Positions 1 to 64,000 of a stretch of 64,000 bases of DNA are shown in pieces. Positions within the stretch are counted from its first letter, which is position 1, and every line of letters starts with the position of its first letter. Made by a program: the position numbers and the translations under genes. This stretch comes from Gelidibacter japonicus (GTDB taxonomy: Bacteria; Bacteroidota; Bacteroidia; Flavobacteriales; Flavobacteriaceae): positions 124,001 to 188,000 of the forward strand of contig NZ_BJKB01000005.1 of NCBI RefSeq assembly GCF_010725055.1, given 5' to 3'. The notes beneath the pieces are model-generated. The model had not been told where the DNA came from and made no database searches. It saw nothing but the letters and a program-made list of their open reading frames with translations.

Positions 1-1908
1 CAAAACCGCCGGTTCTCCATTTAGACATAGGCCTCCCATTTGATAAATGCTGAATTCTGGCAATGGGTATACAGTTAATTGCAAATGTGGTCCAACGCCA
101 AAACAATCGCCATTATCCGCACTTTGAACCCTCACGTAGATATGTTGGAAAAATGGCTGAGTATTGGTAAATGAGGATGTGTTTGGAATTTCGTTTTGAT
201 TCAATTGTGCATCCTCGAAACTGAGATAATAATGGACACTTAAATTTTGACCTGTTGGGAATTGTGCCAAAAACTCATCTTCATTCTCGCTCAAATCGAA
301 GGTATGAAAACCATCGTTAACCCCATCATTATCACAAACCTCCAATTCTTGCAAATAATTTGTCGGAAAGGAGGTTGTGGACACCTGTAGGTGAATAGTC
401 GAAACCACATAACAACCATCAGCATTTTCAACACGTGCATAGATGGTTGAGGCCATCGCGTTATTAAAGGGCAAGCGGTCTAAAGGCAGTAGATTTTCAT
501 TGGCATCTTGTTCTGTCAGATGATAACTAATGACTAACCCAGAAGCGTTATTTATATTCAAAAGCACATCAATCTCATTCAAATTAAAGTTCGTCAACCC
601 GTCAGCAATTCCGTCTTCATCACAATTTCTATACGTAATTTCAGCAGGTACTAATGGCAATTCACCAACGCTTATCCCAATTGAGGTGTCAATGGAACAG
701 GCGCCGAAGGTATAATTAAAGATTCGGACATAAATAATCTGACCATTTTGAATGGTGTTAGTAAAGTTAGAAGGATCAGGAATAAGATTCGAATAATTGG
801 GATCAGTATAAAAATTGAAATCAAATTCTGATACAGAACTCCCATTGAGCAAAGCAGGCATATAGGAATATAGATCAAACTCTGTAAACCCATTCGCAGC
901 ATCACCATCTGCATCAGAATCGCATTCCATAAAAGTACGAACTGATGAAGGCAGATTGATGGCTTGGAGAGTGGTATTTATCGAAATCTTGGTACTGCCC
1001 GAAATATCAATCACCGGATCCCCGGGCATTCCTCCATATTCAACAATATAACCCTTAGGCTGAAAGTCTCCACTGACACTGCCCGTATTGCTCAAATCAT
1101 TCCAGGAACCGCGTATTCCTACTCCCGGCGCTGTAATATGCGCATAATCCTCTCCATCCAAATTATTTGGTTCCCCCCTATTCCAATTGGCATATTGGCC
1201 TGGAGGTGATGAACCATTGGGTCCACCGTTCCAAAATACGGTTCCGGCTTCAGGACCAGTGGCCCATTTCCAAACGCCCTCTACTTCCTCATCGGTACCT
1301 CCTATCCATCCTGCACCTGAGGCCTGTTCTCCCGCCAATTGCGCTTCTTCTGGAGAGCCAATGGTGGCCAAATAGCCTTGCAGGCCGTAATAATTTCGGT
1401 TGGATGCTGCAACGACAGCCTCTTTCCAAGTAATACCTACAAATGAAATAAATTCATAATAATGTCCTGTTGAAGGCAAATAGTTTGCATTGCCTATGGT
1501 AAACGAAAAATACCGATCGCCGGAAATTGACGGTGAATTACTTTCAAACACGACGTTCAAGACAGCGTTTATAAGATCAGGATAAGGTATGAGTGCATTG
1601 CCGATGCCTGAAAGTGTGAGTTTACCTTCCGTATTATTCCATGAAGCCGTTAGGTTGGGATGCGAACCGGTCAAAATCAATGTATCCTGATTAATGACAT
1701 ATCCCGTCGATATTTGAATGTACAATTCCGAGATGCCAGGATTGTCAGGATCAGTAATATCAAAGGATGTCACCACTGGAATTTGAGTCAATGGACAGTA
1801 AACTTGATCTCCAATGGAATCAATAATGGGTGGACCATTTTGGCACCAATTCATTTGAATACAAAATAACAGAAACGTAAAACAGGACAGCAGGTGCTTT
1901 TTAAACAA
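1..1908 (-). CDS. Secreted C-type lectin domain protein with flavobacterial surface repeats (3' end outside window)
   Basis: The reading frame stays open from base 1908 to the window edge, giving 636 visible residues with the C-terminus missing. Residues about 150-288 form a C-type lectin-like domain: a WKEAV helix, an LATIGS strand, WIGGTD, the EPNN calcium/sugar-type loop, a WNDL core and a closing GYIVEYGG. After it come three units of about 97 residues, each opening with a Cys-Asp-x-Asp-Gly type motif and a G-F/L-x-x-F-D/N-L motif (near residues 327, 425 and 522). These are typical of large cell-surface proteins in Flavobacteriia that end in a type IX secretion type B signal; that end is not visible here. 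The start is chosen as TTG at 1908: it gives a basic, hydrophobic signal peptide ending near NWCQ and lies four codons after an in-frame TGA, whereas the first ATG (1854) would lose the signal. Probable role: surface adhesion or glycan binding (inference). Confidence 0.85.
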   Translation of the reverse strand, partial: MFKKHLLSCFTFLLFCIQMNWCQNGPPIIDSIGDQVYCPLTQIPVVTSFDITDPDNPGISELYIQISTGYVINQDTLILTGSHPNLTASWNNTEGKLTLSGIGNALIPYPDLINAVLNVVFESNSPSISGDRYFSFTIGNANYLPSTGHYYEFISFVGITWKEAVVAASNRNYYGLQGYLATIGSPEEAQLAGEQASGAGWIGGTDEEVEGVWKWATGPEAGTVFWNGGPNGSSPPGQYANWNRGEPNNLDGEDYAHITAPGVGIRGSWNDLSNTGSVSGDFQPKGYIVEYGGMPGDPVIDISGSTKISINTTLQAINLPSSVRTFMECDSDADGDAANGFTEFDLYSYMPALLNGSSVSEFDFNFYTDPNYSNLIPDPSNFTNTIQNGQIIYVRIFNYTFGACSIDTSIGISVGELPLVPAEITYRNCDEDGIADGLTNFNLNEIDVLLNINNASGLVISYHLTEQDANENLLPLDRLPFNNAMASTIYARVENADGCYVVSTIHLQVSTTSFPTNYLQELEVCDNDGVNDGFHTFDLSENEDEFLAQFPTGQNLSVHYYLSFEDAQLNQNEIPNTSSFTNTQPFFQHIYVRVQSADNGDCFGVGPHLQLTVYPLPEFSIYQMGGLCLNGEPAVL

Positions 1909-2001
1909 TTTAAAACCTCATTTAATTCTTAGGACCCTAAAAATAGGAATTAAAATAGAATGCACATTGTTGTTTTAGATATTTTAGAGGAATTCCGCGC
2001 A

Positions 2002-2565
2002 CTAAATTTTAAGCAAACCCCTAAATCCCCGACCCGCATAGTATGATTGCGCACCATTATGATATATAAAAACGCGGCCAAATCTATAATCGCCAAAAAT
2101 AGAGCCATCCACTTTACGAATGTCTGAAGGTGTTTTTAACCAACTTGATGTTTTTAAGTCGAAAGGACCAAATTTTTGCAATCTGTGGTAGTCGTCCTCT
2201 GTCAAAAGTTCGATACCCATCTGATGAGCCATATCAACCGCTGATGCTTTTGGCGGATGGTTTTTTCTTGATTCCAAGGCTTCGCGGTCATAACATAAGC
2301 TTCTTCTTCCTTTTGGACTTTCTTCTGAAAAATCGTAAAAAACGATCTTATCAGCCAAGTCATTCCGTTCCATAACATCAGGTTCACCCCCAGTTCGTTC
2401 CATCTCATTGAGTGACCATAGTTTGTGAGGTTGTTTTCTTAAACGCTCTTCAATTGCAGTCCATTTTAAATTAGGATGACGATTTCGATTGGTTTCAAAA
2501 CGAGTTTTTAAAATCCTGATGAGCCCATCAGATTGGTCTTGGGTCAAGGTGTGTGAGTGTTCCAT
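2002..2565 (-). CDS. DUF4256 family protein
   Basis: A 187-residue soluble protein that I recognise as DUF4256, a family of about 185 residues with no assigned function. Characteristic features are the N-terminal LKTRFETNxNRH segment, the central ALESRKNHPP segment with its conserved charged residues, a GIELLTEDDYHRLQ stretch, and the C-terminal FGRVFIYHNGAQSYYAGRGFRG. No signal peptide, membrane segment or known catalytic motif is visible. It stands alone, with about 200 bases of non-coding DNA on its upstream side, and reads in the same direction as the PAP2 and ABC-F genes. I make no functional claim. Confidence 0.85.
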   Translation of the reverse strand: MEHSHTLTQDQSDGLIRILKTRFETNRNRHPNLKWTAIEERLRKQPHKLWSLNEMERTGGEPDVMERNDLADKIVFYDFSEESPKGRRSLCYDREALESRKNHPPKASAVDMAHQMGIELLTEDDYHRLQKFGPFDLKTSSWLKTPSDIRKVDGSIFGDYRFGRVFIYHNGAQSYYAGRGFRGLLKI

Positions 2566-2765
2566 AATCCAATGCTTTAGAAGAATAACAAAGATAGTTT
2601 CAACAAATTAAAACTCAAACTATCTCATCTGTTTTCATCACACAAAAAAAATATTGCAGCGACGTTAACCAAAGCAATTCCAATAAAGACGATCTTCCTT
2701 TCGCTCAATACTACTCAATGCTATAATAAAAAGATCAACAACTTACTCAAACGAGGAGATGGAAT

Positions 2766-3509
2766 TTAAACAGTTGGTGTCCTTGGGTCTCTTCTAAAGA
2801 CTTCAATAAGATCAAAAATAAGAATACAAAAAATCACCCATATAAAACCTGCAATATAGCCACCAGCAATATCGGAGGGAAAGTGTACACCCAGATAAAT
2901 ACGACTAATTCCTATACTCAGAATCAGCATCCCCAAGAGTATGATGATTGGAACTTTCAAAAAGACACTGATTTTGAACCGGTAGAATAGATACATTAAA
3001 AAGCCATAAAACGCCATGGCACTCATGGCATGTCCACTGGGATAGCTCAATGTTTCTACAGATACCATATGCTCAATTCCCGGTCTTGCCCGGTCCACAA
3101 ACCGCTTTAAAATCAAATTGGATATGGCTGAAAGTGCCAAGACCAAAACAATTTGTACCGCATATTTCCAACGCTTATAGACAACTATGGACAATAGGGT
3201 AAAGATTCCCAAAACGATGGCATAACCATAGATATCACCAACATGGGTCACAAATATAAAGTATTTGGTAAGCGCAGGTGTACGGTGGGAAATCACAAAT
3301 TCCGTAATTCTCTGATCATAATCTGCCAGTAAATCTGATTTTAAGGTCTCAGTGAGCTCAACAAATAAATTGATTCCTCCCACTACAACGATAAGCGCAA
3401 TTACGACCGTGATAATATATGGAAGAGTGACATCGTACTGGTGAAGTTTTTCTCTTAAAAAGGTTCTTAATTTACCAATTAAGAATTTTATAGCTTTTCT
3501 CATAGGCAT
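2766..3509 (-). CDS. PAP2-family membrane phosphatase
   Basis: A 247-residue integral membrane protein carrying the three signature motifs of the type 2 phosphatidic acid phosphatase superfamily: K135-x6-R142-P143, P157-S-G-H160 and S202-R-x5-H209-x3-D213. His160 and His209 are the expected general acid and nucleophile. About six hydrophobic segments are visible, with the active-site motifs between them, as in family members that act on the periplasmic face. Substrates in bacteria are usually phosphatidate, phosphatidylglycerophosphate or undecaprenyl pyrophosphate; the sequence alone does not say which. A second in-frame Met at residue 3 is an equally possible start. It is a single gene with no obvious operon partner. 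Confidence 0.92.
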   Translation of the reverse strand: MPMRKAIKFLIGKLRTFLREKLHQYDVTLPYIITVVIALIVVVGGINLFVELTETLKSDLLADYDQRITEFVISHRTPALTKYFIFVTHVGDIYGYAIVLGIFTLLSIVVYKRWKYAVQIVLVLALSAISNLILKRFVDRARPGIEHMVSVETLSYPSGHAMSAMAFYGFLMYLFYRFKISVFLKVPIIILLGMLILSIGISRIYLGVHFPSDIAGGYIAGFIWVIFCILIFDLIEVFRRDPRTPTV

Positions 3510-3632
3510 TCTTGTTCAAAATAATTCTCTAAAATATGGATATTGTTGTGGAATTATAGTTCAAAATCTAATTAAAAATTCATGAACAACTGTGCGCAAT
3601 GAGAAGATTATATAACTGTATCGCGGGAGATA

Positions 3633-5270
3633 TTAGTTTTTTAGATCAATTTCCTTTAGGTTCTCAATTCTATTTCTAACCAAGAAATCGTCAATGGTTT
3701 CAAAATGTTCAATGACTCGTTGGTCTTTAAATTCGAATACCTTTTGAGATAGGCCTCGCAAAAAATCCCGGTCGTGAGAGACCAATATCAAGGTGCCGTC
3801 AAAGTCCAAAAGCGCTTCTTTTAACACGTCCTTTGATTTTAAATCCAAGTGATTGGTAGGTTCGTCCAGGATCAACAAGTTGACTGGCTCCAACAAGAGT
3901 TTTACCATGGCCAATCTTGTTTTTTCTCCACCAGAAAGCACGCTTACTTTTTTGTCAATATCATCGCCTTTAAACATAAACCGACCGAGAATATTCTTGA
4001 TCTGGGTTCTAATATCACCTTCAGCAACTTCATCTACCGTTTGAAAAATAGTTAAGCCTTCATCCAATAGGGATGCTTGGTTTTGTGCAAAATAGCCTAC
4101 CTTAACATTGTGGCCCAAATGACACTTTCCTTCCACATCAATTTCACCCATAATGGCTTTGATCATCGTGGACTTCCCTTCACCATTTCGTCCTACAAAA
4201 GAAACCTTTTCCCCTCTTGAGATTGACATGTTGGCATTTTTGAATACGATATGATCGCCATAAGATTTTGACAGATCCTTTACCGTTACTGGATAATCGC
4301 CTGAGCGTTGTGCCGGCGGAAACCGTAATTTCAAAGCCGATGTATCTATATCGTCAACTTCAATGATCTCCAACTTTTCTAACATCCGTTCTCTGGAATT
4401 CACTTGATTAGTTTTAGAGTAAGTGCCTTTAAATCGCTCAATAAAGGCCATATTATCGGCGATAAATCGTTGTTGTTCTTGATAGGCCTTAATTTGGTGT
4501 GCCCGACGTTCTTCTCGCAATTGTAAATAGTGGGAATAATTGGCTTTATAATCGTAAATACGCCCCATGGTAACTTCAATTGTCCTATTGGTGATATTGT
4601 CAATAAAAGCTTTGTCATGCGAAATCACCATTACGGCATTGGCCTTGTTGATCAAAAAATCCTCAAGCCAGATCACCGATTCAATATCGATATGGTTGGT
4701 AGGTTCATCCAGAAGGATAAGATCCGGTTTTTGCAACAGGATTTTAGCCAATTCAATTCGCATTCGGAATCCCCCACTAAACTCGCTGGTCATTCTTGTG
4801 AAATCGGCTCGTTTAAAACCTAATCCGATCAATGCTTTTTCAACTTCAGCATCATAATTGACATCTTCCAGAGCATAATATTTTTCACCTAAATCCGATA
4901 CCTTCTGAATTATCTTCATGTAATCGTCAGAGTCATAATCTGTTCTGGTTTCTAAGGCTGTGTTCAACCGCTCCATTTCATCACGCATTTCAAACACATG
5001 GGCAAAAGCTTTGGAAGCCTCCTCAAAAACCGTACAGGCATCTTCAGTGAGTAAATGCTGGGGTAAATAGGCGATAATGGCATCTTTCGGGAAACGTACA
5101 TGTCCTCTACTCGGTTTTTGCTCACCAGCAATAATCTTCATCATTGTGGATTTACCAGCGCCATTTTTGCCCATTAGGGCTATTTTGTCATTTTCATTAA
5201 TAGTGAAGGACACCTCACTAAACAAAGTGGTTCCGCCAAATTCTACTGCCAAATTATCGACTGAAATCAT
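3633..5270 (-). CDS. ABC-F family ATPase (ribosome-associated type)
   Basis: A 545-residue soluble protein with two ATP-binding cassettes and no membrane domain, which places it in the ABC-F translation-factor family. Cassette 1 has Walker A GKNGAGKS (residues 34-41), signature SGGFRMRIELA and Walker B LILLDEPTNH. Cassette 2 has GRNGEGKS, LSGGEKTRLAM and LLILDEPTNHLD. The roughly 80-residue helical linker between them, rich in charged residues (LQLREERRAHQIKAYQEQQ), corresponds to the P-site tRNA interaction motif that reaches into the ribosomal exit site in this family. The overall form resembles YbiT/Uup-type members rather than antibiotic-resistance ABC-Fs, but I cannot separate subgroups without alignment. 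It is transcribed alone. Confidence 0.93.
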   Translation of the reverse strand: MISVDNLAVEFGGTTLFSEVSFTINENDKIALMGKNGAGKSTMMKIIAGEQKPSRGHVRFPKDAIIAYLPQHLLTEDACTVFEEASKAFAHVFEMRDEMERLNTALETRTDYDSDDYMKIIQKVSDLGEKYYALEDVNYDAEVEKALIGLGFKRADFTRMTSEFSGGFRMRIELAKILLQKPDLILLDEPTNHIDIESVIWLEDFLINKANAVMVISHDKAFIDNITNRTIEVTMGRIYDYKANYSHYLQLREERRAHQIKAYQEQQRFIADNMAFIERFKGTYSKTNQVNSRERMLEKLEIIEVDDIDTSALKLRFPPAQRSGDYPVTVKDLSKSYGDHIVFKNANMSISRGEKVSFVGRNGEGKSTMIKAIMGEIDVEGKCHLGHNVKVGYFAQNQASLLDEGLTIFQTVDEVAEGDIRTQIKNILGRFMFKGDDIDKKVSVLSGGEKTRLAMVKLLLEPVNLLILDEPTNHLDLKSKDVLKEALLDFDGTLILVSHDRDFLRGLSQKVFEFKDQRVIEHFETIDDFLVRNRIENLKEIDLKN

Positions 5271-5456
5271 AGGTTCAATTTTAACGCTGCAAAACTATAC
5301 TTTATTTTGGTAACTGTCGTAGTTAATAAATCAAAAAAAGTGTAAGGAATTATAGTTTTCAACCACCTATAAAATGTAACTCTATTGCGAGAAAAGTGTT
5401 CCCATTTCATATTTTTATTTCAAAACCATAAAATCCTCAGTATCTTTATCAAAGCC

Positions 5457-6605
5457 ATGAATACACTCACTAAAAAATACATTGAAACCCGCCAACAAAC
5501 TGTAGCTCTTTGTAAGCCTTTACAGGTGGAAGACTACACTCCACAATCTGCCATTTTCTCAAGTCCTCCAAAGTGGCATATTGCCCATGTCACCTGGTTT
5601 TTCGAAGAAATGATTTTAAAAAATCACGTGCCAGATTATAAGGTTTTTAATAAAGATTTCGGCTTTTTATTCAACAGTTATTACAACAGTATTGGTGAAC
5701 GGATTGAAAGAAACAATAGAGGGTTGTTAACACGTCCAAAAATTGAAACAATTTATGACTTTAGGGCCTATGTCGATAAAGCGATGATTGAATTATTGGA
5801 ATCGACCTCTGATGAAGACATCATATCCCTGACCATTTTAGGAATCAACCACGAACAGCAACATCAGGAATTATTGGTTTCAGACATCAAATATACCCTA
5901 TCATTCAATCCTCTGTACCCAAAACTCTACGAGAAAAATTATGTGTCACATTTTAACAATACAGAGGAGTGGTTAACAATTGATGAAGGCATTTATACCA
6001 TTGGCCATGACAGCAACGATTTTTGTTTTGACAATGAGTTGGGCGTGCATCGCGTGTTTCTGGAGCCGTATGAAATCTCTAGCGGACTCGTAACCTATGG
6101 TGATTTTATGGCCTTTATAGATGATGATGGTTATAAAAAACCTGAATATTGGCTGGATGAAGGTTGGTTTTGGATCAATGACAATAAGATAGGATATCCT
6201 TTATATTGGAAGAAGGTGAATAACCAATGGCACCATTACACACTATCAGGTTTAGAAACCATAGACAAAAATGCCATATTAACCCATATTTCATTTTATG
6301 AAGCGTCGGCATTTGCCCAATGGAAAGGTTGTCGATTGCCAACAGAATTTGAATGGGAAGTTGCTTCAAAACAGCTTAATTGGGGAAGCCATTGGGAATG
6401 GACCAATAGCGCCTATCTACCGTATCCAAAATTCAAAACAGCTGAAGGGGCCGTTGGTGAATACAACGGCAAATTTATGATCAATCAAATGGTTTTGAGA
6501 GGTGCTTCCAGCGCCACGGCGCCAAACCATAGCCGACACACCTATAGGAATTTCTTCCACCCTCAAGCCCAATGGCAATTTTCAGGAATCAGACTCGCGA
6601 GATAA
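5457..6605 (+). CDS. egtB: Ergothioneine biosynthesis sulfoxide synthase EgtB-like
   Basis: A 382-residue protein with an N-terminal DinB-like helical domain and a C-terminal formylglycine-generating-enzyme-type (FGE/C-type-lectin fold) domain. In EgtB this pair forms a mononuclear non-haem iron enzyme that joins hercynine to a thiol donor and oxidises it. The iron ligands are visible: His44 in WHIAHVTWF, then His132 and His136 in the H-x3-H-x-E motif of NHEQQHQE. The FGE half shows GCRLPTEFEWE and the closing RNFFHPQAQWQFSGIRLAR. An upstream in-frame ATG at 5385 would add 24 hydrophobic residues, but the ATG at 5457 matches the family's N-terminus and is preferred. Three bases separate it from egtD. 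No EgtA, EgtC or EgtE gene is nearby, so the thiol donor and the C-S lyase remain open. Confidence 0.88.
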   Translation: MNTLTKKYIETRQQTVALCKPLQVEDYTPQSAIFSSPPKWHIAHVTWFFEEMILKNHVPDYKVFNKDFGFLFNSYYNSIGERIERNNRGLLTRPKIETIYDFRAYVDKAMIELLESTSDEDIISLTILGINHEQQHQELLVSDIKYTLSFNPLYPKLYEKNYVSHFNNTEEWLTIDEGIYTIGHDSNDFCFDNELGVHRVFLEPYEISSGLVTYGDFMAFIDDDGYKKPEYWLDEGWFWINDNKIGYPLYWKKVNNQWHHYTLSGLETIDKNAILTHISFYEASAFAQWKGCRLPTEFEWEVASKQLNWGSHWEWTNSAYLPYPKFKTAEGAVGEYNGKFMINQMVLRGASSATAPNHSRHTYRNFFHPQAQWQFSGIRLAR

Positions 6606-6608
6606 AAC

Positions 6609-7556
6609 ATGAACAAAAACTTCCAAAAAGACATCGACCTTGGCTTGAGTGCCTTAAACAAAACATTGCCGTCCAAATATTTCTATGATGAAATTGGTGA
6701 TGCCCTATTTGTTGAAATCATGAATATGCCAGAATATTATTTGACCAACGCCGAGTTTGATATTTTCAAAAATCAAAATCAACAACTTATCAAAGCACTT
6801 AAGCTCGAAAACAACAACTTTTTTGAGCTTGTAGAGCTAGGGGCCGGTGATGGTACAAAAACAAAACAGCTACTGAAAGCTTTGGATGATCAGAATTATA
6901 ATTTTAAATATGCACCCATTGATATTTCAGAAAATGCACTCATACAATTAAAGGCATCCGTAAACAATGAATTACCAAGAATACAGATCCATCCAAGGCA
7001 AGGCGATTATTTTAATGTGTTGGCCGATTTAAAAACTTCGGCACACCCAATAATCGTATTGTTCTTAGGTTCGAATATTGGAAACCTAACCGATGCAAGA
7101 GCCAAAGAGTTTATTCAAAAACTTGATGATAATCTAAAAACTGGTGATAAGGTAGTATTGGGCGTGGACTTGATAAAACCGAAATCTGTTGTTTTGCCCG
7201 CTTATAATGACGCCCAAGGCATCACCAAACGCTTTAATCTCAATTTATTAACGCGAATTAACAAAGAGTTGGGTGCCGATTTTGATATTGACACCTTTGA
7301 GCATCAACCGGAATACAATGAAGAAGAAGGCATTGCCAGAAGCTTTCTGGTAAGTACCAAAGATCAAATCGTTTCGATAAAAAGTTTAGACAAGGCGTTT
7401 ACGTTTAAAAAGGGCGAAAAAATCCACATGGAAACCAGCAGAAAATATAACGACCTTATTTTGAATGGGATTTTAGATGGGTCTTCACTAAAAATTAGCG
7501 ATCGATTGACCGATTCACAACAACTTTTTGCGGACTATATTTTGGAGAAACGTTGA
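6609..7556 (+). CDS. egtD: L-histidine N-alpha-methyltransferase EgtD-like
   Basis: A 315-residue SAM-dependent methyltransferase that would trimethylate the alpha-amino group of histidine to give hercynine, the substrate of EgtB. The family N-terminus (YFYDEIGDALF, MPEYYLTNAE), the SAM loop ELGAGDG (about residue 76) and LGSNIGNL are present. Residues known to hold histidine in the mycobacterial enzyme have counterparts: the Asn in RFNLN, and the Glu and Ser of METSRKY. The length agrees with the 321-residue mycobacterial enzyme. The gene follows egtB by 3 bases and is almost certainly co-transcribed. The only common alternative is a non-histidine substrate in the DUF2260/EgtD superfamily, which the EgtB partner makes unlikely. 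Confidence 0.92.
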   Translation: MNKNFQKDIDLGLSALNKTLPSKYFYDEIGDALFVEIMNMPEYYLTNAEFDIFKNQNQQLIKALKLENNNFFELVELGAGDGTKTKQLLKALDDQNYNFKYAPIDISENALIQLKASVNNELPRIQIHPRQGDYFNVLADLKTSAHPIIVLFLGSNIGNLTDARAKEFIQKLDDNLKTGDKVVLGVDLIKPKSVVLPAYNDAQGITKRFNLNLLTRINKELGADFDIDTFEHQPEYNEEEGIARSFLVSTKDQIVSIKSLDKAFTFKKGEKIHMETSRKYNDLILNGILDGSSLKISDRLTDSQQLFADYILEKR

Positions 7557-7596
7557 TAAAAACCTTCTAAGTCATATAAAACCTGCCCTTTTGATT

Positions 7597-8835
7597 TTAA
7601 CTTCGGCCATTTTTCTCTTCAATCCACTTGCTCATATATTTTGTAGATTGAAGGATATGGTGTAGTAACATTTGCCCGGTGAAGTTATTATCACGATGTT
7701 TTTGCAAATGCTTAATGGTGTCTATAATCGTAGAAAACAATCGATCGTGAAAGATTATCTTATTGAACCGTTCGTTGAGAACCTTAAAACCATTGCACTG
7801 CCTTTCCTTCCAAATAGATTTGTTTTGATAAAGCAAAACTGCAGCTTCTGCGAATAATTCTGGTGCGTCTTCAATATATCCATTTGGCTCCAAGGTTCCA
7901 TACATGCCTTCGGCAGCAATTGTAGTCATCATACAAGGCGTCCCATTTTTCATGGCATCAACCAACTTGCCTTTTAGTCCTGCACCAAAACGCAGTGGTG
8001 CTAAACATACTCTGGAGTTTGCCATGACTTCATTAACATCCGATGCAAAACCTTTGATCAAAAACCCATTCTTGACATCATGTAACTGGTTCACCTTTTG
8101 CGAGGCGTAGGCCCCATAAATATGCAATTCAATATTGGGAAGTTTCTCTCTGATCAAAGGCCAAACAGTTTCCTTCAGATACAAGATGGAATTATAATTC
8201 GGCTCGTGCAAAAAGTTACCGATGCTTATAAAATGTTTACGATTATCGAATTCAGGAAGTCCAGAAATCTCCTGAGCAGCAACTGCATCGAGTTGAAATG
8301 GCAGATAAATGAGTAAGTTGTCAGGGATCTTAAATTCATTGTTCAAGATATCCATTTCCACTTCCGAAATGATCAATGATAAATCACAACGGTAAATACT
8401 TGCCATCTCACGTTTTGCAAAATCATTAAAAAGATAAGATGCATCAAACGTCTTTCCGTCCTTAAAAGCTTGCTGTCTCCCTTTTCTCAAAGAGTGCAAA
8501 TCTTCAGTATCAAGGATTCTCAATGCTTCTGGACAGTGCTCCACCACACGCCAACCAAATTGTTCCTCGGTCATAAATCGATCAAAAAGCACAACATCTG
8601 GATTAAAGCTTTTTACAAAATGATCAAAACTAGACTGGTTCATCTCTATATTGGCTTGAACTATGCCAATTGCCGACAAGTCAAAAGCATTGTCGCTTTT
8701 GGCACAGGCACTCGCAAAAATGATTTCGTAATCCTCTTTTTGAAAAGCTTCAATAAGTTGCATCATCCTGCTCCCGGCCGCAGAACTTTTGGGTTCTGGC
8801 CATACATGACCGATGATGAGTAATTTGTTTTTCAT
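7597..8835 (-). CDS. Glycosyltransferase, GT4-like (GT-B fold)
   Basis: A 412-residue cytosolic protein with two Rossmann-like halves. The N-terminus MKNKLLIIGHVWPEP, with a glycine/serine-rich loop, resembles the acceptor half of GT-B glycosyltransferases. The C-terminal half has the donor-binding pattern of GT4 enzymes: IELHIYGAY, VKNGFLIKGFASDVNEVMANSRVCLAPLRFGAGLKGKLVDAMKNG-type segments and an E-x7-type region in the TIAAEGM stretch. Substrate and acceptor cannot be inferred. It stands alone, converging on egtD with about 40 bases between stop codons. The last 30 residues are not part of the usual fold. Confidence 0.85.
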   Translation of the reverse strand: MKNKLLIIGHVWPEPKSSAAGSRMMQLIEAFQKEDYEIIFASACAKSDNAFDLSAIGIVQANIEMNQSSFDHFVKSFNPDVVLFDRFMTEEQFGWRVVEHCPEALRILDTEDLHSLRKGRQQAFKDGKTFDASYLFNDFAKREMASIYRCDLSLIISEVEMDILNNEFKIPDNLLIYLPFQLDAVAAQEISGLPEFDNRKHFISIGNFLHEPNYNSILYLKETVWPLIREKLPNIELHIYGAYASQKVNQLHDVKNGFLIKGFASDVNEVMANSRVCLAPLRFGAGLKGKLVDAMKNGTPCMMTTIAAEGMYGTLEPNGYIEDAPELFAEAAVLLYQNKSIWKERQCNGFKVLNERFNKIIFHDRLFSTIIDTIKHLQKHRDNNFTGQMLLHHILQSTKYMSKWIEEKNGRS

Positions 8836-8852
8836 GGAGGTATTTCAGATTT

Positions 8853-8921
8853 AAATTCCAAACACTTAAATTCCAAACCCCAATGAAACTTCAATCAACT
8901 GGAATTTGGAATTTGATATAT
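8853..8921. repeat. Heptad-phased inverted AATTCC repeat
   Basis: AAATTCC-AAACACT is followed one base later by AAATTCC-AAACCCC (8853-8881). About 20 bases on, the opposite orientation appears as GGAATTT-GGAATTT-GATATAT (8901-8921). AAATTCCAAA and TTTGGAATTT are perfect complements, so the region can fold. It lies just upstream of the glycosyltransferase start and just past the end of the haem-binding gene. It belongs to the family of 7-base-period intergenic sequences described in the findings. Confidence 0.7.
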
Positions 8922-8936
8922 TTGACTTTAGGGTGT

Positions 8937-9410
8937 TTATTGTGGTTTTGGCTCTAAACTATATTTGAATCTCACTTTTTTACCCCAATCCATAATTGCG
9001 GCTATTTGCGTATCGGTCAATTTGGCTTCAGGATGTGCATAAGTGTAAGATTTTAATGGCATTTCTTTCTTTTCGACCAGTTCAATGAGTTCCTTAAATT
9101 TATGATCTTTCTTCTTGGTAGAATAGTCGTCCCATGCAGAAATATTAAATTCCTTCTTCCCTTCAGCAATATGGTCTGCCAACCAGTAGTTAACAGGTGT
9201 AATCTTATCATACCATGGATATCGGGTAACAGAACTATGGCAATCAAAACAAGTTTCTTTAAGGATATATACTACATCTTCAGGTGGATTGGTGTCTTCT
9301 AAAAAAGATTCAAATGATGACACTTCCCCTTGATTTTTTTCAGGCCCAAAAAATTGCGCCACAGCAAATAGCACCAATAATATCAAAAGTATCTTTTTTA
9401 AATTTTTCAT
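8937..9410 (-). CDS. Haem-binding domain protein (single CxxCH)
   Basis: From the ATG at 9410 the product is 157 residues, beginning with a short basic stretch and one hydrophobic helix (signal or anchor). The body carries a single covalent haem-attachment motif, CFDCH, followed by the SSVTRYPWYDKITPVNYWLADHI-type segment that defines the small flavobacterial haem_bd family. A longer in-frame version starting at 9461 would add 17 hydrophobic residues and overlap the divergent gene at 9447, so the internal ATG is preferred. Its partner and redox role are unknown; the protein should sit in the periplasm or be anchored to the inner membrane. Confidence 0.87.
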   Translation of the reverse strand: MKNLKKILLILLVLFAVAQFFGPEKNQGEVSSFESFLEDTNPPEDVVYILKETCFDCHSSVTRYPWYDKITPVNYWLADHIAEGKKEFNISAWDDYSTKKKDHKFKELIELVEKKEMPLKSYTYAHPEAKLTDTQIAAIMDWGKKVRFKYSLEPKPQ

Positions 9411-9446
9411 TTTGATTAATTTTAGGCTTAAAAATAATAAAAACGA

Positions 9447-10013
9447 GTGACTACCGAGCAACTTTACGCCGAATTAAACCATGTGGACCATTCGCGCGCC
9501 AAACGGTTAAAGTATGCTAATTTAATCCTCTCACAACCTGAATTGATCCCAGTCTTATTGAATATTCTCTTTATGGTAGACGATAAAATTTCCTGCAAAG
9601 CAGCGTGGGTTTTTGAATTTATATGCAGTGAAAATCTCGAAACCATCATTCCGCATTTAGATCAATTTACAGAAAACATTCATAGCGTACATCTCGATCC
9701 AGCCGTCAGACCAGTCGCAAAAGTTTGCGAATATCTGACTAAAGCCTATTACTCAAACTATCAGAATATCTTTCAGAACACTTTGACCAGCACTCATAAG
9801 GAAAGAATCATTGAAGCCTGTTTTGATTGGATGATCAATGATGAAAAAATTGCACCAAAAGCCTATTCTATGAATACCCTCTATTTTTTAGGACAAGAAT
9901 TTGAATGGATCCATCCCGAATTGGCAGTCATTCTGGAACGTGATTTTCAAATGCAAAGTTCGGGTTTCAAGGCTCGAGCGCGGCATATTTTAAAGAAGAT
10001 AAAGCAATCCTGA
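9447..10013 (+). CDS. HEAT-like helical protein next to purB (unknown function)
   Basis: A 188-residue protein starting with GTG. It is rich in helices with a HEAT/ARM-like look: repeated pairs such as YANLILSQPELIPVLLNIL, CKAAWVFEFICSENLETIIPHL and ARHILKKIKQS. There is no signal peptide and no catalytic motif. In Flavobacteriia this gene is commonly found just before purB, and I know it only as a hypothetical protein sometimes mislabelled adenylosuccinate lyase by association. Here 275 bases with their own promoter-like motif separate it from purB, so co-transcription is not required. It diverges from the haem-binding gene, with only 36 bases between starts. Confidence 0.8.
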   Translation: MTTEQLYAELNHVDHSRAKRLKYANLILSQPELIPVLLNILFMVDDKISCKAAWVFEFICSENLETIIPHLDQFTENIHSVHLDPAVRPVAKVCEYLTKAYYSNYQNIFQNTLTSTHKERIIEACFDWMINDEKIAPKAYSMNTLYFLGQEFEWIHPELAVILERDFQMQSSGFKARARHILKKIKQS

Positions 10014-10206
10014 AGTTAAAAACACACAGACTAAGCTCAGGGTTTAGTCCCGTTTGAAAATGTCAAAACGACATAAAATCCGATTTCAAATCTACAATCT
10101 CTTGACAAACCCACATAATTGGAATACGGATTGGCCTTCCCAGCGGAACAAGCAAGTAAATATTATATGGTAATAAAAACATTTCATAAAACTTATAATC
10201 AAACAT

Positions 10207-10241
10207 ACTTCGAGCTTCCTGCTCCTAACTTCTAACTTTCT
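10207..10241 (+). repeat. Heptad array (ACTTCNN/GCTTCCN words) upstream of purB
   Basis: Five consecutive 7-base words can be read without a gap: ACTTCGA, GCTTCCT, GCTCCTA, ACTTCTA, ACTTTCT. The words are close variants of each other and of the array at 22455-22510, 12 kb away. The array ends five bases before the purB -7-like element. Confidence 0.7.
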
Positions 10242-10245
10242 TTAC

Positions 10246-10253
10246 TATCTTTG
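10246..10253 (+). promoter_or_regulatory. Bacteroidota -7 promoter element of purB
   Basis: TATCTTTG matches the TAnnTTTG consensus of the Bacteroidota primary sigma factor and lies 35 bases before the purB ATG. No TTG is found at the usual 19-21 base distance upstream; that space is filled by the heptad array. Confidence 0.55.
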
Positions 10254-10288
10254 CAACTTCTTTTTAACTCAACAAAATAACGCAACCA

Positions 10289-11632
10289 ATGTCATTATCA
10301 TCTTTAAACGCTATTTCTCCCATTGATGGAAGATATAGAAACAAAGTCAATAGCTTAGCCAATTATTTTTCAGAAGAAGCACTCATTAAATATAGGGTTC
10401 AGGTTGAAATCGATTATTTTATTGCCTTATGCGAAATACCGTTGCCTCAACTTAAAGATTTTGATAGTTCCAAATTCGACGATCTAAGAGCAATCTATAC
10501 ACAATTCTCGACGGAAGATGCACTTGCCATTAAAGCCATTGAAAAGGTAACCAACCACGATGTTAAGGCGGTTGAATATTTTATTAAAGAGAAATTTGAT
10601 GCGCTAAATCTACATGCGTACAAAGAATTTATCCATTTTGGCCTGACTTCACAGGATATCAACAACACGGCAGTTCCGCTAAGTATAAAGGAGGCCATGA
10701 ACGATGTTTACGTCCCAGAATATCTGAAGGTGATCAAAAAGCTAAAAGAGCTTTCTAAAGAATGGGCAAACATTCCAATGTTAGCGCGTACGCACGGGCA
10801 ACCGGCATCGCCAACACGTTTAGGAAAAGAAATTGAGGTATTTGTAGTGCGTTTGGAGGAGCAGTTCAATTTATTGAATGACATCCCGAGTGCCGCAAAA
10901 TTTGGTGGAGCTACAGGAAATTTCAATGCACATAAAGTGGCTTATCCTACTATTGATTGGAAAGCATTTGGAACACAATTTGTTCAAGGGAAATTAGGTT
11001 TACAACACTCCTTCCCTACTACACAGATTGAACATTATGACCATATGGCAGCGTTATTTGATAATTTAAAGCGCATCAATACTATCCTCATAGATTTAGA
11101 CAGAGATATGTGGGCTTATGTGTCTATGGATTATTTTAAACAAAAAATAAAAGAAGGCGAAGTTGGCAGTAGTGCCATGCCACACAAAGTCAACCCTATC
11201 GATTTTGAAAATAGCGAAGGTAATCTAGGAATCGCCAATGCCATATTTGAACATTTGTCGGCAAAATTACCTATATCACGTTTACAGCGAGATTTAACAG
11301 ATAGCACCGTATTGAGAAACGTCGGTGTTCCTTTCGGACATACATTAATTGGATTGAAGAGCACGATGACAGGATTGGGCAAATTGGTGTTGAATGAACC
11401 GAAATTCCAGGAAGACCTTGAAAATAATTGGGCCGTTGTTGCAGAAGCCATCCAAACGATTTTAAGAAGAGAGGCCTATCCCAACCCTTATGAAGCATTA
11501 AAGGGATTGACCCGGACCAATACCAAAATTGATCAAAAATCAATTTCGGATTTCATTAATACTTTAGAGGTATCAGAGGCCATCAAAACAGAATTGAAAC
11601 AAATCACACCAAGCAATTACACAGGTATTTAA
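10289..11632 (+). CDS. purB: Adenylosuccinate lyase
   Basis: A 447-residue enzyme of the fumarase/aspartase superfamily. It catalyses two steps, splitting SAICAR to AICAR and adenylosuccinate to AMP, with release of fumarate. Visible motifs are the opening SPIDGRYRNK, the TSQDINNTAVPL region, ARTHGQPASPTRLGKE, and the superfamily signature GSSAMPHKVNP at about residues 292-302, whose serine is the catalytic residue. The length is that of the shorter (E. coli-like) PurB group. It is followed after 2 bases by a small membrane protein gene and then a hairpin terminator, so both form one transcript. Confidence 0.97.
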   Translation: MSLSSLNAISPIDGRYRNKVNSLANYFSEEALIKYRVQVEIDYFIALCEIPLPQLKDFDSSKFDDLRAIYTQFSTEDALAIKAIEKVTNHDVKAVEYFIKEKFDALNLHAYKEFIHFGLTSQDINNTAVPLSIKEAMNDVYVPEYLKVIKKLKELSKEWANIPMLARTHGQPASPTRLGKEIEVFVVRLEEQFNLLNDIPSAAKFGGATGNFNAHKVAYPTIDWKAFGTQFVQGKLGLQHSFPTTQIEHYDHMAALFDNLKRINTILIDLDRDMWAYVSMDYFKQKIKEGEVGSSAMPHKVNPIDFENSEGNLGIANAIFEHLSAKLPISRLQRDLTDSTVLRNVGVPFGHTLIGLKSTMTGLGKLVLNEPKFQEDLENNWAVVAEAIQTILRREAYPNPYEALKGLTRTNTKIDQKSISDFINTLEVSEAIKTELKQITPSNYTGI

Positions 11633-11634
11633 AG

Positions 11635-11820
11635 ATGAACCAAATTGACTTTATCGGACGCATTCTTTCAGGAGCTGTTGGCATTGGTTTTTTAATTGCC
11701 GGTATTTTTGACGTGCTCGATTACTTTATAGTGAAGTTTTTATTGTTCGGAACTTTCATTTTTCTTGTGCTCTATATGTTTATTAGATTATATGAAAACG
11801 AAAATCACCCAGAACCTTAA
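11635..11820 (+). CDS. Small two-helix membrane protein
   Basis: A 61-residue product with two hydrophobic segments (about residues 8-25 and 31-50) and a short charged tail YENENHPEP. It starts 2 bases after the purB stop, and its own stop codon lies inside the left arm of the terminator hairpin. I do not recognise a family. Tight coupling to purB and the good membrane-protein pattern suggest it is a real gene, but no function can be proposed. Confidence 0.65.
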   Translation: MNQIDFIGRILSGAVGIGFLIAGIFDVLDYFIVKFLLFGTFIFLVLYMFIRLYENENHPEP

Positions 11821-11837
11821 TCGTTCCTGGGTGATTT
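11803..11837 (+). terminator. Terminator of purB operon
   Basis: AATCACCCAG and CTGGGTGATT form a strong stem, with a few inner bases (AAC/GTT) also able to pair around a short loop. A T-rich run follows (TTTTCAATATT). The stop codon of the 61-residue gene lies in the loop region. Confidence 0.8.
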
Positions 11838-11975
11838 TCAATATTGAAAACACATTGTTTTCCAGCAGTGGGTTTAAATACCCTAACTTGCCTTGATTAA
11901 AAAGACAATTTTTTGTTCCTTCCTCATAGCATAGGTTTGCTTGCCCGTACCGTTTCTGAGGGTCTTGATTACTGG

Positions 11976-12521
11976 TTATTTGAAAAACTCAGTAAACTGA
12001 CTGAGTTGTGAATCGCTAATATTTGCTTTGTCCAATGCAGATGCCAAAGTCATGATTTTATTTGGGTTCATGTCATTTCCCAAGATCCTTACAATGGCAA
12101 ACCCCCTGTTATCGATATTTCCAAATAGGATGAACTCCTCAACATCATCCTCATCGCCCAAAATCTTGATGCTGAAGGTCCCATCTTCAGGATTACCCCC
12201 ACGCATCAGCTCTTCGTATTTAGGATTGTCTAAAATAGTTTTCACTTTTGCCATTTCCTCTGCATATTGCATCGTATTGTCAGGGGTAACTTTATAAGCC
12301 AACATATTCAATTTTTGGATGGATTTATAAGCGTCCTTTTGGTCTTGGGTCAACTGTTCCTTATCAAGGTTCAACATACTTAAAGGTACATCTATCGAAA
12401 GAAAGTTGGGCTGCTCCTGATTGTCAACGTAATAACGTTGTAATGATGGCCCTTGATCGCAACTGTAAAGCGTTGCGACCAAGAGGATCATTCCTGTTAG
12501 ATTTTTGATTAATGATTTCAT
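11976..12521 (-). CDS. DUF4252 lipoprotein
   Basis: A 181-residue protein with a lipoprotein signal ending LLVATLYSC (Cys21), followed by Asp-Gln-Gly. It matches DUF4252, a Bacteroidota family usually found in pairs behind an ECF sigma factor and its anti-sigma protein, as here. The C-terminal half includes the DVEEFILFGNIDNRGFAIVRILG strand pair common to the family. It is the last gene of the four-gene unit and starts 2 bases after the upstream DUF4252 gene ends. Its role is unknown; a cell-envelope location follows from the lipid anchor. Confidence 0.9.
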   Translation of the reverse strand: MKSLIKNLTGMILLVATLYSCDQGPSLQRYYVDNQEQPNFLSIDVPLSMLNLDKEQLTQDQKDAYKSIQKLNMLAYKVTPDNTMQYAEEMAKVKTILDNPKYEELMRGGNPEDGTFSIKILGDEDDVEEFILFGNIDNRGFAIVRILGNDMNPNKIMTLASALDKANISDSQLSQFTEFFK

Positions 12522-12523
12522 AA

Positions 12524-13150
12524 TTATTGTTTTTTACCTTTTCCGGCCTTTTCAAGATGCTCTCCGCCAGGAACATTCATTTTACTCGTGATTTTGGATA
12601 TCTCTCTCAAATCTACATCACCAATAATGGAGACCAAGATCGTTTCAATCTCTCTCTTTTCACCATTGATTTCAATGTTGGCGTCTTTGGTCAATTCTTT
12701 CAATCCACTAATAAACATTAATAGCTCTTTGACATGGTTTTCATCACGTCCTTCCTTGACGTAAAACTTTACCGTTTGGCCACCATCTTTAAAACGCATC
12801 AATTCATCCAATTTTGAGCTGCTAATATACTTCTCGGTATCGGCCGATAAACTTGAAGAAATATTTGAATCGCCAGTACTTAGTACTTTGATACTCTGGA
12901 TTTTTTTGACCATATCCAAAAAGCCTTGGGCTTCCGGATCATCAAGATCCACATCAATAGTGGCAATCATTTTAAACATTTTTTGACTGATCACTCCGGA
13001 CGTCACGCCCTTCATGGATTCATATTTATCAAAAAAGCTCTGTCCAAAGGATAGCATTGGCGCAATTAAAATGGCCAATAAAACAACTGCTTTTTTGCTC
13101 ACGTCTCTCTTCTTTTGGAGATATATGCGAAGGTTTTTTAAATTTCTCAT
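12524..13150 (-). CDS. DUF4252 secreted protein
   Basis: A 208-residue paralogue of the next gene. It has a long basic N-terminus and a hydrophobic signal ending LSFGQ (signal peptidase I type, no lipobox Cys). The DUF4252 body contains a KVLSTGDSNISSSLSADTEKYI-like stretch and an EINGEKREIETILVSIIGDVDL segment. It lies 20 bases downstream of the putative anti-sigma gene and 2 bases before the second DUF4252 gene. Target or effector of the sigma system are both possible; neither is shown by sequence. Confidence 0.9.
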   Translation of the reverse strand: MRNLKNLRIYLQKKRDVSKKAVVLLAILIAPMLSFGQSFFDKYESMKGVTSGVISQKMFKMIATIDVDLDDPEAQGFLDMVKKIQSIKVLSTGDSNISSSLSADTEKYISSSKLDELMRFKDGGQTVKFYVKEGRDENHVKELLMFISGLKELTKDANIEINGEKREIETILVSIIGDVDLREISKITSKMNVPGGEHLEKAGKGKKQ

Positions 13151-13170
13151 AATTTCTTTATTTAATCAGG

Positions 13171-13683
13171 TTACTTGTTTTTAATTATTCTGTTTGTTGC
13201 TTTGTTAAATTCTTTAATATGGATCAGGTTTTCAGCACCTTCGTTCAACTTGGAGGACACTAAAGTTAAAGCTCCTAAATTGTTCGAACCTTTATTGAGT
13301 TTAGAAGACACTAAGTTAAAGACCTCCATGGTTTGGTTGTATGCCATTAATTGCTCGTGGCTCAAATCATCCAAAGTTGTTTTCTGATTCATTTGGCTCA
13401 CTTGAAAATAAGCACCCAACATAAGAACCGCTACGGCTGCGACTGAAATCCACTGGTACACTTTTGTACGTTTAGTCCCGACCGCTTTTGGGAGTAATGG
13501 AACGTCTTTGGTAAACTGTTCTTCTTTTGCATGCGAAACGTATTGAAACAAGAGCTTATAAGACTCTAAATGTTCTGGCACATCTTCTTCGGCAAAAAAA
13601 GCTCTTATTTCTGCTTCTTCAGCTAAACTTGTTTCAGCATTATCGTATTTTTCTAAAAGTTGTTCTATATTAATTAAGCCCAT
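13171..13683 (-). CDS. Putative anti-sigma factor (single-pass membrane protein)
   Basis: A 170-residue protein. Its first about 80 residues are cytosolic and helical, with the INIEQLLEKYDNAETSLAEEAEIRAFF pattern seen at the start of many flavobacterial anti-sigma proteins. One transmembrane helix follows (WISVAAVAVLMLGAYF) and a small periplasmic tail with two related copies of LVSSKLN(K/E)G. Its coding region overlaps the end of the sigma gene by 14 bases, so translation is probably coupled. Family membership is inferred from position and topology more than from a diagnostic motif. Confidence 0.75.
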   Translation of the reverse strand: MGLINIEQLLEKYDNAETSLAEEAEIRAFFAEEDVPEHLESYKLLFQYVSHAKEEQFTKDVPLLPKAVGTKRTKVYQWISVAAVAVLMLGAYFQVSQMNQKTTLDDLSHEQLMAYNQTMEVFNLVSSKLNKGSNNLGALTLVSSKLNEGAENLIHIKEFNKATNRIIKNK

Positions 13684-14179
13684 AGCTGTGTTTTTTAGTC
13701 AATTTTTCTCGTATTGTTTTTCTTGCCCTCGATAAGGCAACTCTTACTGCTGTTTCATTCATTTCCAAAACCTTTGCAATCTCATCAAAATCATACTCTT
13801 CGATATCTCTGAGCTGCACAATTATCTTTTGCTGTTCTGGCAACTCCTCCATAATCTTAGAAACCCAGTCCACACTATCATTGAGTTCCACTTGCTTTTG
13901 CAAAGAGACGTTATGATCCTGATAATTGCTGTGGACAATTTTTAAGTTCTGCGCCTGTTTTGATTTTAATCGGTCCAAACACAAATTCTTGGCCATGGTC
14001 ATTGAATAAGCTTCCACATTTTTATAATCTTCGATTTTCTCATTGTTGTTCCATAATCTTATTAAGATCTCTTGCGTGGCATCTTCAGCTTCCTCTTTAG
14101 AGACCAAAAGCCGTTTGGCAAGTCTATAGACTTTATCCTTAAAAGGCAGTACCAATTTTACAAAATCACTTTGTGTCAT
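13670..14179 (-). CDS. RNA polymerase ECF sigma factor
   Basis: A 169-residue sigma-70 family regulator of the extracytoplasmic-function class. Region 2 shows LAKRLLVSKEEAEDATQEILIRLWNN and the YSMTMAKNLCLDRLK helix. Region 4 is a helix-turn-helix, EYDFDEIAKVLEMNETAVRVALSRARKTIRE. It heads a unit with an overlapping anti-sigma-like gene and two DUF4252 genes. Self-activation is usual for such units, but I cannot read the promoter with confidence. Confidence 0.94.
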   Translation of the reverse strand: MTQSDFVKLVLPFKDKVYRLAKRLLVSKEEAEDATQEILIRLWNNNEKIEDYKNVEAYSMTMAKNLCLDRLKSKQAQNLKIVHSNYQDHNVSLQKQVELNDSVDWVSKIMEELPEQQKIIVQLRDIEEYDFDEIAKVLEMNETAVRVALSRARKTIREKLTKKHSYGLN

Positions 14180-14332
14180 TATGGTTAGTTTTATAACAGA
14201 TGAGTTAAACCTGTTTCTATTCTTACGACGAAAGACTTTCAGTTTTGTTACAAATATTTTTGATTTTACAATAATGTAAGTAAATTTCGAGTTAAATTAC
14301 CGACCAATTAATTGATAATAAAAAAAAGTCCC

Positions 14333-15808
14333 ATGAAAATTTTAAAATTTGCCCTTTTTGCCCTGGTTGTATTTAGCTTAAACGTGAGCTGTTCTAAAGA
14401 TAAGGATGATGAAGTCCCGCCTCCAGCAGTCGTCAAGAATGAAATCAATGATTTTATCTGGACAGCTATGAACTTTGCTTATCTCTATAAGGCAGATATT
14501 CCAAATTTAGCAGACAATCGGTTTGCTACCGATGAAGCTTATACAAATTATATAAACGGATATTCCGTACCTGAAGAGTTTTTCGAAAGTTTAATTTATC
14601 AAAGAGAAGTCGTTGATCGTTTTAGTTTTATAACATCCGACTATGTTGCTTTGGAGCAGCAATTTCAGGGAGTATTTAAAAGCAATGGTCTAGAGTCCAA
14701 TTACTATTATCAGCCAGGCAGCAACAGTAAGGTGTTCGGAGTTATTAGATTGGTGTTGAACGACAGCGAAGCAAGTGCCGCTGGCCTGAAACGTGGACAG
14801 GTTTTTAATGCGATAGATGGAGTTCCAATGACTGTGGACAACTTTAATACGCTCTTAAATCAAGAAACTTACACATTAAATTTTGCCACCTACAACGACA
14901 ACGGTACATCTACTCCCGATGATGATTTCTTGGAATCAACATCTGAGACCGCTACATTGACCAAAAAACCTTATACCGAGAATCCTGTACATACCACCAA
15001 AGTACTGGACATCAATGGTTCGAAAATTGGATATTTAATGTACACTAGTTTTACTAGTAATTTTGATCCTCAGTTAAATGAAGCTTTTGGGGAATTTAAA
15101 ACTGAAGGCGTTCAACATTTGGTTTTAGATTTAAGATACAATGGTGGTGGATCAGTCAATACCGCATCGCTTTTGGCAAGTATGATCACCGGTCAATTTA
15201 ATGGTCAGGTTTTTTCCAAGCTTGTTTGGAATGAAAATTTGCAATCAGAAAACACCTCATACACATTCAAGAGCAGTGCACCTGGCGGCGTTGGCACCAT
15301 TAATTCCCTTAATCTAGATAAAGTCTATGTTTTGACAACAAGCAGAACAGCTTCTGCCAGTGAGTTGATTATCAACGGCCTGTCTGCATATATTGATGTG
15401 ATTCAAATTGGGGATAGAACTACAGGGAAATCCCAAGCTTCGGTGACCTTATATGACTCGGACAACTTTTCCAAACAAAACGCAAATCCAAGCCATAAAT
15501 ACGCCATTCAACCCTTAGTGGCCGTTTCTGTTAATAAAGATGATGAGCGCGTACCTCCTAACGGATTTTTGAGTGATATGGAGCAATTTAGGATGAGAGA
15601 AGCCGTGAACAATCTTGGTATTTTGGGTGATGCCAGCGAACCATTTCTGGCAAAAGCAATAGCTAACATTACCGGAAGTGGACGACCATTTCCAACGGTT
15701 GATCAGAATCTGATTCCTTTAAAAGATCATGTTGATACGAAATTGTTAGATAATGAAATGTATATCGATATCCTGGACCATCTGCCAGCATTTCAAAATC
15801 TGAGATAA
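14333..15808 (+). CDS. S41-family (tail-specific type) protease, lipoprotein
   Basis: From the ATG at 14333 the protein has 491 residues, a lipoprotein-type signal ending FSLNVSC, and then Ser-Lys-Asp-Lys-Asp-Asp-Glu, which fits the Bacteroidota signal for surface-exposed lipoproteins. A PDZ-like stretch (EASAAGLKRGQVFNAIDG) precedes the S41 catalytic domain, with DLRYNGGGSVN, the nucleophile-bearing SRTASASELI and GDRTTGKSQA. A TTG 21 bases earlier is in frame but adds only a few residues. The protein probably cleaves or senses envelope proteins. It is monocistronic and ends at a strong two-way terminator. Confidence 0.92.
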   Translation: MKILKFALFALVVFSLNVSCSKDKDDEVPPPAVVKNEINDFIWTAMNFAYLYKADIPNLADNRFATDEAYTNYINGYSVPEEFFESLIYQREVVDRFSFITSDYVALEQQFQGVFKSNGLESNYYYQPGSNSKVFGVIRLVLNDSEASAAGLKRGQVFNAIDGVPMTVDNFNTLLNQETYTLNFATYNDNGTSTPDDDFLESTSETATLTKKPYTENPVHTTKVLDINGSKIGYLMYTSFTSNFDPQLNEAFGEFKTEGVQHLVLDLRYNGGGSVNTASLLASMITGQFNGQVFSKLVWNENLQSENTSYTFKSSAPGGVGTINSLNLDKVYVLTTSRTASASELIINGLSAYIDVIQIGDRTTGKSQASVTLYDSDNFSKQNANPSHKYAIQPLVAVSVNKDDERVPPNGFLSDMEQFRMREAVNNLGILGDASEPFLAKAIANITGSGRPFPTVDQNLIPLKDHVDTKLLDNEMYIDILDHLPAFQNLR

Positions 15809-15822
15809 AACCATAAACCAAT

Positions 15823-15853
15823 AAAAAAAGCCGCTGAAATAGCGGCTTTTTTT
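15823..15853. terminator. Bidirectional terminator between S41 protease and btuG
   Basis: A perfect 13-bp stem (AAAAAAAGCCGCT / AGCGGCTTTTTTT) with loop GAAAT. It has an A-run on one side and a T-run on the other, so it can terminate the two converging transcripts. Confidence 0.92.
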
Positions 15854-15878
15854 ATTGAATATAGGATTGAAATTATGA

Positions 15879-16937
15879 TTAATCGTTAAAATAAATTCCG
15901 CTTGGAATAATTCCCACTTCTTTCGAGTGTTTTAGTGCATTAGTTTCTAAATCAAAACTTTGTAGCGTCCCATTTGAAGTATAGTCACCTGCGTCTACAC
16001 CGTACAAGACATTATTATGAATGGCCATATAATTAAAATTGACAACTTCAATTTCTGGTGTTGTTGGCAACTCTTCGCTTCCAACTGCTAACTTATAAAC
16101 TCCTCCATTTAGAGTATAATAAAGCGATTCTCCGTAAGTCAAATTAGATGGGTGCTCATTATCGTCAAACCCAAAAGTTGCTGAAACGGTGTTAGAGCTC
16201 GTGTTGATAACATCCAATTGACCGCCTGTTTCATTTTCTGTCCACGCTGGAATTCCTCCAGATAACACATATAAGGATCCTTGGTTATCAAAAACCATTG
16301 AATTAGGCACATCGCCAACAGTAATCGTTTCTACCTCATCAGAGTTGGGTTTAATGACTGATATAATATTATTTTGTCCATAGCCACCTTGGTGTGCTAC
16401 ATAAATAGATGTTCCGTTTGTAACAATTCTTTCAGGACCTTCTTCTACTGGAATTGTGCTGGATACGGTATTGGTTTCTAAATTGATAACCGCAACGAAG
16501 TCATCTTCCGGATTTGACCCATCGCCCCAGTTGGTGACATAGCCCTTTCCCGATAAAAAAGTGATATATCGCGGATTGCTTAATCCTGAATCTATGGTTG
16601 CTACCGATTGAAACGTATATCGATTGACCACTTCAATCTTTTGCGAATTATTGACCACGATGTAAGCCAAATCATCATAAAAGCCAATACTTTGAGCAGT
16701 ATCTCCTAACAACGTACCGTTTACATTGAAAAACACCTTTTGTTCAGTATAAGAAAAGTCGTCCGATACATAAGTTACAGAGCCATTACCTTGGCCAAAA
16801 TTTCCTTCGTTTGTAATCAACATGCCATCTTCATAAGCGCCCTGTGGTTCTTGTTGATGGTTATCATCATCACTACTACAAGAGAATGACAAAACGAGCA
16901 ATGATAATGCTAATACTAAATTGTTTTTAATTTTCAT
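15879..16937 (-). CDS. btuG: BtuG-like surface lipoprotein (DUF5074/YncE beta-propeller)
   Basis: A 352-residue lipoprotein: signal ending LSFSC at Cys20, then Ser-Ser-Asp-Asp-Asp, a signal for outer-surface display in Bacteroidota. The mature part is a beta-propeller with repeated YVxxxGxGxxNxIxVI blades and the opening ITNEGNFGQGNGS typical of the BtuG/DUF5074 group. BtuG proteins cap the outer-membrane transporter BtuB and bind cobalamin extremely tightly in gut Bacteroides. The gene lies 3 bases downstream of a btuB-like gene that is itself preceded by a cobalamin riboswitch, which makes this assignment strong by context. Confidence 0.87.
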   Translation of the reverse strand: MKIKNNLVLALSLLVLSFSCSSDDDNHQQEPQGAYEDGMLITNEGNFGQGNGSVTYVSDDFSYTEQKVFFNVNGTLLGDTAQSIGFYDDLAYIVVNNSQKIEVVNRYTFQSVATIDSGLSNPRYITFLSGKGYVTNWGDGSNPEDDFVAVINLETNTVSSTIPVEEGPERIVTNGTSIYVAHQGGYGQNNIISVIKPNSDEVETITVGDVPNSMVFDNQGSLYVLSGGIPAWTENETGGQLDVINTSSNTVSATFGFDDNEHPSNLTYGESLYYTLNGGVYKLAVGSEELPTTPEIEVVNFNYMAIHNNVLYGVDAGDYTSNGTLQSFDLETNALKHSKEVGIIPSGIYFND

Positions 16938-16940
16938 AGT

Positions 16941-18770
16941 TTAAAATTTGAGAGTTAATTGTAATTGATAATTTCGATTGGGCATTGGACGCAACGCCAC
17001 ATTTTCATAGGTGGTATTATAAAGGTTATTGATAGTAAACTGTAAAATGGAATGGACATTTTTGGAGATTGTATAATTATAGGAAAGTCCCAAATTACCT
17101 ACATCATACCCATCCAATTGCCCCCCAATAATGTTGACTTCTCCATTAAATAAATGTTGATAGAAGACTTCCATAGCTTTAAAACTGTAGCCGAAGTTTA
17201 AATTGGCTTTATGTAACGGCACATAAATAAGCTGCTTGGCATTGGCATCATTTTCAGAAACCGTATAGGAATAACCCGAATTCATATTAAAATGATGATT
17301 TCCGATAGTATGTTTAAGAAAAAGTTCCAATTCGCCACCATAACTCGTGACCTTATTAATATTTTGTGGACGAAATAATCCGGTGTTATCCGGCACCCAT
17401 TGGATCATATCCTTGGTGGTGATATAGTAGGCGTTCAATTTTAGAGCGATGAATTTGGATGAGAATTCCTGTCCCAAATCCACTTGATAAGAGGACTCAG
17501 GAAGCAAATCCAAATTACCGCCAGGATTCCAATACAGATCATTAAAAGTGGGTACCCTAAAATTTTTCGAGCCATTTAATTTGAGCGCATAGCTTTCACT
17601 AAAACGATATTCGCCATCTACAGAAAACACCATCGGACTTGTAAAATCTGATGTAAAGTCCTTTCTAATGCTCAATCCGTAAATCAGAGGTTCAGAAACC
17701 TGATGTCGCCACAATGCGGTTGCGGAAAATGCATTTCTATTCGGATTTGCAAAATCATCGCCGTTTCCTGAATATTTGGCAAACTCAATGATGGTTCGCA
17801 AATCAATAGTTTCAGTCAGTTTGATATTGAGATTGTGATTTCCTATAAAACTCTGGACCCGCCCAAAAGAAAAGTGTTCTGCATCCTTATTCTCAAAGTA
17901 TTTAAATTCTTCAAGAAGATGCACCACCTTCACTTTTGAGGTGTACTGTTTATGAAAATAGCCCCATTCCAACATCGACCTGTAATTGGTATCTTCATAT
18001 TTACTTTTTGATGGTGCCAGGAGCGTTCCTGAAAAATTACGATCGCCCAAAAAACTTTGGTGGTATAACTTTAAAACATGATGATCATTAAGCAGATAGC
18101 CAGCATTGAGATTAAAGCTTAAATTATCGTATTGACCATTTTTATTGGTTTTATCGGTGCCCAAATACTTGTAATCATTTTCTGAATCGACATAAGCAAT
18201 TCCTGCATTCACCGACCAATTATTTGAACCTGTAGAAAGTCCGTAATTTGCCCGCTTGGTATCAAAACTGCCATAGCTCATTCTGACCGTATGATCGGTG
18301 TGTTTCATAAAGGACAAGGTGTTGCTCAAATGCACACTCCCTCCTATGGCACCACTGCCGTATTGCACACTGCCACCACCGCTGCGGATTTCAACAGCCT
18401 CATAATTTGAGGTGTTGATGGTATTAAAATCGACTTGTCCGTTTAGTTGGGAATTGATATTAATGCCATTCCAAACCACGGCGGTCTGTGAAGCGTTCGT
18501 GCCTCTAAAAGATGGCGATGACACCATGCCATAACCATTTTCCTTAAAGTAGATATTTGAATTGTAGCGAAGCAAATCGGTCAATGACCACGGACTTTTT
18601 GTTAAAACAAAATCTTTTAACACCGTTACCTTAAAGCCGGATGCGTAGCGTTTCAACTTCACATCGCTCAAGATGACTTCGTCCAATTTCTGGATGGAAT
18701 CCAACTGCGCCTGGACAACATTAAAGTTGCCAATACCCAAAACTAATAAAATATAAAGTAGTCGTTTCAT
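16941..18770 (-). CDS. btuB: TonB-dependent outer-membrane cobalamin receptor BtuB-like
   Basis: A 609-residue receptor with a signal peptide ending NVVQAQ, then a TonB-box-like segment (DEVILSDV), a plug domain (SLTDLLRYNSNIYFKENGYG, FRGTNASQTAVVWNGI, EIRSGGGSVQYGSGAIGG) and a 22-strand-type barrel that ends in a terminal aromatic, LQLTLKF. It lacks the carboxypeptidase-like N-terminal domain of SusC proteins, consistent with a vitamin or siderophore receptor. The cobalamin riboswitch about 40 bases upstream and the btuG partner 3 bases downstream identify the ligand as cobalamin or another corrinoid. Energy would come from TonB-ExbBD encoded elsewhere. Confidence 0.92.
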   Translation of the reverse strand: MKRLLYILLVLGIGNFNVVQAQLDSIQKLDEVILSDVKLKRYASGFKVTVLKDFVLTKSPWSLTDLLRYNSNIYFKENGYGMVSSPSFRGTNASQTAVVWNGININSQLNGQVDFNTINTSNYEAVEIRSGGGSVQYGSGAIGGSVHLSNTLSFMKHTDHTVRMSYGSFDTKRANYGLSTGSNNWSVNAGIAYVDSENDYKYLGTDKTNKNGQYDNLSFNLNAGYLLNDHHVLKLYHQSFLGDRNFSGTLLAPSKSKYEDTNYRSMLEWGYFHKQYTSKVKVVHLLEEFKYFENKDAEHFSFGRVQSFIGNHNLNIKLTETIDLRTIIEFAKYSGNGDDFANPNRNAFSATALWRHQVSEPLIYGLSIRKDFTSDFTSPMVFSVDGEYRFSESYALKLNGSKNFRVPTFNDLYWNPGGNLDLLPESSYQVDLGQEFSSKFIALKLNAYYITTKDMIQWVPDNTGLFRPQNINKVTSYGGELELFLKHTIGNHHFNMNSGYSYTVSENDANAKQLIYVPLHKANLNFGYSFKAMEVFYQHLFNGEVNIIGGQLDGYDVGNLGLSYNYTISKNVHSILQFTINNLYNTTYENVALRPMPNRNYQLQLTLKF

Positions 18771-18810
18771 AATCTAAAGGCTCTTTACCCGAAAGCCGTT
18801 TTAAATGATG

Positions 18811-18981
18811 AAATTGGCAGGTCTCCTGACTTGCGTCTTCATGTTTGCCTTCCCATTTCGCTAATCGAAACAGTGACTTGAAGTGTAACATGAAGCTTTA
18901 TAGCTTACAGTTGCGGGAACAGTTTTGGATTTTAACCAAATTCCCTTTTAATTGACATAGATTATTATATCAAACCAAATT
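18811..18981 (-). promoter_or_regulatory. Cobalamin riboswitch upstream of btuB-btuG
   Basis: Read on the minus strand the region contains the conserved core: GGGAA, then GGTTAAAATCC, ACTG, TTCCCGCAACTGTAA, and near the 3' end the B12 box AAGTCAGGAGACCTGCC (18816-18832). The outer stem P1 can form between AATTTGG (18975-18981) and CCAATTT (18811-18817) with one mismatch, which defines the limits. About 40 bases separate it from the btuB ATG, including a weak GGCTTT/AAAGagCC hairpin that could be part of the expression platform. Binding of the cofactor is expected to reduce btuB-btuG expression. Confidence 0.95.
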
Positions 18982-18986
18982 CGGTG

Positions 18987-18994
18987 CAAAAATA
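18987..18994 (-). promoter_or_regulatory. -7 element driving the riboswitch transcript
   Basis: On the minus strand TATTTTTG fits TAnnTTTG and sits 6 bases before the first base of riboswitch stem P1, the right place for transcription to start at the aptamer. No clear TTG -33 element is seen. Confidence 0.55.
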
Positions 18995-19111
18995 ATCATT
19001 TTAATTGGATAAAGGCCGAAGGCTTAAAATGTTTTTATTCCAGAATCTTCCCGACAGGCAAGTCTCCTATTTCAGTTAATAATCTTACTTTTGAAGTAAA
19101 AAATTAAGATT

Positions 19112-20257
19112 TTGAAGAAAATATCTCTTTTATTACTGTTTTTAATCTTTGTTAACTGTAAAGAAGACAAAGGATTACATCAAAAATCGCAAGCATCAGA
19201 CAAAGAAATCACATCACTTTCTTATGCTCAAGGATTTTCCATAGAAAACCATCAGGATTTTAAGGTTTTGGAAATCAAGAACCCATGGCCTAAATCGGAT
19301 AAAACCTATCGTTATGCGCTAGTCAGTAAAGAGATGGCTCCCAAAATCACATTAAATAAGGATGAATTTGATGCGATCTTAATCACTCCGATCCAAAAAA
19401 TTGTAGTCACCTCCACTACTCACATTCCCGCTTTGGAATTACTAAACGCAGAAAACACCTTGATTGGTTTTCCTGACACGAATTTTATCTCTTCAGAAAA
19501 AACAAGAGCTTTAATAGATCAAGGGTTGGTGAGGGAATTGGGTAAAAACGAAAGTATCAACACCGAAGTATTATTGGAACTCAGGCCAGAATTGGTCATT
19601 GGTTTTGGAATTGATGGCAACAACAAAACTTTTGACAACATACAAAAAGCAGGTATCTCAGTCATCTATAATGGCGATTGGGTGGAGAAATCGCCTTTGG
19701 CCAAAGCCGAATGGATCAAGTTTTTCGGTGTGCTTTACAATAAAGAAAAAGAAGCTGATTCGATTTTTAAGAACATTGAAACCAATTATTTGGACGCCAA
19801 AAAGATTGCTCAAAATGTGACCCAAAGGCCGACAGTATTAAGTGGGGCTATGTACAAGGATATTTGGTATTTACCAAGTGGTACCAGCTCTGAAGCTATT
19901 TTGTTAAAAGATGCCAATGCCAATTATTTGTGGAGTGACACCACAGACAAAGGCAGCCTATCACTCAATTTTGAGGTTGTTTTTGACAAGGCCAAAGAAG
20001 CCGAGATTTGGATTAGCCCTTCTTATTATTCTAGTTTGGAGGCTATCGAAAAAGCTAGTCCCCATTACACCAAGTTTAGAGCATTCCAAAACAAATCGGT
20101 CTACTCCTTTGTCAATACCACAGGAAAAACAGGAGGCGTTACCTATTTTGAAATGGGTATGTCACGACCTGATTTGGTTTTAAAGGATTTAATTAAAATT
20201 GCCCATCCTGAACTATTAAACGACTATGAGCCTCATTTTTTTGAGCGTTTAAAATAA
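19112..20257 (+). CDS. ABC transporter substrate-binding lipoprotein (BtuF/TroA-type helical backbone)
   Basis: A 381-residue lipoprotein: signal ending FVNC, followed by Lys-Glu-Asp. It has the two-lobe, single-helix-linked fold of the BtuF/FhuD/HemT group, with conserved segments such as VVTSTTHIPALELL, RPELVIGFGIDG, AGISVIYNGDWVEKSPLAKAEWIKF and AEIWISPSYYSSL. The only suitable start is TTG (19112); a -7-like TACTTTTG at 19086-19093 gives a leader of about a dozen bases. The divergent btuB operon implies a corrinoid ligand, though haem or siderophore binders share this fold. A permease and ATPase follow. Confidence 0.88.
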   Translation: MKKISLLLLFLIFVNCKEDKGLHQKSQASDKEITSLSYAQGFSIENHQDFKVLEIKNPWPKSDKTYRYALVSKEMAPKITLNKDEFDAILITPIQKIVVTSTTHIPALELLNAENTLIGFPDTNFISSEKTRALIDQGLVRELGKNESINTEVLLELRPELVIGFGIDGNNKTFDNIQKAGISVIYNGDWVEKSPLAKAEWIKFFGVLYNKEKEADSIFKNIETNYLDAKKIAQNVTQRPTVLSGAMYKDIWYLPSGTSSEAILLKDANANYLWSDTTDKGSLSLNFEVVFDKAKEAEIWISPSYYSSLEAIEKASPHYTKFRAFQNKSVYSFVNTTGKTGGVTYFEMGMSRPDLVLKDLIKIAHPELLNDYEPHFFERLK

Positions 20258-20275
20258 AAAATAAAATAATTATTC

Positions 20276-20308
20276 AGACCTGACAGGTTTTAGAAACCTG
20301 TCAGGTCT
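20276..20308. repeat. Perfect 15-bp palindromic hairpin, GACCTGACAGG type
   Basis: AGACCTGACAGGTTT, loop TAG, AAACCTGTCAGGTCT: a perfect inverted repeat inside the 58-base gap between the binding-protein and permease genes. There is no T-run, so it is not a classical terminator. It could stabilise the upstream mRNA or reduce downstream expression. The same type of palindrome is, in my recollection, scattered in other flavobacterial genomes. Confidence 0.85.
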
Positions 20309-20315
20309 TGAACAC

Positions 20316-21326
20316 ATGGAAAAAAAATATACATATCCATTCCTGATACTGATAGCGCTGCTCATCATCTGTTTTTTCGTGAACATTAGTTTGGGATCTG
20401 TCTCCATTCCTACAAAGGAAATTTTCAATAGTCTGATCGGTAAAGCCGATAATTACATCATTCAAAATTACCGTTTGCCAAAAGCCTTTACGGCAATTTT
20501 GGTCGGATCCGGATTAGGAATCTCAGGCTTGTTGATGCAAACGCTATTTAGAAATCCGTTGGCAGGACCATTTGTTTTGGGTATTAGTTCCGGAGCAAGC
20601 TTAGGTGTTGCATTGGTTATTTTGGGTTCAGGTTTTTTTGGCGGTGTTTTTACCACGCTGCTGATCTCCAAATGGAGCGTCGTGATTGCTGCAAGTTTAG
20701 GTAGTTTTTTAGTACTATTGGCGGTAATGATCGTATCTTCCAGAGTACGGGACACTATGGCTATCCTTATTATAGGATTGATGTTTGGGAGTATCACCGC
20801 TGCCGTGGTTAGTGTCCTTTCTTATTTTAGTTCCGCAGAACAACTTCAACAGTATGTTTTTTGGGGATTTGGTAGTTTGGGTAATCTTTCATGGAGCGAG
20901 CTTTTTATTTTCTTTTTAATCTATCTAACAGGAGTTTTGATGACCATTGTTTCAATAAAAGGCTTGAACACCCTGTTATTAGGTGAAAATTATGCTAAAA
21001 GCATGGGATTAAATTTAAAACGAAGTAGGCTCGTTATCATCATCGCTACAAGTTTATTGGCAGGGACGATCACAGCTTTTGCAGGGCCGATAGCCTTTAT
21101 TGGACTCGCCATTCCGCATATGACACGTCAAATTTTTCATACTTCAAACCATAAAACCCTTTTGCCTGCCGTATTTTTATTTGGTGCCATAGTAATGCTT
21201 ATTTGTGATAGTATTGCACAATTGCCAACAAGCGATTATACACTACCTATTAATGCCATAACCTCATTGGTTGGTGCGCCAGTGGTGATATGGTTGTTGG
21301 TGAGAAAGCGAAAGATGTTATTTTAG
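20316..21326 (+). CDS. FecCD/BtuC-type ABC transporter permease
   Basis: A 336-residue, strongly hydrophobic protein with about ten membrane helices and the family motifs: NYRLPKAFTAILVGSGLGISGLLMQ-type start (R-L-P, G-x-x-L-x-x-S-G), the NPLAGPFVLGISSGASLG stretch, GSLGNLSW, and the coupling region GPIAFIGLAIPHMTRQ. It pairs with the binding protein upstream and with the ATPase at 21585 to form an inner-membrane importer. Context suggests corrinoids. The 258-base gap to the ATPase gene is filled with repeat arrays. Confidence 0.93.
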   Translation: MEKKYTYPFLILIALLIICFFVNISLGSVSIPTKEIFNSLIGKADNYIIQNYRLPKAFTAILVGSGLGISGLLMQTLFRNPLAGPFVLGISSGASLGVALVILGSGFFGGVFTTLLISKWSVVIAASLGSFLVLLAVMIVSSRVRDTMAILIIGLMFGSITAAVVSVLSYFSSAEQLQQYVFWGFGSLGNLSWSELFIFFLIYLTGVLMTIVSIKGLNTLLLGENYAKSMGLNLKRSRLVIIIATSLLAGTITAFAGPIAFIGLAIPHMTRQIFHTSNHKTLLPAVFLFGAIVMLICDSIAQLPTSDYTLPINAITSLVGAPVVIWLLVRKRKMLF

Positions 21327-21333
21327 ACGGTCA

Positions 21334-21361
21334 GATTAGGGATTAGGCATGAGGGATTAGG
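21334..21361 (+). repeat. GATTAGG heptad array
   Basis: Four in-phase 7-base words: GATTAGG, GATTAGG, CATGAGG, GATTAGG, beginning 8 bases after the permease stop codon; one more GATTAG follows out of phase by a base. Confidence 0.8.
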
Positions 21362-21491
21362 GGATTAGTAGGCGTTGAGAGGTGAGAGTGAAAGGTAAAA
21401 GTTCAGTGAAATTTAGATTTTAAAAGAAAAAGCAATAATAATGAGTATCTTCTATTCAAGATAGAATATCGAAGTTTTGAACATTAAATTC

Positions 21492-21568
21492 AGACAACAG
21501 AAAACAGATAACAGATAACAGATAACAGAATATAGAATATAGAATATAGAATATAGAATATAGAAATT
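21492..21568 (+). repeat. Eleven-word heptad array (AGATAAC/AGAATAT)
   Basis: The sequence reads without slippage as AGACAAC, AGAAAAC, AGATAAC x3, AGAATAT x5, AGAAATT. All words share AGA at the same phase and the composition changes stepwise along the array. It ends 17 bases before the GTG start of the ATPase gene, so it forms most of that gene's leader. The AGAATAT and AGATnAC words recur beside the four-helix-bundle gene at 63576. Confidence 0.93.
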
Positions 21569-21584
21569 TGAAAAGATAACACAC

Positions 21585-22376
21585 GTGATTACAGCACAAC
21601 CACATATCGTCCTTGAAACCAAAAACCTATCCATTGGTTATGCTTCCAAAAAGGGAGTTTCTATGGTAGCAGATGCGATTAATATCGTGTTGGAAAAAGG
21701 GCAATTGGTAGGTTTAGTGGGTGCCAATGGCATTGGGAAATCCACACTATTACGGACTTTGACCAATGTCCAAAAACCTTTATCGGGTGAGATTTACATC
21801 AATTCCAAATCGGTTTTGGATTATGAGCCGGTTGAACTGGCACAACAATTAAGTTTAGTGTTGACCGAGCAGATTGCATCAAAAAACCTTTCCGTTTTTG
21901 AATTGGTAGCTTTAGGTCGGCAACCGTACACCAATTGGATGGGAAATTTATCTCAGGAAGATATTACCATCACCAATAAAGCGCTGGCTCAGACCAATAT
22001 TGAAGCTTTAAAAACTAAAAAATGCTTCGAATTAAGTGATGGTCAACTGCAAAAAGTCATGATTGCACGTGCTTTGGCCCAAGATACCGACTTGATAATT
22101 CTTGATGAGCCAACCACCCATCTTGATATGTATCACAAAGCATATATTTTAAAGCTGGTTAAGAAGTTAGCGAAAGATACCGGTAAAACTATTTTATTTT
22201 CTTCGCACGAAATTGATTTGGCCATTCAATTATGCGATTCCATGATTGTGATGAAGGAAAACGAAGTGGTTTCTGGCCAACCGTGCCACCTTATTTCGAA
22301 TGGCACCTTCAATTCTTTATTTCCTAAAGATCTGATTGCTTTTGATGAAAACACGGGAGCGTTTAGAGTCAATTAG
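21585..22376 (+). CDS. FecE/BtuD-type ABC transporter ATP-binding protein
   Basis: A 263-residue cytosolic ATPase starting with GTG. Walker A GANGIGKST, a signature that reads LSDGQLQKVMIARAL (D in place of the second G of LSGGQ), Walker B LIILDEPTTHLD, and the switch His in FSSHE are visible. LSDGQ-type signatures are common in FecE-like ATPases. It completes the importer with the binding protein and permease. No other start codon gives the complete N-terminal beta strand (IVLETKNLSIGY). Translation begins right after the 11-word heptad array, which may influence its expression. Confidence 0.93.
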   Translation: MITAQPHIVLETKNLSIGYASKKGVSMVADAINIVLEKGQLVGLVGANGIGKSTLLRTLTNVQKPLSGEIYINSKSVLDYEPVELAQQLSLVLTEQIASKNLSVFELVALGRQPYTNWMGNLSQEDITITNKALAQTNIEALKTKKCFELSDGQLQKVMIARALAQDTDLIILDEPTTHLDMYHKAYILKLVKKLAKDTGKTILFSSHEIDLAIQLCDSMIVMKENEVVSGQPCHLISNGTFNSLFPKDLIAFDENTGAFRVN

Positions 22377-22380
22377 TAGT

Positions 22381-22510
22381 TTTCGGTCGGCAGTATGCAG
22401 TATTGAGTTGACAGTTTGACATTAATTATCGACTAATCTCAACTTTATACTTTTACTTCATGCTGCCAACTTCGCGCTTCCAACTTCGTGCTTCCAGCTC
22501 CATGCTTCAC
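22381..22510. repeat. Double heptad array with partial inverted symmetry
   Basis: First array (22381-22422): TTTCGGT, CGGCAGT, ATGCAGT, ATTGAGT, TGACAGT, TTGACAT. Second (22455-22510): ACTTCAT, GCTGCCA, ACTTCGC, GCTTCCA, ACTTCGT, GCTTCCA, GCTCCAT, GCTTCAC. GGCAGTATGCAGTA in the first is close to the reverse complement of the start of the second (GGCAGCATGAAGTA, 12 of 14 bases), so the two can fold onto each other. The block fills the gap between the ATPase gene and rmuC. Confidence 0.8.
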
Positions 22511-22584
22511 GCCCAATCTTCCACCATAGCACACCCATCATCTTTGGAAAAAAAATCTATCTTTGATAAAACTGACTTTTTTAA

Positions 22585-23970
22585 ATGAACGACAACATTA
22601 TCCTTATTATTTCCATTCTCATTTCTGGCGGAATTGGCGCCTATATTGGTATTACCATCACTAAACTTAAAGGTAAAAGCGAACAAAGTACACTTGAAGA
22701 ACGCATTTTGAATCTTCAGCAGCAACTTCAAGATTCAAGAGTACAGTATGATGTGGAGGTACAGAAAATAGAGCAGAATAATGAAGTCCAAATAAATTCT
22801 CTCAAGGAATCTATTGCCAAAATTGAAGAAGATCGTGAGTTCATCCGAAGTGAGAAGGAATTCCTCAATACTGAATTGACGCGAAAAAATGCCGATTTTG
22901 AAAATCTATTTACAAAAAATCAAGAACAAAAAGCTGAAGTTGAAAAGCTACAGGAAAAATTTACCATAGAATTTGAAAATTTAGCCAACAAAATCCTTGA
23001 TGAAAAATCGACCAAATTCACCACTCAAAATAAAGAGAATATAGACGCCATATTAAAACCTTTACAGGAAAAAATTCAACACTTTGAAAAGCGCGTGGAA
23101 GAAACCAATAAGGAAGACATCACGAGAAGTGCCGATTTGCGTCGTCAAATCATCGGCTTAAAGGAACTCAATGAGCAAATGAGCAAAGAGACTACTAATT
23201 TGACCAAAGCGCTGAAAGGTGATACCAAAATGCAGGGAAATTGGGGAGAATTGGTATTGGAGCGGGTTTTAGAGCGCAGTGGCCTTCAAAAAGACAGTGA
23301 GTATTTTGTACAACAGAGCTTTACCACAGAAGAAGGCAAGCGTGTGCTTCCAGATGTGGTCATTTCTTTGCCAGGAGATAAAAAAATGATTGTCGACTCT
23401 AAAGTATCTTTAGTGTCTTACGAACGGTATATCAATGAAATTGACGAATCAGAACGTGCAACACATTTGAAAAACCATTTGATATCGGTTAGAAAACGTG
23501 TTAGTGAATTGGGCGAAAAAAATTACCACCAACTCTACGATATGGAAAGCCCGGACTTTGTGTTGTTGTTCATCCCCATAGAATCTGCTTTTGCCATCGC
23601 CTCCATGGAATATCCAGGCTTATACAACGATGCCTTTGAAAAAAACATTATTATCGTCACGCCTACGACACTACTTGCGGTTTTAAAAACCATTGACAGC
23701 ATGTGGCAAAACGAAAAACAAAAGGCAAATGCCATCGCCATAGCCACCCAAGCTGGCCGTTTGTATGATTCTTTTGTGAACTTGACGGAAGAATTACTCA
23801 AGGTTGGCAATCAGATAGGAACTGTTCAAAAATCTTATGATAGTGCAATGGTCAAATTAACAGGGAAAGGAAATTTGATCAAACGCGTGGAAACCTTGAA
23901 AGCCCTTGGTGCAAAAGCAAGCAAACAACAAAACGAACAACTTTTAAAACGGGCCACTGATGACGAATAA
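22585..23970 (+). CDS. rmuC: DNA recombination protein RmuC
   Basis: A 461-residue protein with an N-terminal membrane anchor (about residues 4-22), a coiled coil to about residue 200 (LQQQLQDSRVQYDVEVQK and repeats of E/K heptads) and the RmuC nuclease-like domain: QGNWGELVLERVLERSGL, VLPDVVISLPGDKKMIVDSKVSL, and FVLLFIPIESAFA. RmuC is linked to limiting inversions between short inverted repeats. A TATCTTTG -7-like element lies at 22558-22565. The 3' end overlaps the next gene by 11 bases if the first ATG of that gene is used. Confidence 0.95.
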   Translation: MNDNIILIISILISGGIGAYIGITITKLKGKSEQSTLEERILNLQQQLQDSRVQYDVEVQKIEQNNEVQINSLKESIAKIEEDREFIRSEKEFLNTELTRKNADFENLFTKNQEQKAEVEKLQEKFTIEFENLANKILDEKSTKFTTQNKENIDAILKPLQEKIQHFEKRVEETNKEDITRSADLRRQIIGLKELNEQMSKETTNLTKALKGDTKMQGNWGELVLERVLERSGLQKDSEYFVQQSFTTEEGKRVLPDVVISLPGDKKMIVDSKVSLVSYERYINEIDESERATHLKNHLISVRKRVSELGEKNYHQLYDMESPDFVLLFIPIESAFAIASMEYPGLYNDAFEKNIIIVTPTTLLAVLKTIDSMWQNEKQKANAIAIATQAGRLYDSFVNLTEELLKVGNQIGTVQKSYDSAMVKLTGKGNLIKRVETLKALGAKASKQQNEQLLKRATDDE

Positions 23971-24523
23971 TATGCAAGAAGATACAAAATTTAAAAAAGT
24001 AGATGACTCCCGGATTCTGATTTCCGAATTGATGCTGCCATCCAATTCCAACTTTAATGGAAAAATTCATGGAGGCTATATTCTCAATTTAATGGATCAA
24101 ATTGCATTTGCCTGCGCTTCAAAACACTCTAAAACCTATTGTGTTACCGCTTCTGTAGATACCGTTGATTTCTTGAATCCGATTGAAATTGGCGAGTTGG
24201 TGACCATGAAGGCATCCATCAATTATGTAGGTAATACATCCATGGTAGTCGGAATTCGGGTAGAAGCTGAAAACATTCGAACGGGCGAAATAAAACATTG
24301 CAACTCTTCTTACTTTACGATGGTTGCCAAAGACCAGGCTGGAAATTCTGTTGAAGTTCCAGGATTGATCATCACTGATAAACACGAAATCAGGCGTTTT
24401 TTGAAGTGCCTAAAACGCACCGAGATGAAACATTTGAGACATGAGGAATTTGAAAAAAGAAATTTTTCACCGCACAACTATTTACATATTTTAGAAGCTT
24501 ACAAAGTGAAGGTCATGCTCTGA
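23960..24523 (+). CDS. Acyl-CoA thioesterase (hotdog fold)
   Basis: A 187-residue single-hotdog protein of the YciA/BFIT type. Key segments are the N-terminal LMLPSNSNFNGKIHGGYILNLMDQIAF, where the Asn-x-x-G-x-x-H-G-G pattern and the Asp of LMDQ are active-site features, the strand TASVDTVDFLNP, and VAENIRTGEIKHCNSSYFTMVA-like strands. It hydrolyses fatty acyl-CoA to free acid and CoA; chain-length preference cannot be read. Start is either 23960 (overlapping rmuC) or the second Met at 23972, just after the rmuC stop. Confidence 0.92.
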   Translation: MTNNMQEDTKFKKVDDSRILISELMLPSNSNFNGKIHGGYILNLMDQIAFACASKHSKTYCVTASVDTVDFLNPIEIGELVTMKASINYVGNTSMVVGIRVEAENIRTGEIKHCNSSYFTMVAKDQAGNSVEVPGLIITDKHEIRRFLKCLKRTEMKHLRHEEFEKRNFSPHNYLHILEAYKVKVML

Positions 24524-24527
24524 TACT

Positions 24528-24558
24528 TTGTTTATTCCCGAAATAAACAATATATTTG
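24528..24558 (+). promoter_or_regulatory. satD promoter (-33 TTG, -7 TATATTTG)
   Basis: TTG at 24528-24530, a 20-base spacer and TATATTTG at 24551-24558 match the Bacteroidota sigma consensus well. Transcription should start near 24565, leaving a leader of about 90 bases before the satD ATG that contains two palindromic sites. Confidence 0.7.
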
Positions 24559-24573
24559 AATATCAATCAAAAA

Positions 24574-24622
24574 GATGATATTTGTATTTATCATCATAAA
24601 ACGTGATAATTATACTTATCAC
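24574..24622 (+). promoter_or_regulatory. Twin operator sites RTGATA-N8-TATCAY
   Basis: Site 1 (24574-24595) is GATGATA-N8-TATCATC, a perfect 7-bp inverted repeat. Site 2 (24603-24622) is GTGATA-N8-TATCAC, also perfect. Their centres are 28 bases apart and both lie between the predicted transcription start and the satD ATG, the position expected for a repressor that blocks elongation or initiation. The satD product has a C-terminal helix-turn-helix and is the likely ligand-free or ligand-bound binder (inference). Confidence 0.75.
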
Positions 24623-24656
24623 AGGAAGAATCGATAAATTTCATTAAACGGCTTAT

Positions 24657-25274
24657 ATGACAAGTGTATTAACAGGAGACATCATCAAATCGCGATCCAT
24701 AAAAAATCCAGAGGTATGGCTTTCTACTTTAAAAAAAGCCTTGACCCTATGCTGTAAAAACTCTTCCAATTGGGAAATTTATAGAGGTGATAGTTTTCAA
24801 TTGGAGTTGGAAAATGTTGCCGAAAGTCTAAAAGCTGCCATTTACATTAAGGCTTGCATAAAAACCCTCAAAGGCTTGGACGTACGTATTGCCATAGGTA
24901 TTGGAGAAAAATCATTTACCGGTAAGACCGTTGTAGAGTCCAATGGTCAAGCCTTTCAATTTTCTGGTGAAACTTTAGAAAGCCTGAAAAAAGAGAAAAT
25001 TAATCTCAAGATCAAAACCACTGATGAGCCATTGAACCATGAACTCAATCTCTACTTTAAGTTAGCCTTGACCATAATGGATCATTGGACAGTGAATTCG
25101 GCAGAAATTGTAAAATTATTTATAGAGCAACCAAACGCCTTACAAGAAGAACTTGGTAAACTTATAGGCATCAACCAAAATGCGGTAAGCAGTAGGCAAA
25201 AGCGTGCCCATTTAGATCTTATTATGCAGTTGGAAGAGCATTACCGTCAAAAAACTAAACAATTAATGGCATGA
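24657..25274 (+). CDS. satD: SatD family protein (putative transcriptional regulator)
   Basis: A 205-residue protein of the SatD family. It opens with SVLTGDIIKSRSI, a nucleotide-cyclase-like/SatD marker, followed by WEIYRGDSFQLEL and VRIAIGIG strands like those of a degenerate nucleotidyl-cyclase fold. The last 60 residues hold a helix-turn-helix (LGKLIGINQNAVSSRQKRAHLD). Its stop overlaps the start of the DUF3307 gene (ATGA), a pairing repeated in many bacteria. The ligand sensed and the process regulated are unknown to me. Two palindromes in its leader suggest autoregulation. Confidence 0.85.
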   Translation: MTSVLTGDIIKSRSIKNPEVWLSTLKKALTLCCKNSSNWEIYRGDSFQLELENVAESLKAAIYIKACIKTLKGLDVRIAIGIGEKSFTGKTVVESNGQAFQFSGETLESLKKEKINLKIKTTDEPLNHELNLYFKLALTIMDHWTVNSAEIVKLFIEQPNALQEELGKLIGINQNAVSSRQKRAHLDLIMQLEEHYRQKTKQLMA

Positions 25275-25984
25275 TTCTTATAAAACTCATACTCGCTCAT
25301 CTTATTGGGGATTTTTTTCTACAACCAACCTCTTGGATCAAAGAAAAGGAAAGGAAGACGATAAGATCTCCCAAGCTCTATCTCCATGTTTTTATTCATA
25401 TTATTTTATTGTTTGTTATACTTTGGGATATTTCTAAATGGCCATTAATATTAATCATCGGTGTATCACACTTTATTATTGATGCTTTAAAATTGACCTT
25501 GCAAAAGAAGAAAACAAAACGACTCCTATTTTTTGTAGACCAATTTCTGCATCTTCTAGTCATTTTGGTAGTCTATTGGTTGTTTATAGCCAAGGATACA
25601 GGTTTAGATCATCTACTGACCGATCATACAATCCTGCTCCTAACTTGCGTATTGTTCTTGACCGTTCCAGTGTCCATCATTATGAAAGCCATCTTTTCAA
25701 AATGGAACATTTCAAAAATTATTGAAGGCAATGAATCTCTTAAAGATGCTGGCAAGTATATTGGGATTTTAGAACGTGTTCTGGTATTTGTCTTTGTGAT
25801 TTTGGATCATTGGGAAGCTGTAGGATTTTTGATAACCGCCAAATCCGTATTTAGGTTTGGAGATCTGAGAGAATCAAAGGAGCGGAAGTTGACCGAATAT
25901 ATTTTAATTGGAACCCTGATAAGTTTTGGGATTGCCATCTTAGTAGGTCTTTTGTATTTGGTGAGTGTACCGTTAATTTCATAA
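25271..25984 (+). CDS. DUF3307 membrane protein
   Basis: A 237-residue membrane protein with the DUF3307 opening LILAHLIGDFFLQP, a HVFIHIILLF helix and the HFIIDALKL motif in the first half, then four or more further membrane helices. The His and Asp residues inside the first helices are conserved in the family and could bind a metal or substrate. It is translationally coupled to satD by a 4-base overlap. The family's function is not known. Confidence 0.88.
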   Translation: MILIKLILAHLIGDFFLQPTSWIKEKERKTIRSPKLYLHVFIHIILLFVILWDISKWPLILIIGVSHFIIDALKLTLQKKKTKRLLFFVDQFLHLLVILVVYWLFIAKDTGLDHLLTDHTILLLTCVLFLTVPVSIIMKAIFSKWNISKIIEGNESLKDAGKYIGILERVLVFVFVILDHWEAVGFLITAKSVFRFGDLRESKERKLTEYILIGTLISFGIAILVGLLYLVSVPLIS

Positions 25985-25987
25985 AAA

Positions 25988-26013
25988 AACCACCAACACT
26001 ACTGTTGATGGTT
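25988..26013. terminator. Terminator between DUF3307 and DOMON genes
   Basis: AACCACCAACA and TGTTGATGGTT pair over 11 bases with one mismatch around loop CTAC, preceded by a run of seven A's that serves as the T-run for the minus-strand transcript. Confidence 0.7.
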
Positions 26014-26036
26014 ATAAAATAAAGTTTTTAAGAAGT

Positions 26037-26822
26037 TTATTGTTTAATAAAACGTTTGGTTTGCGAACCATTGTCTGACGTAACCCTGACCAAATACACT
26101 CCACTGTTCCATTTAGAAACATCAATTGTGGTTGATAGAGTACTTACAGTTTTGGTTAAAACATTTTTCCCCAATACATCAAATACCTGAAGCTTTACAT
26201 TATTCACACCATTGGGAAGTTGTAGTTCAAATTTAGAACGTCCAGGATTAGGAGTCAATTTAAAGTCACTTAATTCCACATCCTCTTGACTCAAAGTCAA
26301 TGACTGCATTGAGCCTCCTCGCGTACTATAATCGTGTCGGGACATTGAATAGCCATTACCAATTGCCCAAACAAAATCCAACGAACTATCAGAAGTTGAA
26401 AACACATAATCATCGTCATGCCCCGTGTCCAGAACTCTCGTGCCTATCACGGTACGCTGACCATCCGCGAGTATGTTTGATACCAAGGTCCAATCTTGAT
26501 TAACGTCAATTTCCGGCACCTGTCCTGTTCCTAAAAATTTTCTATCAGACAACTGAAAATCTTGTGCAGGCGTATCAACGTCATCATAAAAAATGACGAC
26601 ATCCCCACCAGAACCCATTGATCGGACGCCAAATCCAAATCCCAAATACCGATTGTCAGGACCGCTTAGGGTTAGAGTTACCAGAGTGCTCGTAACATCC
26701 ACTTTTGCAGTAAAAAGGACATCATCTACATTATAAAGCTCCATTGTTCCCGTAGAATAGGTTTGAGCAAAAGCATAAGAGGTTAATAAAATGCCCAATA
26801 AGGCCAAAGTAGTTTTTTTCAT
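26037..26822 (-). CDS. Secreted DOMON-domain protein with type A type-IX-secretion tail
   Basis: A 261-residue protein: signal peptide ending YAFAQ, a DOMON-type beta-sandwich (about residues 20-165, with LGFGFGVRSMGSGGDVVIFY, DWTLVSN and FVWAIGNGYSMSRHD followed by an Arg-Gly), and a C-terminal sorting domain with FKLTPNPGRSKFELQL, VFDVLGKNVL, and GVYLVRV..G..TKRFIKQ. The tail marks export through the type IX system and attachment to the surface or release. DOMON domains bind haem or sugars; the Met/His pair near SMSRHD could be haem ligands, but this is inference. It overlaps the ankyrin gene start by 4 bases. Confidence 0.87.
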   Translation of the reverse strand: MKKTTLALLGILLTSYAFAQTYSTGTMELYNVDDVLFTAKVDVTSTLVTLTLSGPDNRYLGFGFGVRSMGSGGDVVIFYDDVDTPAQDFQLSDRKFLGTGQVPEIDVNQDWTLVSNILADGQRTVIGTRVLDTGHDDDYVFSTSDSSLDFVWAIGNGYSMSRHDYSTRGGSMQSLTLSQEDVELSDFKLTPNPGRSKFELQLPNGVNNVKLQVFDVLGKNVLTKTVSTLSTTIDVSKWNSGVYLVRVTSDNGSQTKRFIKQ

Positions 26823-27349
26823 ATTTTATTTCTTTTCAAAAGATTAATAATGATTTGGTTTTGAGTCATTTTACCATAATCCAAGGCGGAATTTCCTCTT
26901 TTATCCTTGAAAGACACATCTGCATTAGCATCCAACAGTAGTTTTATAACAGCTTCGTTCCTGTTCAAAATAGCATAATGTAATGCTGATGTTCCATTAG
27001 CATCCGCAATATTAGGATCTGCATTCATGGCCAACAAGGCCTCCACAATGGCTACATCGTCCTTAAAAACGGCTGCCATCAATGGTGTACCCATCTTACT
27101 GGTTCCATTAATATCCTTGACCCGTTCAATTAAAAAAACTGCCACTTCCCTATTCCCATTATAACAAGCCAGAATTAATGGTAAATATCCTGAATTTTCA
27201 ACTGTGTTAATGGTGTCTGCATTTATCGCCATCAAGGCCTTTACATCATTTACCGAGCCAGAACGTGCTACTTCAAAAATATTCTTTTGGGAATGTCCCA
27301 CAAGCGACAAAAGAAAGAACATTAAAAAAGAAATGCATTTTATATTCAT
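26819..27349 (-). CDS. Secreted ankyrin-repeat protein
   Basis: A 176-residue protein with a signal peptide ending GHSQ and about four ankyrin repeats: SVNDVKALMAINADTINTV, GYLPLILACYNGNREVAVFLIE, GTPLMAAVFKDDVAIVEALLAMNADPNIAD, GTSALHYAILNRNEAVIKLLLDANADVSFKD, GNSALDYG. It is the first gene of a two-gene unit with the DOMON protein and overlaps its start (ATGA). Periplasmic ankyrin proteins in other bacteria accompany haem enzymes such as catalase, a loose parallel with the DOMON partner. Confidence 0.88.
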   Translation of the reverse strand: MNIKCISFLMFFLLSLVGHSQKNIFEVARSGSVNDVKALMAINADTINTVENSGYLPLILACYNGNREVAVFLIERVKDINGTSKMGTPLMAAVFKDDVAIVEALLAMNADPNIADANGTSALHYAILNRNEAVIKLLLDANADVSFKDKRGNSALDYGKMTQNQIIINLLKRNKI

Positions 27350-27438
27350 TAAATAAATTTCATTAGCAAGAGAGCTAAATTACAATTTATTAATAAAACA
27401 TAGAATGCATTTCAACGAATAAATTCGCTAATGACTTG

Positions 27439-30291
27439 TTATTTACTCAAATACATCTTACGTCTCAAGTACAAATCATAAAATTGATCATCTTTTAAAC
27501 TGTCAATAAATAGGATGCTTTCTCCAGTACTTTTCATTTCTGGCCCTAATTGTTTGTTGACCGTTGGAAATTTATTGAAGGAAAATACGGGTTGCTTAAC
27601 GGCAAAACCTTCCAATCGCGGATTGAAGTTAAAGTCTGTAACCTTTTTCTCTCCCAACATGACTTTAGTCGCATAATTGACATAAGGTTCCTGATAGGCC
27701 TTCGCTATAAAAGGCACGGTTCTAGATGCTCTTGGATTGGCCTCAATGATATAAACGATATCATCTTTAATTGCAAACTGTACGTTGATCAGTCCCACTG
27801 TATTTAATGCCAAGGCTATTTTTTTAGTGTGATCTTTTATTTGTTGCAATACAAATTCGCCCAAATTAAAAGGTGGCAATGTGGCATTACTATCGCCTGA
27901 GTGAACACCACAAGGCTCAATATGCTCCATTATTCCAATGATGTACACATTTTCGCCATCACAAATAGCATCCGCCTCCGCCTCAATGGCACCATCCAAA
28001 TAACGGTCTAAAAGCAATTGGTTATTGGGCATTTTTCTGAGTAGATTCACCACATGCTCTTCCAAGTCCTTCCTGTTGATGACAATTTTCATGCCCTGAC
28101 CTCCGAGAACATAAGAAGGTCTTACCAAAATTGGAAAATCGAGCACATCTGAAATTGCCAAAGCTTCATCAGCTGTTGTAGCCACGTCGAATTCTGGATA
28201 AGGAATATTGTTTTCTTTCAACAGTTTAGAAAAACTACCTCTATCTTCAGCTAAATCAAGCGATTTGTAGTTTGTTCCAATGATTTTGATTCCATAACGA
28301 TCCAACTTTTCGGCCAATTTCAACGCCGTTTGTCCACCCAATTGCACAATGACACCTTCTGGTTTCTCGTGGCGAATGATGTCGTAAATATGTTCCCAAA
28401 ATACCGGTTCAAAATAGAGCTTATCAGAAATGTCAAAATCTGTTGAAACCGTTTCTGGATTACAGTTGATCATAATGGTCTCATATCCACATTCCGAAGC
28501 AGCCATAACGCCGTGCACACAACAATAATCAAACTCAATACCTTGTCCAATTCGATTAGGACCTGACCCTAAAACAATAATCTTTTTCTTATCAGACACT
28601 ACACTTTCATTGGCAGAGATCTGCGTCCCATCTGAAGATTCAACATTGTTTTCGAATGTCGAATAATAATAAGGTGTTTGTGCTTTAAACTCGGCAGCAC
28701 AGGTATCTACCAACTTATAGATGCGCTTTATATTCAGTTCATCACGTTTATTATAGACTTGACTTTCCAAACAATTCAACATGTGGGCAATCTGTCTATC
28801 GCCATAGCCCTTCTGTTTGGCTTCCAACAACAAATCGTGTTCAATGGTGTCAATAGTGTAGGTTGAGATCTCCTTTTCAAGATGGTACAACTCCTCATAT
28901 TGCTTTAAGAACCACATATCAATTTTCGTGATTTTATGGATACGGCTCAACGGAATACCCAATTGAATGGCATCATAAATAACAAACACTCGATCCCAAC
29001 TGGCATGTTCAAGCTTATCAAGAATTTGATCATAGTTTTTATAGCCTTTTCCATCAGCACCAAGTCCGTTGCGTTTTATTTCTAACGACTGAGTGGCTTT
29101 GTGAAGTGCTTCCTGGAACGAGCGGCCAATAGCCATCACCTCTCCAACCGACTTCATTTGAAGGCCTAAGGTACGGTCTGCACCTTCAAATTTATCAAAG
29201 TTCCAACGTGGGATTTTTACGACCACATAATCCAATGTCGGCTCAAATAAAGCAGAGGTTGATTTTGTTATCTGGTTGGTCAATTCGTCCAGATTATAGC
29301 CAATGGCCAATTTTGAAGCAATTTTCGCAATTGGATACCCCGTTGCCTTACTCGCCAACGCCGAAGAACGGGAAACCCGCGGATTGATTTCAATGGCAAT
29401 AATATCTTCATTTTCATCTGGGCTCACTGCAAACTGAACATTACATCCACCGGCAAAGTCGCCAATACTACGCATCATAAGGATGGCCATATCTCGCATT
29501 CGCTGAAAAGCGGTATCGGACAAGGTCATTGCTGGCGCCACTGTAATGGAATCTCCTGTATGGATGCCCATCGGATCCATATTTTCAATGGTACAAATAA
29601 TGACCACATTATCATTTTTATCGCGCAACAACTCTAACTCATACTCTTTCCATCCAATCAAAGCTTTGTCGATCATGACTTCGTGAATAGGCGAAACTTC
29701 AAGTCCACGAGTCAGTAATGCGTCAAATTGATCTTCTGTATGAACAAAGGACGCACCCTCTCCACCAAGCGTGAAGGAGGCTCTAATAACTAAAGGAAAA
29801 CCAAACTCCTGTGCAATCTCTTTACCTTCCAAATAAGAAGTCGCCGTTGCCTGAGGGGCCATAGCTACTCCTATTTTTAGCATTAACTCTCTGAATTCCT
29901 CACGGTCTTCCGTAATATTAATGGCATTGATATCAACTCCAATCAATTTGACATTAAAATCCTTCCAAATGCCTTTCTCATCCGCCTCAATACACAAATT
30001 CAAGGCCGTTTGGCCACCCATGGTTGGCAAAACAGCATCAATCTGAGGGTGCTCCTTTAAGATTGTAATTAGCGATTTTGTAGTTAGCGGCAATAAATAC
30101 ACATGATCAGCCATGGTTGGGTCTGTCATGATTGTGGCTGGGTTTGAATTGATGAGAATGGTTTCTATACCATCCTCCCTAAGCGATCTTAAAGCCTGGG
30201 TACCAGCATAATCGAACTCGCAAGCTTGTCCGATAACAATTGGCCCCGAGCCGATAATTAATACAGATTTAATGTCTTTGTTTCTTGGCAT
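27439..30291 (-). CDS. carB: Carbamoyl-phosphate synthase large subunit, lacking the C-terminal regulatory domain
   Basis: A 950-residue enzyme that makes carbamoyl phosphate from bicarbonate, ammonia (from the CarA glutaminase) and two ATP, for arginine and pyrimidine synthesis. Two homologous ATP-grasp halves are present: half 1 opens at GSGPIVIGQACEFDYAG (residue 13), half 2 at GSGPNRIGQGIEFDYC (near 573). The sequence ends about 25 residues after GPEMKSTGE, exactly where the E. coli protein (1073 residues) continues into its MGS-like allosteric domain. That domain is absent, which seems usual for flavobacterial CarB. carA is not in the window. Confidence 0.96.
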   Translation of the reverse strand: MPRNKDIKSVLIIGSGPIVIGQACEFDYAGTQALRSLREDGIETILINSNPATIMTDPTMADHVYLLPLTTKSLITILKEHPQIDAVLPTMGGQTALNLCIEADEKGIWKDFNVKLIGVDINAINITEDREEFRELMLKIGVAMAPQATATSYLEGKEIAQEFGFPLVIRASFTLGGEGASFVHTEDQFDALLTRGLEVSPIHEVMIDKALIGWKEYELELLRDKNDNVVIICTIENMDPMGIHTGDSITVAPAMTLSDTAFQRMRDMAILMMRSIGDFAGGCNVQFAVSPDENEDIIAIEINPRVSRSSALASKATGYPIAKIASKLAIGYNLDELTNQITKSTSALFEPTLDYVVVKIPRWNFDKFEGADRTLGLQMKSVGEVMAIGRSFQEALHKATQSLEIKRNGLGADGKGYKNYDQILDKLEHASWDRVFVIYDAIQLGIPLSRIHKITKIDMWFLKQYEELYHLEKEISTYTIDTIEHDLLLEAKQKGYGDRQIAHMLNCLESQVYNKRDELNIKRIYKLVDTCAAEFKAQTPYYYSTFENNVESSDGTQISANESVVSDKKKIIVLGSGPNRIGQGIEFDYCCVHGVMAASECGYETIMINCNPETVSTDFDISDKLYFEPVFWEHIYDIIRHEKPEGVIVQLGGQTALKLAEKLDRYGIKIIGTNYKSLDLAEDRGSFSKLLKENNIPYPEFDVATTADEALAISDVLDFPILVRPSYVLGGQGMKIVINRKDLEEHVVNLLRKMPNNQLLLDRYLDGAIEAEADAICDGENVYIIGIMEHIEPCGVHSGDSNATLPPFNLGEFVLQQIKDHTKKIALALNTVGLINVQFAIKDDIVYIIEANPRASRTVPFIAKAYQEPYVNYATKVMLGEKKVTDFNFNPRLEGFAVKQPVFSFNKFPTVNKQLGPEMKSTGESILFIDSLKDDQFYDLYLRRKMYLSK

Positions 30292-30308
30292 TGTGTTGAG
30301 TTATTTTT

Positions 30309-30330
30309 CAGTGTTCAGTGTTCAGTGTTC
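30309..30330 (-). repeat. Three-copy heptad repeat CAGTGTT upstream of carB
   Basis: CAGTGTT is present three times in tandem (30309-30329, plus-strand reading) followed by one more C. It starts 18 bases upstream of the carB ATG, inside the probable leader or promoter. Copy number changes in units of 7 would alter spacing there. Confidence 0.85.
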
Positions 30331-30425
30331 TAAAGATTTTTGAAAATTCAGGTACCTATTTTCAAATTTTGATGTTGACAATGGTTTATATTTTTACCCG
30401 TACAAAATTACGTATGAATTTGGTA

Positions 30426-30459
30426 CAAAAAAAGGCGTTACACCTAAGTAACACCTTTT
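30426..30459 (-). terminator. Terminator of rpmH
   Basis: On the minus strand AAAAGGTGTTAC and GTAACGCCTTTT pair with one mismatch around a 6-base loop, followed by a T-run. It lies about 30 bases after the rpmH stop and separates rpmH from carB. Confidence 0.85.
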
Positions 30460-30490
30460 AATATTAACAAATGTTAACCATTGTCAATCT

Positions 30491-30652
30491 TTATTTTTTA
30501 TGTCTTGTTTCTGAAGATACAGATAGTTTTTTTCTTCCTTTAGCTCTTCTACGTGCAAGAACCTTTCTTCCATTAGCAGACGCCATTCTTTCTCTAAAAC
30601 CGTGTTTGTTTACTCTCTTTCTTTTCGATGGTTGAAACGTTCTTTTGCTCAT
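30491..30652 (-). CDS. rpmH: 50S ribosomal protein L34
   Basis: A 53-residue, very basic protein that begins [19 protein letters not shown] and continues with [23 protein letters not shown], the unmistakable L34 sequence. The C-terminus [10 protein letters not shown] is slightly extended relative to the 46-residue E. coli protein, as usual in Bacteroidota. It binds 23S rRNA in the large subunit. It has its own promoter and terminator, so it is expressed as a single gene. No rnpA or dnaA neighbour is seen, unlike in many other bacteria. Confidence 0.97.
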
Positions 30653-30722
30653 TGTTTTATATCTTTAAAATAATCTTGTATTGTCTAAAATTCCGTCTTG
30701 ATACTTTCTCCAAAACTGCGGG

Positions 30723-30752
30723 CAAATATACAAAGACTTTTTACTTTGGCAA
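30723..30752 (-). promoter_or_regulatory. rpmH promoter
   Basis: On the minus strand TTG (complement of 30750-30752), a 19-base spacer, and TATATTTG (complement of 30723-30730) fit the Bacteroidota consensus exactly. The expected transcript has a leader of about 65 bases. Confidence 0.8.
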
Positions 30753-30918
30753 ATCTAAAATTAAAATATTTTTTTGAAATTTTCATCCTGCAGTTTAAGT
30801 TTCAAAATGACGGCCAATTTATGTGAAAGTTCGACTTTAATAAGATAGAATATATCAATGCCAACTTAAAAAAAATTAGTTTCTTTGTGATTTGAAAAAG
30901 GACACTATAATACGTCAT

Positions 30919-31794
30919 ATGAAAAGCTTTTCCATTTTGCTATTTTTTCTTTCATCTTTGGGTGTGGTTGCGCAGCAAATGCTTCAATATGACCTTAAAG
31001 TGAATGATACGTTTCAAGTCGAACAACAGGCCAAACAACATATCATACAAGATATTAATGGGGTGGATCAGATTATTGACAACCATTTAAAAAGCGCTAT
31101 GCAGTTTAAGGTTGTCAAAGTAGAAAACGACATCATCACTATGGAAATGACCTTTAAGCATTTAAAAATGACCATGAGCTCTCCAGAACTTGGTGAACTT
31201 CTCAACGCAGATACGGCGCTTAAGGATGACGCTGACCTTACCTCAAAAATGTTTAGGGGCACCTTAAATATTCCTGTAACTATGATCATGGAAAGATCAG
31301 GAAAAATCCAATCCATTTCTGGGGGTGAACAACTTATTGCTTCCATGTTCAAAGCTGCAGATATTACTGATAAGGCTACCATTGACGCTAACAAAGCACA
31401 ATTTGAAAAACAATTTGGCAGCGCAGCACTCTCCAATAGTTTTGAGCAAATGACCTATTTCTTGCCTGCCAAGATCGTAACTATTAACGATACTTGGGAT
31501 AATGTTTATCAAGGTGATTTGCAAGCCAAAAACAAATGGACCTTAACATCATATGACGACAACACTTACACAGTTTCTGGAAATGCAGACACTACGATGT
31601 CCAATATGGATGATAACGTCATAATGGTGCTAACCGGAACCCAAAAAACAACCATTAATGCCAACTCAAAAACAGGCTTGTTTAAGGAGATAACTGTTGA
31701 AGGCATTTATAGTGGTGACACTCAGGTCAATGCTCAAAACATGACCATACCAACAAAAATAACATCTACTATTACTTATAAAATATTAAATTAA
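30919..31794 (+). CDS. DUF6263 family secreted protein
   Basis: From the ATG at 30919 the product has 291 residues with a clear signal peptide ending GVVAQQ. A TTG 27 bases upstream would add nine charged residues before the signal and is less likely. The mature part is an all-beta protein of the DUF6263 type, with the opening LQYDLKVNDTFQVEQQAKQHIIQDINGVDQII-like strands, an IPVTMIMERSGKIQSI segment and the ending KITSTITYKI. There is no lipobox. Function unknown; probably periplasmic. The next gene begins 2 bases after its stop. Confidence 0.82.
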   Translation: MKSFSILLFFLSSLGVVAQQMLQYDLKVNDTFQVEQQAKQHIIQDINGVDQIIDNHLKSAMQFKVVKVENDIITMEMTFKHLKMTMSSPELGELLNADTALKDDADLTSKMFRGTLNIPVTMIMERSGKIQSISGGEQLIASMFKAADITDKATIDANKAQFEKQFGSAALSNSFEQMTYFLPAKIVTINDTWDNVYQGDLQAKNKWTLTSYDDNTYTVSGNADTTMSNMDDNVIMVLTGTQKTTINANSKTGLFKEITVEGIYSGDTQVNAQNMTIPTKITSTITYKILN

Positions 31795-31796
31795 CC

Positions 31797-32360
31797 ATGT
31801 ATAATAAAAACATAAAACTCGTTATAACAGCTTTAATCATAGCTTATGCCGTATATCAATTCACTGAGGGATATATCGGAAATGGCATCATGTTTATTTT
31901 ATTATCTACAATTTTTGTATTTCTATATTTTAAGAATGAATTTATTCTGTTGGCATTTTTAAGATTAAGAAAACAGGATTTTGTTGGTGCCAAAAAGTGG
32001 TTGGACATGATCAAAAATCCTTCTAGTGCCCTAGTGAAAAAGCAAGAAGGTTATTACAATTACCTTCATGGCATTATGGTCTCACAAACCAATATGAATG
32101 AAGCCGAAAAATATTTTAAAAAGGCAATCAGCTTCGGGCTGACAATGGATCACGATATGGCTATGGCAAAATTGAATTTGGCGGGAATTGCCTTTAGCAA
32201 AAGACGTCCGCAAGAAGCCAAAATGTTATTGAAAGAAGCACAAAAGCTGGATAAACGCAACATGCTTGCAGATCAAATTAAGATGATGAAGGACAGTATG
32301 AAAAAGGCACAAATGCCCAATCAGCATTACGGTGGAAATAGACAAGGGAGACGGCGCTAA
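31797..32360 (+). CDS. Membrane-anchored TPR-like protein
   Basis: A 187-residue protein with two N-terminal membrane helices (about residues 7-22 and 28-45) and a cytosolic tail of helix pairs resembling tetratricopeptide repeats: FVGAKKWLDMIKNPSSALVKKQEGYYNYLHGI, NEAEKYFKKAISFGL, DMAMAKLNLAGIAFSKRRPQEAKMLLKEAQKL. The C-terminus is basic and glycine/arginine-rich (GGNRQGRRR). It is co-transcribed with the DUF6263 gene and followed by a terminator. I know of no assigned function. Confidence 0.8.
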   Translation: MYNKNIKLVITALIIAYAVYQFTEGYIGNGIMFILLSTIFVFLYFKNEFILLAFLRLRKQDFVGAKKWLDMIKNPSSALVKKQEGYYNYLHGIMVSQTNMNEAEKYFKKAISFGLTMDHDMAMAKLNLAGIAFSKRRPQEAKMLLKEAQKLDKRNMLADQIKMMKDSMKKAQMPNQHYGGNRQGRRR

Positions 32361-32423
32361 ATCCCTTGTGCTAAAAGCTCATGGCAAGAGCATCATATCA
32401 TTATCTAGTAGATGAAATCTCAG

Positions 32424-32448
32424 GCACTTCCGTTGGAAGTGCTTTTTT
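32424..32448 (+). terminator. Rho-independent terminator
   Basis: GCACTTCC, loop GTT, GGAAGTGC, then six T's: a compact, perfect hairpin about 60 bases after the TPR-like gene. Confidence 0.93.
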
Positions 32449-32547
32449 AATGGCAATCAACAGTGTTTTTCAATCAGTTATCGAGAAGTTTTGAGAATGA
32501 CCTGAATAAAACCTAAGTTGCACATTCTTTAAAAAACCCTCACGCCT

Positions 32548-33249
32548 ATGGTCCTTAAAAGACTACTCACTCTTTTATTCTTTGCTTATATTCCTCTGCT
32601 CCTTGCTCAAGAGGAAAAAGTGTATTTTGATGACGCGCTTTCCCAACATTTAAGAAAGTACAACAACAAATCAGATTTGGCCATTAAAAATCAAATGCCA
32701 CCACATGAGGTCGATGCCATATTTGATACGCTCATAAACACTCATTTAAGGAGTACGTATATTTCTGATTTAAAGCTCAAAAAGGTGTCGGGTGAAACAC
32801 TGTATACCGAAAATATTGACAAACCCTTTCTTCTGATCACAAAAAATTCCGCAATCATCCAAACCGAAGAGGAAATAAAAACAATCAATGCCATAGCCAA
32901 CGAGTATTACGGAAAGGTGGACATTATAATTTTATATTGGAACAGCAGAGATATTGCCAAAAGAGAAGCTCGCCAATACAATAAAAATGTTACCGTAGTC
33001 TACGCTGATGAACGCCATAATAATTTTAACAAAGCGCTTTCAGCATTAAAACATTCCTTTGGTGTACCTGCATGTTTTTATATCAATCAAGACAAGCAGA
33101 TTTCTGATATTGATAGAAAATTCTTCTTAAAAAATGTGAATACACTAAGCAAAGAACTGTTTGAAGAAAAGGCCCACAGAGGTATTTCTGAGTTGTTGGC
33201 AAGTCAAATTGACACAGCTCAACACAATACTCCAAAAAATCATCGTTAG
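32548..33249 (+). CDS. Secreted protein with thioredoxin-like fold lacking CxxC (unknown function)
   Basis: A 233-residue protein with a signal peptide ending LLLAQ. The central part (about residues 95-185) has the look of a thioredoxin fold: the strand KPFLLITK, a helix, strand VDIIILYWNS, and FGVPACFYINQDKQI, which holds a Val-Pro pair like the cis-proline loop. No CxxC redox motif is visible; the only mature Cys is next to that proline. It is converging on the cardiolipin synthase gene with 14 bases between stops. Not a family I can name. Confidence 0.7.
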   Translation: MVLKRLLTLLFFAYIPLLLAQEEKVYFDDALSQHLRKYNNKSDLAIKNQMPPHEVDAIFDTLINTHLRSTYISDLKLKKVSGETLYTENIDKPFLLITKNSAIIQTEEEIKTINAIANEYYGKVDIIILYWNSRDIAKREARQYNKNVTVVYADERHNNFNKALSALKHSFGVPACFYINQDKQISDIDRKFFLKNVNTLSKELFEEKAHRGISELLASQIDTAQHNTPKNHR

Positions 33250-33263
33250 AAAAAGACCTCAGA

Positions 33264-34724
33264 TTAGAGTAAGGGTGCCCATAGGCGGCAATAGGATTCT
33301 TTCAGCTTTTCGATCCTTGGCCTTTTTAGCCACCTTTCTTGATCAATGGCTTCGCTTTCTTTGAGATCCTCGAAGAAATGTGATTTCAGCTCCAAACTTT
33401 TTTCTTTGTTGTAGATCATCGCATTGATTTCAAAATTGATATTGAAGCTTCTATAATCCATATTGGTGGTCCCCACCGTACAAAATACATCATCAATCAC
33501 AATGGTTTTGGCATGTATAAAACCCTTACAATATCGATAAATTTTAATATTGGCCTCTAATAACGACTCAATATAGGAATTAGTCGCATATTTGGCAGTC
33601 CAAGAATCAGATTCCTTAGGAATAAGCAATCGCACATCAACCCCGCTTTTTGAAGCCACCTGTAATGCGGTAATGATCTGTTCGTTGGGAATGAAATAAG
33701 GTGTGGTCAAATAGACATATTTTTCAGAGGTAACAATGGCCGTAAAAATCACCTCCATGATATTGGCCCAATCTGTATCAGGCCCACTGGCAGCAATTTG
33801 CATTGCCACGCACTCCTCGCAATGATCTCTTGGAAAGAAGTCTTCTTCTATGTCAACCTTCTCATTGGAAACGAATTCCCAGGTCATCAGGAAATGAATT
33901 TGCAAGGATTTCACAGATTCTCCGGTAATCCTTAAATGAGTATCTCGCCAAAAGATATCAGAATCGGCATAATTGACATAAGTATCAGACACATTGATAC
34001 CGCCTATATACCCTATTATCCCATCAATGATCACAATTTTACGATGGTTTCTGTAATTCATTTTTCCCGTAAAGCCTGGAAAAAGAACTGGCATAAACGG
34101 ATGCCATTCCACACCGCTTTCCACCATCCTGTTCTTGTTTTTCCTTGAAATACTACTCCCTACATCGTCAATACTCAATCTTACCTTAACCCCTTCTTTT
34201 GCTTTATCACAAAGAATATCAATAACCTGCATTCCAATCTTATCATCACGTAAAATGTAATATTCCATGTGAATGTGTTTCTTCGCTTTTTTTAAATCGG
34301 CCAGAAGCAATTTGAATTTATTTTCTCCGTTTTTAATGATTTTTACATCATTATAAATCGTTAAAGGCGCGTTCTGACTACTGTGAAGAAGTTTTACAAG
34401 TTTTATTTTCTCATCCAGAAGATCATCCTTCAACTCTCTGACCTCCTCTTTATCAGGCTTTAAACGTTCGCTGACATCTGCAATTATTTTTCGATTGAGA
34501 ATGTGTTTTCTATTGAAGATTTTATTTTTACGATATTCCTGACCGAATAGGTAATAGACGACAAGACCAAAAAATGGAAAAAAAACCAAAACGATAATAT
34601 AGGATATCGTTTTGGTTGGATTAATATTTTTAGTGAGCACCGTAAATGCAGCCAAAATCACCAAGAGATAATTTATAGCTATTAGGATGATCCATATATT
34701 ACTTGAGAGGATTTCAAGCATCAA
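33264..34724 (-). CDS. cls: Cardiolipin synthase
   Basis: A 486-residue membrane phospholipase-D-type enzyme. Two N-terminal membrane helices (PLD nuclease N-terminal domain) are followed by two HKD motifs: NHRKIVIIDG (near residue 226) and HAKTIVIDD (near 403). It joins two phosphatidylglycerol molecules to form cardiolipin and glycerol, or uses phosphatidylethanolamine in some subtypes. The start overlaps the stop of the lytic transglycosylase gene by 4 bases (ATGA), so the two are translationally coupled. Confidence 0.94.
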   Translation of the reverse strand: MMLEILSSNIWIILIAINYLLVILAAFTVLTKNINPTKTISYIIVLVFFPFFGLVVYYLFGQEYRKNKIFNRKHILNRKIIADVSERLKPDKEEVRELKDDLLDEKIKLVKLLHSSQNAPLTIYNDVKIIKNGENKFKLLLADLKKAKKHIHMEYYILRDDKIGMQVIDILCDKAKEGVKVRLSIDDVGSSISRKNKNRMVESGVEWHPFMPVLFPGFTGKMNYRNHRKIVIIDGIIGYIGGINVSDTYVNYADSDIFWRDTHLRITGESVKSLQIHFLMTWEFVSNEKVDIEEDFFPRDHCEECVAMQIAASGPDTDWANIMEVIFTAIVTSEKYVYLTTPYFIPNEQIITALQVASKSGVDVRLLIPKESDSWTAKYATNSYIESLLEANIKIYRYCKGFIHAKTIVIDDVFCTVGTTNMDYRSFNINFEINAMIYNKEKSLELKSHFFEDLKESEAIDQERWLKRPRIEKLKESYCRLWAPLL

Positions 34725-35650
34725 TTGTTGGAATAATATCCCTTTTCAGGAATTTCTATGACGTATTTTTTTCCAGATCTATTGTTCAAACGGGTTTCCC
34801 TAAGCCAAGGATTATGAATTTTAAGAACTTTATAGTTGATTCCATATTCTTGGGCAAATAGGGCGAAATCAGACACTTCTTTATCTACTACAACATTAAA
34901 GGTGGGGATGTTGGCATAGAGATCATCCTCATCAAAATTGAATCCGTAAGTTTTAGGATTGGTCATAATCTCCTTCAGAGCCACAATTCTGAACATATAA
35001 CGTCCTGTTTCTTCTCCCAACAACAAATCATAATAATCAGTTACACCTTGTTCTTTAAGACGTCTTGATATTCCTGCATTTCCGGCATTATAGGCTGCAG
35101 CAGCCAAAGTCCAAGATCCTAAATTCCTTTTAGACTGTAGAAGATATTTACAAGCTACTTCAGTAGATTTTTCCAGATGGTAACGTTCATCGACATTATC
35201 ATTGACCTCTAAACCATTTTCCCTCGCGGTAGCTGGCATGATCTGCCAAATACCTCTTGCGCCTGCTGGAGAAACCGCATTGGTCAACCCGCTCTCTATG
35301 ACCGCCAAATACTTAAAGTCGTCAGGAATACCATGCTTTTTCAAGATAGGCTCAATAACAGGAAAATACTTTTGGGCACGTTTGAACATCAAAAGCGCGT
35401 TTGATTGCCAATAAGTATTGACCAAAAGCTCCCTATCCATTCGCTCATAAACATCTGGAATTGACAATGGCAATGGTTCATCCGCAAAATTAAGGTCTTC
35501 AGGAATTTTTAAAGCATGGATATTATAACCATTGTCCATTTTTTGCTCAACTTTTATATCCTTATCTACAGGTGTCTGAACAGCAAATATGAACAATCCC
35601 GAAATACTGATAAGTCCCACAACCGCTAATAAATTCTTAATAATTTTCAT
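34721..35650 (-). CDS. Membrane-bound lytic murein transglycosylase
   Basis: A 309-residue protein with an N-terminal hydrophobic signal/anchor (about residues 6-24) and an SLT domain: catalytic Glu in AVIESGLTNAVSPAGARGIWQIMPATA, then AAAAYNAGNAG and the MFRIVALKEI helix. The C-terminal 60 residues (SDFALFAQEYGINYKVLKIHNPWLRE) resemble a LysM-like peptidoglycan-binding module. It cleaves the glycan strands of peptidoglycan in the periplasm. It heads a two-gene operon with cls, linking wall remodelling and lipid synthesis. Confidence 0.92.
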   Translation of the reverse strand: MKIIKNLLAVVGLISISGLFIFAVQTPVDKDIKVEQKMDNGYNIHALKIPEDLNFADEPLPLSIPDVYERMDRELLVNTYWQSNALLMFKRAQKYFPVIEPILKKHGIPDDFKYLAVIESGLTNAVSPAGARGIWQIMPATARENGLEVNDNVDERYHLEKSTEVACKYLLQSKRNLGSWTLAAAAYNAGNAGISRRLKEQGVTDYYDLLLGEETGRYMFRIVALKEIMTNPKTYGFNFDEDDLYANIPTFNVVVDKEVSDFALFAQEYGINYKVLKIHNPWLRETRLNNRSGKKYVIEIPEKGYYSNN

Positions 35651-35692
35651 TTTTCAAGTTTTTTATAAATGTAAAAAATAATTCAACAATAT

Positions 35693-36361
35693 TCACTTAG
35701 AGCCTGTTATTAATTCAGGAAGATGTTTATTAAACCACTTGTATTTTGTAACAATCATAATATGCGTTCCTCCTTTCACAACAATACAATCTCCTTCACA
35801 TGAATGGGTAAAAATAGCATCTTTGTCTCCATGTATATAAATGGCATCCTTATTCGATTTTTCTTGGTCCCATAGCAACATTTCTTTAATGGCCCAATCC
35901 AAATACCGCTTATCATTTACAGCCAGATAAGTTTTGTAAAGATCAATACGTTTGGAAATAGTCTCGTTGAAGGCATACTTTTTCAGAACGTCCAAATTTG
36001 ATAACAATTGCGTTGGGACATATTTATAGGCTTTAATGAACTTTGCAAGCTTCATTCGTTTAGGGAGTTCATGTCGTGATTTGACACTGCTTACCACAAT
36101 CAATTTCCTTACGGTCATATATTTGCTCATTTCCTGTACCAAAATCCCACCAAAGGAGACTCCCAAAAGAACTGGGTTTTCATGATCAATCTTTTGAATC
36201 ATACGTTTGGCATAACTTTCCAAACTTTCGTTTTCTTCAGGAATCATCCATTCCAACCAATAAATTTTAAACTGGTCTTCAGGTAATTTGATTCGTTCAA
36301 ATATAGTTGGTTTCGCCGCCATTCCTGGCATAAGATAAACAGGTATAATGTTTTTCTCCAT
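35693..36361 (-). CDS. Alpha/beta hydrolase
   Basis: A 222-residue cytosolic protein with the hydrolase nucleophile elbow GVSFGG (Ser near residue 70), an oxyanion-type region PVYLMPGMAAKP at the start, a late acid residue in IYIHGDKDAIFTH, and the catalytic His in KGGTHIMIV. It most resembles small lipase/esterase-like proteins of flavobacteria. Substrate unknown. It lies just upstream of the transglycosylase on the same strand, with about 40 bases between, so a shared transcript is possible. Confidence 0.88.
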   Translation of the reverse strand: MEKNIIPVYLMPGMAAKPTIFERIKLPEDQFKIYWLEWMIPEENESLESYAKRMIQKIDHENPVLLGVSFGGILVQEMSKYMTVRKLIVVSSVKSRHELPKRMKLAKFIKAYKYVPTQLLSNLDVLKKYAFNETISKRIDLYKTYLAVNDKRYLDWAIKEMLLWDQEKSNKDAIYIHGDKDAIFTHSCEGDCIVVKGGTHIMIVTKYKWFNKHLPELITGSK

Positions 36362-36571
36362 TTGAAATTATAAATCTTTGTACAAACTCCTTTAACCAAG
36401 TGTTGACGAAAAATACTCGTTCAAAGCTGCTGTAAACATTTACATCTTAAGTATTTAACATTCAAGAAATCGATTGCTAAGGTTATTTTTCGTAAATTTG
36501 CGTTGCAAAGCTATATAAAAATGTAGTGACCACCCCTTCCAGCCCAATGAAATAAAATTAAATATATAATT

Positions 36572-36868
36572 ATGATTGATGCAGCAGAATTAGTTGACAA
36601 TGACTTCTTACGTCAATTTGAGCTTAAAATTGAAGATGATTTGGCAAAAATCGAATACTCTCTTCAAGACCGTAAAATTTTTCTGACCAAAATATGTATT
36701 CCTGAGAGTATTTCCTCAGAGAAATTTGAAACAGAATTTTTAACCTTGGTATTTGAAAGTATTTCTGAACGAAATATTAGCGTTGTACCAACGAGTCCAG
36801 AAATCGCTAAATTTGTGAGGAGGAACAGGAAATACCAAAAGATGCTTCCAGTAGGCATCAGAATCTAA
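36572..36868 (+). CDS. Small GNAT-related N-acetyltransferase (COG2388 type)
   Basis: A 98-residue protein of the short YidJ/COG2388 acetyltransferase-like group. Diagnostic strands are LAKIEYSLQDRKIFLTKICIPE, the SSEKFETEFLTLVFESISERN helix and VVPTSPEIAKFVRRNRKYQKMLP, which in the family ends with a Tyr/Arg pattern. A TAAATTTG -7-like element is at 36493-36500. Single gene followed by a terminator. It would use acetyl-CoA, but the acceptor is unknown. Confidence 0.85.
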   Translation: MIDAAELVDNDFLRQFELKIEDDLAKIEYSLQDRKIFLTKICIPESISSEKFETEFLTLVFESISERNISVVPTSPEIAKFVRRNRKYQKMLPVGIRI

Positions 36869-36878
36869 AATTAAAAAT

Positions 36879-36905
36879 CCGAAGTTTAACCTTCGGTTTT
36901 TTTTT
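36879..36905. terminator. Terminator after the small acetyltransferase gene
   Basis: CCGAAG and CTTCGG flank TTTAAC and are followed by nine T's; the T-run overlaps the end of the oppositely oriented gene. Confidence 0.88.
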
Positions 36906-37413
36906 ACCCTTTCTTTGTATACACCAACGTCAGATCTTTATTTTCAATCACTTCAGTCAATGCTTCGTTGTAGATCTTAATAGCATCCTTGTAAATAACG
37001 GTCAGTTGCTTGTTGGCTACAACTCCCACTATACTATTAAATTCAACATTCCCATTACTGTCGTACGAATAATCCGTGGCATAGCCAATTCGTCCTTCAG
37101 CACAAATTTCTTCAACTAAATAAACATCAGAGGTGCCATCTTTCAAGCGGATAATAATTTGGGGACTGAACGTATCTTCAGAGATTACGATGCCGTCCTT
37201 GTCAAAACTTAATATCTCATTGACATTGCAAGAGGTTTGATCCAAGAGATTTGTAGTGAAGTGCTTACTATCCTTTAACTGAATAGGGATACCGACGGTC
37301 CAAGTGGTCAATTCCCACCCGCCAATTAATGGGTTTTTTACAACCTGTTTTGAACTGCTCAATAATATAAAAAAGGTGAAAGTAAAAAAAAGTAGGCGTA
37401 TTGAAGTTTTCAT
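36904..37413 (-). CDS. Secreted lipocalin-like protein (unknown)
   Basis: A 169-residue protein with a hydrophobic N-terminal signal (about residues 5-20) and an all-beta body that begins NPLIGGWELTTW, similar to the G-x-W opening of lipocalin-like domains in Bacteroidota. One Cys pair (Cys62 and Cys104, approximate) could form a disulfide. It is convergent with the preceding gene and shares its terminator. No further function can be assigned. Confidence 0.72.
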   Translation of the reverse strand: MKTSIRLLFFTFTFFILLSSSKQVVKNPLIGGWELTTWTVGIPIQLKDSKHFTTNLLDQTSCNVNEILSFDKDGIVISEDTFSPQIIIRLKDGTSDVYLVEEICAEGRIGYATDYSYDSNGNVEFNSIVGVVANKQLTVIYKDAIKIYNEALTEVIENKDLTLVYTKKG

Positions 37414-37535
37414 TTCAAGTTATTAGATTAGGGATCAACTTCGAAATTATCGATAAACGTTGATTATCTAAAAAAAAAAGGATAAATAACCTAAAAGACG
37501 GATAAAAAACACTTTAACCCGTTGATTTAGACAAT

Positions 37536-38861
37536 TTAGTGAGCAAGAACTGGGATAAATTCAAACCTTACAATGCCATCGGAATCAATCTTAGTGAGTT
37601 CAACTTGATGAAGGGTGTTTACAAGTTCTGGGTTCCATGGGGTTTTCACCTTGACATAGTTTTCCGTAAATCCATGGATATATCCTTCTTTGTTTTCGCC
37701 TTCAAACAGAACGGTTCTTGTGCTTCCCAATTGGCTTTCGTAAAATGCACGACGTTTTTTAACCGATAATCCCCTTAGCATTTTACTCCGTTTCATTCTC
37801 ACATTTTTGGAAACTACGCCATCCATTACGGCCGCTTCAGTATTATCACGTTCAGAATACGTAAACACGTGCAAATAAGAAATATCTAAGCCATTTAGAA
37901 AGTTATAGGTTTCTAAAAAGTGGCCATCCGTCTCTCCAGGAAAACCAACGATTACGTCAACACCTATACAAGCATCTGGCATGACTTCTCTAATTTTTGA
38001 AACGCGATCTATATAAAGCTCTTTCATATAACGACGTTTCATTTTTTTAAGAATGTCGTTACTGCCACTTTGTAAAGGAATATGGAAATGTGGCACAAAG
38101 GCTCTCGATTTAGCTACCAAATCAATGGTTTCATTCTTGAGCAAGTTTGGTTCAATAGATGAAATTCTTAAGCGTTCAATACCTTCCACCTTATCTAATT
38201 CAGTAACCAAATCCAGGAAGGTATGCTCATGTTTTTTATTGCCAAATTCCCCTTTCCCATAATCGCCAATATTCACTCCAGTCAATACAATTTCCTTGAT
38301 ATTTTGACTGGCAATCTCTTTAGCGTTCTCAATAACACTTTCCATAGTATCACTTCGCGAGATACCTCGAGCCAAAGGAATAGTGCAATAAGTACATTTA
38401 TAGTCACAGCCATCTTGGACCTTTAAAAAAGCGCGTGTTCTATCGCCTATGGAATAACTTCCCACGTAAAAATCGGCCTCCTCAATTTCACACGAATGCA
38501 CCTCTCCCATATCATTTTTTGAAAGGTCATTTAAATAATCAGTAATCTTGAATTTCTCTGTCGCTCCAAGTACTAAATCCACACCATTGACATCTGCCAA
38601 CTCATGAGGTTTTAGCTGGGCATAACATCCCACCGCTGCCACAAAGGCCTTTGGATTGACTTTCTGCGCTTGCTTTACGATAGATTTGAAACGTTTATCG
38701 GCATTTTCTGTAACAGAACATGTATTGATCACATAAATATCAGCCACTTCATTAAATTCTACCCGATCAAAGCCCTCGTTTACAAAAGTTCTTGCAATCG
38801 TCGAGGTTTCTGAAAAATTCAGTTTGCACCCTAAAGTATAAAACGCTACTTTTTTTCTCAT
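37536..38861 (-). CDS. mtaB: tRNA t6A37 methylthiotransferase
   Basis: A 441-residue radical-SAM enzyme that converts t6A37 to ms2t6A37 in tRNAs reading ANN codons. Order of domains: N-terminal UPF0004 cluster domain (MRKKVAFYTLGCKLNFSET, with NTCSVTENAD and AAVGCYAQ giving the three Cys ligands), radical-SAM core with CDYKCTYC (near residue 152) and the GVNIGDYG segment, and a C-terminal TRAM-like domain (LFEGENKEGYIHGFTENYVKV). The TLGCKLN form and t6A-type C-terminus place it with MtaB rather than MiaB or RimO. Single gene. Confidence 0.95.
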   Translation of the reverse strand: MRKKVAFYTLGCKLNFSETSTIARTFVNEGFDRVEFNEVADIYVINTCSVTENADKRFKSIVKQAQKVNPKAFVAAVGCYAQLKPHELADVNGVDLVLGATEKFKITDYLNDLSKNDMGEVHSCEIEEADFYVGSYSIGDRTRAFLKVQDGCDYKCTYCTIPLARGISRSDTMESVIENAKEIASQNIKEIVLTGVNIGDYGKGEFGNKKHEHTFLDLVTELDKVEGIERLRISSIEPNLLKNETIDLVAKSRAFVPHFHIPLQSGSNDILKKMKRRYMKELYIDRVSKIREVMPDACIGVDVIVGFPGETDGHFLETYNFLNGLDISYLHVFTYSERDNTEAAVMDGVVSKNVRMKRSKMLRGLSVKKRRAFYESQLGSTRTVLFEGENKEGYIHGFTENYVKVKTPWNPELVNTLHQVELTKIDSDGIVRFEFIPVLAH

Positions 38862-38954
38862 AATTCAGTTTTCATTTTCTAAAAATAGACGCTTCTTCCA
38901 TTGAAAAATCTCTACTTTCAAAAGTAAAATACAAATTTAACCTGTTTTTGGATT

Positions 38955-39119
38955 TTGAAGCGCAAAGTTACGCAATTGTTTGAAAGTAATTTACATATCA
39001 CGGAATTAGTAAAGAGAATTGTAAAAGCAGATATCAGTACTTTGGATAAAGTAATGGCGATTAAAAGAGCATATGGCCATTTATTCTCATCCAATAAAAC
39101 AAAACAGGAAACTATCTAA
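38955..39119 (+). CDS. Possible small ORF, 54 residues
   Basis: TTG at 38955 opens a frame of 54 codons whose product begins KRKVTQLFESNLHITELVK and continues with two amphipathic helices (RIVKADISTLDKVMAIKRAYGHLF). Its composition is protein-like (few rare residues, regular helix pattern), but it has no ATG, no clear promoter and no recognised family. It may be a short real gene or the tail of a decayed one. It lies in a 445-base gap that otherwise shows nothing I can support. Confidence 0.3.
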   Translation: MKRKVTQLFESNLHITELVKRIVKADISTLDKVMAIKRAYGHLFSSNKTKQETI

Positions 39120-39306
39120 AGCTATCATAATCTGGAATGAGCTACACTGTCCCAAGAGTACAAGGCCTCAAATGATAAATATTCTTTTAACTTCAACTTA
39201 GAGCGTCGAGAATAGAACCCAAAGATCCTGCTAAAAAGTGGGATTAGTTAAACTGTCAATTTTCAATCCATGGCTCCCCCATATTTAAAAATTGAGTTTT
39301 ATTAAT

Positions 39307-40482
39307 TTAATCCCTTCTGAATTTCCTAGTAATCTCAAAGATATGGTTCATAATATCTTTGTCAAGCTCGCAGAACTCTATTTCACGTCTGGACATTACC
39401 TTTTTGGCCACATCAAAGGCCTTATTTGTTTGGTAGGTCGTAAATCCAGCTGCGCCTCCCCAACTAAAACTTGGTATAAAATTGCGCGGGTACCCACTTC
39501 CAAAGATGTTTGCACTAACGCCAATTACTGTTCCTGTATTGAACATGGTGTTAATGCCACATTTACTATGATCACCCATCATAAGGCCACAAAATTGTAG
39601 TCCGGTTCTTCCAAAGCTTTCAGTAGTATAATCCCATATTTTCACCTCAGCATAATTGTTTTTAAGGTTGGAATTATTGGTATCAGCTCCCAAATTGCAC
39701 CATTCGCCTATTACCGAATTTCCCAAAAAACCTTCGTGTCCCTTATTGGCATGAGAAAACAAAACCGAATTATTGACTTCGCCTCCTATCTTAGAATAAG
39801 GTCCTACTGTAGTGGGTCCATAAACCTTTGCTCCCATTTTGACAATAGAGTGTTCACAAAGCGCAAATGGTCCTCTAATCATGGCGCCTTCCATGATCTC
39901 GGCATCTTTGCCAATATAAATTGGCCCCTTAGCAGCATTAAGGGTGGCAAATTCCATTACAGCACCTTCCTCGATAAAAATGTTATGTGGGGCTATAATA
40001 TTATTGGTGGCAGAGATAGGTTGTGAATCCCTTCCGTTGGTAATCAATTCAAAATCCTCCTGAATGGCCTCACCATTTTTGGCAAAAATATCCCAAACAT
40101 GCTCTAACTTAATGGCTTGGCCATCATATTCAATGGCATCAAACGTATTAAAATCAATATCCTCCTGAGCATCCTTCGTGAAGAATGCGATCACATCTTC
40201 ATCCTGAAAAATGGCTTGATTCTCTTTAAGGTTCTCCACCAATTGCACCAACTCATTATTGGGCAGATAAGAAGCGTTGATCATGATGTTTTCTTCCATT
40301 TCCACCATTGGATATTTTTCCGAAAGATAATCTTCAGTTATAGTGGTAGTGGTATAGCCTAAATGCATTTCCCATTTTTCCCGTACGGTCAAAATACCTA
40401 TTCTGAGATCAGCCACTGGGCGTGTATAGGTAAAAGGAAGTAGATTATCTCTATAAGGACCGTCAAAAAGGATGTAGTTCAT
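39307..40482 (-). CDS. GlmU-family sugar nucleotidyltransferase-like protein
   Basis: A 391-residue protein known in Flavobacteriia as the GlmU family. The N-terminal half lacks the canonical nucleotidyltransferase loop G-x-G-T-R-M and instead opens MNYILFDGPYRDNLLPFTYTRPVADLRIG. The C-terminal half is a left-handed parallel beta-helix with hexapeptide turns (IYIGKDAEIMEGAMIRGPFAL, VGPYSKIGGEVN, SVIGEWCNLGADTNN, GVSANIFGSG). The uridylyl or acetyl acceptor is not known. Single gene. Confidence 0.88.
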   Translation of the reverse strand: MNYILFDGPYRDNLLPFTYTRPVADLRIGILTVREKWEMHLGYTTTTITEDYLSEKYPMVEMEENIMINASYLPNNELVQLVENLKENQAIFQDEDVIAFFTKDAQEDIDFNTFDAIEYDGQAIKLEHVWDIFAKNGEAIQEDFELITNGRDSQPISATNNIIAPHNIFIEEGAVMEFATLNAAKGPIYIGKDAEIMEGAMIRGPFALCEHSIVKMGAKVYGPTTVGPYSKIGGEVNNSVLFSHANKGHEGFLGNSVIGEWCNLGADTNNSNLKNNYAEVKIWDYTTESFGRTGLQFCGLMMGDHSKCGINTMFNTGTVIGVSANIFGSGYPRNFIPSFSWGGAAGFTTYQTNKAFDVAKKVMSRREIEFCELDKDIMNHIFEITRKFRRD

Positions 40483-40631
40483 TTATTAAAATAAAAGTTA
40501 ATTAGCAATCAAATAGCAAATATTATAAACGGTAGATTCTCAACCTAAGAGAAGAAATGCCTCTCCCAAATATGGCAACTATTTCGATTTCGAAAATTTC
40601 AAGGCTCAAAAGTAGTGTATTTATAGAAAAC

Positions 40632-40664
40632 AAAAAAGCCTCCAGAAAATATCTGAAGGCTTTT
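40632..40664 (-). terminator. Terminator of rpmE2
   Basis: On the minus strand AAAAGCCTTCAGA pairs with TCTGGAGGCTTTT apart from one mismatch, with a 5-base loop and a downstream T-rich stretch. Confidence 0.85.
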
Positions 40665-40683
40665 GCTATTTTGGACACTAAAA

Positions 40684-40935
40684 TTACTTTTTGAATTTAG
40701 CGTATTTGCTTTTAAATTTATCAATACGACCAGCAGTATCTACCAACTTGGATTTACCAGTGTAGAACGGGTGAGATGTTCTTGAAATCTCCATCTTTAC
40801 AAGTGGATACTCAACACCATCAACGTCAATAGTTTCATTTGTATCAGCTGTAGATTTAGTTAAAAACACGTCTTCATTCGACATGTCCTTAAATGCTACA
40901 AGTCTATAATTTTCTGGATGTATACCTTTTTTCAT
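40684..40935 (-). CDS. rpmE2: 50S ribosomal protein L31, type B
   Basis: An 83-residue protein with the type B L31 sequence: start [18 protein letters not shown], the [31 protein letters not shown] centre and a lysine-rich tail [10 protein letters not shown]. It has none of the four zinc-binding cysteines of the type A protein, the expected zinc-independent form. It lies alone, with promoter and terminator visible. Confidence 0.97.
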
Positions 40936-40972
40936 CTCTAAATACTTTATAATCGTTCAATTTTTGAAAGTG

Positions 40973-41002
40973 CAAATTTAAGTAATTTTTACAAATGCGC
41001 AA
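40973..41002 (-). promoter_or_regulatory. rpmE2 promoter
   Basis: On the minus strand TTG (complement of 41000-41002), a 19-base spacer and TAAATTTG (complement of 40973-40980) match the Bacteroidota consensus. Confidence 0.75.
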
Positions 41003-41174
41003 TAGATTTAGTTTAAATTTTCACTTTTAACTTTGGATTGGATATTGCCTTTATATTTCCTTGGCAAAAGTAACTCTTTTAAATCGCAAGATTACACACT
41101 TAACCAAAAATAGTTTGTAACGTTTTTCTATATTTGCTTACTAACTAATATATAAACTAATTAAACCAATTATT

Positions 41175-41699
41175 ATGGATATCATGGAAACACAAAAATT
41201 TCCTCCAGGGAAATTCGCCATTAACTACGGTGTGATCTTAGGGCTTGTTATGGTCCTTATCTCAGTCTTTACTTACGTAACAGGATTAGCTATAGAAGGT
41301 GCACAATGGCCTACGGCCATTTACTATCTTATCTTTCCTATTGTCATTTTTTATGCAATTTCGCAGTATAAAAAACGAAATGCCAATCTTTTAAGCTTGA
41401 GTGATGCTCTTAAAGTAGGTGTTTTGATTGGTGTGATAAGCGCCATTGTTTTCGTGATCTATTCTCTAATATTTAATTATATCATAGATCCTGATTTTAT
41501 TAACCAAATGATGGATGTAGCCAAAGATAAAATGCTTGAAGACAATCCGGAAATGACCCAAGAAATGATTGATCAAGGAATGAAGTTTGTTGAAATGTTT
41601 GCCAATCCTTGGTTAATGGGAGCTTTTTGGGTGGCTATGAGTGGACTTTTCGCTCTTATTTATTCGCTTATTGGCGGTTTGGTAATGAAAAAAGAATAG
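41175..41699 (+). CDS. DUF4199 membrane protein
   Basis: A 174-residue membrane protein with four predicted helices and the DUF4199 pattern: KFAINYGVILGLVMVLI, a SLSDALKVGVLIGVISAIVFVIYSLIFNYIIDPDF stretch, and the acidic AKDKMLEDNPEMTQEMIDQG segment before the last helix pair. An ATG nine bases downstream (41184) is an equal alternative start. A TATATTTG -7-like element lies at 41129-41136. It precedes a glycosyltransferase 2 gene by 55 bases. The family is common in Bacteroidota, function unknown. Confidence 0.9.
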   Translation: MDIMETQKFPPGKFAINYGVILGLVMVLISVFTYVTGLAIEGAQWPTAIYYLIFPIVIFYAISQYKKRNANLLSLSDALKVGVLIGVISAIVFVIYSLIFNYIIDPDFINQMMDVAKDKMLEDNPEMTQEMIDQGMKFVEMFANPWLMGAFWVAMSGLFALIYSLIGGLVMKKE

Positions 41700-41754
41700 T
41701 ATCATTTACAAGTAAATTTGTACTTTTGACTCATTACAACTTGAAACATCTTAA

Positions 41755-42702
41755 ATGAACATATCAGTAGTTATACCACTACTCAACGAAAAGGAATCGT
41801 TAACTGAATTATATGATTGGATTGCAAAAGTTATGCAGTCCAATCATTTTTCTTATGAAATTATCTTTATTGATGATGGCAGTACTGATGGTTCATGGAA
41901 AGTCATAAAAAAATTATCCGAGAAAGATCCTAACGTAAAGGGCATTCGCTTTATACGGAATTTCGGAAAATCACAAGCACTTCATGCGGGATTTGAAAAG
42001 GCGCAAGGTGATGTGGTCATTACCATGGATGCCGATTTGCAGGATAGCCCAGACGAAATCCCAGAACTTTATGATATGATCGTCAAAGACCATTACGACC
42101 TGGTTTCAGGTTGGAAGAAAAAACGCTATGATTCTGTGGTTTCAAAAAATCTACCCTCCAAGCTGTTCAATTGGGCGGCACGGAGCACCTCAGGAGTCAA
42201 ACTGAACGATTTTAACTGTGGACTCAAAGCATACAACCATAAAGTTGTAAAAAATATTGACGTACATGGCGAAATGCACCGTTACATTCCAGTGTTGGCC
42301 AAAAACGCTGGATTTTCAAATATCGGAGAAAAAGTCGTGCATCATCAAGCCCGAAAATACGGCACTACGAAATTCGGAATGAACCGATTTATTCATGGTT
42401 TTCTCGATTTATTGACTATTTGGTTTATCTCGCGTTTTGCGAGACGTCCCATGCATCTGTTTGGTGCCCTGGGTGCCATCATGTTGGTCATTGGATTAGG
42501 TTTTACACTTTATCTAGGCATTGACAAACTCTTTTTAAATACTACCGGCCGACTGATTACCGATCGCCCTCAATTCTATATCGCGCTATCCACGATGATT
42601 ATTGGAACTCAATTTTTCATTGCTGGCTTTTTGGGTGAAATCATTTTACGCAACAAAGACGATAGAAAACGTTATCTTGTTCATGATGAATTGAATTTTT
42701 GA
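41755..42702 (+). CDS. Family 2 glycosyltransferase (DPM/ArnC-like)
   Basis: A 315-residue enzyme with an N-terminal GT-A domain (SVVIPLLNEKESLTELYDWI, IDDGSTDGSW, ITMDADLQDSPDEIPEL with the metal-binding DAD) and two C-terminal membrane helices. This matches polyprenyl-phosphate sugar transferases of the DPM1/ArnC/GtrB type. The acceptor is probably undecaprenyl phosphate. A TAAATTTG and a TACTTTTG element lie in tandem 27-42 bases upstream. It is followed by phosphohexomutase and an ABC exporter on the same strand. Confidence 0.93.
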   Translation: MNISVVIPLLNEKESLTELYDWIAKVMQSNHFSYEIIFIDDGSTDGSWKVIKKLSEKDPNVKGIRFIRNFGKSQALHAGFEKAQGDVVITMDADLQDSPDEIPELYDMIVKDHYDLVSGWKKKRYDSVVSKNLPSKLFNWAARSTSGVKLNDFNCGLKAYNHKVVKNIDVHGEMHRYIPVLAKNAGFSNIGEKVVHHQARKYGTTKFGMNRFIHGFLDLLTIWFISRFARRPMHLFGALGAIMLVIGLGFTLYLGIDKLFLNTTGRLITDRPQFYIALSTMIIGTQFFIAGFLGEIILRNKDDRKRYLVHDELNF

Positions 42703-42782
42703 CCCATTAAATTAATAGTCTTTAATCAATCAACATTTGCTTAATTGCCTATTTTTGTAATATTAACTTTAATCATACCGCC

Positions 42783-44510
42783 ATGATCCACATTGAACCA
42801 AAAATTTTAGAACGCATCAACACTTGGCTAACACCAACTTTTGATAAAGAAACACAAGATAAAATCAAGGACAGTATTGCTTTTCACCCTAAGGAAATTC
42901 AAGAAGCATTTTATAAGGATTTAGAATTTGGAACGGGTGGCATGCGTGGCATAATGGGTGTAGGCACCAATCGTATCAATAAATATACTCTTGGACGAAA
43001 CACACAGGGCCTGAGCAATTACTTGCATGAGCAGTTTCCAAATGAAACGCCTAAGGTGGTGATTGCTTATGATTGCCGACATAACAGTAAAACCTTGGCC
43101 AAGGTTGTGGCCGACGTGTTTTCAGCAAACGACATTCAAGTTTTTTTGTTTGAAGATCTGCGCACCACTCCTGAATTATCTTTTTCAGTAAGACATTTGG
43201 GCTGTCATTGTGGGATTGTTTTGACAGCTTCCCATAATCCTCCAGAATACAACGGTTTTAAAGTGTATTGGCAAGATGGTGGACAATTGGTACCCCCTCA
43301 AGATGCAGCCATAGTGGATGAAATCAACAGTTTGGAGTATTCCGAGATTAATTTTAAATCTAAGGACAAATTCATAAAAATCATTGGCAAGGAAGTAGAT
43401 GACGCTTTTATAGACGCTTCGGTAAAAAACGGAAACTATACCACCCAAAAAGCCAAAGACGACATCACCGTTGTTTTTACCTCGCTTCATGGAACTTCTA
43501 TTGTCACAATCCCTGAAACGCTCCAACGCGCAGGTTATAAAAATGTTCATATTGTCAAAGAACAAGCGGTTCCAGATGGCGGCTTCCCAACGGTACAATC
43601 TCCAAACCCTGAAGAGCCTGAGGCTTTGAAAATGGCTTTGGAACTTGCAGAAAAAGTGAATGCGGATATTGTGATTGGGACAGACCCTGACTGTGATCGT
43701 TTAGGAGTTGCGGTGAGAGATTTAAACGGCAAATTAATCCTACTTAATGGCAATCAAGCCATGTTGGTAATGACCGATTTCTTGTTAAAACAATGGAAGA
43801 AACAAGGCAAACTCGATGGCAATGAGTTTGTAGGCTCTACCATAGTTTCCACGCCAATGGTGGAGGTCTTAACAAAATCCTACGGTGTTGAATACAAAGA
43901 AGGCTTGACTGGATTTAAATGGATTGCCAAAATGATCAAAGATTTTCCTGAGCTCGACTTTATTGGAGGTGGTGAGGAAAGTTTTGGATTTATGGTGGGC
44001 GATTTTGTACGAGATAAGGACGCAGTGACCTCTACCCTATTGGCCTGCGAGATAGAAGCTCAAGCAAAGGCCGATGGCAGCTCATTTTATGAAACCCTAT
44101 TACAATTGTACGTCACCCATGGACTATATAAAGAACATCTGGTTTCAATTACCAAAAAAGGCAGAGAGGGCGCCCAAGAAATCAAGCAAATGATGATTGA
44201 CGCCAGAGAGAACCCATTTATGGAAATCAACGGATCCAAAGTGATAAGAATTGAGGATTACCAAACTTCAAAAGCAAAAAACTTTATCACCAATAAAGAG
44301 GAAGCTATTGATATTCCAAAATCAAACGTCATTATATACTATACCGAAGATGGCAGCAAAATAGCCTTGAGACCAAGTGGTACTGAACCTAAAATTAAGT
44401 TTTATATGAGCGTTAATGCGCCTTTGTCTTCTATTGAAGCCTACGCTTCTGTGGATAGCCAGTTGCAGAAAAAAATTGATGCCATTCTAAAAGACATGAA
44501 ACTCAGCTAA
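42783..44510 (+). CDS. Phosphoglucomutase/phosphomannomutase-type enzyme
   Basis: A 575-residue alpha-D-phosphohexomutase. The phosphoserine loop [16 protein letters not shown] (near residue 148), metal-binding [14 protein letters not shown], sugar-binding GGGEESFGF, and phosphate-binding [12 protein letters not shown] are all present. Its length and the N-terminal [13 protein letters not shown] motif are those of the PgcA/PGM2-like group, which interconverts glucose-1- and -6-phosphate or pentose phosphates. The ABC exporter gene begins at the very next base. Confidence 0.95.
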
Positions 44511-46337
44511 ATGGAGTATTTAAAGAAGTTTTATCGGTTTATTATTCCGTATAAAAAATATGCTTACCTCAACATTTTTTTCAACATCCTCTATGCGCTT
44601 TTTAGCACACTTTCATTTGTTGCTCTAATTCCTGTATTTAAGGTTATTTTTAGCGATCAACGGGAGACAGTAGTTAAACCTACATTTGAAGGGTTGGGGA
44701 GCATAAAAAGTTTTGTGGAAAATTACCTAAACTTTTTTATAGCCGATAAAATAGAGAGGTATGGCGATTTTAAAGTCCTCATGCTCATGGTTGGAGTCAT
44801 CATCAGTATGTTTCTACTTAAAAATCTCTTTAATTATCTGGCCATGTATTATATCACTTTTTTGAGAAATGGCGTTTTAAAGGATATCCGGAATGTACTC
44901 TTCGATAAAATCGTCAGTCTGCCTCTTGCTTTCTATTCTGAAAAAACCAAAGGCGATACCATCTCTCGGGTCAGCGCAGATGTGGATGAGGTCAAAAATT
45001 CGTTTTTAGCCGTATTGGAAATGATTGTCAGAGAGCCTCTGACCATTTTATTTTCATTGATTGCGATGCTGATCTTGAGTGCTAAACTGACCTTATTTGT
45101 TTTTGTTTTTATTCCAATATCAGGATTCATCATTTCCAAAGTCGGAAAATCGCTCAAAAAAGGATCATTGAAAGTACAACAGGAACAAGGAACCTTCTTA
45201 TCGATTCTTGAAGAAACCATGTCGGGACTTCGTATTATCAAAGCTTTCGACGTAGAACATGTGTTTGCCAAGAAGTTTGAAGACTCTAATGAACGCTACT
45301 ATAAATATTCAAACGCACTATTGAACCGTCAAAACCTAGCGTCGCCCATCAGCGAATTTTTAGGAATTATCGTCATTGGGATACTTTTGGTCTATGGTGG
45401 ATTTTTGGTTTTTATAGACAATTCCATGGATCCGAGTTTCTTTATAGGCTATATTACACTTGCCTATAATATTTTAACCCCTGCAAAAGCCATCGCCAAG
45501 GCAAGTTATGGGGTCAAAAAAGGAAATGGTGCGGCCAATCGGATTCTGGAATTTCTGGAATCTGAGAACACCATTAAGGAAATTGAAAATCCAGTAATTA
45601 AAAATGAATTTGAATCCAATATTAGTATCGATAATATTTCTTTCAAATACGACGACCAATTAGTGCTTAAAAACTTCAATCTGAACGTTCCCAAAGGAAA
45701 AACCGTGGCGCTTGTTGGACAATCAGGAAGTGGAAAAAGCACTATCGCCAATTTGATCACCCGGTTTTATGATGTCACTGAAGGCTCCATTTCTATTGAT
45801 GATATTGATATTAAAAACCTATCCCAGTCTTCCCTAAGAGGCATGCTTGGGGTCGTATCACAAGATTCCATTCTTTTCAATGACACCATTAGCAACAATA
45901 TTAAAATTGGTAAGCAGGACGCAAGCGATAAAGAAGTCATTGATGCCTTAAAAATTGCCAACGCCTGGGAATTTGTAAAAGACCTACCCGGTGGAATTCA
46001 CTCCAATATAGGTGATTCTGGAAATAAACTATCCGGAGGTCAAAAGCAACGCTTAAGTATTGCCCGAGCGGTCCTTAAAAATCCTCCGATCATGATTCTT
46101 GATGAAGCCACATCAGCTTTAGACACAGAAAGTGAGCGTCTGGTCCAATCTGCCCTAGAAAATATGATGCGAAATAGAACTTCCATTGTCATAGCCCATA
46201 GATTATCAACGATTCAGAATGCCGATGAAATTGTAGTCATGCAAAAGGGAGAAATTGTTGAGCAAGGCAAACACAATGATCTCATGGCAAAAGATGGCGT
46301 GTACAAAATGCTGGTAGAGATGCAGAGTTTCGAGTAA
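44511..46337 (+). CDS. ABC exporter, MsbA-like half-transporter
   Basis: A 608-residue fusion of a six-helix membrane domain (residues about 15-320) and an ATPase domain. Walker A GQSGSGKST (near residue 402), signature LSGGQKQRLS (near 506), Walker B IMILDEATSALD and switch-region IVIAHRL are canonical. It is most like MsbA/lipid-flippase half-transporters that work as homodimers. It is directly fused in transcription with the phosphohexomutase gene (no gap). Confidence 0.93.
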   Translation: MEYLKKFYRFIIPYKKYAYLNIFFNILYALFSTLSFVALIPVFKVIFSDQRETVVKPTFEGLGSIKSFVENYLNFFIADKIERYGDFKVLMLMVGVIISMFLLKNLFNYLAMYYITFLRNGVLKDIRNVLFDKIVSLPLAFYSEKTKGDTISRVSADVDEVKNSFLAVLEMIVREPLTILFSLIAMLILSAKLTLFVFVFIPISGFIISKVGKSLKKGSLKVQQEQGTFLSILEETMSGLRIIKAFDVEHVFAKKFEDSNERYYKYSNALLNRQNLASPISEFLGIIVIGILLVYGGFLVFIDNSMDPSFFIGYITLAYNILTPAKAIAKASYGVKKGNGAANRILEFLESENTIKEIENPVIKNEFESNISIDNISFKYDDQLVLKNFNLNVPKGKTVALVGQSGSGKSTIANLITRFYDVTEGSISIDDIDIKNLSQSSLRGMLGVVSQDSILFNDTISNNIKIGKQDASDKEVIDALKIANAWEFVKDLPGGIHSNIGDSGNKLSGGQKQRLSIARAVLKNPPIMILDEATSALDTESERLVQSALENMMRNRTSIVIAHRLSTIQNADEIVVMQKGEIVEQGKHNDLMAKDGVYKMLVEMQSFE

Positions 46338-46947
46338 GACAATCAATTATTAAAACTAAAAGTCGGCTCGTAATGGAGCTTTTAAGTGGGTTTGATCTCC
46401 AATCTGTTTCAGCCTTCGTCAGATGGATATTGATGAATGAGCTTAACTAAATAAACCATTCTATGGTTTGGAAATGCTAGTTTTATAATGGTCGACTGAA
46501 AGTCTGCTTCGTGAAATAGTTGGAAAAGAATATGAGAAAAACATATATTCATTCGTGAATTCGTGGCCAATACATCTTTAGAAACTAAAGTAGCTGAAAT
46601 GAATCCGATAGCTATCGGGACAACCATCTGTTTTAAATGCGGAGTTTTGCTCCTTTTCAAAACAGTGTTTTACTAATAAGAAAAGGATGCCACTACCAAT
46701 GCGCATCCTTTTCATTTTACTGTCAGTGCTTGGGTCGACACTGACGATTAAGTAGGTTAGTTAATGTAAATTTATTGCTTTTAATATTACTAAACAAGAA
46801 AAAAATGCAATTCGTCGATAAATTTTACTTTTAATCGATATAAATTAATGTAACCTGTTGATTATCAGTAAAATTATTTTTAAAAAAAATTAAAATAAAT
46901 ATATTAAACTTTTCCTACCTTCAACAGTCCTATTAAAAAACATTTTT
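46338..46947. other. 610-base gap with palindromes, no supportable gene
   Basis: No open frame looks protein-like. Visible elements: a TCCGATAGCTATCGGGA palindrome with a 14-bp perfect core at 46605-46618; an ATTCGTGAATTCGTGG direct repeat near 46545; and two hairpins in tandem, at 46681-46712 and 46722-46745. The last 150 bases are very A+T-rich and should hold the promoter of the ECF sigma gene. Confidence 0.7.
46681..46712. terminator. Hairpin AAAAGGATGC/GCATCCTTTT
   Basis: A perfect 10-bp stem with a 12-base loop, flanked by A's and T's, so it can terminate on either strand. It lies far (about 340 bases) from the ABC exporter stop. A second stem, GTCAGTG/CACTGAC, follows at 46722-46745. 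Confidence 0.6.
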
Positions 46948-47490
46948 GTGCATAACGAAAAAGAGCTCATTTTAAGATTAACCTCCGAAGCAACCAAAGA
47001 CTCTGCTTTTAAGGAGTTACTTCAGTTATATAAGGAGCGGCTCTATTGGCATATTCGGAAAATTGTCGTGAGCCACGATGATACGGATGACATCTTACAG
47101 AACACCTTTATCAAGGTATATAAAAACATCCATAGTTTTAAAGGCGAGAGTAAGTTATTCTCTTGGATATACCGCATTGCGACGAATGAGGCGTTTACGC
47201 ATCTAAAACGAAATTCAAAATTAAGGAGTGTTGACAACGAGGAGTTACAGGATCAAACCATTGATAATCTTGAAGCCGATGTATATTTTGAAGGTAGTGA
47301 GATTCAATTGAAATTACAAAAGGCCATTGCAACACTACCCGAAAAACAAAAATTAGTTTTTAATATGCGCTATTTTGATGATTTAAAATACTCCGATATG
47401 TCAGAGATTTTGGAAACCAGTGAAGGGGCACTAAAGGCCTCCTATCACATTGCCGTCAAAAAAATAGAGGCCTATTTAACAAACGATTAA
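46948..47490 (+). CDS. RNA polymerase ECF sigma factor
   Basis: A 180-residue sigma-70 family protein beginning with GTG. Region 2 has FKELLQLYKERLYWHIRKIVVSHDDTDDILQNTFIKVYKN and SWIYRIATNEAFTHLKR; region 4 has LPEKQKLVFNMRYFDDLKYSDMSEILETSEGALKASYH. It is the first of three co-transcribed genes, followed by a single-pass membrane protein and a Spy-like periplasmic protein, an arrangement repeated in many flavobacteria for envelope stress control. Confidence 0.93.
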   Translation: MHNEKELILRLTSEATKDSAFKELLQLYKERLYWHIRKIVVSHDDTDDILQNTFIKVYKNIHSFKGESKLFSWIYRIATNEAFTHLKRNSKLRSVDNEELQDQTIDNLEADVYFEGSEIQLKLQKAIATLPEKQKLVFNMRYFDDLKYSDMSEILETSEGALKASYHIAVKKIEAYLTND

Positions 47491-47523
47491 ACCTTTTGCA
47501 AAATAAAAAGTCATAGTAATAGC

Positions 47524-48036
47524 ATGAAGAAAAGTCAGTTACATAATATAAATGAGACAGGGTTTACAACCCCTGATTCTTATTTCGATACTTTTGATCA
47601 GCGTCTGCTTAAAAAGCTGGAGGTTCAAAAGGAGATGGCTTCTATGTCAGATCCTGGTTACATCGTACCGGAAAATTACTTTGAAGATTTTGATGCTAGA
47701 TTACAGGCCCGTCTTAAAAATGAAGAAAAACCAAAAGTCATATCGCTTATATCATGGCGAAATACAGCCTACATTTCAGGTGTTGCTGCTATTTTGGTGT
47801 TGATGCTTACGGTATTTTTTAGACCTAATGATCCTTTATCTATCAATCAAGTTGAAACGGCTTCGATTGAAGATTATCTGAATAATGAAAACCTCAACAT
47901 CGATGATATTGCATCACTTTTAAATGAAGACGATCTTAACTTCGACAACTTTGTGTCTAATACACTTACGGAAGAGTCCTTAGAAAACTACCTCCTTAAC
48001 AATGCTTCTATTGAAGATTTAATATTTGGAAAATGA
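47524..48036 (+). CDS. Putative anti-sigma factor, single-pass membrane protein
   Basis: A 170-residue protein with an N-terminal cytosolic part containing two similar segments, GFTTPDSYFDTFDQRLLKKL and GYIVPENYFEDFDARLQARL (an internal repeat), one transmembrane helix (TAYISGVAAILVLMLTVFF) and an acidic C-terminal domain with repeated (I/L)(D/E)D(L/I) motifs. Position and topology suggest an anti-sigma role. It overlaps the next gene by 4 bases. Confidence 0.75.
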   Translation: MKKSQLHNINETGFTTPDSYFDTFDQRLLKKLEVQKEMASMSDPGYIVPENYFEDFDARLQARLKNEEKPKVISLISWRNTAYISGVAAILVLMLTVFFRPNDPLSINQVETASIEDYLNNENLNIDDIASLLNEDDLNFDNFVSNTLTEESLENYLLNNASIEDLIFGK

Positions 48037-48482
48037 AAAAAATAACGTTTATATTTTTGGTGATTTTGACTTCTTGGTCAACATTCTCACAGAACTCAGA
48101 TAAAAGAGAAAGAATAAAAGCGCTTAAAGTCGCGTTTATTACTGAGCGTTTGGCCTTGACCCAAACCGAAGCCCAAAAATTTTGGCCTATTTACAACGCC
48201 TATGAAACTGAAAAAGATAATCAACGAAGACTTGGTTATGAAAAGCGCAAACAGATTTCGGAAAACATCACTGAAGCAGAAGCCAGAGTTGCACTGAATG
48301 ATCTCATAAAATTTGAAAGAAACAGAGAGAATTTGAGAATCGATTTTATTGAATCTCTATTGAAGCAAAATGTATTGCCTGCAAGAAAAATTCTTCAGTT
48401 GAGAACGGCTGAGGAGGAATTTAACCGAAAGATGCTCCAGGAGTACAGGAAACGTCATGGCGATCAACATGGAAAACAATAA
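48033..48482 (+). CDS. Spy/CpxP-like periplasmic sensor of ECF sigma factor
   Basis: A 149-residue protein with a signal peptide ending STFSQ and a helical, highly charged mature part. The LTQTEAQKFWPIYNAYE motif corresponds to the LTxxQ-type repeat of Spy/CpxP chaperone-sensors and is a hallmark of the flavobacterial 'sensor of ECF-type sigma factor' family. It probably holds the membrane anti-sigma protein and releases it on envelope stress (inference). It is the last gene of the trio and overlaps the previous one (ATGA). Confidence 0.88.
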   Translation: MKKITFIFLVILTSWSTFSQNSDKRERIKALKVAFITERLALTQTEAQKFWPIYNAYETEKDNQRRLGYEKRKQISENITEAEARVALNDLIKFERNRENLRIDFIESLLKQNVLPARKILQLRTAEEEFNRKMLQEYRKRHGDQHGKQ

Positions 48483-48506
48483 ACTCAGAGTTTTAAATTC
48501 AATTAA

Positions 48507-48552
48507 AAAATCTCGAATTCCAATCATTTAGACTTGGAATTTGGGATTTTTA
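48507..48552. terminator. Heptad-type inverted repeat between convergent genes
   Basis: AAAAATCTCGAATTCCAA and TTGGAATTTGGGATTTTT pair over 18 bases with two mismatches around a 10-base loop, with A-run and T-run at the ends. It can act as a two-way terminator between the Spy-like gene and the convergent BNR-type gene. The TTGGAAT/TTGGGAT words are of the same family as those at 8853-8921. Confidence 0.75.
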
Positions 48553-48573
48553 TTTATTGGGATTTCTTTTGTT

Positions 48574-49620
48574 TTATTGAAATTTCAAACGTGCTATTCT
48601 CCCCTTGCCCGCAGCATAGGCCACACTATCATTTAAAAATCGGAGGGTATAAAATCCTTCATCGCTTAAATGGGTCCAAGTGCTACCAGAATCCGAAGAA
48701 TAGTCAATACCCTTAAAACCTATAGTTACAAGCTTCTTCCCATTAGCATTTGGAATATATTGCACGCAACTTCGATATCCCGGTTCTACCCCATCACCCA
48801 CCAATTGCCAGGTTTTTCCACCATCTGATGTTCTCATCTTATTGGCCTTTGTTCCATCTGGTTTTGTATAGTCGCCACCAATGGCAAAACCATTAGTTTC
48901 ATCATAAAAATCAACGGAATATGTGCCTGTCGTGTTTTCACCATTGATCATTGGCGTTTCAAAAATCTCCCAAGACTTGCCTTTATCACCAGAAAATAAT
49001 ATTCTACTCGTTTTCCCACCAGTAGCTACCCAAGTCTTGTTGCCTACGATAGCAATATTGGTATTGCTTGCTGCAAACGCAGCCTCACCTTCCATGCTTT
49101 TCGGCAAGACTTCACAAGGAAGTTTATTCCAAGTTTCGCCACCATCTCGGGTGATGATGATACTCATACATCCATCAATAGGGTCTCCTATGGCAATACC
49201 CTCTTCTGAATTCCAAAAGCTCAAGGCATCATAAAACACCTTTTCATGTTCCTCTTTATATACCACTTCCATTTCACCGTTCTCGCCTGTCTTAAATAAT
49301 AATGCAGGATTCTCTACACTTAGCATGAAAAAATCATTGGATGTCCTTGCCACCGCTCTAAATTGCAGATTTAAAGTGTCATAATTTTGGGTTGCCGTTG
49401 CCCATTCTTCTGTTTGAGGGTTATACAATCCAAAAACGCCGTTGTTAGCGGCAAAAGCCAAACTTTTGTCCGAAGCAACATCAATCGCTCTGATACTTAA
49501 GATACTGTCTTTAAAAATCTCTTCAATCTCAACTGAGGAGATATCAGGCTTTATAGGTGTTTCTTTTTGTTTACAAGATAAAATTGTTGTTAACAATAAT
49601 AGACTGGTCAATATTCGCAT
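48574..49620 (-). CDS. BNR/YCF48-like beta-propeller lipoprotein
   Basis: A 348-residue lipoprotein: signal ending LLTTILSC then Lys-Gln-Lys-Glu. The mature part has sialidase-type Asp-box turns (S-x-D-x-G-x-T-W: SSDSGSTWTHL, TRDGGETWNKL, SGDKGKSWEIF, TSDGGKTWQLV), at least four copies, so it is a beta-propeller. Such proteins are often annotated 'oxidoreductase', which has no support in the sequence. Location is the outer membrane or surface; function is unknown. Confidence 0.88.
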   Translation of the reverse strand: MRILTSLLLLTTILSCKQKETPIKPDISSVEIEEIFKDSILSIRAIDVASDKSLAFAANNGVFGLYNPQTEEWATATQNYDTLNLQFRAVARTSNDFFMLSVENPALLFKTGENGEMEVVYKEEHEKVFYDALSFWNSEEGIAIGDPIDGCMSIIITRDGGETWNKLPCEVLPKSMEGEAAFAASNTNIAIVGNKTWVATGGKTSRILFSGDKGKSWEIFETPMINGENTTGTYSVDFYDETNGFAIGGDYTKPDGTKANKMRTSDGGKTWQLVGDGVEPGYRSCVQYIPNANGKKLVTIGFKGIDYSSDSGSTWTHLSDEGFYTLRFLNDSVAYAAGKGRIARLKFQ

Positions 49621-49677
49621 GGTCTCATTTTTTGCCGAAAGATAATCGATTTAGAATCAAAAATATAAAATAGTCGC

Positions 49678-49738
49678 GCAGTCGTAGCATTTTAACGTAA
49701 CTTTGCAGTCGCAATTTTTATAGAAAAGCTTGCAGTCG
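49678..49738. repeat. Three GCAGTCG direct repeats, 27-bp period
   Basis: GCAGTCG occurs at 49678, 49705 and 49732: exactly 27 bases apart each time. The 27-base units also share A/T-rich cores (GCAGTCG.A..ATTTT.A......CTT between units 1 and 2). The middle copy starts at the last base of the -7-like TAACTTTG (49698-49705) of the methyltransferase gene, so the third lies near its transcription start. Confidence 0.7.
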
Positions 49739-49774
49739 TTCAATCTAACGACAAACAATTAACAAAATTAAACA

Positions 49775-50986
49775 ATGAGATTACACAGAAATATATCTTT
49801 TGCAGTTATAGATGGACTGATGTTGATATTTAATGAGGGCCAATATGCGGATAAGGTCATCCAGCAACTTTTAAAACGTGACAAACGTTGGGGTGCCCGG
49901 GATCGCGCCTTTGTTGCAGAAACCACTTATGACATTGTAAGATGGAAGCGTTTATATGCCGAAATAGCAGAAGTGAAGGAACCTTTTGATAGAGATAATA
50001 TTTGGAGATTGTTTGCCGTTTGGGCAACCCTAAGAGGAATTAAACTTCCTGATTGGCCTTATTTTGAGAACACGCCTACCAGAAAAATAAAGGGACGGTT
50101 TGATGAACTTTCCAAAATCAGAAAGTTCAAGGAATCCATTCCCGATTGGTTGGACGAAATGGGCGAAAAAGAATTGGGCAACGACCTATGGACCAAGGAA
50201 ATCAGTGCTTTAAACGAACAGGCAGATGTCATTTTAAGAGTCAACACCCTAAAAACGACCAAAGAAGCGTTACAGGCCGTATTGTTTGATTTGGACATTG
50301 AAACCGATTTTATTCCAAACTATCCCGATGCCTTAAAATTAAAAGAACGCGCCAACGTGTTTCAAACGGAGGCTTTTAAAGATGGACATTTTGAAGTTCA
50401 GGATGCCTCATCACAATTGGTAGCAAAGTTTTTAAACGTAGAACCCGGAATGCGCGTGGTGGATGCCTGTGCAGGTGCCGGAGGAAAAGCATTGCACATT
50501 GCCGCTTTAATGGAAAATAAGGGTCAGGTAATTGCACTCGACATTTACAATAACAAACTCAACGAACTCAAAAGAAGAGCCAAACGTAACGGTGTATTTA
50601 ATGTAGAAACAAGAGTTATCGATTCGACCAAAGTCATCAAGAAGCTTTATGACACAGCCGATCGTGTGCTGATAGACGCACCCTGTTCAGGTTTGGGCGT
50701 ATTGAGAAGAAATCCGGATGCCAAATGGAAACTGCAACCTGAGTTCATTGATCAAATTAAGATAACCCAACAGGAGATCCTACAACAATATTCAAGAATG
50801 GTCAAATCGGGCGGGCAAATGGTCTATGCAACCTGTTCCATATTGCCTTCTGAAAACCAGGATCAGGTGAAAGCCTTTTTAGCTTCAGAAGCCGGACAGG
50901 ATTTTACGTTTGTAAAAGAAGAAAAACTATTGGCACACACCTCTGGCTTTGATGGTTTCTATATGGCGCTCTTACAAAAGAAATAA
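49775..50986 (+). CDS. RsmB/NOP-family RNA (cytosine-C5) methyltransferase
   Basis: A 403-residue SAM enzyme of the RsmB/Nol1 class that methylates cytosine C5 in rRNA or tRNA. The SAM site DACAGAGGKALHIAA (near residue 229), DAPCSGLGVLRRNPDAKW with the assisting Cys (near 304), and the catalytic ATCSILPSEN (near 352) are clear. The N-terminal 130 residues have the NusB-like helical pattern of RsmB. Target base not determinable from sequence. Confidence 0.93.
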   Translation: MRLHRNISFAVIDGLMLIFNEGQYADKVIQQLLKRDKRWGARDRAFVAETTYDIVRWKRLYAEIAEVKEPFDRDNIWRLFAVWATLRGIKLPDWPYFENTPTRKIKGRFDELSKIRKFKESIPDWLDEMGEKELGNDLWTKEISALNEQADVILRVNTLKTTKEALQAVLFDLDIETDFIPNYPDALKLKERANVFQTEAFKDGHFEVQDASSQLVAKFLNVEPGMRVVDACAGAGGKALHIAALMENKGQVIALDIYNNKLNELKRRAKRNGVFNVETRVIDSTKVIKKLYDTADRVLIDAPCSGLGVLRRNPDAKWKLQPEFIDQIKITQQEILQQYSRMVKSGGQMVYATCSILPSENQDQVKAFLASEAGQDFTFVKEEKLLAHTSGFDGFYMALLQKK

Positions 50987-51156
50987 AAATAAAAAGAGTT
51001 AAGGGTCTTTGGCAAAATCATAACGCAAATTGCTATGACTCTGATATTTGATTTGAAGAATAGACCTGAGACTAATCGTGGGATTTTATTATTTCTATAC
51101 GTAGTAAAAGTCTCTTATATTTATATCTGATTATTAAATAATTTCCTTAAAAAAGA

Positions 51157-51164
51157 TTAATTTT
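51157..51164 (+). promoter_or_regulatory. -7 element of purL
   Basis: TAATTTTG matches TAnnTTTG and lies about 55 bases before the purL ATG; no TTG at the expected -33 distance. Confidence 0.5.
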
Positions 51165-51219
51165 GCACTTTCAAAATACAAACTGTCTGCCCAAAAAGTC
51201 AGGCATAAACTAAGACATA

Positions 51220-54200
51220 ATGATTCATTTCTTCGGAAACCAAAACAGCAAGGTATTTGCTGTTCAAGCCACAAAAGAATTAACAACAGAAACCATCGAT
51301 AAATTGGTGTGGTTATTTGGCAACCAGCCTAAAATTGAACAAGCATCTCTCGATGCTTTTTTTGTTGGCCCCCGTGCTGCCATGATCACTCCCTGGAGTA
51401 CGAATGCTGTTGAAATCACGCAGAACATGGGTATTTCCGACATCATCCGTATTGAAGAATTTCAGTCTGTAACCGAAGATTTCACAGACTTTGACCCAAT
51501 GATCTCTGAAAAATATAAAGGGATTGACCAGAAGTCATTCACCATTCATATCCAACCGGAGCCTATCATCGATATCGATGATATTTCGGCGTACAACCAA
51601 CAAGAAGGCTTGGCTTTGAATGATGAAGAAATCGACTATTTAGAAGGGATTTCAAAAAAGATCGGCAGAAAGCTGACCGACTCGGAAGTCTTCGGATTCT
51701 CACAAGTCAATAGCGAACATTGTCGCCATAAGATTTTCAATGGCACTTTTGTGATTGATGGCGATGAAAAGGAGCACTCCCTATTCAAGATGATTCGTGA
51801 AACTTCGAATAGAAACCCGAATACGATTGTTTCAGCCTACAAAGACAACGTCGCTTTTGTAAAAGGTCCGGTCGTTGAACAATTTGCACCAAAAACTGCT
51901 GACAAACCTGATTTTTATAAAACCTCAGACTTTGAATCCGTTATTTCCTTAAAAGCAGAAACGCATAATTTTCCAACTACGGTAGAGCCTTTTAACGGGG
52001 CTGCTACAGGTTCAGGGGGAGAAATCAGGGATCGATTGGCTGGTGGGAAAGGCTCTTTGCCATTAGCGGGAACTGCGGTTTATATGACGGCTTATTCACG
52101 ATTGGAGGCAGATCGCTCTTGGGAACAAAAAATGAAAGCCCGTCCGTGGTTGTACCAAACCCCAATGGATATTTTAATTAAGGCCAGTAACGGCGCTTCA
52201 GACTTTGGCAACAAATTTGGCCAACCGTTGATTTGTGGTTCCGTATTGACTTTTGAACATGATGAAAGTTCAGATGTCACAATGGGTGCAGTCGAAGGAT
52301 CACCACGTAAACTGGGTTATGATAAAGTCATCATGCAAGCTGGAGGTATAGGTTACGGAAAAGCAGATCAAGCCTTAAAAGACATACCCAAAATTGGTGA
52401 TAAAGTCGTCATCCTTGGTGGTGAAAATTACCGAATTGGGATGGGTGGTGCTGCCGTATCATCCGCTGATACCGGCGAATTCTCAACAGGTATCGAATTA
52501 AATGCCGTACAACGTTCCAATCCGGAAATGCAAAAGCGTGCCGCCAATGCCGTGCGTGGCATGGTTGAAAGTGAAGAAAACTTTATCGTTTCCATTCATG
52601 ATCATGGTGCAGGTGGTCATTTAAATTGTTTAAGTGAACTGGTTGAAGATACTGGCGGACTGATCGATTTAGATAAATTACCAGTTGGTGACCCAACACT
52701 TTCTGCAAAGGAAATTATCGGCAATGAATCCCAAGAACGCATGGGCTTGGTCATTGCTGAAAAACATCTGGAAACACTTCAAAAAATAGCCGACCGCGAG
52801 CGTTCACCAATGTACACGGTTGGAGATGTTACCGGAAACCACCGTTTTACTTTTGAATCCAAAACCACAGGCCAAAAACCAATGGACTTGGAAATTAATG
52901 ACATGTTTGGAAGCTCTCCAAAAACAATCATGACGGATAAAACGATCCACAGAAATTACGACGCGATCACTTATAAAAAGGATAAATTTTACGATTATTT
53001 AGACCAATTATTACAATTGGAAGCCGTTGCCTGTAAAGATTGGTTGACCAATAAAGTGGACCGTTGCGTGGGTGGTAAGGTTGCCAAACAACAGTGTGCC
53101 GGACCGCTTCAATTACCACTTAATAATGTTGCTGTTATGGCCTTGGATTATCAAGGAAAAGAAGGCGTCGCCACTTCCGTAGGTCATTCCCCTATTTCGG
53201 GCTTGATCGATCCAATCGCAGGAAGCAGAAATGGGATTACTGAAGCACTTACAAATATAATTTGGGCACCATTGAAGGATGGCCTGCAAAGTGTTTCACT
53301 TTCAGCCAACTGGATGTGGCCTTGTAAAAATGAAGGTGAGGATGCCCGACTTTACACCGCAGTAAAAGCCGTTTCTGAATTTTCCATTGACTTGGGCATC
53401 AATGTTCCTACAGGAAAGGATTCACTTTCCATGAAGCAGAAATATCCAAAAGAAGAAGTGATTTCTCCTGGCACCGTCATTATTTCGGCAGCTGCACACT
53501 GTAACGACATTAATAAGGTTGTCGAACCTGTCTTAAGGAGAAATTCAGGAAACATCTATTATATCAACCTGTCTCAAGATGGATTTAAATTGGGCGGTAG
53601 CTCTTTTGCGCAAATCCTGAATAAAATTGGTAACGAAACTCCAACGGTACAGAATGCAACTTATGTGAAAACTGTTTTCAATACGATTCAAGCCTTAATT
53701 AAGGATGAACACATTACTGCAGGACATGATGTGGCTTCTGGAGGATTGGTTACCACCTTATTGGAAATGTGTTTTGCCGATAACAATTTAGGGGCAGAAT
53801 ATGATCTGACTGACATCGGAGAAAAGGATTCTTTCAAATTACTTTTTGCTGAAAATGCAGGAATCGTTTTTCAGACCAAACCAGATACCGATCGTTATGC
53901 AGAAAAGATATTAACCGATGCAGATATTGAATTTTTCAAGATTGGAAAGGTTGTGGAAGGCGATTTCCTAAATATTATCAATGGAAGCGATGTGTTTAGC
54001 ATGACGATATCGAAGTTGCGTGATATGTGGTACAAAACCTCTTTCCTACTCGATCAAAAGCAAACCGCAAACGGATTGGCAGAAGCTCGCTTTGATAATT
54101 ATAAGAATCAGCCATTACGTTATAAATTTCCAGAGCATTTCACAGGAAAATTGGAAGGTACTGTCAAGTCGCGACTTGATCCTGCTACACGCCCCAAAGC

Positions 54201-54936
54201 AGCCATTTTAAGAGAAAAAGGCTCCAACTCAGAGCGTGAGATGGCAAACGCCATGTACCTGGCAGGATTTGATGTCAAAGACGTGCATATGACCGATTTG
54301 ATTTCGGGACGTGAAACCTTGGAAGACATTCAGTTTATTGGTGCCGTTGGAGGATTTTCAAACTCGGATGTTTTAGGTTCTGCGAAGGGATGGGCCGGTG
54401 CATTTTTATACAACGAAAAAGCCAATCTCGCCTTAAAGAATTTCTTCAGAAGAGAAGACACGCTGTCAGTAGGCATTTGCAATGGCGCACAGTTATGGAT
54501 GGAATTGGGCTTGGTAAATCCAGAACATGAAACTCATGGAAAACTGACCTATAATACCTCCAATAAACATGAAAGCAGTTTTGGATCTGTGAAAATACAA
54601 GAAAACAATTCGGTGATGCTGTCCAGTCTGGCCGGGAGCACCCTTGGTGTTTGGATTTCACACGGCGAAGGCAAATTCAAGCTTCCGCTCTCCGAAGAAC
54701 ACTATAACATCGTGGCCAAATATGGTTATGAGGCCTATCCAGCCAATCCAAATGGTTCCGATTTTAATACCGCAATGATGTGCGATAAAACTGGACGCCA
54801 TTTAGTGACCATGCCGCATATTGAGCGTTCAATATTTCAATGGAACTGGCCGTATTATCCTGAATACCGAAAAGATGAAGCCTCTCCATGGTTGGAAGCT
54901 TTTGTCAATGCACGAAAATGGATTGAAAATCAATAG
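51220..54936 (+). CDS. purL: Phosphoribosylformylglycinamidine synthase, single chain
   Basis: A 1238-residue enzyme of purine synthesis, converting FGAR, glutamine and ATP to FGAM. Like the E. coli enzyme it combines the PurS-like N-terminus, the FGAM synthetase core (SQVNSEHCRHKIFNG, ETHNFPTTVEPFNGAATGSGGEIRD, HDHGAGGHLN) and a C-terminal glutamine amidotransferase with nucleophile Cys near residue 1087 in VGICNGAQ and the His in ISHGEGKF. In GICNGAQ an Ala replaces the second Cys of the usual G-x-C-N-G-C-Q; the first Cys, the nucleophile, is retained. Single gene with its own terminator. Confidence 0.97.
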   Translation: MIHFFGNQNSKVFAVQATKELTTETIDKLVWLFGNQPKIEQASLDAFFVGPRAAMITPWSTNAVEITQNMGISDIIRIEEFQSVTEDFTDFDPMISEKYKGIDQKSFTIHIQPEPIIDIDDISAYNQQEGLALNDEEIDYLEGISKKIGRKLTDSEVFGFSQVNSEHCRHKIFNGTFVIDGDEKEHSLFKMIRETSNRNPNTIVSAYKDNVAFVKGPVVEQFAPKTADKPDFYKTSDFESVISLKAETHNFPTTVEPFNGAATGSGGEIRDRLAGGKGSLPLAGTAVYMTAYSRLEADRSWEQKMKARPWLYQTPMDILIKASNGASDFGNKFGQPLICGSVLTFEHDESSDVTMGAVEGSPRKLGYDKVIMQAGGIGYGKADQALKDIPKIGDKVVILGGENYRIGMGGAAVSSADTGEFSTGIELNAVQRSNPEMQKRAANAVRGMVESEENFIVSIHDHGAGGHLNCLSELVEDTGGLIDLDKLPVGDPTLSAKEIIGNESQERMGLVIAEKHLETLQKIADRERSPMYTVGDVTGNHRFTFESKTTGQKPMDLEINDMFGSSPKTIMTDKTIHRNYDAITYKKDKFYDYLDQLLQLEAVACKDWLTNKVDRCVGGKVAKQQCAGPLQLPLNNVAVMALDYQGKEGVATSVGHSPISGLIDPIAGSRNGITEALTNIIWAPLKDGLQSVSLSANWMWPCKNEGEDARLYTAVKAVSEFSIDLGINVPTGKDSLSMKQKYPKEEVISPGTVIISAAAHCNDINKVVEPVLRRNSGNIYYINLSQDGFKLGGSSFAQILNKIGNETPTVQNATYVKTVFNTIQALIKDEHITAGHDVASGGLVTTLLEMCFADNNLGAEYDLTDIGEKDSFKLLFAENAGIVFQTKPDTDRYAEKILTDADIEFFKIGKVVEGDFLNIINGSDVFSMTISKLRDMWYKTSFLLDQKQTANGLAEARFDNYKNQPLRYKFPEHFTGKLEGTVKSRLDPATRPKAAILREKGSNSEREMANAMYLAGFDVKDVHMTDLISGRETLEDIQFIGAVGGFSNSDVLGSAKGWAGAFLYNEKANLALKNFFRREDTLSVGICNGAQLWMELGLVNPEHETHGKLTYNTSNKHESSFGSVKIQENNSVMLSSLAGSTLGVWISHGEGKFKLPLSEEHYNIVAKYGYEAYPANPNGSDFNTAMMCDKTGRHLVTMPHIERSIFQWNWPYYPEYRKDEASPWLEAFVNARKWIENQ

Positions 54937-54961
54937 AAATCAGTTGTCACATTATGAATAT

Positions 54962-54995
54962 AAAGGGGGTTCTCTTATTAAAAGCCCCTTTTTTT
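54962..54995 (+). terminator. Terminator of purL
   Basis: AAAGGGG and CCCCTTT enclose a 16-base loop with further weak pairing, and a run of seven T's ends at 54995. It lies inside the upstream extension of the acyl-CoA ligase frame, which argues against a start at 54954. Confidence 0.8.
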
Positions 54996-55058
54996 ATGTC
55001 CTCATTTGAATATCCTATTTATTTTCATACTTTGCATATCCTAAACTTAGTAAGACTA

Positions 55059-56831
55059 ATGACTGACGTTACGAGAATTTTTGATTTTCCTAGATATCAA
55101 TTAAAACACTATAACCTTGAGAAGGCGTTTACAACAAAGTACGACGGCTTATGGACCTCAATTTCCACTCAAGAATATATTGAACAAGCCAATGCCATAA
55201 GTAGAGGCTTGTTGCGCTTAGGGGTTCAGCCTAATGATAAAATAGCGGTTATCTCCTCCAATAATAGAACAGAATGGAACGTAATGGATATTGGTATTTT
55301 GCAAATAGGGGCGCAAAACACACCTATTTATCCTACAATTTCTGAATCCGATTACGAATATATCCTCAACCATTCCGGATCAATAATCTGTTTTGTTTCA
55401 GATGAAGAAGTGTTGGCAAAAATCAATGCCATTAAATCAAAAACCAAACTGAAAGCTGTTTACACCTTCGATGATATCAAAGCTGAAAAAAGTTGGAAAG
55501 AGATCTTAGAATTAGGTAAAGACGAGAGCAATCAACGTGAGGTGGAAGCACGAATGGAGGCAGTGAAACCACACGATTTAGCCACTTTAATCTATACTTC
55601 CGGAACAACGGGAAAACCAAAGGGGGTTATGCTTTCGCACAACAACTTGGTCTCAAATGTGTTGGACAGCAAGAAACGCGTCCCTTTTGAATACGGAAAA
55701 TCGAAGGCTTTAAGTTTTTTGCCTGTTTGCCATGTGTTTGAACGTATGATTTTATACCTGTACCAATACTGTGGCGTGGAAATATATTTTGCTGAATCCA
55801 TTGAGAAAATGAGTGAAAACCTTCAAGAAGTCAAACCGAATGTTATGACAGCGGTACCGCGACTTTATGAAAAGGTCTATGATAAAATTGTTGCCAAAGG
55901 AGGTGAATTGACCGGCATCAAAAAGAAATTATTTTTCTGGGCCATTGATCTCGGACTCAAATATGAGCCTTATGGCGCTAACGGATGGTGGTATGAATTG
56001 CAACTCAAACTTGCAAGAAAACTTATTTTCAGCAAATGGAAAGAGGGTCTTGGAGGTCAATTGGATATGATGGTTTCTGGAAGTGCAGCATTGCAACCTC
56101 GATTGACACGAACTTTTGCCGCTGCCGAAATGCCAATCATGGAAGGTTACGGATTGACAGAAACCTCCCCGGTAATTTCAGTAAACGACATGAGAAACAA
56201 GGGTTTTAAAGTAGGTACAGTTGGAAAAATCATCGATAATGTGGAGGTGAAAATTGCAGAGGACGGAGAAATTCTGGTGAAAGGTCCAAACATCATGTTG
56301 GGCTATTATAACGAACCTGAGCAAACGAAATCTGTCATGTCCGGCGATTATTTCCACACTGGTGACATTGGTGAAATTGATGAAGACGGCTTTTTGAAAA
56401 TTACAGATCGAAAGAAAGAAATGTTCAAAACCTCGGGAGGAAAATATGTGGCTCCTGCCCTATTGGAAAACGAATTAAAGCAATCGCGATTTATTGAACA
56501 GATCATGATTATAGGTGAAGGTGAAAAAATGCCGGCTGCACTGATCCAGCCAAATTTTGAATTTATTAAAGAGTGGATCAAGCATAAAGATAAAAATGTT
56601 CCATTGGATAATAAATCCATAATAAAATCAGAAGTCGTTTTGGCGCGAATCCAAAAGGAAATTGATAATGCCAATGAGCATTTTGGGAAATGGGAACAAA
56701 TTAAGAAATTTGAACTGACTCCTGATATATGGTCCATTGAAGGAGGTCAACTAACTCCAACCATGAAAATGAAACGAAAAGTGATCAAGGAAATGTACAA
56801 AGATCTAATTGAGAAAATATATAGACCGTAA
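55059..56831 (+). CDS. Long-chain fatty-acid CoA ligase
   Basis: From the ATG at 55059 the protein has 590 residues. Adenylate-forming motifs: YTSGTTGKPKGVMLSH (near residue 178), GYGLTETSP, YFHTGDIGEIDEDGFLKITDRKKE with the hinge Asp/Arg, and the late catalytic Lys region TPTMKMKRKVI. It activates long-chain fatty acids for beta-oxidation or lipid synthesis. A frame extending to an ATG at 54954 crosses the purL terminator and adds unrelated hydrophobic residues, so the internal ATG is used. The MarR-controlled beta-oxidation genes start 2 kb further on. Confidence 0.95.
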   Translation: MTDVTRIFDFPRYQLKHYNLEKAFTTKYDGLWTSISTQEYIEQANAISRGLLRLGVQPNDKIAVISSNNRTEWNVMDIGILQIGAQNTPIYPTISESDYEYILNHSGSIICFVSDEEVLAKINAIKSKTKLKAVYTFDDIKAEKSWKEILELGKDESNQREVEARMEAVKPHDLATLIYTSGTTGKPKGVMLSHNNLVSNVLDSKKRVPFEYGKSKALSFLPVCHVFERMILYLYQYCGVEIYFAESIEKMSENLQEVKPNVMTAVPRLYEKVYDKIVAKGGELTGIKKKLFFWAIDLGLKYEPYGANGWWYELQLKLARKLIFSKWKEGLGGQLDMMVSGSAALQPRLTRTFAAAEMPIMEGYGLTETSPVISVNDMRNKGFKVGTVGKIIDNVEVKIAEDGEILVKGPNIMLGYYNEPEQTKSVMSGDYFHTGDIGEIDEDGFLKITDRKKEMFKTSGGKYVAPALLENELKQSRFIEQIMIIGEGEKMPAALIQPNFEFIKEWIKHKDKNVPLDNKSIIKSEVVLARIQKEIDNANEHFGKWEQIKKFELTPDIWSIEGGQLTPTMKMKRKVIKEMYKDLIEKIYRP

Positions 56832-56834
56832 ACC

Positions 56835-56863
56835 AAGGAGCTTCTTAAAACGAAGCTCTTTTT
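56835..56863. terminator. Two-way terminator after acyl-CoA ligase
   Basis: GAGCTTC, loop TTAAAAC, GAAGCTC, extended by A/T pairs on both sides, then a run of T's that reaches the end of the convergent gene. Confidence 0.88.
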
Positions 56864-58806
56864 TATTGCTCCAAGCTCAACTTCTTATCCACAATACGTT
56901 CAAAATAGTCTTCCAAAAATGCTTTGCAGGCTTTCTCGGTTTCATCCATTTCAGGTGTTCTATTGGCAATCAAATTGTTTTCGAGACTTTTATCGTTAAT
57001 ATCATAAAACCCTGTAGCATTCTTGCCGTTAAAAGTACAGATGTAGTTGCCTCTTAACATGTGGTATTGCGATGCATTATGGTTAATCGCAAAAGGCACA
57101 ACACCATCGTCAGAAACGAGGCTCCTTCCCCAACTTCTAAAAGGCTTATCGTAGCCTATGAGATCCATTAAGGTGGGATAAATATCTATTTGTTGCGCCA
57201 ATTCATTATCTACACCTATTAAACTACCATCCGATTTATAAAACAGAATCGGTACCGCACGCCTATTGATGACCTTGTTATACTCATCATAATACACTTG
57301 GTTAGGATGATCGGCAGTAATGACAAATATGGTATTGTCAAACCACGGCTCCTTCTTAGCAGCATTGAAAAATTGCTTGAACGCATAATCTGTATAGCCA
57401 ACAGGTTCGTGCATTTTAATATGTCCCTTTGGAAATTTACCATCATATTTTTTAGGAATTTTAAAAGGTTCATGTGACGATACTGTAAAAACGGTGCTAA
57501 AAAATGGCTGCTGTTTATGATCTAAAGTAGATTTCATGTACTGCAAAAAGGGTTCATCCCAAATGCCCCAACTGCCATCAAAATCATCATCGTTGCCGTA
57601 CTCTTCCATCCCATAATAATGATCGAATCCCAAAATATTACTAAAGCCTAAAAATCCCATCGACCCGTTGGGTGCACCATGAAAAAAAGATGTATCATAA
57701 TCCAAATCGTTCAAAACAGAGACCAAACTCTGAATCTTTTGATTGGAATAACTTGAAGATGTAAACGCATCAACAAATGATGGAATCCCGGATAAAACAG
57801 AGGACATTCCATGAATGGACTTTGCACCATTGGCAAAGGCATTCGGAAAAATAAGACTGTGTTGCGCCAAAGAATCTAAAAATGGCGTGTAGCTTACATA
57901 GTTTTCCACTCCGATGTCCTTATTAAAAGCTCCCAAATATTCCCTACCCATACTTTCTGTGATGATCACGACAATATTCGGTTTTGTGGGCGGATTATTT
58001 TTATAGTGCTTAATAGGCTTAATATAAAATTGAATTTCTTCATCGGAAATATCATAATCTACTTTCTTAAAGCTATTGTTACCAAAGGTCCTGATAAATG
58101 CAAATGTGGTATTGAGCACCAAATCTGCCTGTTCCATTTTTTTGACATGCTTACTGGCATCCACCAAATTGATGGGACGCGTGCTTTTTTTGAAATCGCC
58201 TCCTCTGATACCGCCCACAATCAAAGTAGCAATGACCACAAAGCCAATCAAAGAAGACATATAATAAGTTACGGTTGACAATCGGTGGGCCGATGGTTTC
58301 ATTTTGACGCGTTTATATAGATAGATCCATAACATGCTCACTAAAACAAAAAGGAGATACACGTGCCAATAACTCACCATAAACCTGAAAAACATTGCCG
58401 TTTTATTGGCTTCATTTTCTACGACCTCCAACACCGACAAGGTCGTTCTGGCGAAATTAAATTTATAGTAAATAAAATCCACATAATTGAAGGCATAACC
58501 AATCAAATTGGTAACAAAATAAACATAGAACAATAATTTTTGATACCAGGAAGAAACGGTTAAACGAAGTGGTAAAAGTGACAGTACAATAAACAGACTA
58601 TTGACATACAATATAGCCGCCGTATCAAATGCCAAGCCATAATAAGACAGTTTAAAAAACTCGCCAACAGAATGGACTTCCAAAACATCGTAGTTATAGA
58701 AGAAGAACAAGACCCTTGCAATAAAATAAAAGACATAAGCTAAAAACAGACGGTAAAGTAGAATTATATATTCTTGTTTCCTAAAGAACAACTTCATGCA
58801 AAACAA
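56863..58806 (-). CDS. LTA synthase/alkaline-phosphatase superfamily membrane protein
   Basis: A 647-residue protein with five N-terminal membrane helices and a large periplasmic sulfatase-type domain. Metal-binding motifs of the LtaS/EptA/MdoB superfamily are visible: the Glu of VVIITESMGREYLG, Asp-His in ITADHPNQV and a late HEP-type region. The catalytic Thr position of LtaS appears as Ser in NGAKSIHGMSS, which is unusual but has precedents in related families (to be aligned). Gram-negative members transfer phosphoglycerol or phosphoethanolamine to envelope glycans. Single gene. Confidence 0.88.
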   Translation of the reverse strand: MFCMKLFFRKQEYIILLYRLFLAYVFYFIARVLFFFYNYDVLEVHSVGEFFKLSYYGLAFDTAAILYVNSLFIVLSLLPLRLTVSSWYQKLLFYVYFVTNLIGYAFNYVDFIYYKFNFARTTLSVLEVVENEANKTAMFFRFMVSYWHVYLLFVLVSMLWIYLYKRVKMKPSAHRLSTVTYYMSSLIGFVVIATLIVGGIRGGDFKKSTRPINLVDASKHVKKMEQADLVLNTTFAFIRTFGNNSFKKVDYDISDEEIQFYIKPIKHYKNNPPTKPNIVVIITESMGREYLGAFNKDIGVENYVSYTPFLDSLAQHSLIFPNAFANGAKSIHGMSSVLSGIPSFVDAFTSSSYSNQKIQSLVSVLNDLDYDTSFFHGAPNGSMGFLGFSNILGFDHYYGMEEYGNDDDFDGSWGIWDEPFLQYMKSTLDHKQQPFFSTVFTVSSHEPFKIPKKYDGKFPKGHIKMHEPVGYTDYAFKQFFNAAKKEPWFDNTIFVITADHPNQVYYDEYNKVINRRAVPILFYKSDGSLIGVDNELAQQIDIYPTLMDLIGYDKPFRSWGRSLVSDDGVVPFAINHNASQYHMLRGNYICTFNGKNATGFYDINDKSLENNLIANRTPEMDETEKACKAFLEDYFERIVDKKLSLEQ

Positions 58807-58926
58807 ATGTAATGTTAATAATTGCGCAAAAGTACAAATAACTGTTTAACCAAGTTCGATTCGGAAGATTTAAAAGACTTCATAAATGAATTGGAATCTG
58901 ATATTTAATTCATAAAAAATATTTTT

Positions 58927-58964
58927 AATTTATTATGCGTGCATAGTAAATTTTTGTATATTTG
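58927..58964 (+). promoter_or_regulatory. MarR operator overlapping the beta-oxidation promoter
   Basis: AATTTATTATGC-GT-GCATAGTAAATT (58927-58952) is a 26-base inverted repeat with one mismatch. It ends 4 bases before the -7 element TATATTTG (58957-58964), so it covers the -33 region. The size and symmetry are typical of MarR-family operators, and the first gene of the transcript encodes a MarR protein. Confidence 0.75.
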
Positions 58965-58982
58965 GAATCCTTATGAATTACA

Positions 58983-59435
58983 ATGAAAGATAAAACCATT
59001 GATTATGTTCTTAGAACCACTTGGTTAGCGGTTACTAAAATGTACAACGAAGAAGCTTCAAAGTTTGACAGTACAATGGCGACAGGCTTCGCACTACTAA
59101 GCATCGATCCAGAAAAAGGAACGCCTTCAACCGCCATGGGTCCGAAAATGGGCATGGAAGCCACAAGCCTATCCAGAACCTTAAAGTCGATGGAAGCTCG
59201 TGGTTTGATTGAGCGGCGTCCCAATCCTGATGACGGACGTGGTGTTCTGATTTTTCTAACCGATTTTGGAAAGAAAAAACGAGCTTACTCTAAAGAAAAA
59301 GTACTGACTTTTAATGAGGCCATACGTAAAAACACCTCAGAAGAACAGTTGCAGCATTTTTATGAGGTGGCTGAAATCATCAATAATATGATCTCCAATA
59401 AAAATATATACAACCAAAAAGAAAATAGTTTATAA
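58983..59435 (+). CDS. MarR-family transcriptional regulator
   Basis: A 150-residue winged-helix regulator: TTWLAVTKMYNEEASKFDS helix, AMGPKMGMEATSLSRTLKSMEARGLIERRPNPDDGRGVLIFLTDFGKKKR (recognition helix and wing), and a C-terminal dimerisation helix. It heads the beta-oxidation transcript, 4 bases before the dehydrogenase gene, with a palindrome over its own promoter. It probably represses the operon and is released by a fatty acyl-CoA, as FadR/FabR-type MarR proteins are (inference). Confidence 0.94.
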   Translation: MKDKTIDYVLRTTWLAVTKMYNEEASKFDSTMATGFALLSIDPEKGTPSTAMGPKMGMEATSLSRTLKSMEARGLIERRPNPDDGRGVLIFLTDFGKKKRAYSKEKVLTFNEAIRKNTSEEQLQHFYEVAEIINNMISNKNIYNQKENSL

Positions 59436-59439
59436 TAAT

Positions 59440-61833
59440 ATGAGCAAACGTAGAATAAAAAAAGTAGCCATTATAGGCTCTGGGATTATGGGAAGCGGTA
59501 TTGCATGTCACTTTGCCAATATAGGTGTTGACGTATTACTTCTTGATATTGTTCCTAGAGAATTGAATGATGCTGAAAAAGCTAAAGGACTGACCTTAGA
59601 GGACAAAGCCGTTAGAAACAGAATTGTTAACGATTCTTTGACTGCTTCCCTAAAATCGAAGCCCTCTCCTATTTATCATCAATCGTTCGCCAGCAGGATT
59701 ACGACTGGTAACCTTGAGGATGACATTGCCAAAGTAAAAGATGTCGATTGGATCATGGAGGTTGTTGTTGAGCGCTTGGACATTAAGAAACAGGTCTTTG
59801 AAAAACTTGAAAATCACAGGACTCCTGGAACTTTGATTACCTCAAACACCTCAGGGATTCCGATTCATTTTATGAGTGAAGGCCGAAGTGAAGATTTCCA
59901 AAAGCATTTCTGTGGAACTCACTTTTTTAATCCTGCACGCTACTTGAAATTATTTGAAATTATTCCTGGACCAAAAACATCTCAAGAAGTATTGGATTTC
60001 TTGAATAATTATGGTGAAAAATTCCTTGGAAAAACTTCAGTTATCGCAAAAGATACGCCGGCCTTTATCGGAAATCGTATTGGGATTTTTGGAATCCAAA
60101 GCCTCTTCCACCAAGTTAAGGAAATGGATTTGACGGTTGAAGAAGTTGATAAGTTGACTGGGCCTGTTATTGGACGTCCTAAATCGGCCACCTTCAGGAC
60201 CGTTGACGTCGTTGGTTTGGATACTTTGGTACATGTTGCCAATGGTATTTATGAAAACTGTCCTGATGATGAAGCTCACGAGCTTTTTAAACTTCCAGAT
60301 TTTATCAATAAAATGGTGGAAAACAAATGGTTTGGAAGTAAAACCGGACAAGGCTTTTATAAAAAGGAAGGGAAGGACATTAGGACCTTGGATTTAAACA
60401 CCCTTGAATATAGAGATCGAAAATCGGCACGATTTGCCACCTTAGAGTTGACTAAAACCGTTGACAAGGTCATTGATCGTTTTCCGATTTTAATTTCAGG
60501 AAAAGATAAAGCCGGAGAGTTTTACAGAAAGAATTTTGCAGCGATGTTTGCTTATGTTTCTAACAGAATTCCAGAAATAACAGACGAGCTTTATAAAATA
60601 GATGATGCCATGAAAGCCGGATTTGGCTGGGAACATGGTCCTTTTCAAATTTGGGACGCCGTTGGTGTCGAAAAAGGTATCGAATTGATGAAAGCCGAAG
60701 GTTTAAAACCTGCTGCTTGGGTGAATGAGATGTTGGAATCTGGAAACAAATCGTTTTACACTGTTAAAGAAGGAAATACGTTCTTTTACGATATTCCATC
60801 CAAAAAACAAGAAAAAGTACCAGGACAAGATGCGTTTATCATCTTGGATAACATACGTAAGTCCAAAGAAGTTTACAAGAACTCAGGTGTTGTTGTTGAA
60901 GATTTAGGAGACGGTATCTTGAATGTCGAATTCCAATCTAAAATGAACACGATTGGTGGCGATGTGCTTTCTGGGTTGAACAAAGCGATTGACCTTGCTG
61001 AAAAAGATTTCGCAGGATTGGTAGTAGGAAATCAAGCGGCAAACTTCTCGGTTGGTGCCAATATTGGCATGATTTTCATGATGGCAGCCGAACAAGAGTA
61101 CGACGAGCTTAATACGGCCATCAAATATTTCCAGGATACGATGATGCGCATGCGTTATTCGGCAATCCCAACGGTTGCTGCACCTCACGGGATGGCTCTT
61201 GGTGGTGGTTGTGAATTATCCATGCACGCAGATAAAGTAGTTGCTGCTGCCGAAACCTATATCGGACTGGTAGAGTTTGGTGTTGGGGTGATTCCCGGTG
61301 GAGGCGGCTCTAAAGAAATGGCGCTCCGTGCCCAAGATACGTTTAGAAAAGGTGATGTTGAGTTGAACACACTTCAAGAGTATTTCTTGACTGTTGCGAT
61401 GGCCAAAGTATCCACTTCTGCTTATGAAGCTTTCGACTTAGGAATTCTTCAAAAAGGAAAAGATATTGTCGTTGTGAATAAAGACAGACAATTGGCGACT
61501 GCCAAAGCACACGCTCAACTTATGGCCGATGCTGGGTATACACAACCTGTTAAACGAAACGATATTAAAGTGCTTGGCAAACAAGCCTTAGGGATGTTTA
61601 TGGTTGGAACAGACGCCATGGAAGACAGCAATTACATCAGTGAACACGATCGAAAAATCGCAAATAAATTAGCTTATGTCATGGCTGGAGGCGATTTATC
61701 AGAACCAACGTTGGTCAATGAGCAATATTTATTGGATTTGGAACGTGAAGCATTTTTGTCACTTTGTACAGAGAGAAAAACTTTGGAAAGAATTCAACAT
61801 ATGTTGAAGACGGGCAAACCTTTACGGAATTAA
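59440..61833 (+). CDS. 3-hydroxyacyl-CoA dehydrogenase / enoyl-CoA hydratase fusion
   Basis: A 797-residue bifunctional enzyme of fatty-acid beta-oxidation. The N-terminal half is the dehydrogenase: NAD-binding GSGIMGSGIACHFAN, catalytic HFFNPARYLKL and the Asp-Thr-Pro-Ala-Phe-Ile-Gly-Asn-Arg motif. The C-terminal half is the enoyl-CoA hydratase: GVQAANFSV-like strand, GMALGGGCELSMHAD (near residue 587) and GLVEFGVGVIPGGGG carrying the two Glu. The domain order (dehydrogenase first) matches B. subtilis FadN, not E. coli FadB. The TAA stop falls inside the first heptad word that borders the four-helix-bundle gene. Confidence 0.95.
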   Translation: MSKRRIKKVAIIGSGIMGSGIACHFANIGVDVLLLDIVPRELNDAEKAKGLTLEDKAVRNRIVNDSLTASLKSKPSPIYHQSFASRITTGNLEDDIAKVKDVDWIMEVVVERLDIKKQVFEKLENHRTPGTLITSNTSGIPIHFMSEGRSEDFQKHFCGTHFFNPARYLKLFEIIPGPKTSQEVLDFLNNYGEKFLGKTSVIAKDTPAFIGNRIGIFGIQSLFHQVKEMDLTVEEVDKLTGPVIGRPKSATFRTVDVVGLDTLVHVANGIYENCPDDEAHELFKLPDFINKMVENKWFGSKTGQGFYKKEGKDIRTLDLNTLEYRDRKSARFATLELTKTVDKVIDRFPILISGKDKAGEFYRKNFAAMFAYVSNRIPEITDELYKIDDAMKAGFGWEHGPFQIWDAVGVEKGIELMKAEGLKPAAWVNEMLESGNKSFYTVKEGNTFFYDIPSKKQEKVPGQDAFIILDNIRKSKEVYKNSGVVVEDLGDGILNVEFQSKMNTIGGDVLSGLNKAIDLAEKDFAGLVVGNQAANFSVGANIGMIFMMAAEQEYDELNTAIKYFQDTMMRMRYSAIPTVAAPHGMALGGGCELSMHADKVVAAAETYIGLVEFGVGVIPGGGGSKEMALRAQDTFRKGDVELNTLQEYFLTVAMAKVSTSAYEAFDLGILQKGKDIVVVNKDRQLATAKAHAQLMADAGYTQPVKRNDIKVLGKQALGMFMVGTDAMEDSNYISEHDRKIANKLAYVMAGGDLSEPTLVNEQYLLDLEREAFLSLCTERKTLERIQHMLKTGKPLRN

Positions 61834-61938
61834 GTACAAAGTATTAAGTACAAAGACGGTTAATCATGACATATGGTTTATGGAATACCTAATGCATTTA
61901 AATAGAACTAAATTCACTTAATACTAACATCTTAATAC
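61830..61938. repeat. Left border repeats of first four-helix-bundle insertion
   Basis: TTAAGTACAAAG is repeated 14 bases apart (61830-61841 and 61844-61855), with GTATTAA between. Further on TTAATAC-TAACATC-TTAATAC (61918-61938) is heptad-phased and ends 8 bases before the ATG. GTATTAA is the reverse complement of TTAATAC. Confidence 0.8.
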
Positions 61939-61946
61939 CAATAAAC

Positions 61947-62303
61947 ATGCACAGATTCGAAGAGCTAAAAATATGGCAAAAAGCAATGGATATTACTGAA
62001 AACTGCTATCGAGCCACTGAGAATTTCCCTGAAGAAGAGAAATATGGATTGACTTCTCAGCTTAGAAAAAGTGCAATTTCTATTCCTTCAAATATCGCTG
62101 AAGGAGCAGGAAGAAACACAAATGGAGAATTTATGCAGTTTCTTGGAATTGCTAATGGATCATCATTTGAATTACTAACACAATTATACTTGTCTAAAAG
62201 ATTAGATTTAATAACAGAAGATAAAGTAAGACCAATTATTAATGAGGTACTTGAAGTTAGTAAAATGAATTATTCTCTTCAAAGAACACTCAAAAAGTCT
62301 TAA
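61947..62303 (+). CDS. Four-helix-bundle protein (23S rRNA intervening-sequence family)
   Basis: A 118-residue protein of the S23/IVP family, related in fold to the Avd accessory protein of diversity-generating retroelements. Family markers: FEELKIWQKAMDITENCYR, YGLTSQLRKSAISIPSNIAEGAGR and SFELLTQLYLS. There is no 23S rRNA here and no reverse transcriptase. It lies between two beta-oxidation genes that are normally adjacent, and is bordered by 7-base repeats, its own stop overlapping the first downstream TTAATAC. This looks like a later insertion that did not break the operon. Confidence 0.94.
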   Translation: MHRFEELKIWQKAMDITENCYRATENFPEEEKYGLTSQLRKSAISIPSNIAEGAGRNTNGEFMQFLGIANGSSFELLTQLYLSKRLDLITEDKVRPIINEVLEVSKMNYSLQRTLKKS

Positions 62304-62328
62304 TACTTAATACTTAAAATCTTAATAC
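62300..62328. repeat. Right border repeats of first four-helix-bundle insertion
   Basis: TTAATAC, TTAATAC, TTAAAAT, then C and TTAATAC: four 7-base words that match those on the left side of the gene. They end 5 bases before the thiolase ATG. Confidence 0.85.
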
Positions 62329-62333
62329 AAATT

Positions 62334-63527
62334 ATGAGCAAACAAGCTTACATAGTAAAAGCATACAGAACCGCAGTTGGGAAAGCACCTAAAGGCGTGT
62401 TCCGATTTAAAAGAGCCGATGAATTGGGTGCTGAAACCATTCAGCACATGATGAAAGATTTACCAAATCTTGATGTGAAACGAATAGATGACGTCATGGT
62501 GGGCAACGCCATGCCAGAAGGCTCGCAAGGCTTGAACATGGCACGTTTTATTTCGTTGATTGGCTTGGACAGTGTTGATGTACCGGGAGTGACGGTCAAT
62601 CGATTTTGTTCTTCGGGATTAGAAACCATTGCCATGGCGACTGCAAAAATTCAATCTGGAATGGCCGAATGTATCATTGCAGGAGGTGCTGAAAGTATGA
62701 GTTCGGTTCCAATGACCGGATTCAAACCAGAACTGAACTATGACATCGTTAAATCTGGTCATGAAAGCTATTACTGGGGCATGGGAAATACGGCAGAAGC
62801 AGTCGCCAAACAGTTTAAAGTATCTCGTGAAGACCAAGATGAATTCGCCTACCATTCACATATGAAGGCTTTAAAAGCACAGGCAGAAAATCGTTTTCAG
62901 GATCAGATTGTACCTATCACGGTGGATCAGACTTACGTAGATCCTAACGGTAAAAAAGCAACCAAATCTTACACAGTCACAAAAGATGAAGGTCCAAGGG
63001 CAGGAACGAGCATAGAAGTGCTGGCAAAGTTACGTCCGGTATTTGCTGCAAACGGCAGTGTTACGGCAGGGAACTCATCACAAATGAGTGACGGTGCAGC
63101 CTTCGTAATGATTATGAGCGAAGCAATGGTCAAGGAATTGAATCTTGAGCCAATTGCGCGCTTAGTCAATTATGCCGCTGTGGGTGTCGAACCTCGCATT
63201 ATGGGTATCGGTCCGGTAAAAGCCATTCCAAAAGCATTAAAATTGGCAGGTTTGGAGCAGAAAGATTTGGAATTGATCGAATTAAACGAGGCTTTTGCAT
63301 CGCAATCCATAGCAGTGATCAGAGAACTCAATTTGAATCCAGACATCGTCAATGTCAACGGTGGCGCCATCGCCTTGGGCCATCCACTAGGATGTACTGG
63401 TGCAAAATTATCGGTGCAGCTGTTTGATGAGATGCGCAAACGCAATATGCAAGGCAAATATGGAGCAGTCACGATGTGCGTTGGTACAGGACAAGGGGCT
63501 TGTGGGGTGTTTGAATTCCTCCATTGA
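62334..63527 (+). CDS. Acetyl-CoA acyltransferase (thiolase)
   Basis: A 397-residue thiolase that cleaves 3-ketoacyl-CoA with CoA in the last step of beta-oxidation. Catalytic residues: nucleophile Cys in VNRFCSSGLE (near 92), LNEAFASQS, His in ALGHPLGCTGA (near 348) and the second Cys in CVGTGQGACG (near 382). Long form, as in FadA/FadI rather than a biosynthetic thiolase. It follows the dehydrogenase/hydratase gene except for the inserted small gene. Confidence 0.96.
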   Translation: MSKQAYIVKAYRTAVGKAPKGVFRFKRADELGAETIQHMMKDLPNLDVKRIDDVMVGNAMPEGSQGLNMARFISLIGLDSVDVPGVTVNRFCSSGLETIAMATAKIQSGMAECIIAGGAESMSSVPMTGFKPELNYDIVKSGHESYYWGMGNTAEAVAKQFKVSREDQDEFAYHSHMKALKAQAENRFQDQIVPITVDQTYVDPNGKKATKSYTVTKDEGPRAGTSIEVLAKLRPVFAANGSVTAGNSSQMSDGAAFVMIMSEAMVKELNLEPIARLVNYAAVGVEPRIMGIGPVKAIPKALKLAGLEQKDLELIELNEAFASQSIAVIRELNLNPDIVNVNGGAIALGHPLGCTGAKLSVQLFDEMRKRNMQGKYGAVTMCVGTGQGACGVFEFLH

Positions 63528-63536
63528 TGAGATAAT

Positions 63537-63571
63537 AGAATATAGAAAAGAGAAAATAGATTACAGAATTT
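63537..63571. repeat. Left border heptads of second four-helix-bundle insertion
   Basis: Five words in phase: AGAATAT, AGAAAAG, AGAAAAT, AGATTAC, AGAATTT. They begin 10 bases after the thiolase stop and end 5 bases before the ATG of the small gene. AGAATAT also forms the core of the 21492-21568 array. Confidence 0.85.
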
Positions 63572-63575
63572 CAGA

Positions 63576-63932
63576 ATGGGGTTTAGAAAACGTCATAATT
63601 ATAAAAACTTGAAAATTTGGCTATTAGCTTTAGAGATAGCAAATGATATTTCTGATTTATTGATAGAGTTCCCAAAACATGAACGTTATGATCTAACTTC
63701 TCAATTGAGTAGGTGCTCCGTATCAATACCAAGCAATATTGCCGAAGGCTCTGCGAAAACTGATAAATCATTTAGCAATTATCTCGATATTTCCTTAGGG
63801 TCTTCCTTTGAATTAGGAACTCAATTATTGATAGCAAAACACAGAAAATATATAAACGAACAAAATTTAAAAATGCTCGAAGAAAAAATAGAAGAATTCC
63901 AAAGAATGACAATGGATTCCAAAATGGACTAA
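63576..63932 (+). CDS. Four-helix-bundle protein (23S rRNA intervening-sequence family), second copy
   Basis: A second 118-residue member of the S23/IVP family, with NLKIWLLALEIANDISDLL, RYDLTSQLSRCSVSIPSNIAEGSA and SLGSSFELGTQLLIAKH. It is clearly homologous to the first copy but well diverged, so it is not a fresh tandem duplication. It again stands in a gap between beta-oxidation genes (thiolase and the gene that starts at 63986) and is flanked by heptad-phased repeats in opposite orientations. Confidence 0.94.
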   Translation: MGFRKRHNYKNLKIWLLALEIANDISDLLIEFPKHERYDLTSQLSRCSVSIPSNIAEGSAKTDKSFSNYLDISLGSSFELGTQLLIAKHRKYINEQNLKMLEEKIEEFQRMTMDSKMD

Positions 63933-63941
63933 ATAAATAGT

Positions 63942-63972
63942 CTATTTTCTATACTCTATTTTCTCTCTTCTT
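63942..63972. repeat. Right border heptads of second four-helix-bundle insertion
   Basis: CTATTTT, CTATACT, CTATTTT, CTCTCTT, then CTT. Read on the other strand these are AAGAGAG, AAAATAG, AGTATAG, AAAATAG, close to the left-border words, so the two borders form an inverted pair (shared AGAGAAAATAGA, 12 bases). Confidence 0.85.
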
Positions 63973-63985
63973 AAACAAGAAAAAT

Positions 63986-64000
63986 ATGGAAACACAACAA
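63986..64000 (+). CDS. Start of next gene of the operon (truncated by window)
   Basis: ATG at 63986 followed by GAAACACAACAA (Met-Glu-Thr-Gln-Gln). In flavobacterial beta-oxidation operons of this layout the gene after the thiolase is often an acyl-CoA dehydrogenase, and a short METQQ-like start fits, but five codons cannot identify it. Confidence 0.45.

Follow-up and report, generated by a model that had tools for sequence, protein, structure and literature searches.

Arrays of 7-nt words accompany S23/IVP genes in Gelidibacter japonicus and other bacteria, which may explain their period of seven

Results

Two S23/IVP cassettes and further heptamer arrays in a 64-kb window

The window analysed here, a 64-kb stretch of the Gelidibacter japonicus genome, has eight places built of 7-nt words, two of which each enclose a 23S_rRNA_IVP/S23 gene (PF05635, here IVP) between arrays of inverted orientation. 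A first-pass annotation of the window had missed both genes and had taken all eight places for non-coding DNA made up of 7-base words in strict phase; at 61830-62328 and 63537-63972 there is instead a 118-aa IVP gene with heptamers at the ends only, and some of the places are inverted array pairs, not direct arrays. The two cassettes are separated by a thiolase gene:

61826..61857, + strand: left arm of cassette 1, AAGTACA/AAGTATT words (TRF 61829-61855, sequence and RNA fold)
61916..61939, - strand: inner array 5' of IVP1 in the opposite orientation, ACTTAAT ACTAACA TCTTAAT (sequence, by eye)
61947..62303, + strand: IVP1 gene, 118 aa (PF05635 23S_rRNA_IVP, E 2.3e-39)
62297..62328, - strand: right arm of cassette 1, CTTAATA words, the left-arm word reverse-complemented (TRF 62299-62328)
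62334..63527, + strand: thiolase gene (context; site compared across nine genomes of the genus)
63529..63569, + strand: left arm of cassette 2, AGAATAT/AGAAAAT words (TRF 63529-63568)
63576..63932, + strand: IVP2 gene, 118 aa (PF05635, E 9.3e-31)
63939..63973, - strand: right arm of cassette 2, CTATTTT/CTATACT words, the left-arm word reverse-complemented (sequence; the fold pairs the arms)

The left arm of cassette 1 starts where the upstream ORF (59440-61833) ends, at its stop codon; the right arm of this cassette overlaps the IVP1 stop codon, and the two arms pair in the RNA fold; z for arm pairing in the two window cassettes was -2.4 and -2.2. The whole genome has 13 PF05635 matches. A bAvd match of IVP1 was weak and fell under the cut-off.

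The other places hold arrays away from IVP genes (orphan arrays), possible ORF-less hairpins, or weaker stretches:

8853..8921, no strand assigned: possible hairpin lacking an ORF, both arms with AAATTCC-type words (by eye; lag-7 p 0.01)
10207..10241, no strand assigned: weak heptameric stretch (p 0.01)
21334..21395, + strand: orphan array of GATTAGG, then TGAGAGG, 7 nt 3' of a FecCD gene
21491..21573, + strand: orphan array of CAGATAA, then AGAATAT (lag-7 score 57.6)
22391..22517, no strand assigned: possible ORF-less inverted pair, a CAGTATG array and then a GAAGCGC-type array on the other strand (p 0.04; pairing by eye)
30307..30330, no strand assigned: orphan array of TTCAGTG (lag-7 score 17.0)
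48507..48552, no strand assigned: weak heptameric stretch, possible hairpin, with convergent ORFs on either side (p 0.025)

By eye, the AGAATAT of the array at 21491..21573 matches IVP2 in word class. Each of the eight places was scored with 10 nt of padding against 200 Markov-1 sequences of the window's intergenic composition, and lag 7 topped lags 5-9 at all eight (p 0.005-0.04). Four of the places are strong (maximum lag-7 scores of 57.6 at 21334-21568 and 17.0 at 30309-30330, and, at the edges, 12.0 at 61830-62328 and 12.6 at 63537-63972), and the four at 8853-8921, 10207-10241, 22381-22510 and 48507-48552 are weak (6.7-9.0). Words had been stated to vary only slightly within one place; they can switch inside one array.

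The lag-7 signal in the genome

The period was followed in 464 kb of the 4.67-Mb genome, made up of the 64-kb window and 20 stretches of 20 kb. Lag 7 gave 12 arrays scoring at least 14, its multiple lag 14 gave 11, and each of the other lags from 4 to 13 gave 0-1; all 12 strong lag-7 arrays were intergenic, and the Markov control yielded 0. Raw intergenic identity was 0.3003 at lag 7 as compared to 0.2858, 0.2936, 0.2905 and 0.2904 at lags 5, 6, 8 and 9, while a lag-7 excess was absent from the coding DNA of this sample. The intergenic excess is therefore real, having survived the comparison with neighbouring lags and with a composition control by which the first-pass annotation had proposed to judge it. 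STRR is the name for the heptamer repeats of cyanobacteria; tandem 7-nt units in intergenic DNA are present here as in such heptameric simple sequence repeats, but one genome carries many words rather than the one or few recurrent words described for STRR-type repeats. As was originally argued, a single step behind so many words suggests that the arrays share a mechanism and do not stem from the spread of one repeat.

Arrays beside IVP genes across bacteria

We surveyed 240 IVP loci, mostly of Bacteroidota, plus Cyanobacteria and Proteobacteria. A lag-7 array scoring at least 11 lay within 200 nt at 133 of them, and at 56 (3 of 13 in the G. japonicus genome) a lag-7 array of at least 8 was absent from both sides. 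Counted within 200-220 nt to the left and right of the gene, lag-7 arrays scoring at least 11 were found at 15 and 14 of 39 loci of the genus; among 270 control genes from the G. japonicus genome the counts were 10 and 8. Other genera of the family had 17 and 17 at 60 loci, with 5 and 2 at lag 8 and at most 2 per side at the remaining lags 4-12; the named loci had 32 and 33 of 80, with at most 2 per side at any other lag; and the gammaproteobacterial loci had 23 and 16 of 29, with one array (lag 12) at all other lags. Period 7 was best in 154 of 175 scorable elements and period 8, 6, 9 or 12 in 21, and a single IVP clade can show period 6 or 7. The parallel with cyanobacterial heptamers drawn in the first-pass annotation holds: of the 14 IVP genes examined on cyanobacterial plasmids, 11 adjoin a heptamer array scoring at least 11.

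In the family and named sets, array density fell from 4.5 per kb in the 75 nt nearest to an IVP gene to 0.01-0.29 per kb beyond 300 nt, or, per intergenic kb, from 7.4 to 1.2-1.9. The drop per intergenic kb is small in the genus set (5.3 within 75 nt versus 1.2-6.0 beyond), and neighbouring gaps carry arrays too in the non-genus sets. From the upstream stop codon to the start of the left array the median distance is 4 nt (90 loci). Both neighbours are co-directional with the IVP gene at 168 of 174 loci of the genus, family and named sets, as compared to 102 of 173 in a size-matched control. That heptamer arrays are a regular component of IVP cassettes we regard as very likely.

Inverted arms and the link to 23S rRNA

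The flanks of an IVP gene match as inverted repeats, with a median of 28 versus 18 for swapped or control flanks. At least three inverted copies of the same word were present on the other, non-selected side in 80 of 119 cases versus 9 of 119 for a random other IVP; the commonest inverted copy number was 4, with more than 5 in 13 of 119, and a number of 4-5 is partly a product of the thresholds used. The arms of one element are also alike beyond the word (31.6 versus 24.8, p 2e-7, 81 elements).

In Azospirillum an IVP gene is located within LSU rRNA and the heptameric ends of its element fold into a stem (z -9.7); this is a genuine intervening sequence (IVS) of 23S rRNA with a stem made of heptamer arrays. 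Heptamers upstream of an IVS ORF are already in print for Coxiella, where the accessible portions of PMC4990558 give three copies of GACAGAT, strain-variable in number, and cleavage of the IVS by RNase III in vitro. The window cassettes are like a 23S IVS in their S23/IVP ORF, complementary terminal repeats and sense orientation in the transcript. They differ in lying between protein genes (no rRNA gene was found in the 64-kb window, and the cassettes adjoin the thiolase gene instead), in their many words, and in the ORF-less and orphan arrays that go with them. Our reading is that cassettes of this type are intergenic relatives of 23S rRNA intervening sequences.

Word and protein

Identical consensus words were found in 10 of 17 IVP pairs with at least 85% protein identity, 26 of 82 at 70-85%, 28 of 498 at 55-70% and at most 0.7% below, and nearest neighbours had a word similarity of 0.495 versus a null of 0.411 (maximum of 2000, 0.431). 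Among pairs with unrelated flanks, word similarity was 0.553 (13 pairs, 70-85%) and 0.475 (64 pairs, 60-70%) versus a baseline of 0.40. Much of this link may nevertheless reflect descent at one site, because identical words at 70-85% are rarer with unrelated flanks (1 of 13) than with homologous ones (26 of 69). The words share a core A (0.75) followed by G (0.87); their information is 2.32, and 15 column-permuted controls reached 1.81 at most.

At the thiolase-downstream site, words and IVP differ jointly between relatives among the nine genomes of the genus; for instance, genomes G013 and G125 have flanks that are 91-92% identical, different IVPs and different words. In genome G499 an IVP is bracketed by inverted GGGAATC arrays and the G499 matches listed are likewise GGGAATC; among the IVPs examined from three genomes with GGGANTC arrays, that of G499 alone has the word. 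We consider it likely that the word is inherited along with the IVP protein. The 7-base steps had been described as made regardless of sequence, which is not quite so: related proteins have more similar words, there is a common A-G core, and other periods occur in the 21 elements noted above.

Orphan arrays

In the 464-kb sample, 20 of 22 arrays scoring at least 12 have no IVP within 600 nt, and for most of these 20 orphan arrays a strong inverted partner was not seen. Across 35 genomes of the family, orphan-array density did not track IVP number (Mann-Whitney p 0.28, Spearman 0.08): the 13 genomes free of IVP yielded 3 arrays in 563 kb and the 22 with IVP yielded 27 in 1347 kb, 22 of these 27 coming from two genomes. 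As a fit to orphan words, the IVPs of the genus surpassed three other IVP sets (p 0.008, 0.035 and 2e-5) but not the gammaproteobacterial set (p 0.78). At the thiolase-downstream site, ORF-less hairpins occupy orthologous positions in relatives. On balance we lean towards orphan arrays and IVP cassettes being one system.

The IVP fold

The AF2 model of IVP1 (pLDDT 96) matched 2gsc (TM 0.94) and Avd 4dwl (TM 0.81) in Foldseek. IVP folds reach TM 0.78-0.81 against Avd 4dwl and 0.76-0.79 against the ribonucleoprotein of diversity-generating retroelements (DGR; 8ubb/8ub7/8ube); the fold is the same as that of Avd, with a sequence identity of just 11-13%. The closest structures, 2gsc and 2rld, have five chains each, and five-chain S23/IVP structures were released in 2006 and 2007. 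dN/dS was 0.02-0.19 in 12 of 13 IVP orthologue pairs, the 13th not being computable. We know of no established function for S23/IVP proteins.

Discussion

The explanation that we propose, of IVP cassettes with arrays as IVS relatives whose period is set by the protein, has as a whole a little less than an even chance in our estimation. A small transcribed cassette would carry a sense IVP/S23 gene, usually between two genes of the same direction. Close to the stop codon of the upstream gene there would be a short array of the cassette's own heptamer word, and most cassettes would have the inverted array past the stop of the IVP gene; orphan arrays and ORF-less hairpins, the majority in the G. 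japonicus genome, would be derivatives or targets of the IVP system. IVP folds would form a homopentamer, as Avd does, and single-stranded RNA would follow the ring, each subunit taking roughly one 7-nt word, with the step fixed by ring geometry and the word by clade-specific contacts. It seems fairly probable that the IVP system acts on RNA; that the predicted pentamer sets the 7-nt period is a more doubtful suggestion, made by analogy.

The analogy is to TRAP, whose fold is unrelated to that of IVP. The proposed likeness is of a ring oligomer on tandem AG-containing RNA words, one per subunit, and on this model each subunit of an IVP pentamer would probably read one heptamer. TRAP differs in having 11 subunits, which read 11 (G/U)AG repeats (PMC4027176), as compared to a proposed 5 subunits and a step of 7 nt for IVP.

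Alternatively, the arms might act purely as a cleavable or protective mRNA stem in the RNase III style of 23S IVS, tandem repeats easing renewal of the stem and the words being unread by the protein. Arm pairing in both window cassettes and Azospirillum, the likeness of arms beyond the word, the Coxiella cleavage and the existence of ORF-less hairpins would all suit such a scenario, but it offers no account of why period 7 dominates, of the A-G core or of the word-protein link and fits poorly with orphan arrays lacking a strong inverted partner; we consider it unlikely. Decidedly improbable is that IVP elements enter pre-existing heptamer arrays or hairpins. Orphan arrays are indeed common in the G. 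japonicus genome and ORF-less hairpins sit at orthologous sites, but insertion into a direct array predicts the same orientation on both sides, whereas at least three copies on the opposite side were inverted in 81 of 121 cases and direct in 27 of 121, and at one site the word changes between relatives together with the IVP.

A further alternative is polymerase slippage with a slip step of about 7 nt, by which heptamers would arise anywhere and IVP genes would just happen to lie among them. An excess of heptamers in bacterial long simple repeats has been reported, with slippage put forward (accessible parts of PMC4679880 and PMC4692102, citing Mrazek), and the many arrays far from any IVP and the missing genome-level correlation agree with it. 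We nonetheless give it little credence, since arrays crowd within 75 nt of IVP genes, mostly inverted and with the same word on both sides, related proteins have more similar words, and arms of one element match beyond the word. As poorly placed is a retro-element reading, in which a reverse transcriptase of the host or of DGR type copies the cassette RNA, IVP serves as an accessory like Avd, and arrays grow via template slippage in the course of reverse transcription: the fold match to Avd and the DGR ribonucleoprotein and the sense orientation of cassettes speak for it, but we know of no reverse transcriptase acting on IVP cassettes. In its favour, too, the accessible part of PMC10053308 describes PF05635 as resembling Avd and as the commonest family in the DGR data of that study.

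Like the STRR of cyanobacteria, the GGGAATC repeats of Xanthomonas and the TAACTGA repeats of Beggiatoaceae, the arrays described here are heptameric and intergenic. To our knowledge there is no accepted cause for the heptamer repeats of cyanobacteria, Xanthomonas, Beggiatoaceae and others. Unlike the G. japonicus arrays, the repeats in the accessible parts of PMC4692102 and PMC4679880 are described as single words, and 'four helix' and 'intervening' are not mentioned in those parts.

The link between heptamer arrays and IVP cassettes is found in several bacterial phyla and may explain the period of seven. At its broadest, and we think this rather unlikely, IVP/S23 would be widespread pentameric TRAP-like readers of tandem 7-nt RNA words, using a code that is clade-specific and able to evolve; cassettes and orphan arrays would control operon mRNAs in trans at the post-transcriptional level, and ring geometry would explain the period-7 bias of bacterial long simple repeats. 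If arrays and S23/IVP belong together, the protein could account for the period, and the arrays would supply the protein with a ligand. At the one site compared across nine genomes of the genus, the spaces separating operon genes are occupied by exchangeable cassettes and hairpins, from which regulatory change could arise.

A seven-base signal in intergenic DNA

For each lag k we recorded maximal runs of bases that each recur k positions further on, and scored them by strength (thresholds of 8, 11, 12 and 14 are used), in the window and 20 further stretches of the same genome, together 464 kb of 4.67 Mb. In this sample 12 stretches scored at least 14 at lag 7, all of them intergenic, and 11 at lag 14, with 0-1 at any of the remaining lags between 4 and 13; Markov-1 control sequence gave none at that score. 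Mean intergenic identity was 0.3003 at lag 7 as compared to 0.2858-0.2936 at lags 5, 6, 8 and 9, and the coding DNA of the sample was without lag-7 excess. The first-pass annotation had described eight places in the window as non-coding arrays of differing 7-base words, and the excess over neighboring lags and over the control confirms that the heptamer pattern is real: at all eight, lag 7 outscores lags 5, 6, 8 and 9 (p 0.005-0.04; four are weak). The description as non-coding fails for two of them, which hold genes of the 23S_rRNA_IVP/S23 family (IVP) and have heptamers only at their edges.

An Rfam scan of the window returned only a cobalamin riboswitch (RF00174, 18799-18994, minus strand, 108.9 bits). 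At 24561-24621, 3' of the open reading frame (ORF) that follows the RmuC gene, lies an imperfect repeat of about 28 nt, rich in ATCAT/ATGAT and not heptameric.

IVP cassettes in the window and its genome

The two IVP genes flank a thiolase gene, one per side. Their family also goes under the annotations S23 and "four helix bundle protein". We call an IVP gene with its flanking arrays (arms) a cassette, and an array away from any IVP an orphan.

IVP features of the window
61947-62303: IVP1 gene, PF05635 23S_rRNA_IVP match
IVP1 arms: AAGTACA/AAGTATT words before the gene, reverse complement CTTAATA after it
63576-63932: IVP2 gene, PF05635 23S_rRNA_IVP match
IVP2 arms: AGAATAT/AGAAAAT words before the gene, CTATTTT after it

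RNA folding has the arms close both cassettes (z -2.37 and -2.20). The genome holds 13 PF05635 matches, 10 of which have a lag-7 array scoring at least 8 on at least one side; judged by eye, most carry one word inverted on both sides, each copy having its own. Six of the 13 (L013, L014, L015, L018, L019 and L020) contain internal stops, so that cassettes seem to decay often. Five of these six keep a lag-7 array scoring at least 8.

Arrays regularly accompany IVP genes

Loci were compared from the genus, from other genera of the family, from named records, from gammaproteobacteria and from plasmids. The named set, the best 80 of at least 583 loci, is biased to one IVP subfamily because the wide scan used a narrower alignment; records from outside Bacteroidota supply 7/79. 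Other scans contributed at most 30 loci each from among the matches listed. Four loci (L021, L233, L243, L322) had been measured at a neighboring IVP and were corrected in the locus, period and neighbor counts, and 32 loci cut by a contig end were excluded from the position check.

Within 200-220 nt of the 39 genus loci, which represent fewer independent sites, lag-7 arrays scoring at least 11 stand on the left of 15 and on the right of 14, as compared to 10/270 and 8/270 for control genes. By the same criterion the family loci gave 17/60 on either side (lag 8, 5 and 2; remaining lags, at most 2 per side), the named loci 32/80 left and 33/80 right (every other lag at most 2 per side) and the gammaproteobacterial loci 23/29 left and 16/29 right (one lag-12 array, none at the remaining lags). 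Such an array accompanies 12 of 15 plasmid IVPs (14 cyanobacterial, one from Azospirillum), and of the three that lack one, two cyanobacterial IVPs have a period of about 8. De-duplicated and position-corrected, 133/240 loci have an array scoring at least 11 on at least one side, and 184/240 one scoring at least 8. The arrays lie close to the gene: for the family and named loci their density is 4.5 per kb up to 75 nt away and 0.01-0.29 beyond 300 nt, or, per intergenic kb, 7.4 falling to 1.2-1.9. Per intergenic kb the fall is small in the orphan-rich genus (5.3 to 1.2-6.0); gammaproteobacteria go from 17.3 to 0.7-10.2.

The best period in 175 scorable elements is 7 in 154, 8 in 14, 6 in three, 9 in three and 12 in one. 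The 14 elements of period 8 (L129, L153, L245, L317, L280 and others) offer a possible natural test of a period set by the protein. Among IVPs of the MDFKKL clade, L058, L062 and L142 have CAGTCT-type arrays of period 6, and other members have period 7. On plasmids of Pseudanabaena galeata (L271) and Anabaena sp. 90 (L275), at about 1480-1860 of both loci, the IVP lies between cas6 and cas4 of a CRISPR locus, annotated in L275 with cas1d of type I-D, and further heptamer arrays separate the genes neighboring the IVP. A 1.5-Mb gammaproteobacterial contig (C1 of G457) has 10 weak, spaced IVP matches with just two distinct scores, which looks like recent multiplication.

Inverted arms in sense between operon genes

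The two sides of an IVP mostly share one word, inverted. With 8 duplicate loci removed, and in figures that, like those for the core and for word against protein below, predate the re-placing of the four corrected loci, a word learned on one side had at least three in-phase inverted copies opposite in 80/119 tests, as compared to 9/119 for a random other IVP; four copies were commonest, five and two tied next, and 13/119 had more than five. Direct orientation gave at least three copies in 27/121. The arms are able to pair, and they match one another beyond the word: arm match is 31.6 within an element and 24.8 for similar-word arms of other elements (p 2e-7). Read in the sense of the IVP, the words have a core of adjacent A (0.75) and G (0.87), with C rare; its information is 2.32 against a maximum of 1.81 among 15 permuted controls.

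In the Bacteroidota-dominated sets the cassettes lie between operon genes and share their sense. The left array starts a median of 4 nt past the upstream stop codon (47/90 within -7 to +10), and both neighbors are co-directional with the IVP at 168/174 genus, family and named loci, as compared to 102/173 size-matched control genes; the gammaproteobacterial, plasmid and further loci gave 17/23, 10/15 and 9/11. This shared sense points to action in a transcript.

Word and protein

Related proteins have more similar words. With genus-genus pairs excluded, consensus words are identical in 10/17 pairs whose proteins are at least 85% identical, 26/82 at 70-85%, 28/498 at 55-70% and at most 0.7% lower down; nearest-neighbor word similarity is 0.495, permutations giving a mean of 0.411 and a maximum of 0.431. 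For instance, one clade with 64-69% identity, from cyanobacterial plasmids (L277, L281, L283) and a gammaproteobacterium (L347), uses variants of one word. The link is partly descent at one site, because among the 70-85% pairs identical words are rarer with unrelated flanks (1/13) than with homologous ones (26/69); mean word similarity in these pairs is alike (0.553 and 0.539), and at 60-70% it is 0.475 and 0.515, over a baseline of about 0.40. We consider it probable that the word is inherited with the protein.

The thiolase-flanking sites of the genus are a natural experiment on IVP and word. On the 3' side the window's genome and G013 have the AGAAAAT cassette, in five relatives the IVP is a different one and its arms are of CAAGAGCC type, and a further two have only another hairpin; between G013 and G125 the flanks here are 91-92% identical, and IVPs and words differ. 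On the 5' side the AAGTATT cassette is present in three genomes; two others show a hairpin that lacks an ORF and has arms of AGAAAAT type, and a further four show another hairpin, which in one of them is only partly visible. Also beside thiolase, L286-L289 (G121, G124, G123, G120) are ORF-less hairpins of the form CCCATCCCAACCTTCCC ... GGTTAGGGATAGG, or CCCTCTCC variants, a family occupying intergenic sites that hold IVP cassettes in relatives.

Orphan arrays

Cassettes are only part of the array story in this genome, since for 20/22 sampled arrays scoring at least 12 the nearest IVP is over 600 nt away. Like the cassettes, the orphans lean toward the sense of their neighbors: relative to the nearest gene their AG strand is sense in 12, opposite in 4 and undetermined in 4, and in two relatives 14, 6 and 2. 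The genus and its relatives G071 and G023 are orphan-rich, and most other sampled genomes are poor; across 35 genomes, all kept, IVP number and orphan arrays showed no correlation. A fit of the orphans' words to those of the resident IVPs has weak support.

Discussion

IVP orthologues have dN/dS of 0.02-0.19 in 12/13 pairs, some with saturated dS (the thirteenth was not computable), and the protein is therefore under purifying selection. The predicted model of IVP1 (mean pLDDT 96) resembles Xcc0516 (2gsc, TM 0.90-0.94) and BT_0352 (2rld, 0.79-0.82), as well as Avd (4dwl, 0.78-0.81) and chains of DGR ribonucleoprotein complexes (0.76-0.79). Both 2gsc and 2rld contain five chains, and the title of the Xcc0516 paper, as it stands in the reference list of PMC10053308, names five four-helix bundles.

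We propose that an IVP pentamer may read the array, one word per subunit, for which the model is TRAP, described in PMC4027176 as reading (G/U)AG repeats. Such reading would account for steps of about 7 with any word, for arrays that mostly hold 4-5 words, and for the A-G core that the words share. Against it, the period is 6, 8, 9 or 12 in some relatives, roughly one IVP locus in four is without an array at the threshold used, and the sampled arrays of the window's genome are mostly orphans, whose numbers in different genomes do not follow those of IVPs; on this analysis pentamer reading is possible but less likely than not. Our best overall explanation of arrays and cassettes is held tentatively, at a little under even confidence, and slippage, a hairpin-only role, landing sites and a retro-element rank below it as less probable rivals.

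IVPs are also found within rRNA intervening sequences (IVS). In Azospirillum lipoferum 4B the element lies inside large-subunit rRNA, and its heptameric ends, GAGGACGGATGACAGAGGACGGAGGACAGA and the same in inverted form, build a long stem by pairing (z -9.7). According to PMC4990558, Coxiella has three tandem GACAGAT heptamers 5' of the S23 ORF, their number varying between strains, and a 28-bp terminal stem, and its IVS is cleaved by RNase III in vitro. The portion of PMC4692102 available names no protein partner for the heptamers of Xanthomonas and Nostoc. A fourfold GGGANTC pattern occurs in 4/369 gammaproteobacterial genomes (G499, G256, G466 and G341). All four belong to the 77 genomes that match IVP, one of them with a match that stays below the family cut-off. 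The reversed control pattern matches 5/369, two of them with IVP, so that arrays of this kind also occur with words other than GGGANTC. IVP words were compared in three of the four genomes, with a fit in one: in G499 the listed matches are GGGAATC, and inverted GGGAATC arrays flank the IVP, and the IVPs examined in G256 (L331, L398, L399) and G466 (L343, L396) carry different words or lack them.

For a general link between heptamer arrays and IVPs, Coxiella was the sole case found in the openly licensed literature, as far as its accessible text goes (PMC4990558), and the association across phyla, the word-protein link and intra-operon cassettes were not found in the accessible parts of that literature. 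IVS, heptamer repeats, five-chain S23 structures and the Coxiella heptamers are each known already, separately. The units in this window of Gelidibacter japonicus are intergenic IVS-like cassettes.
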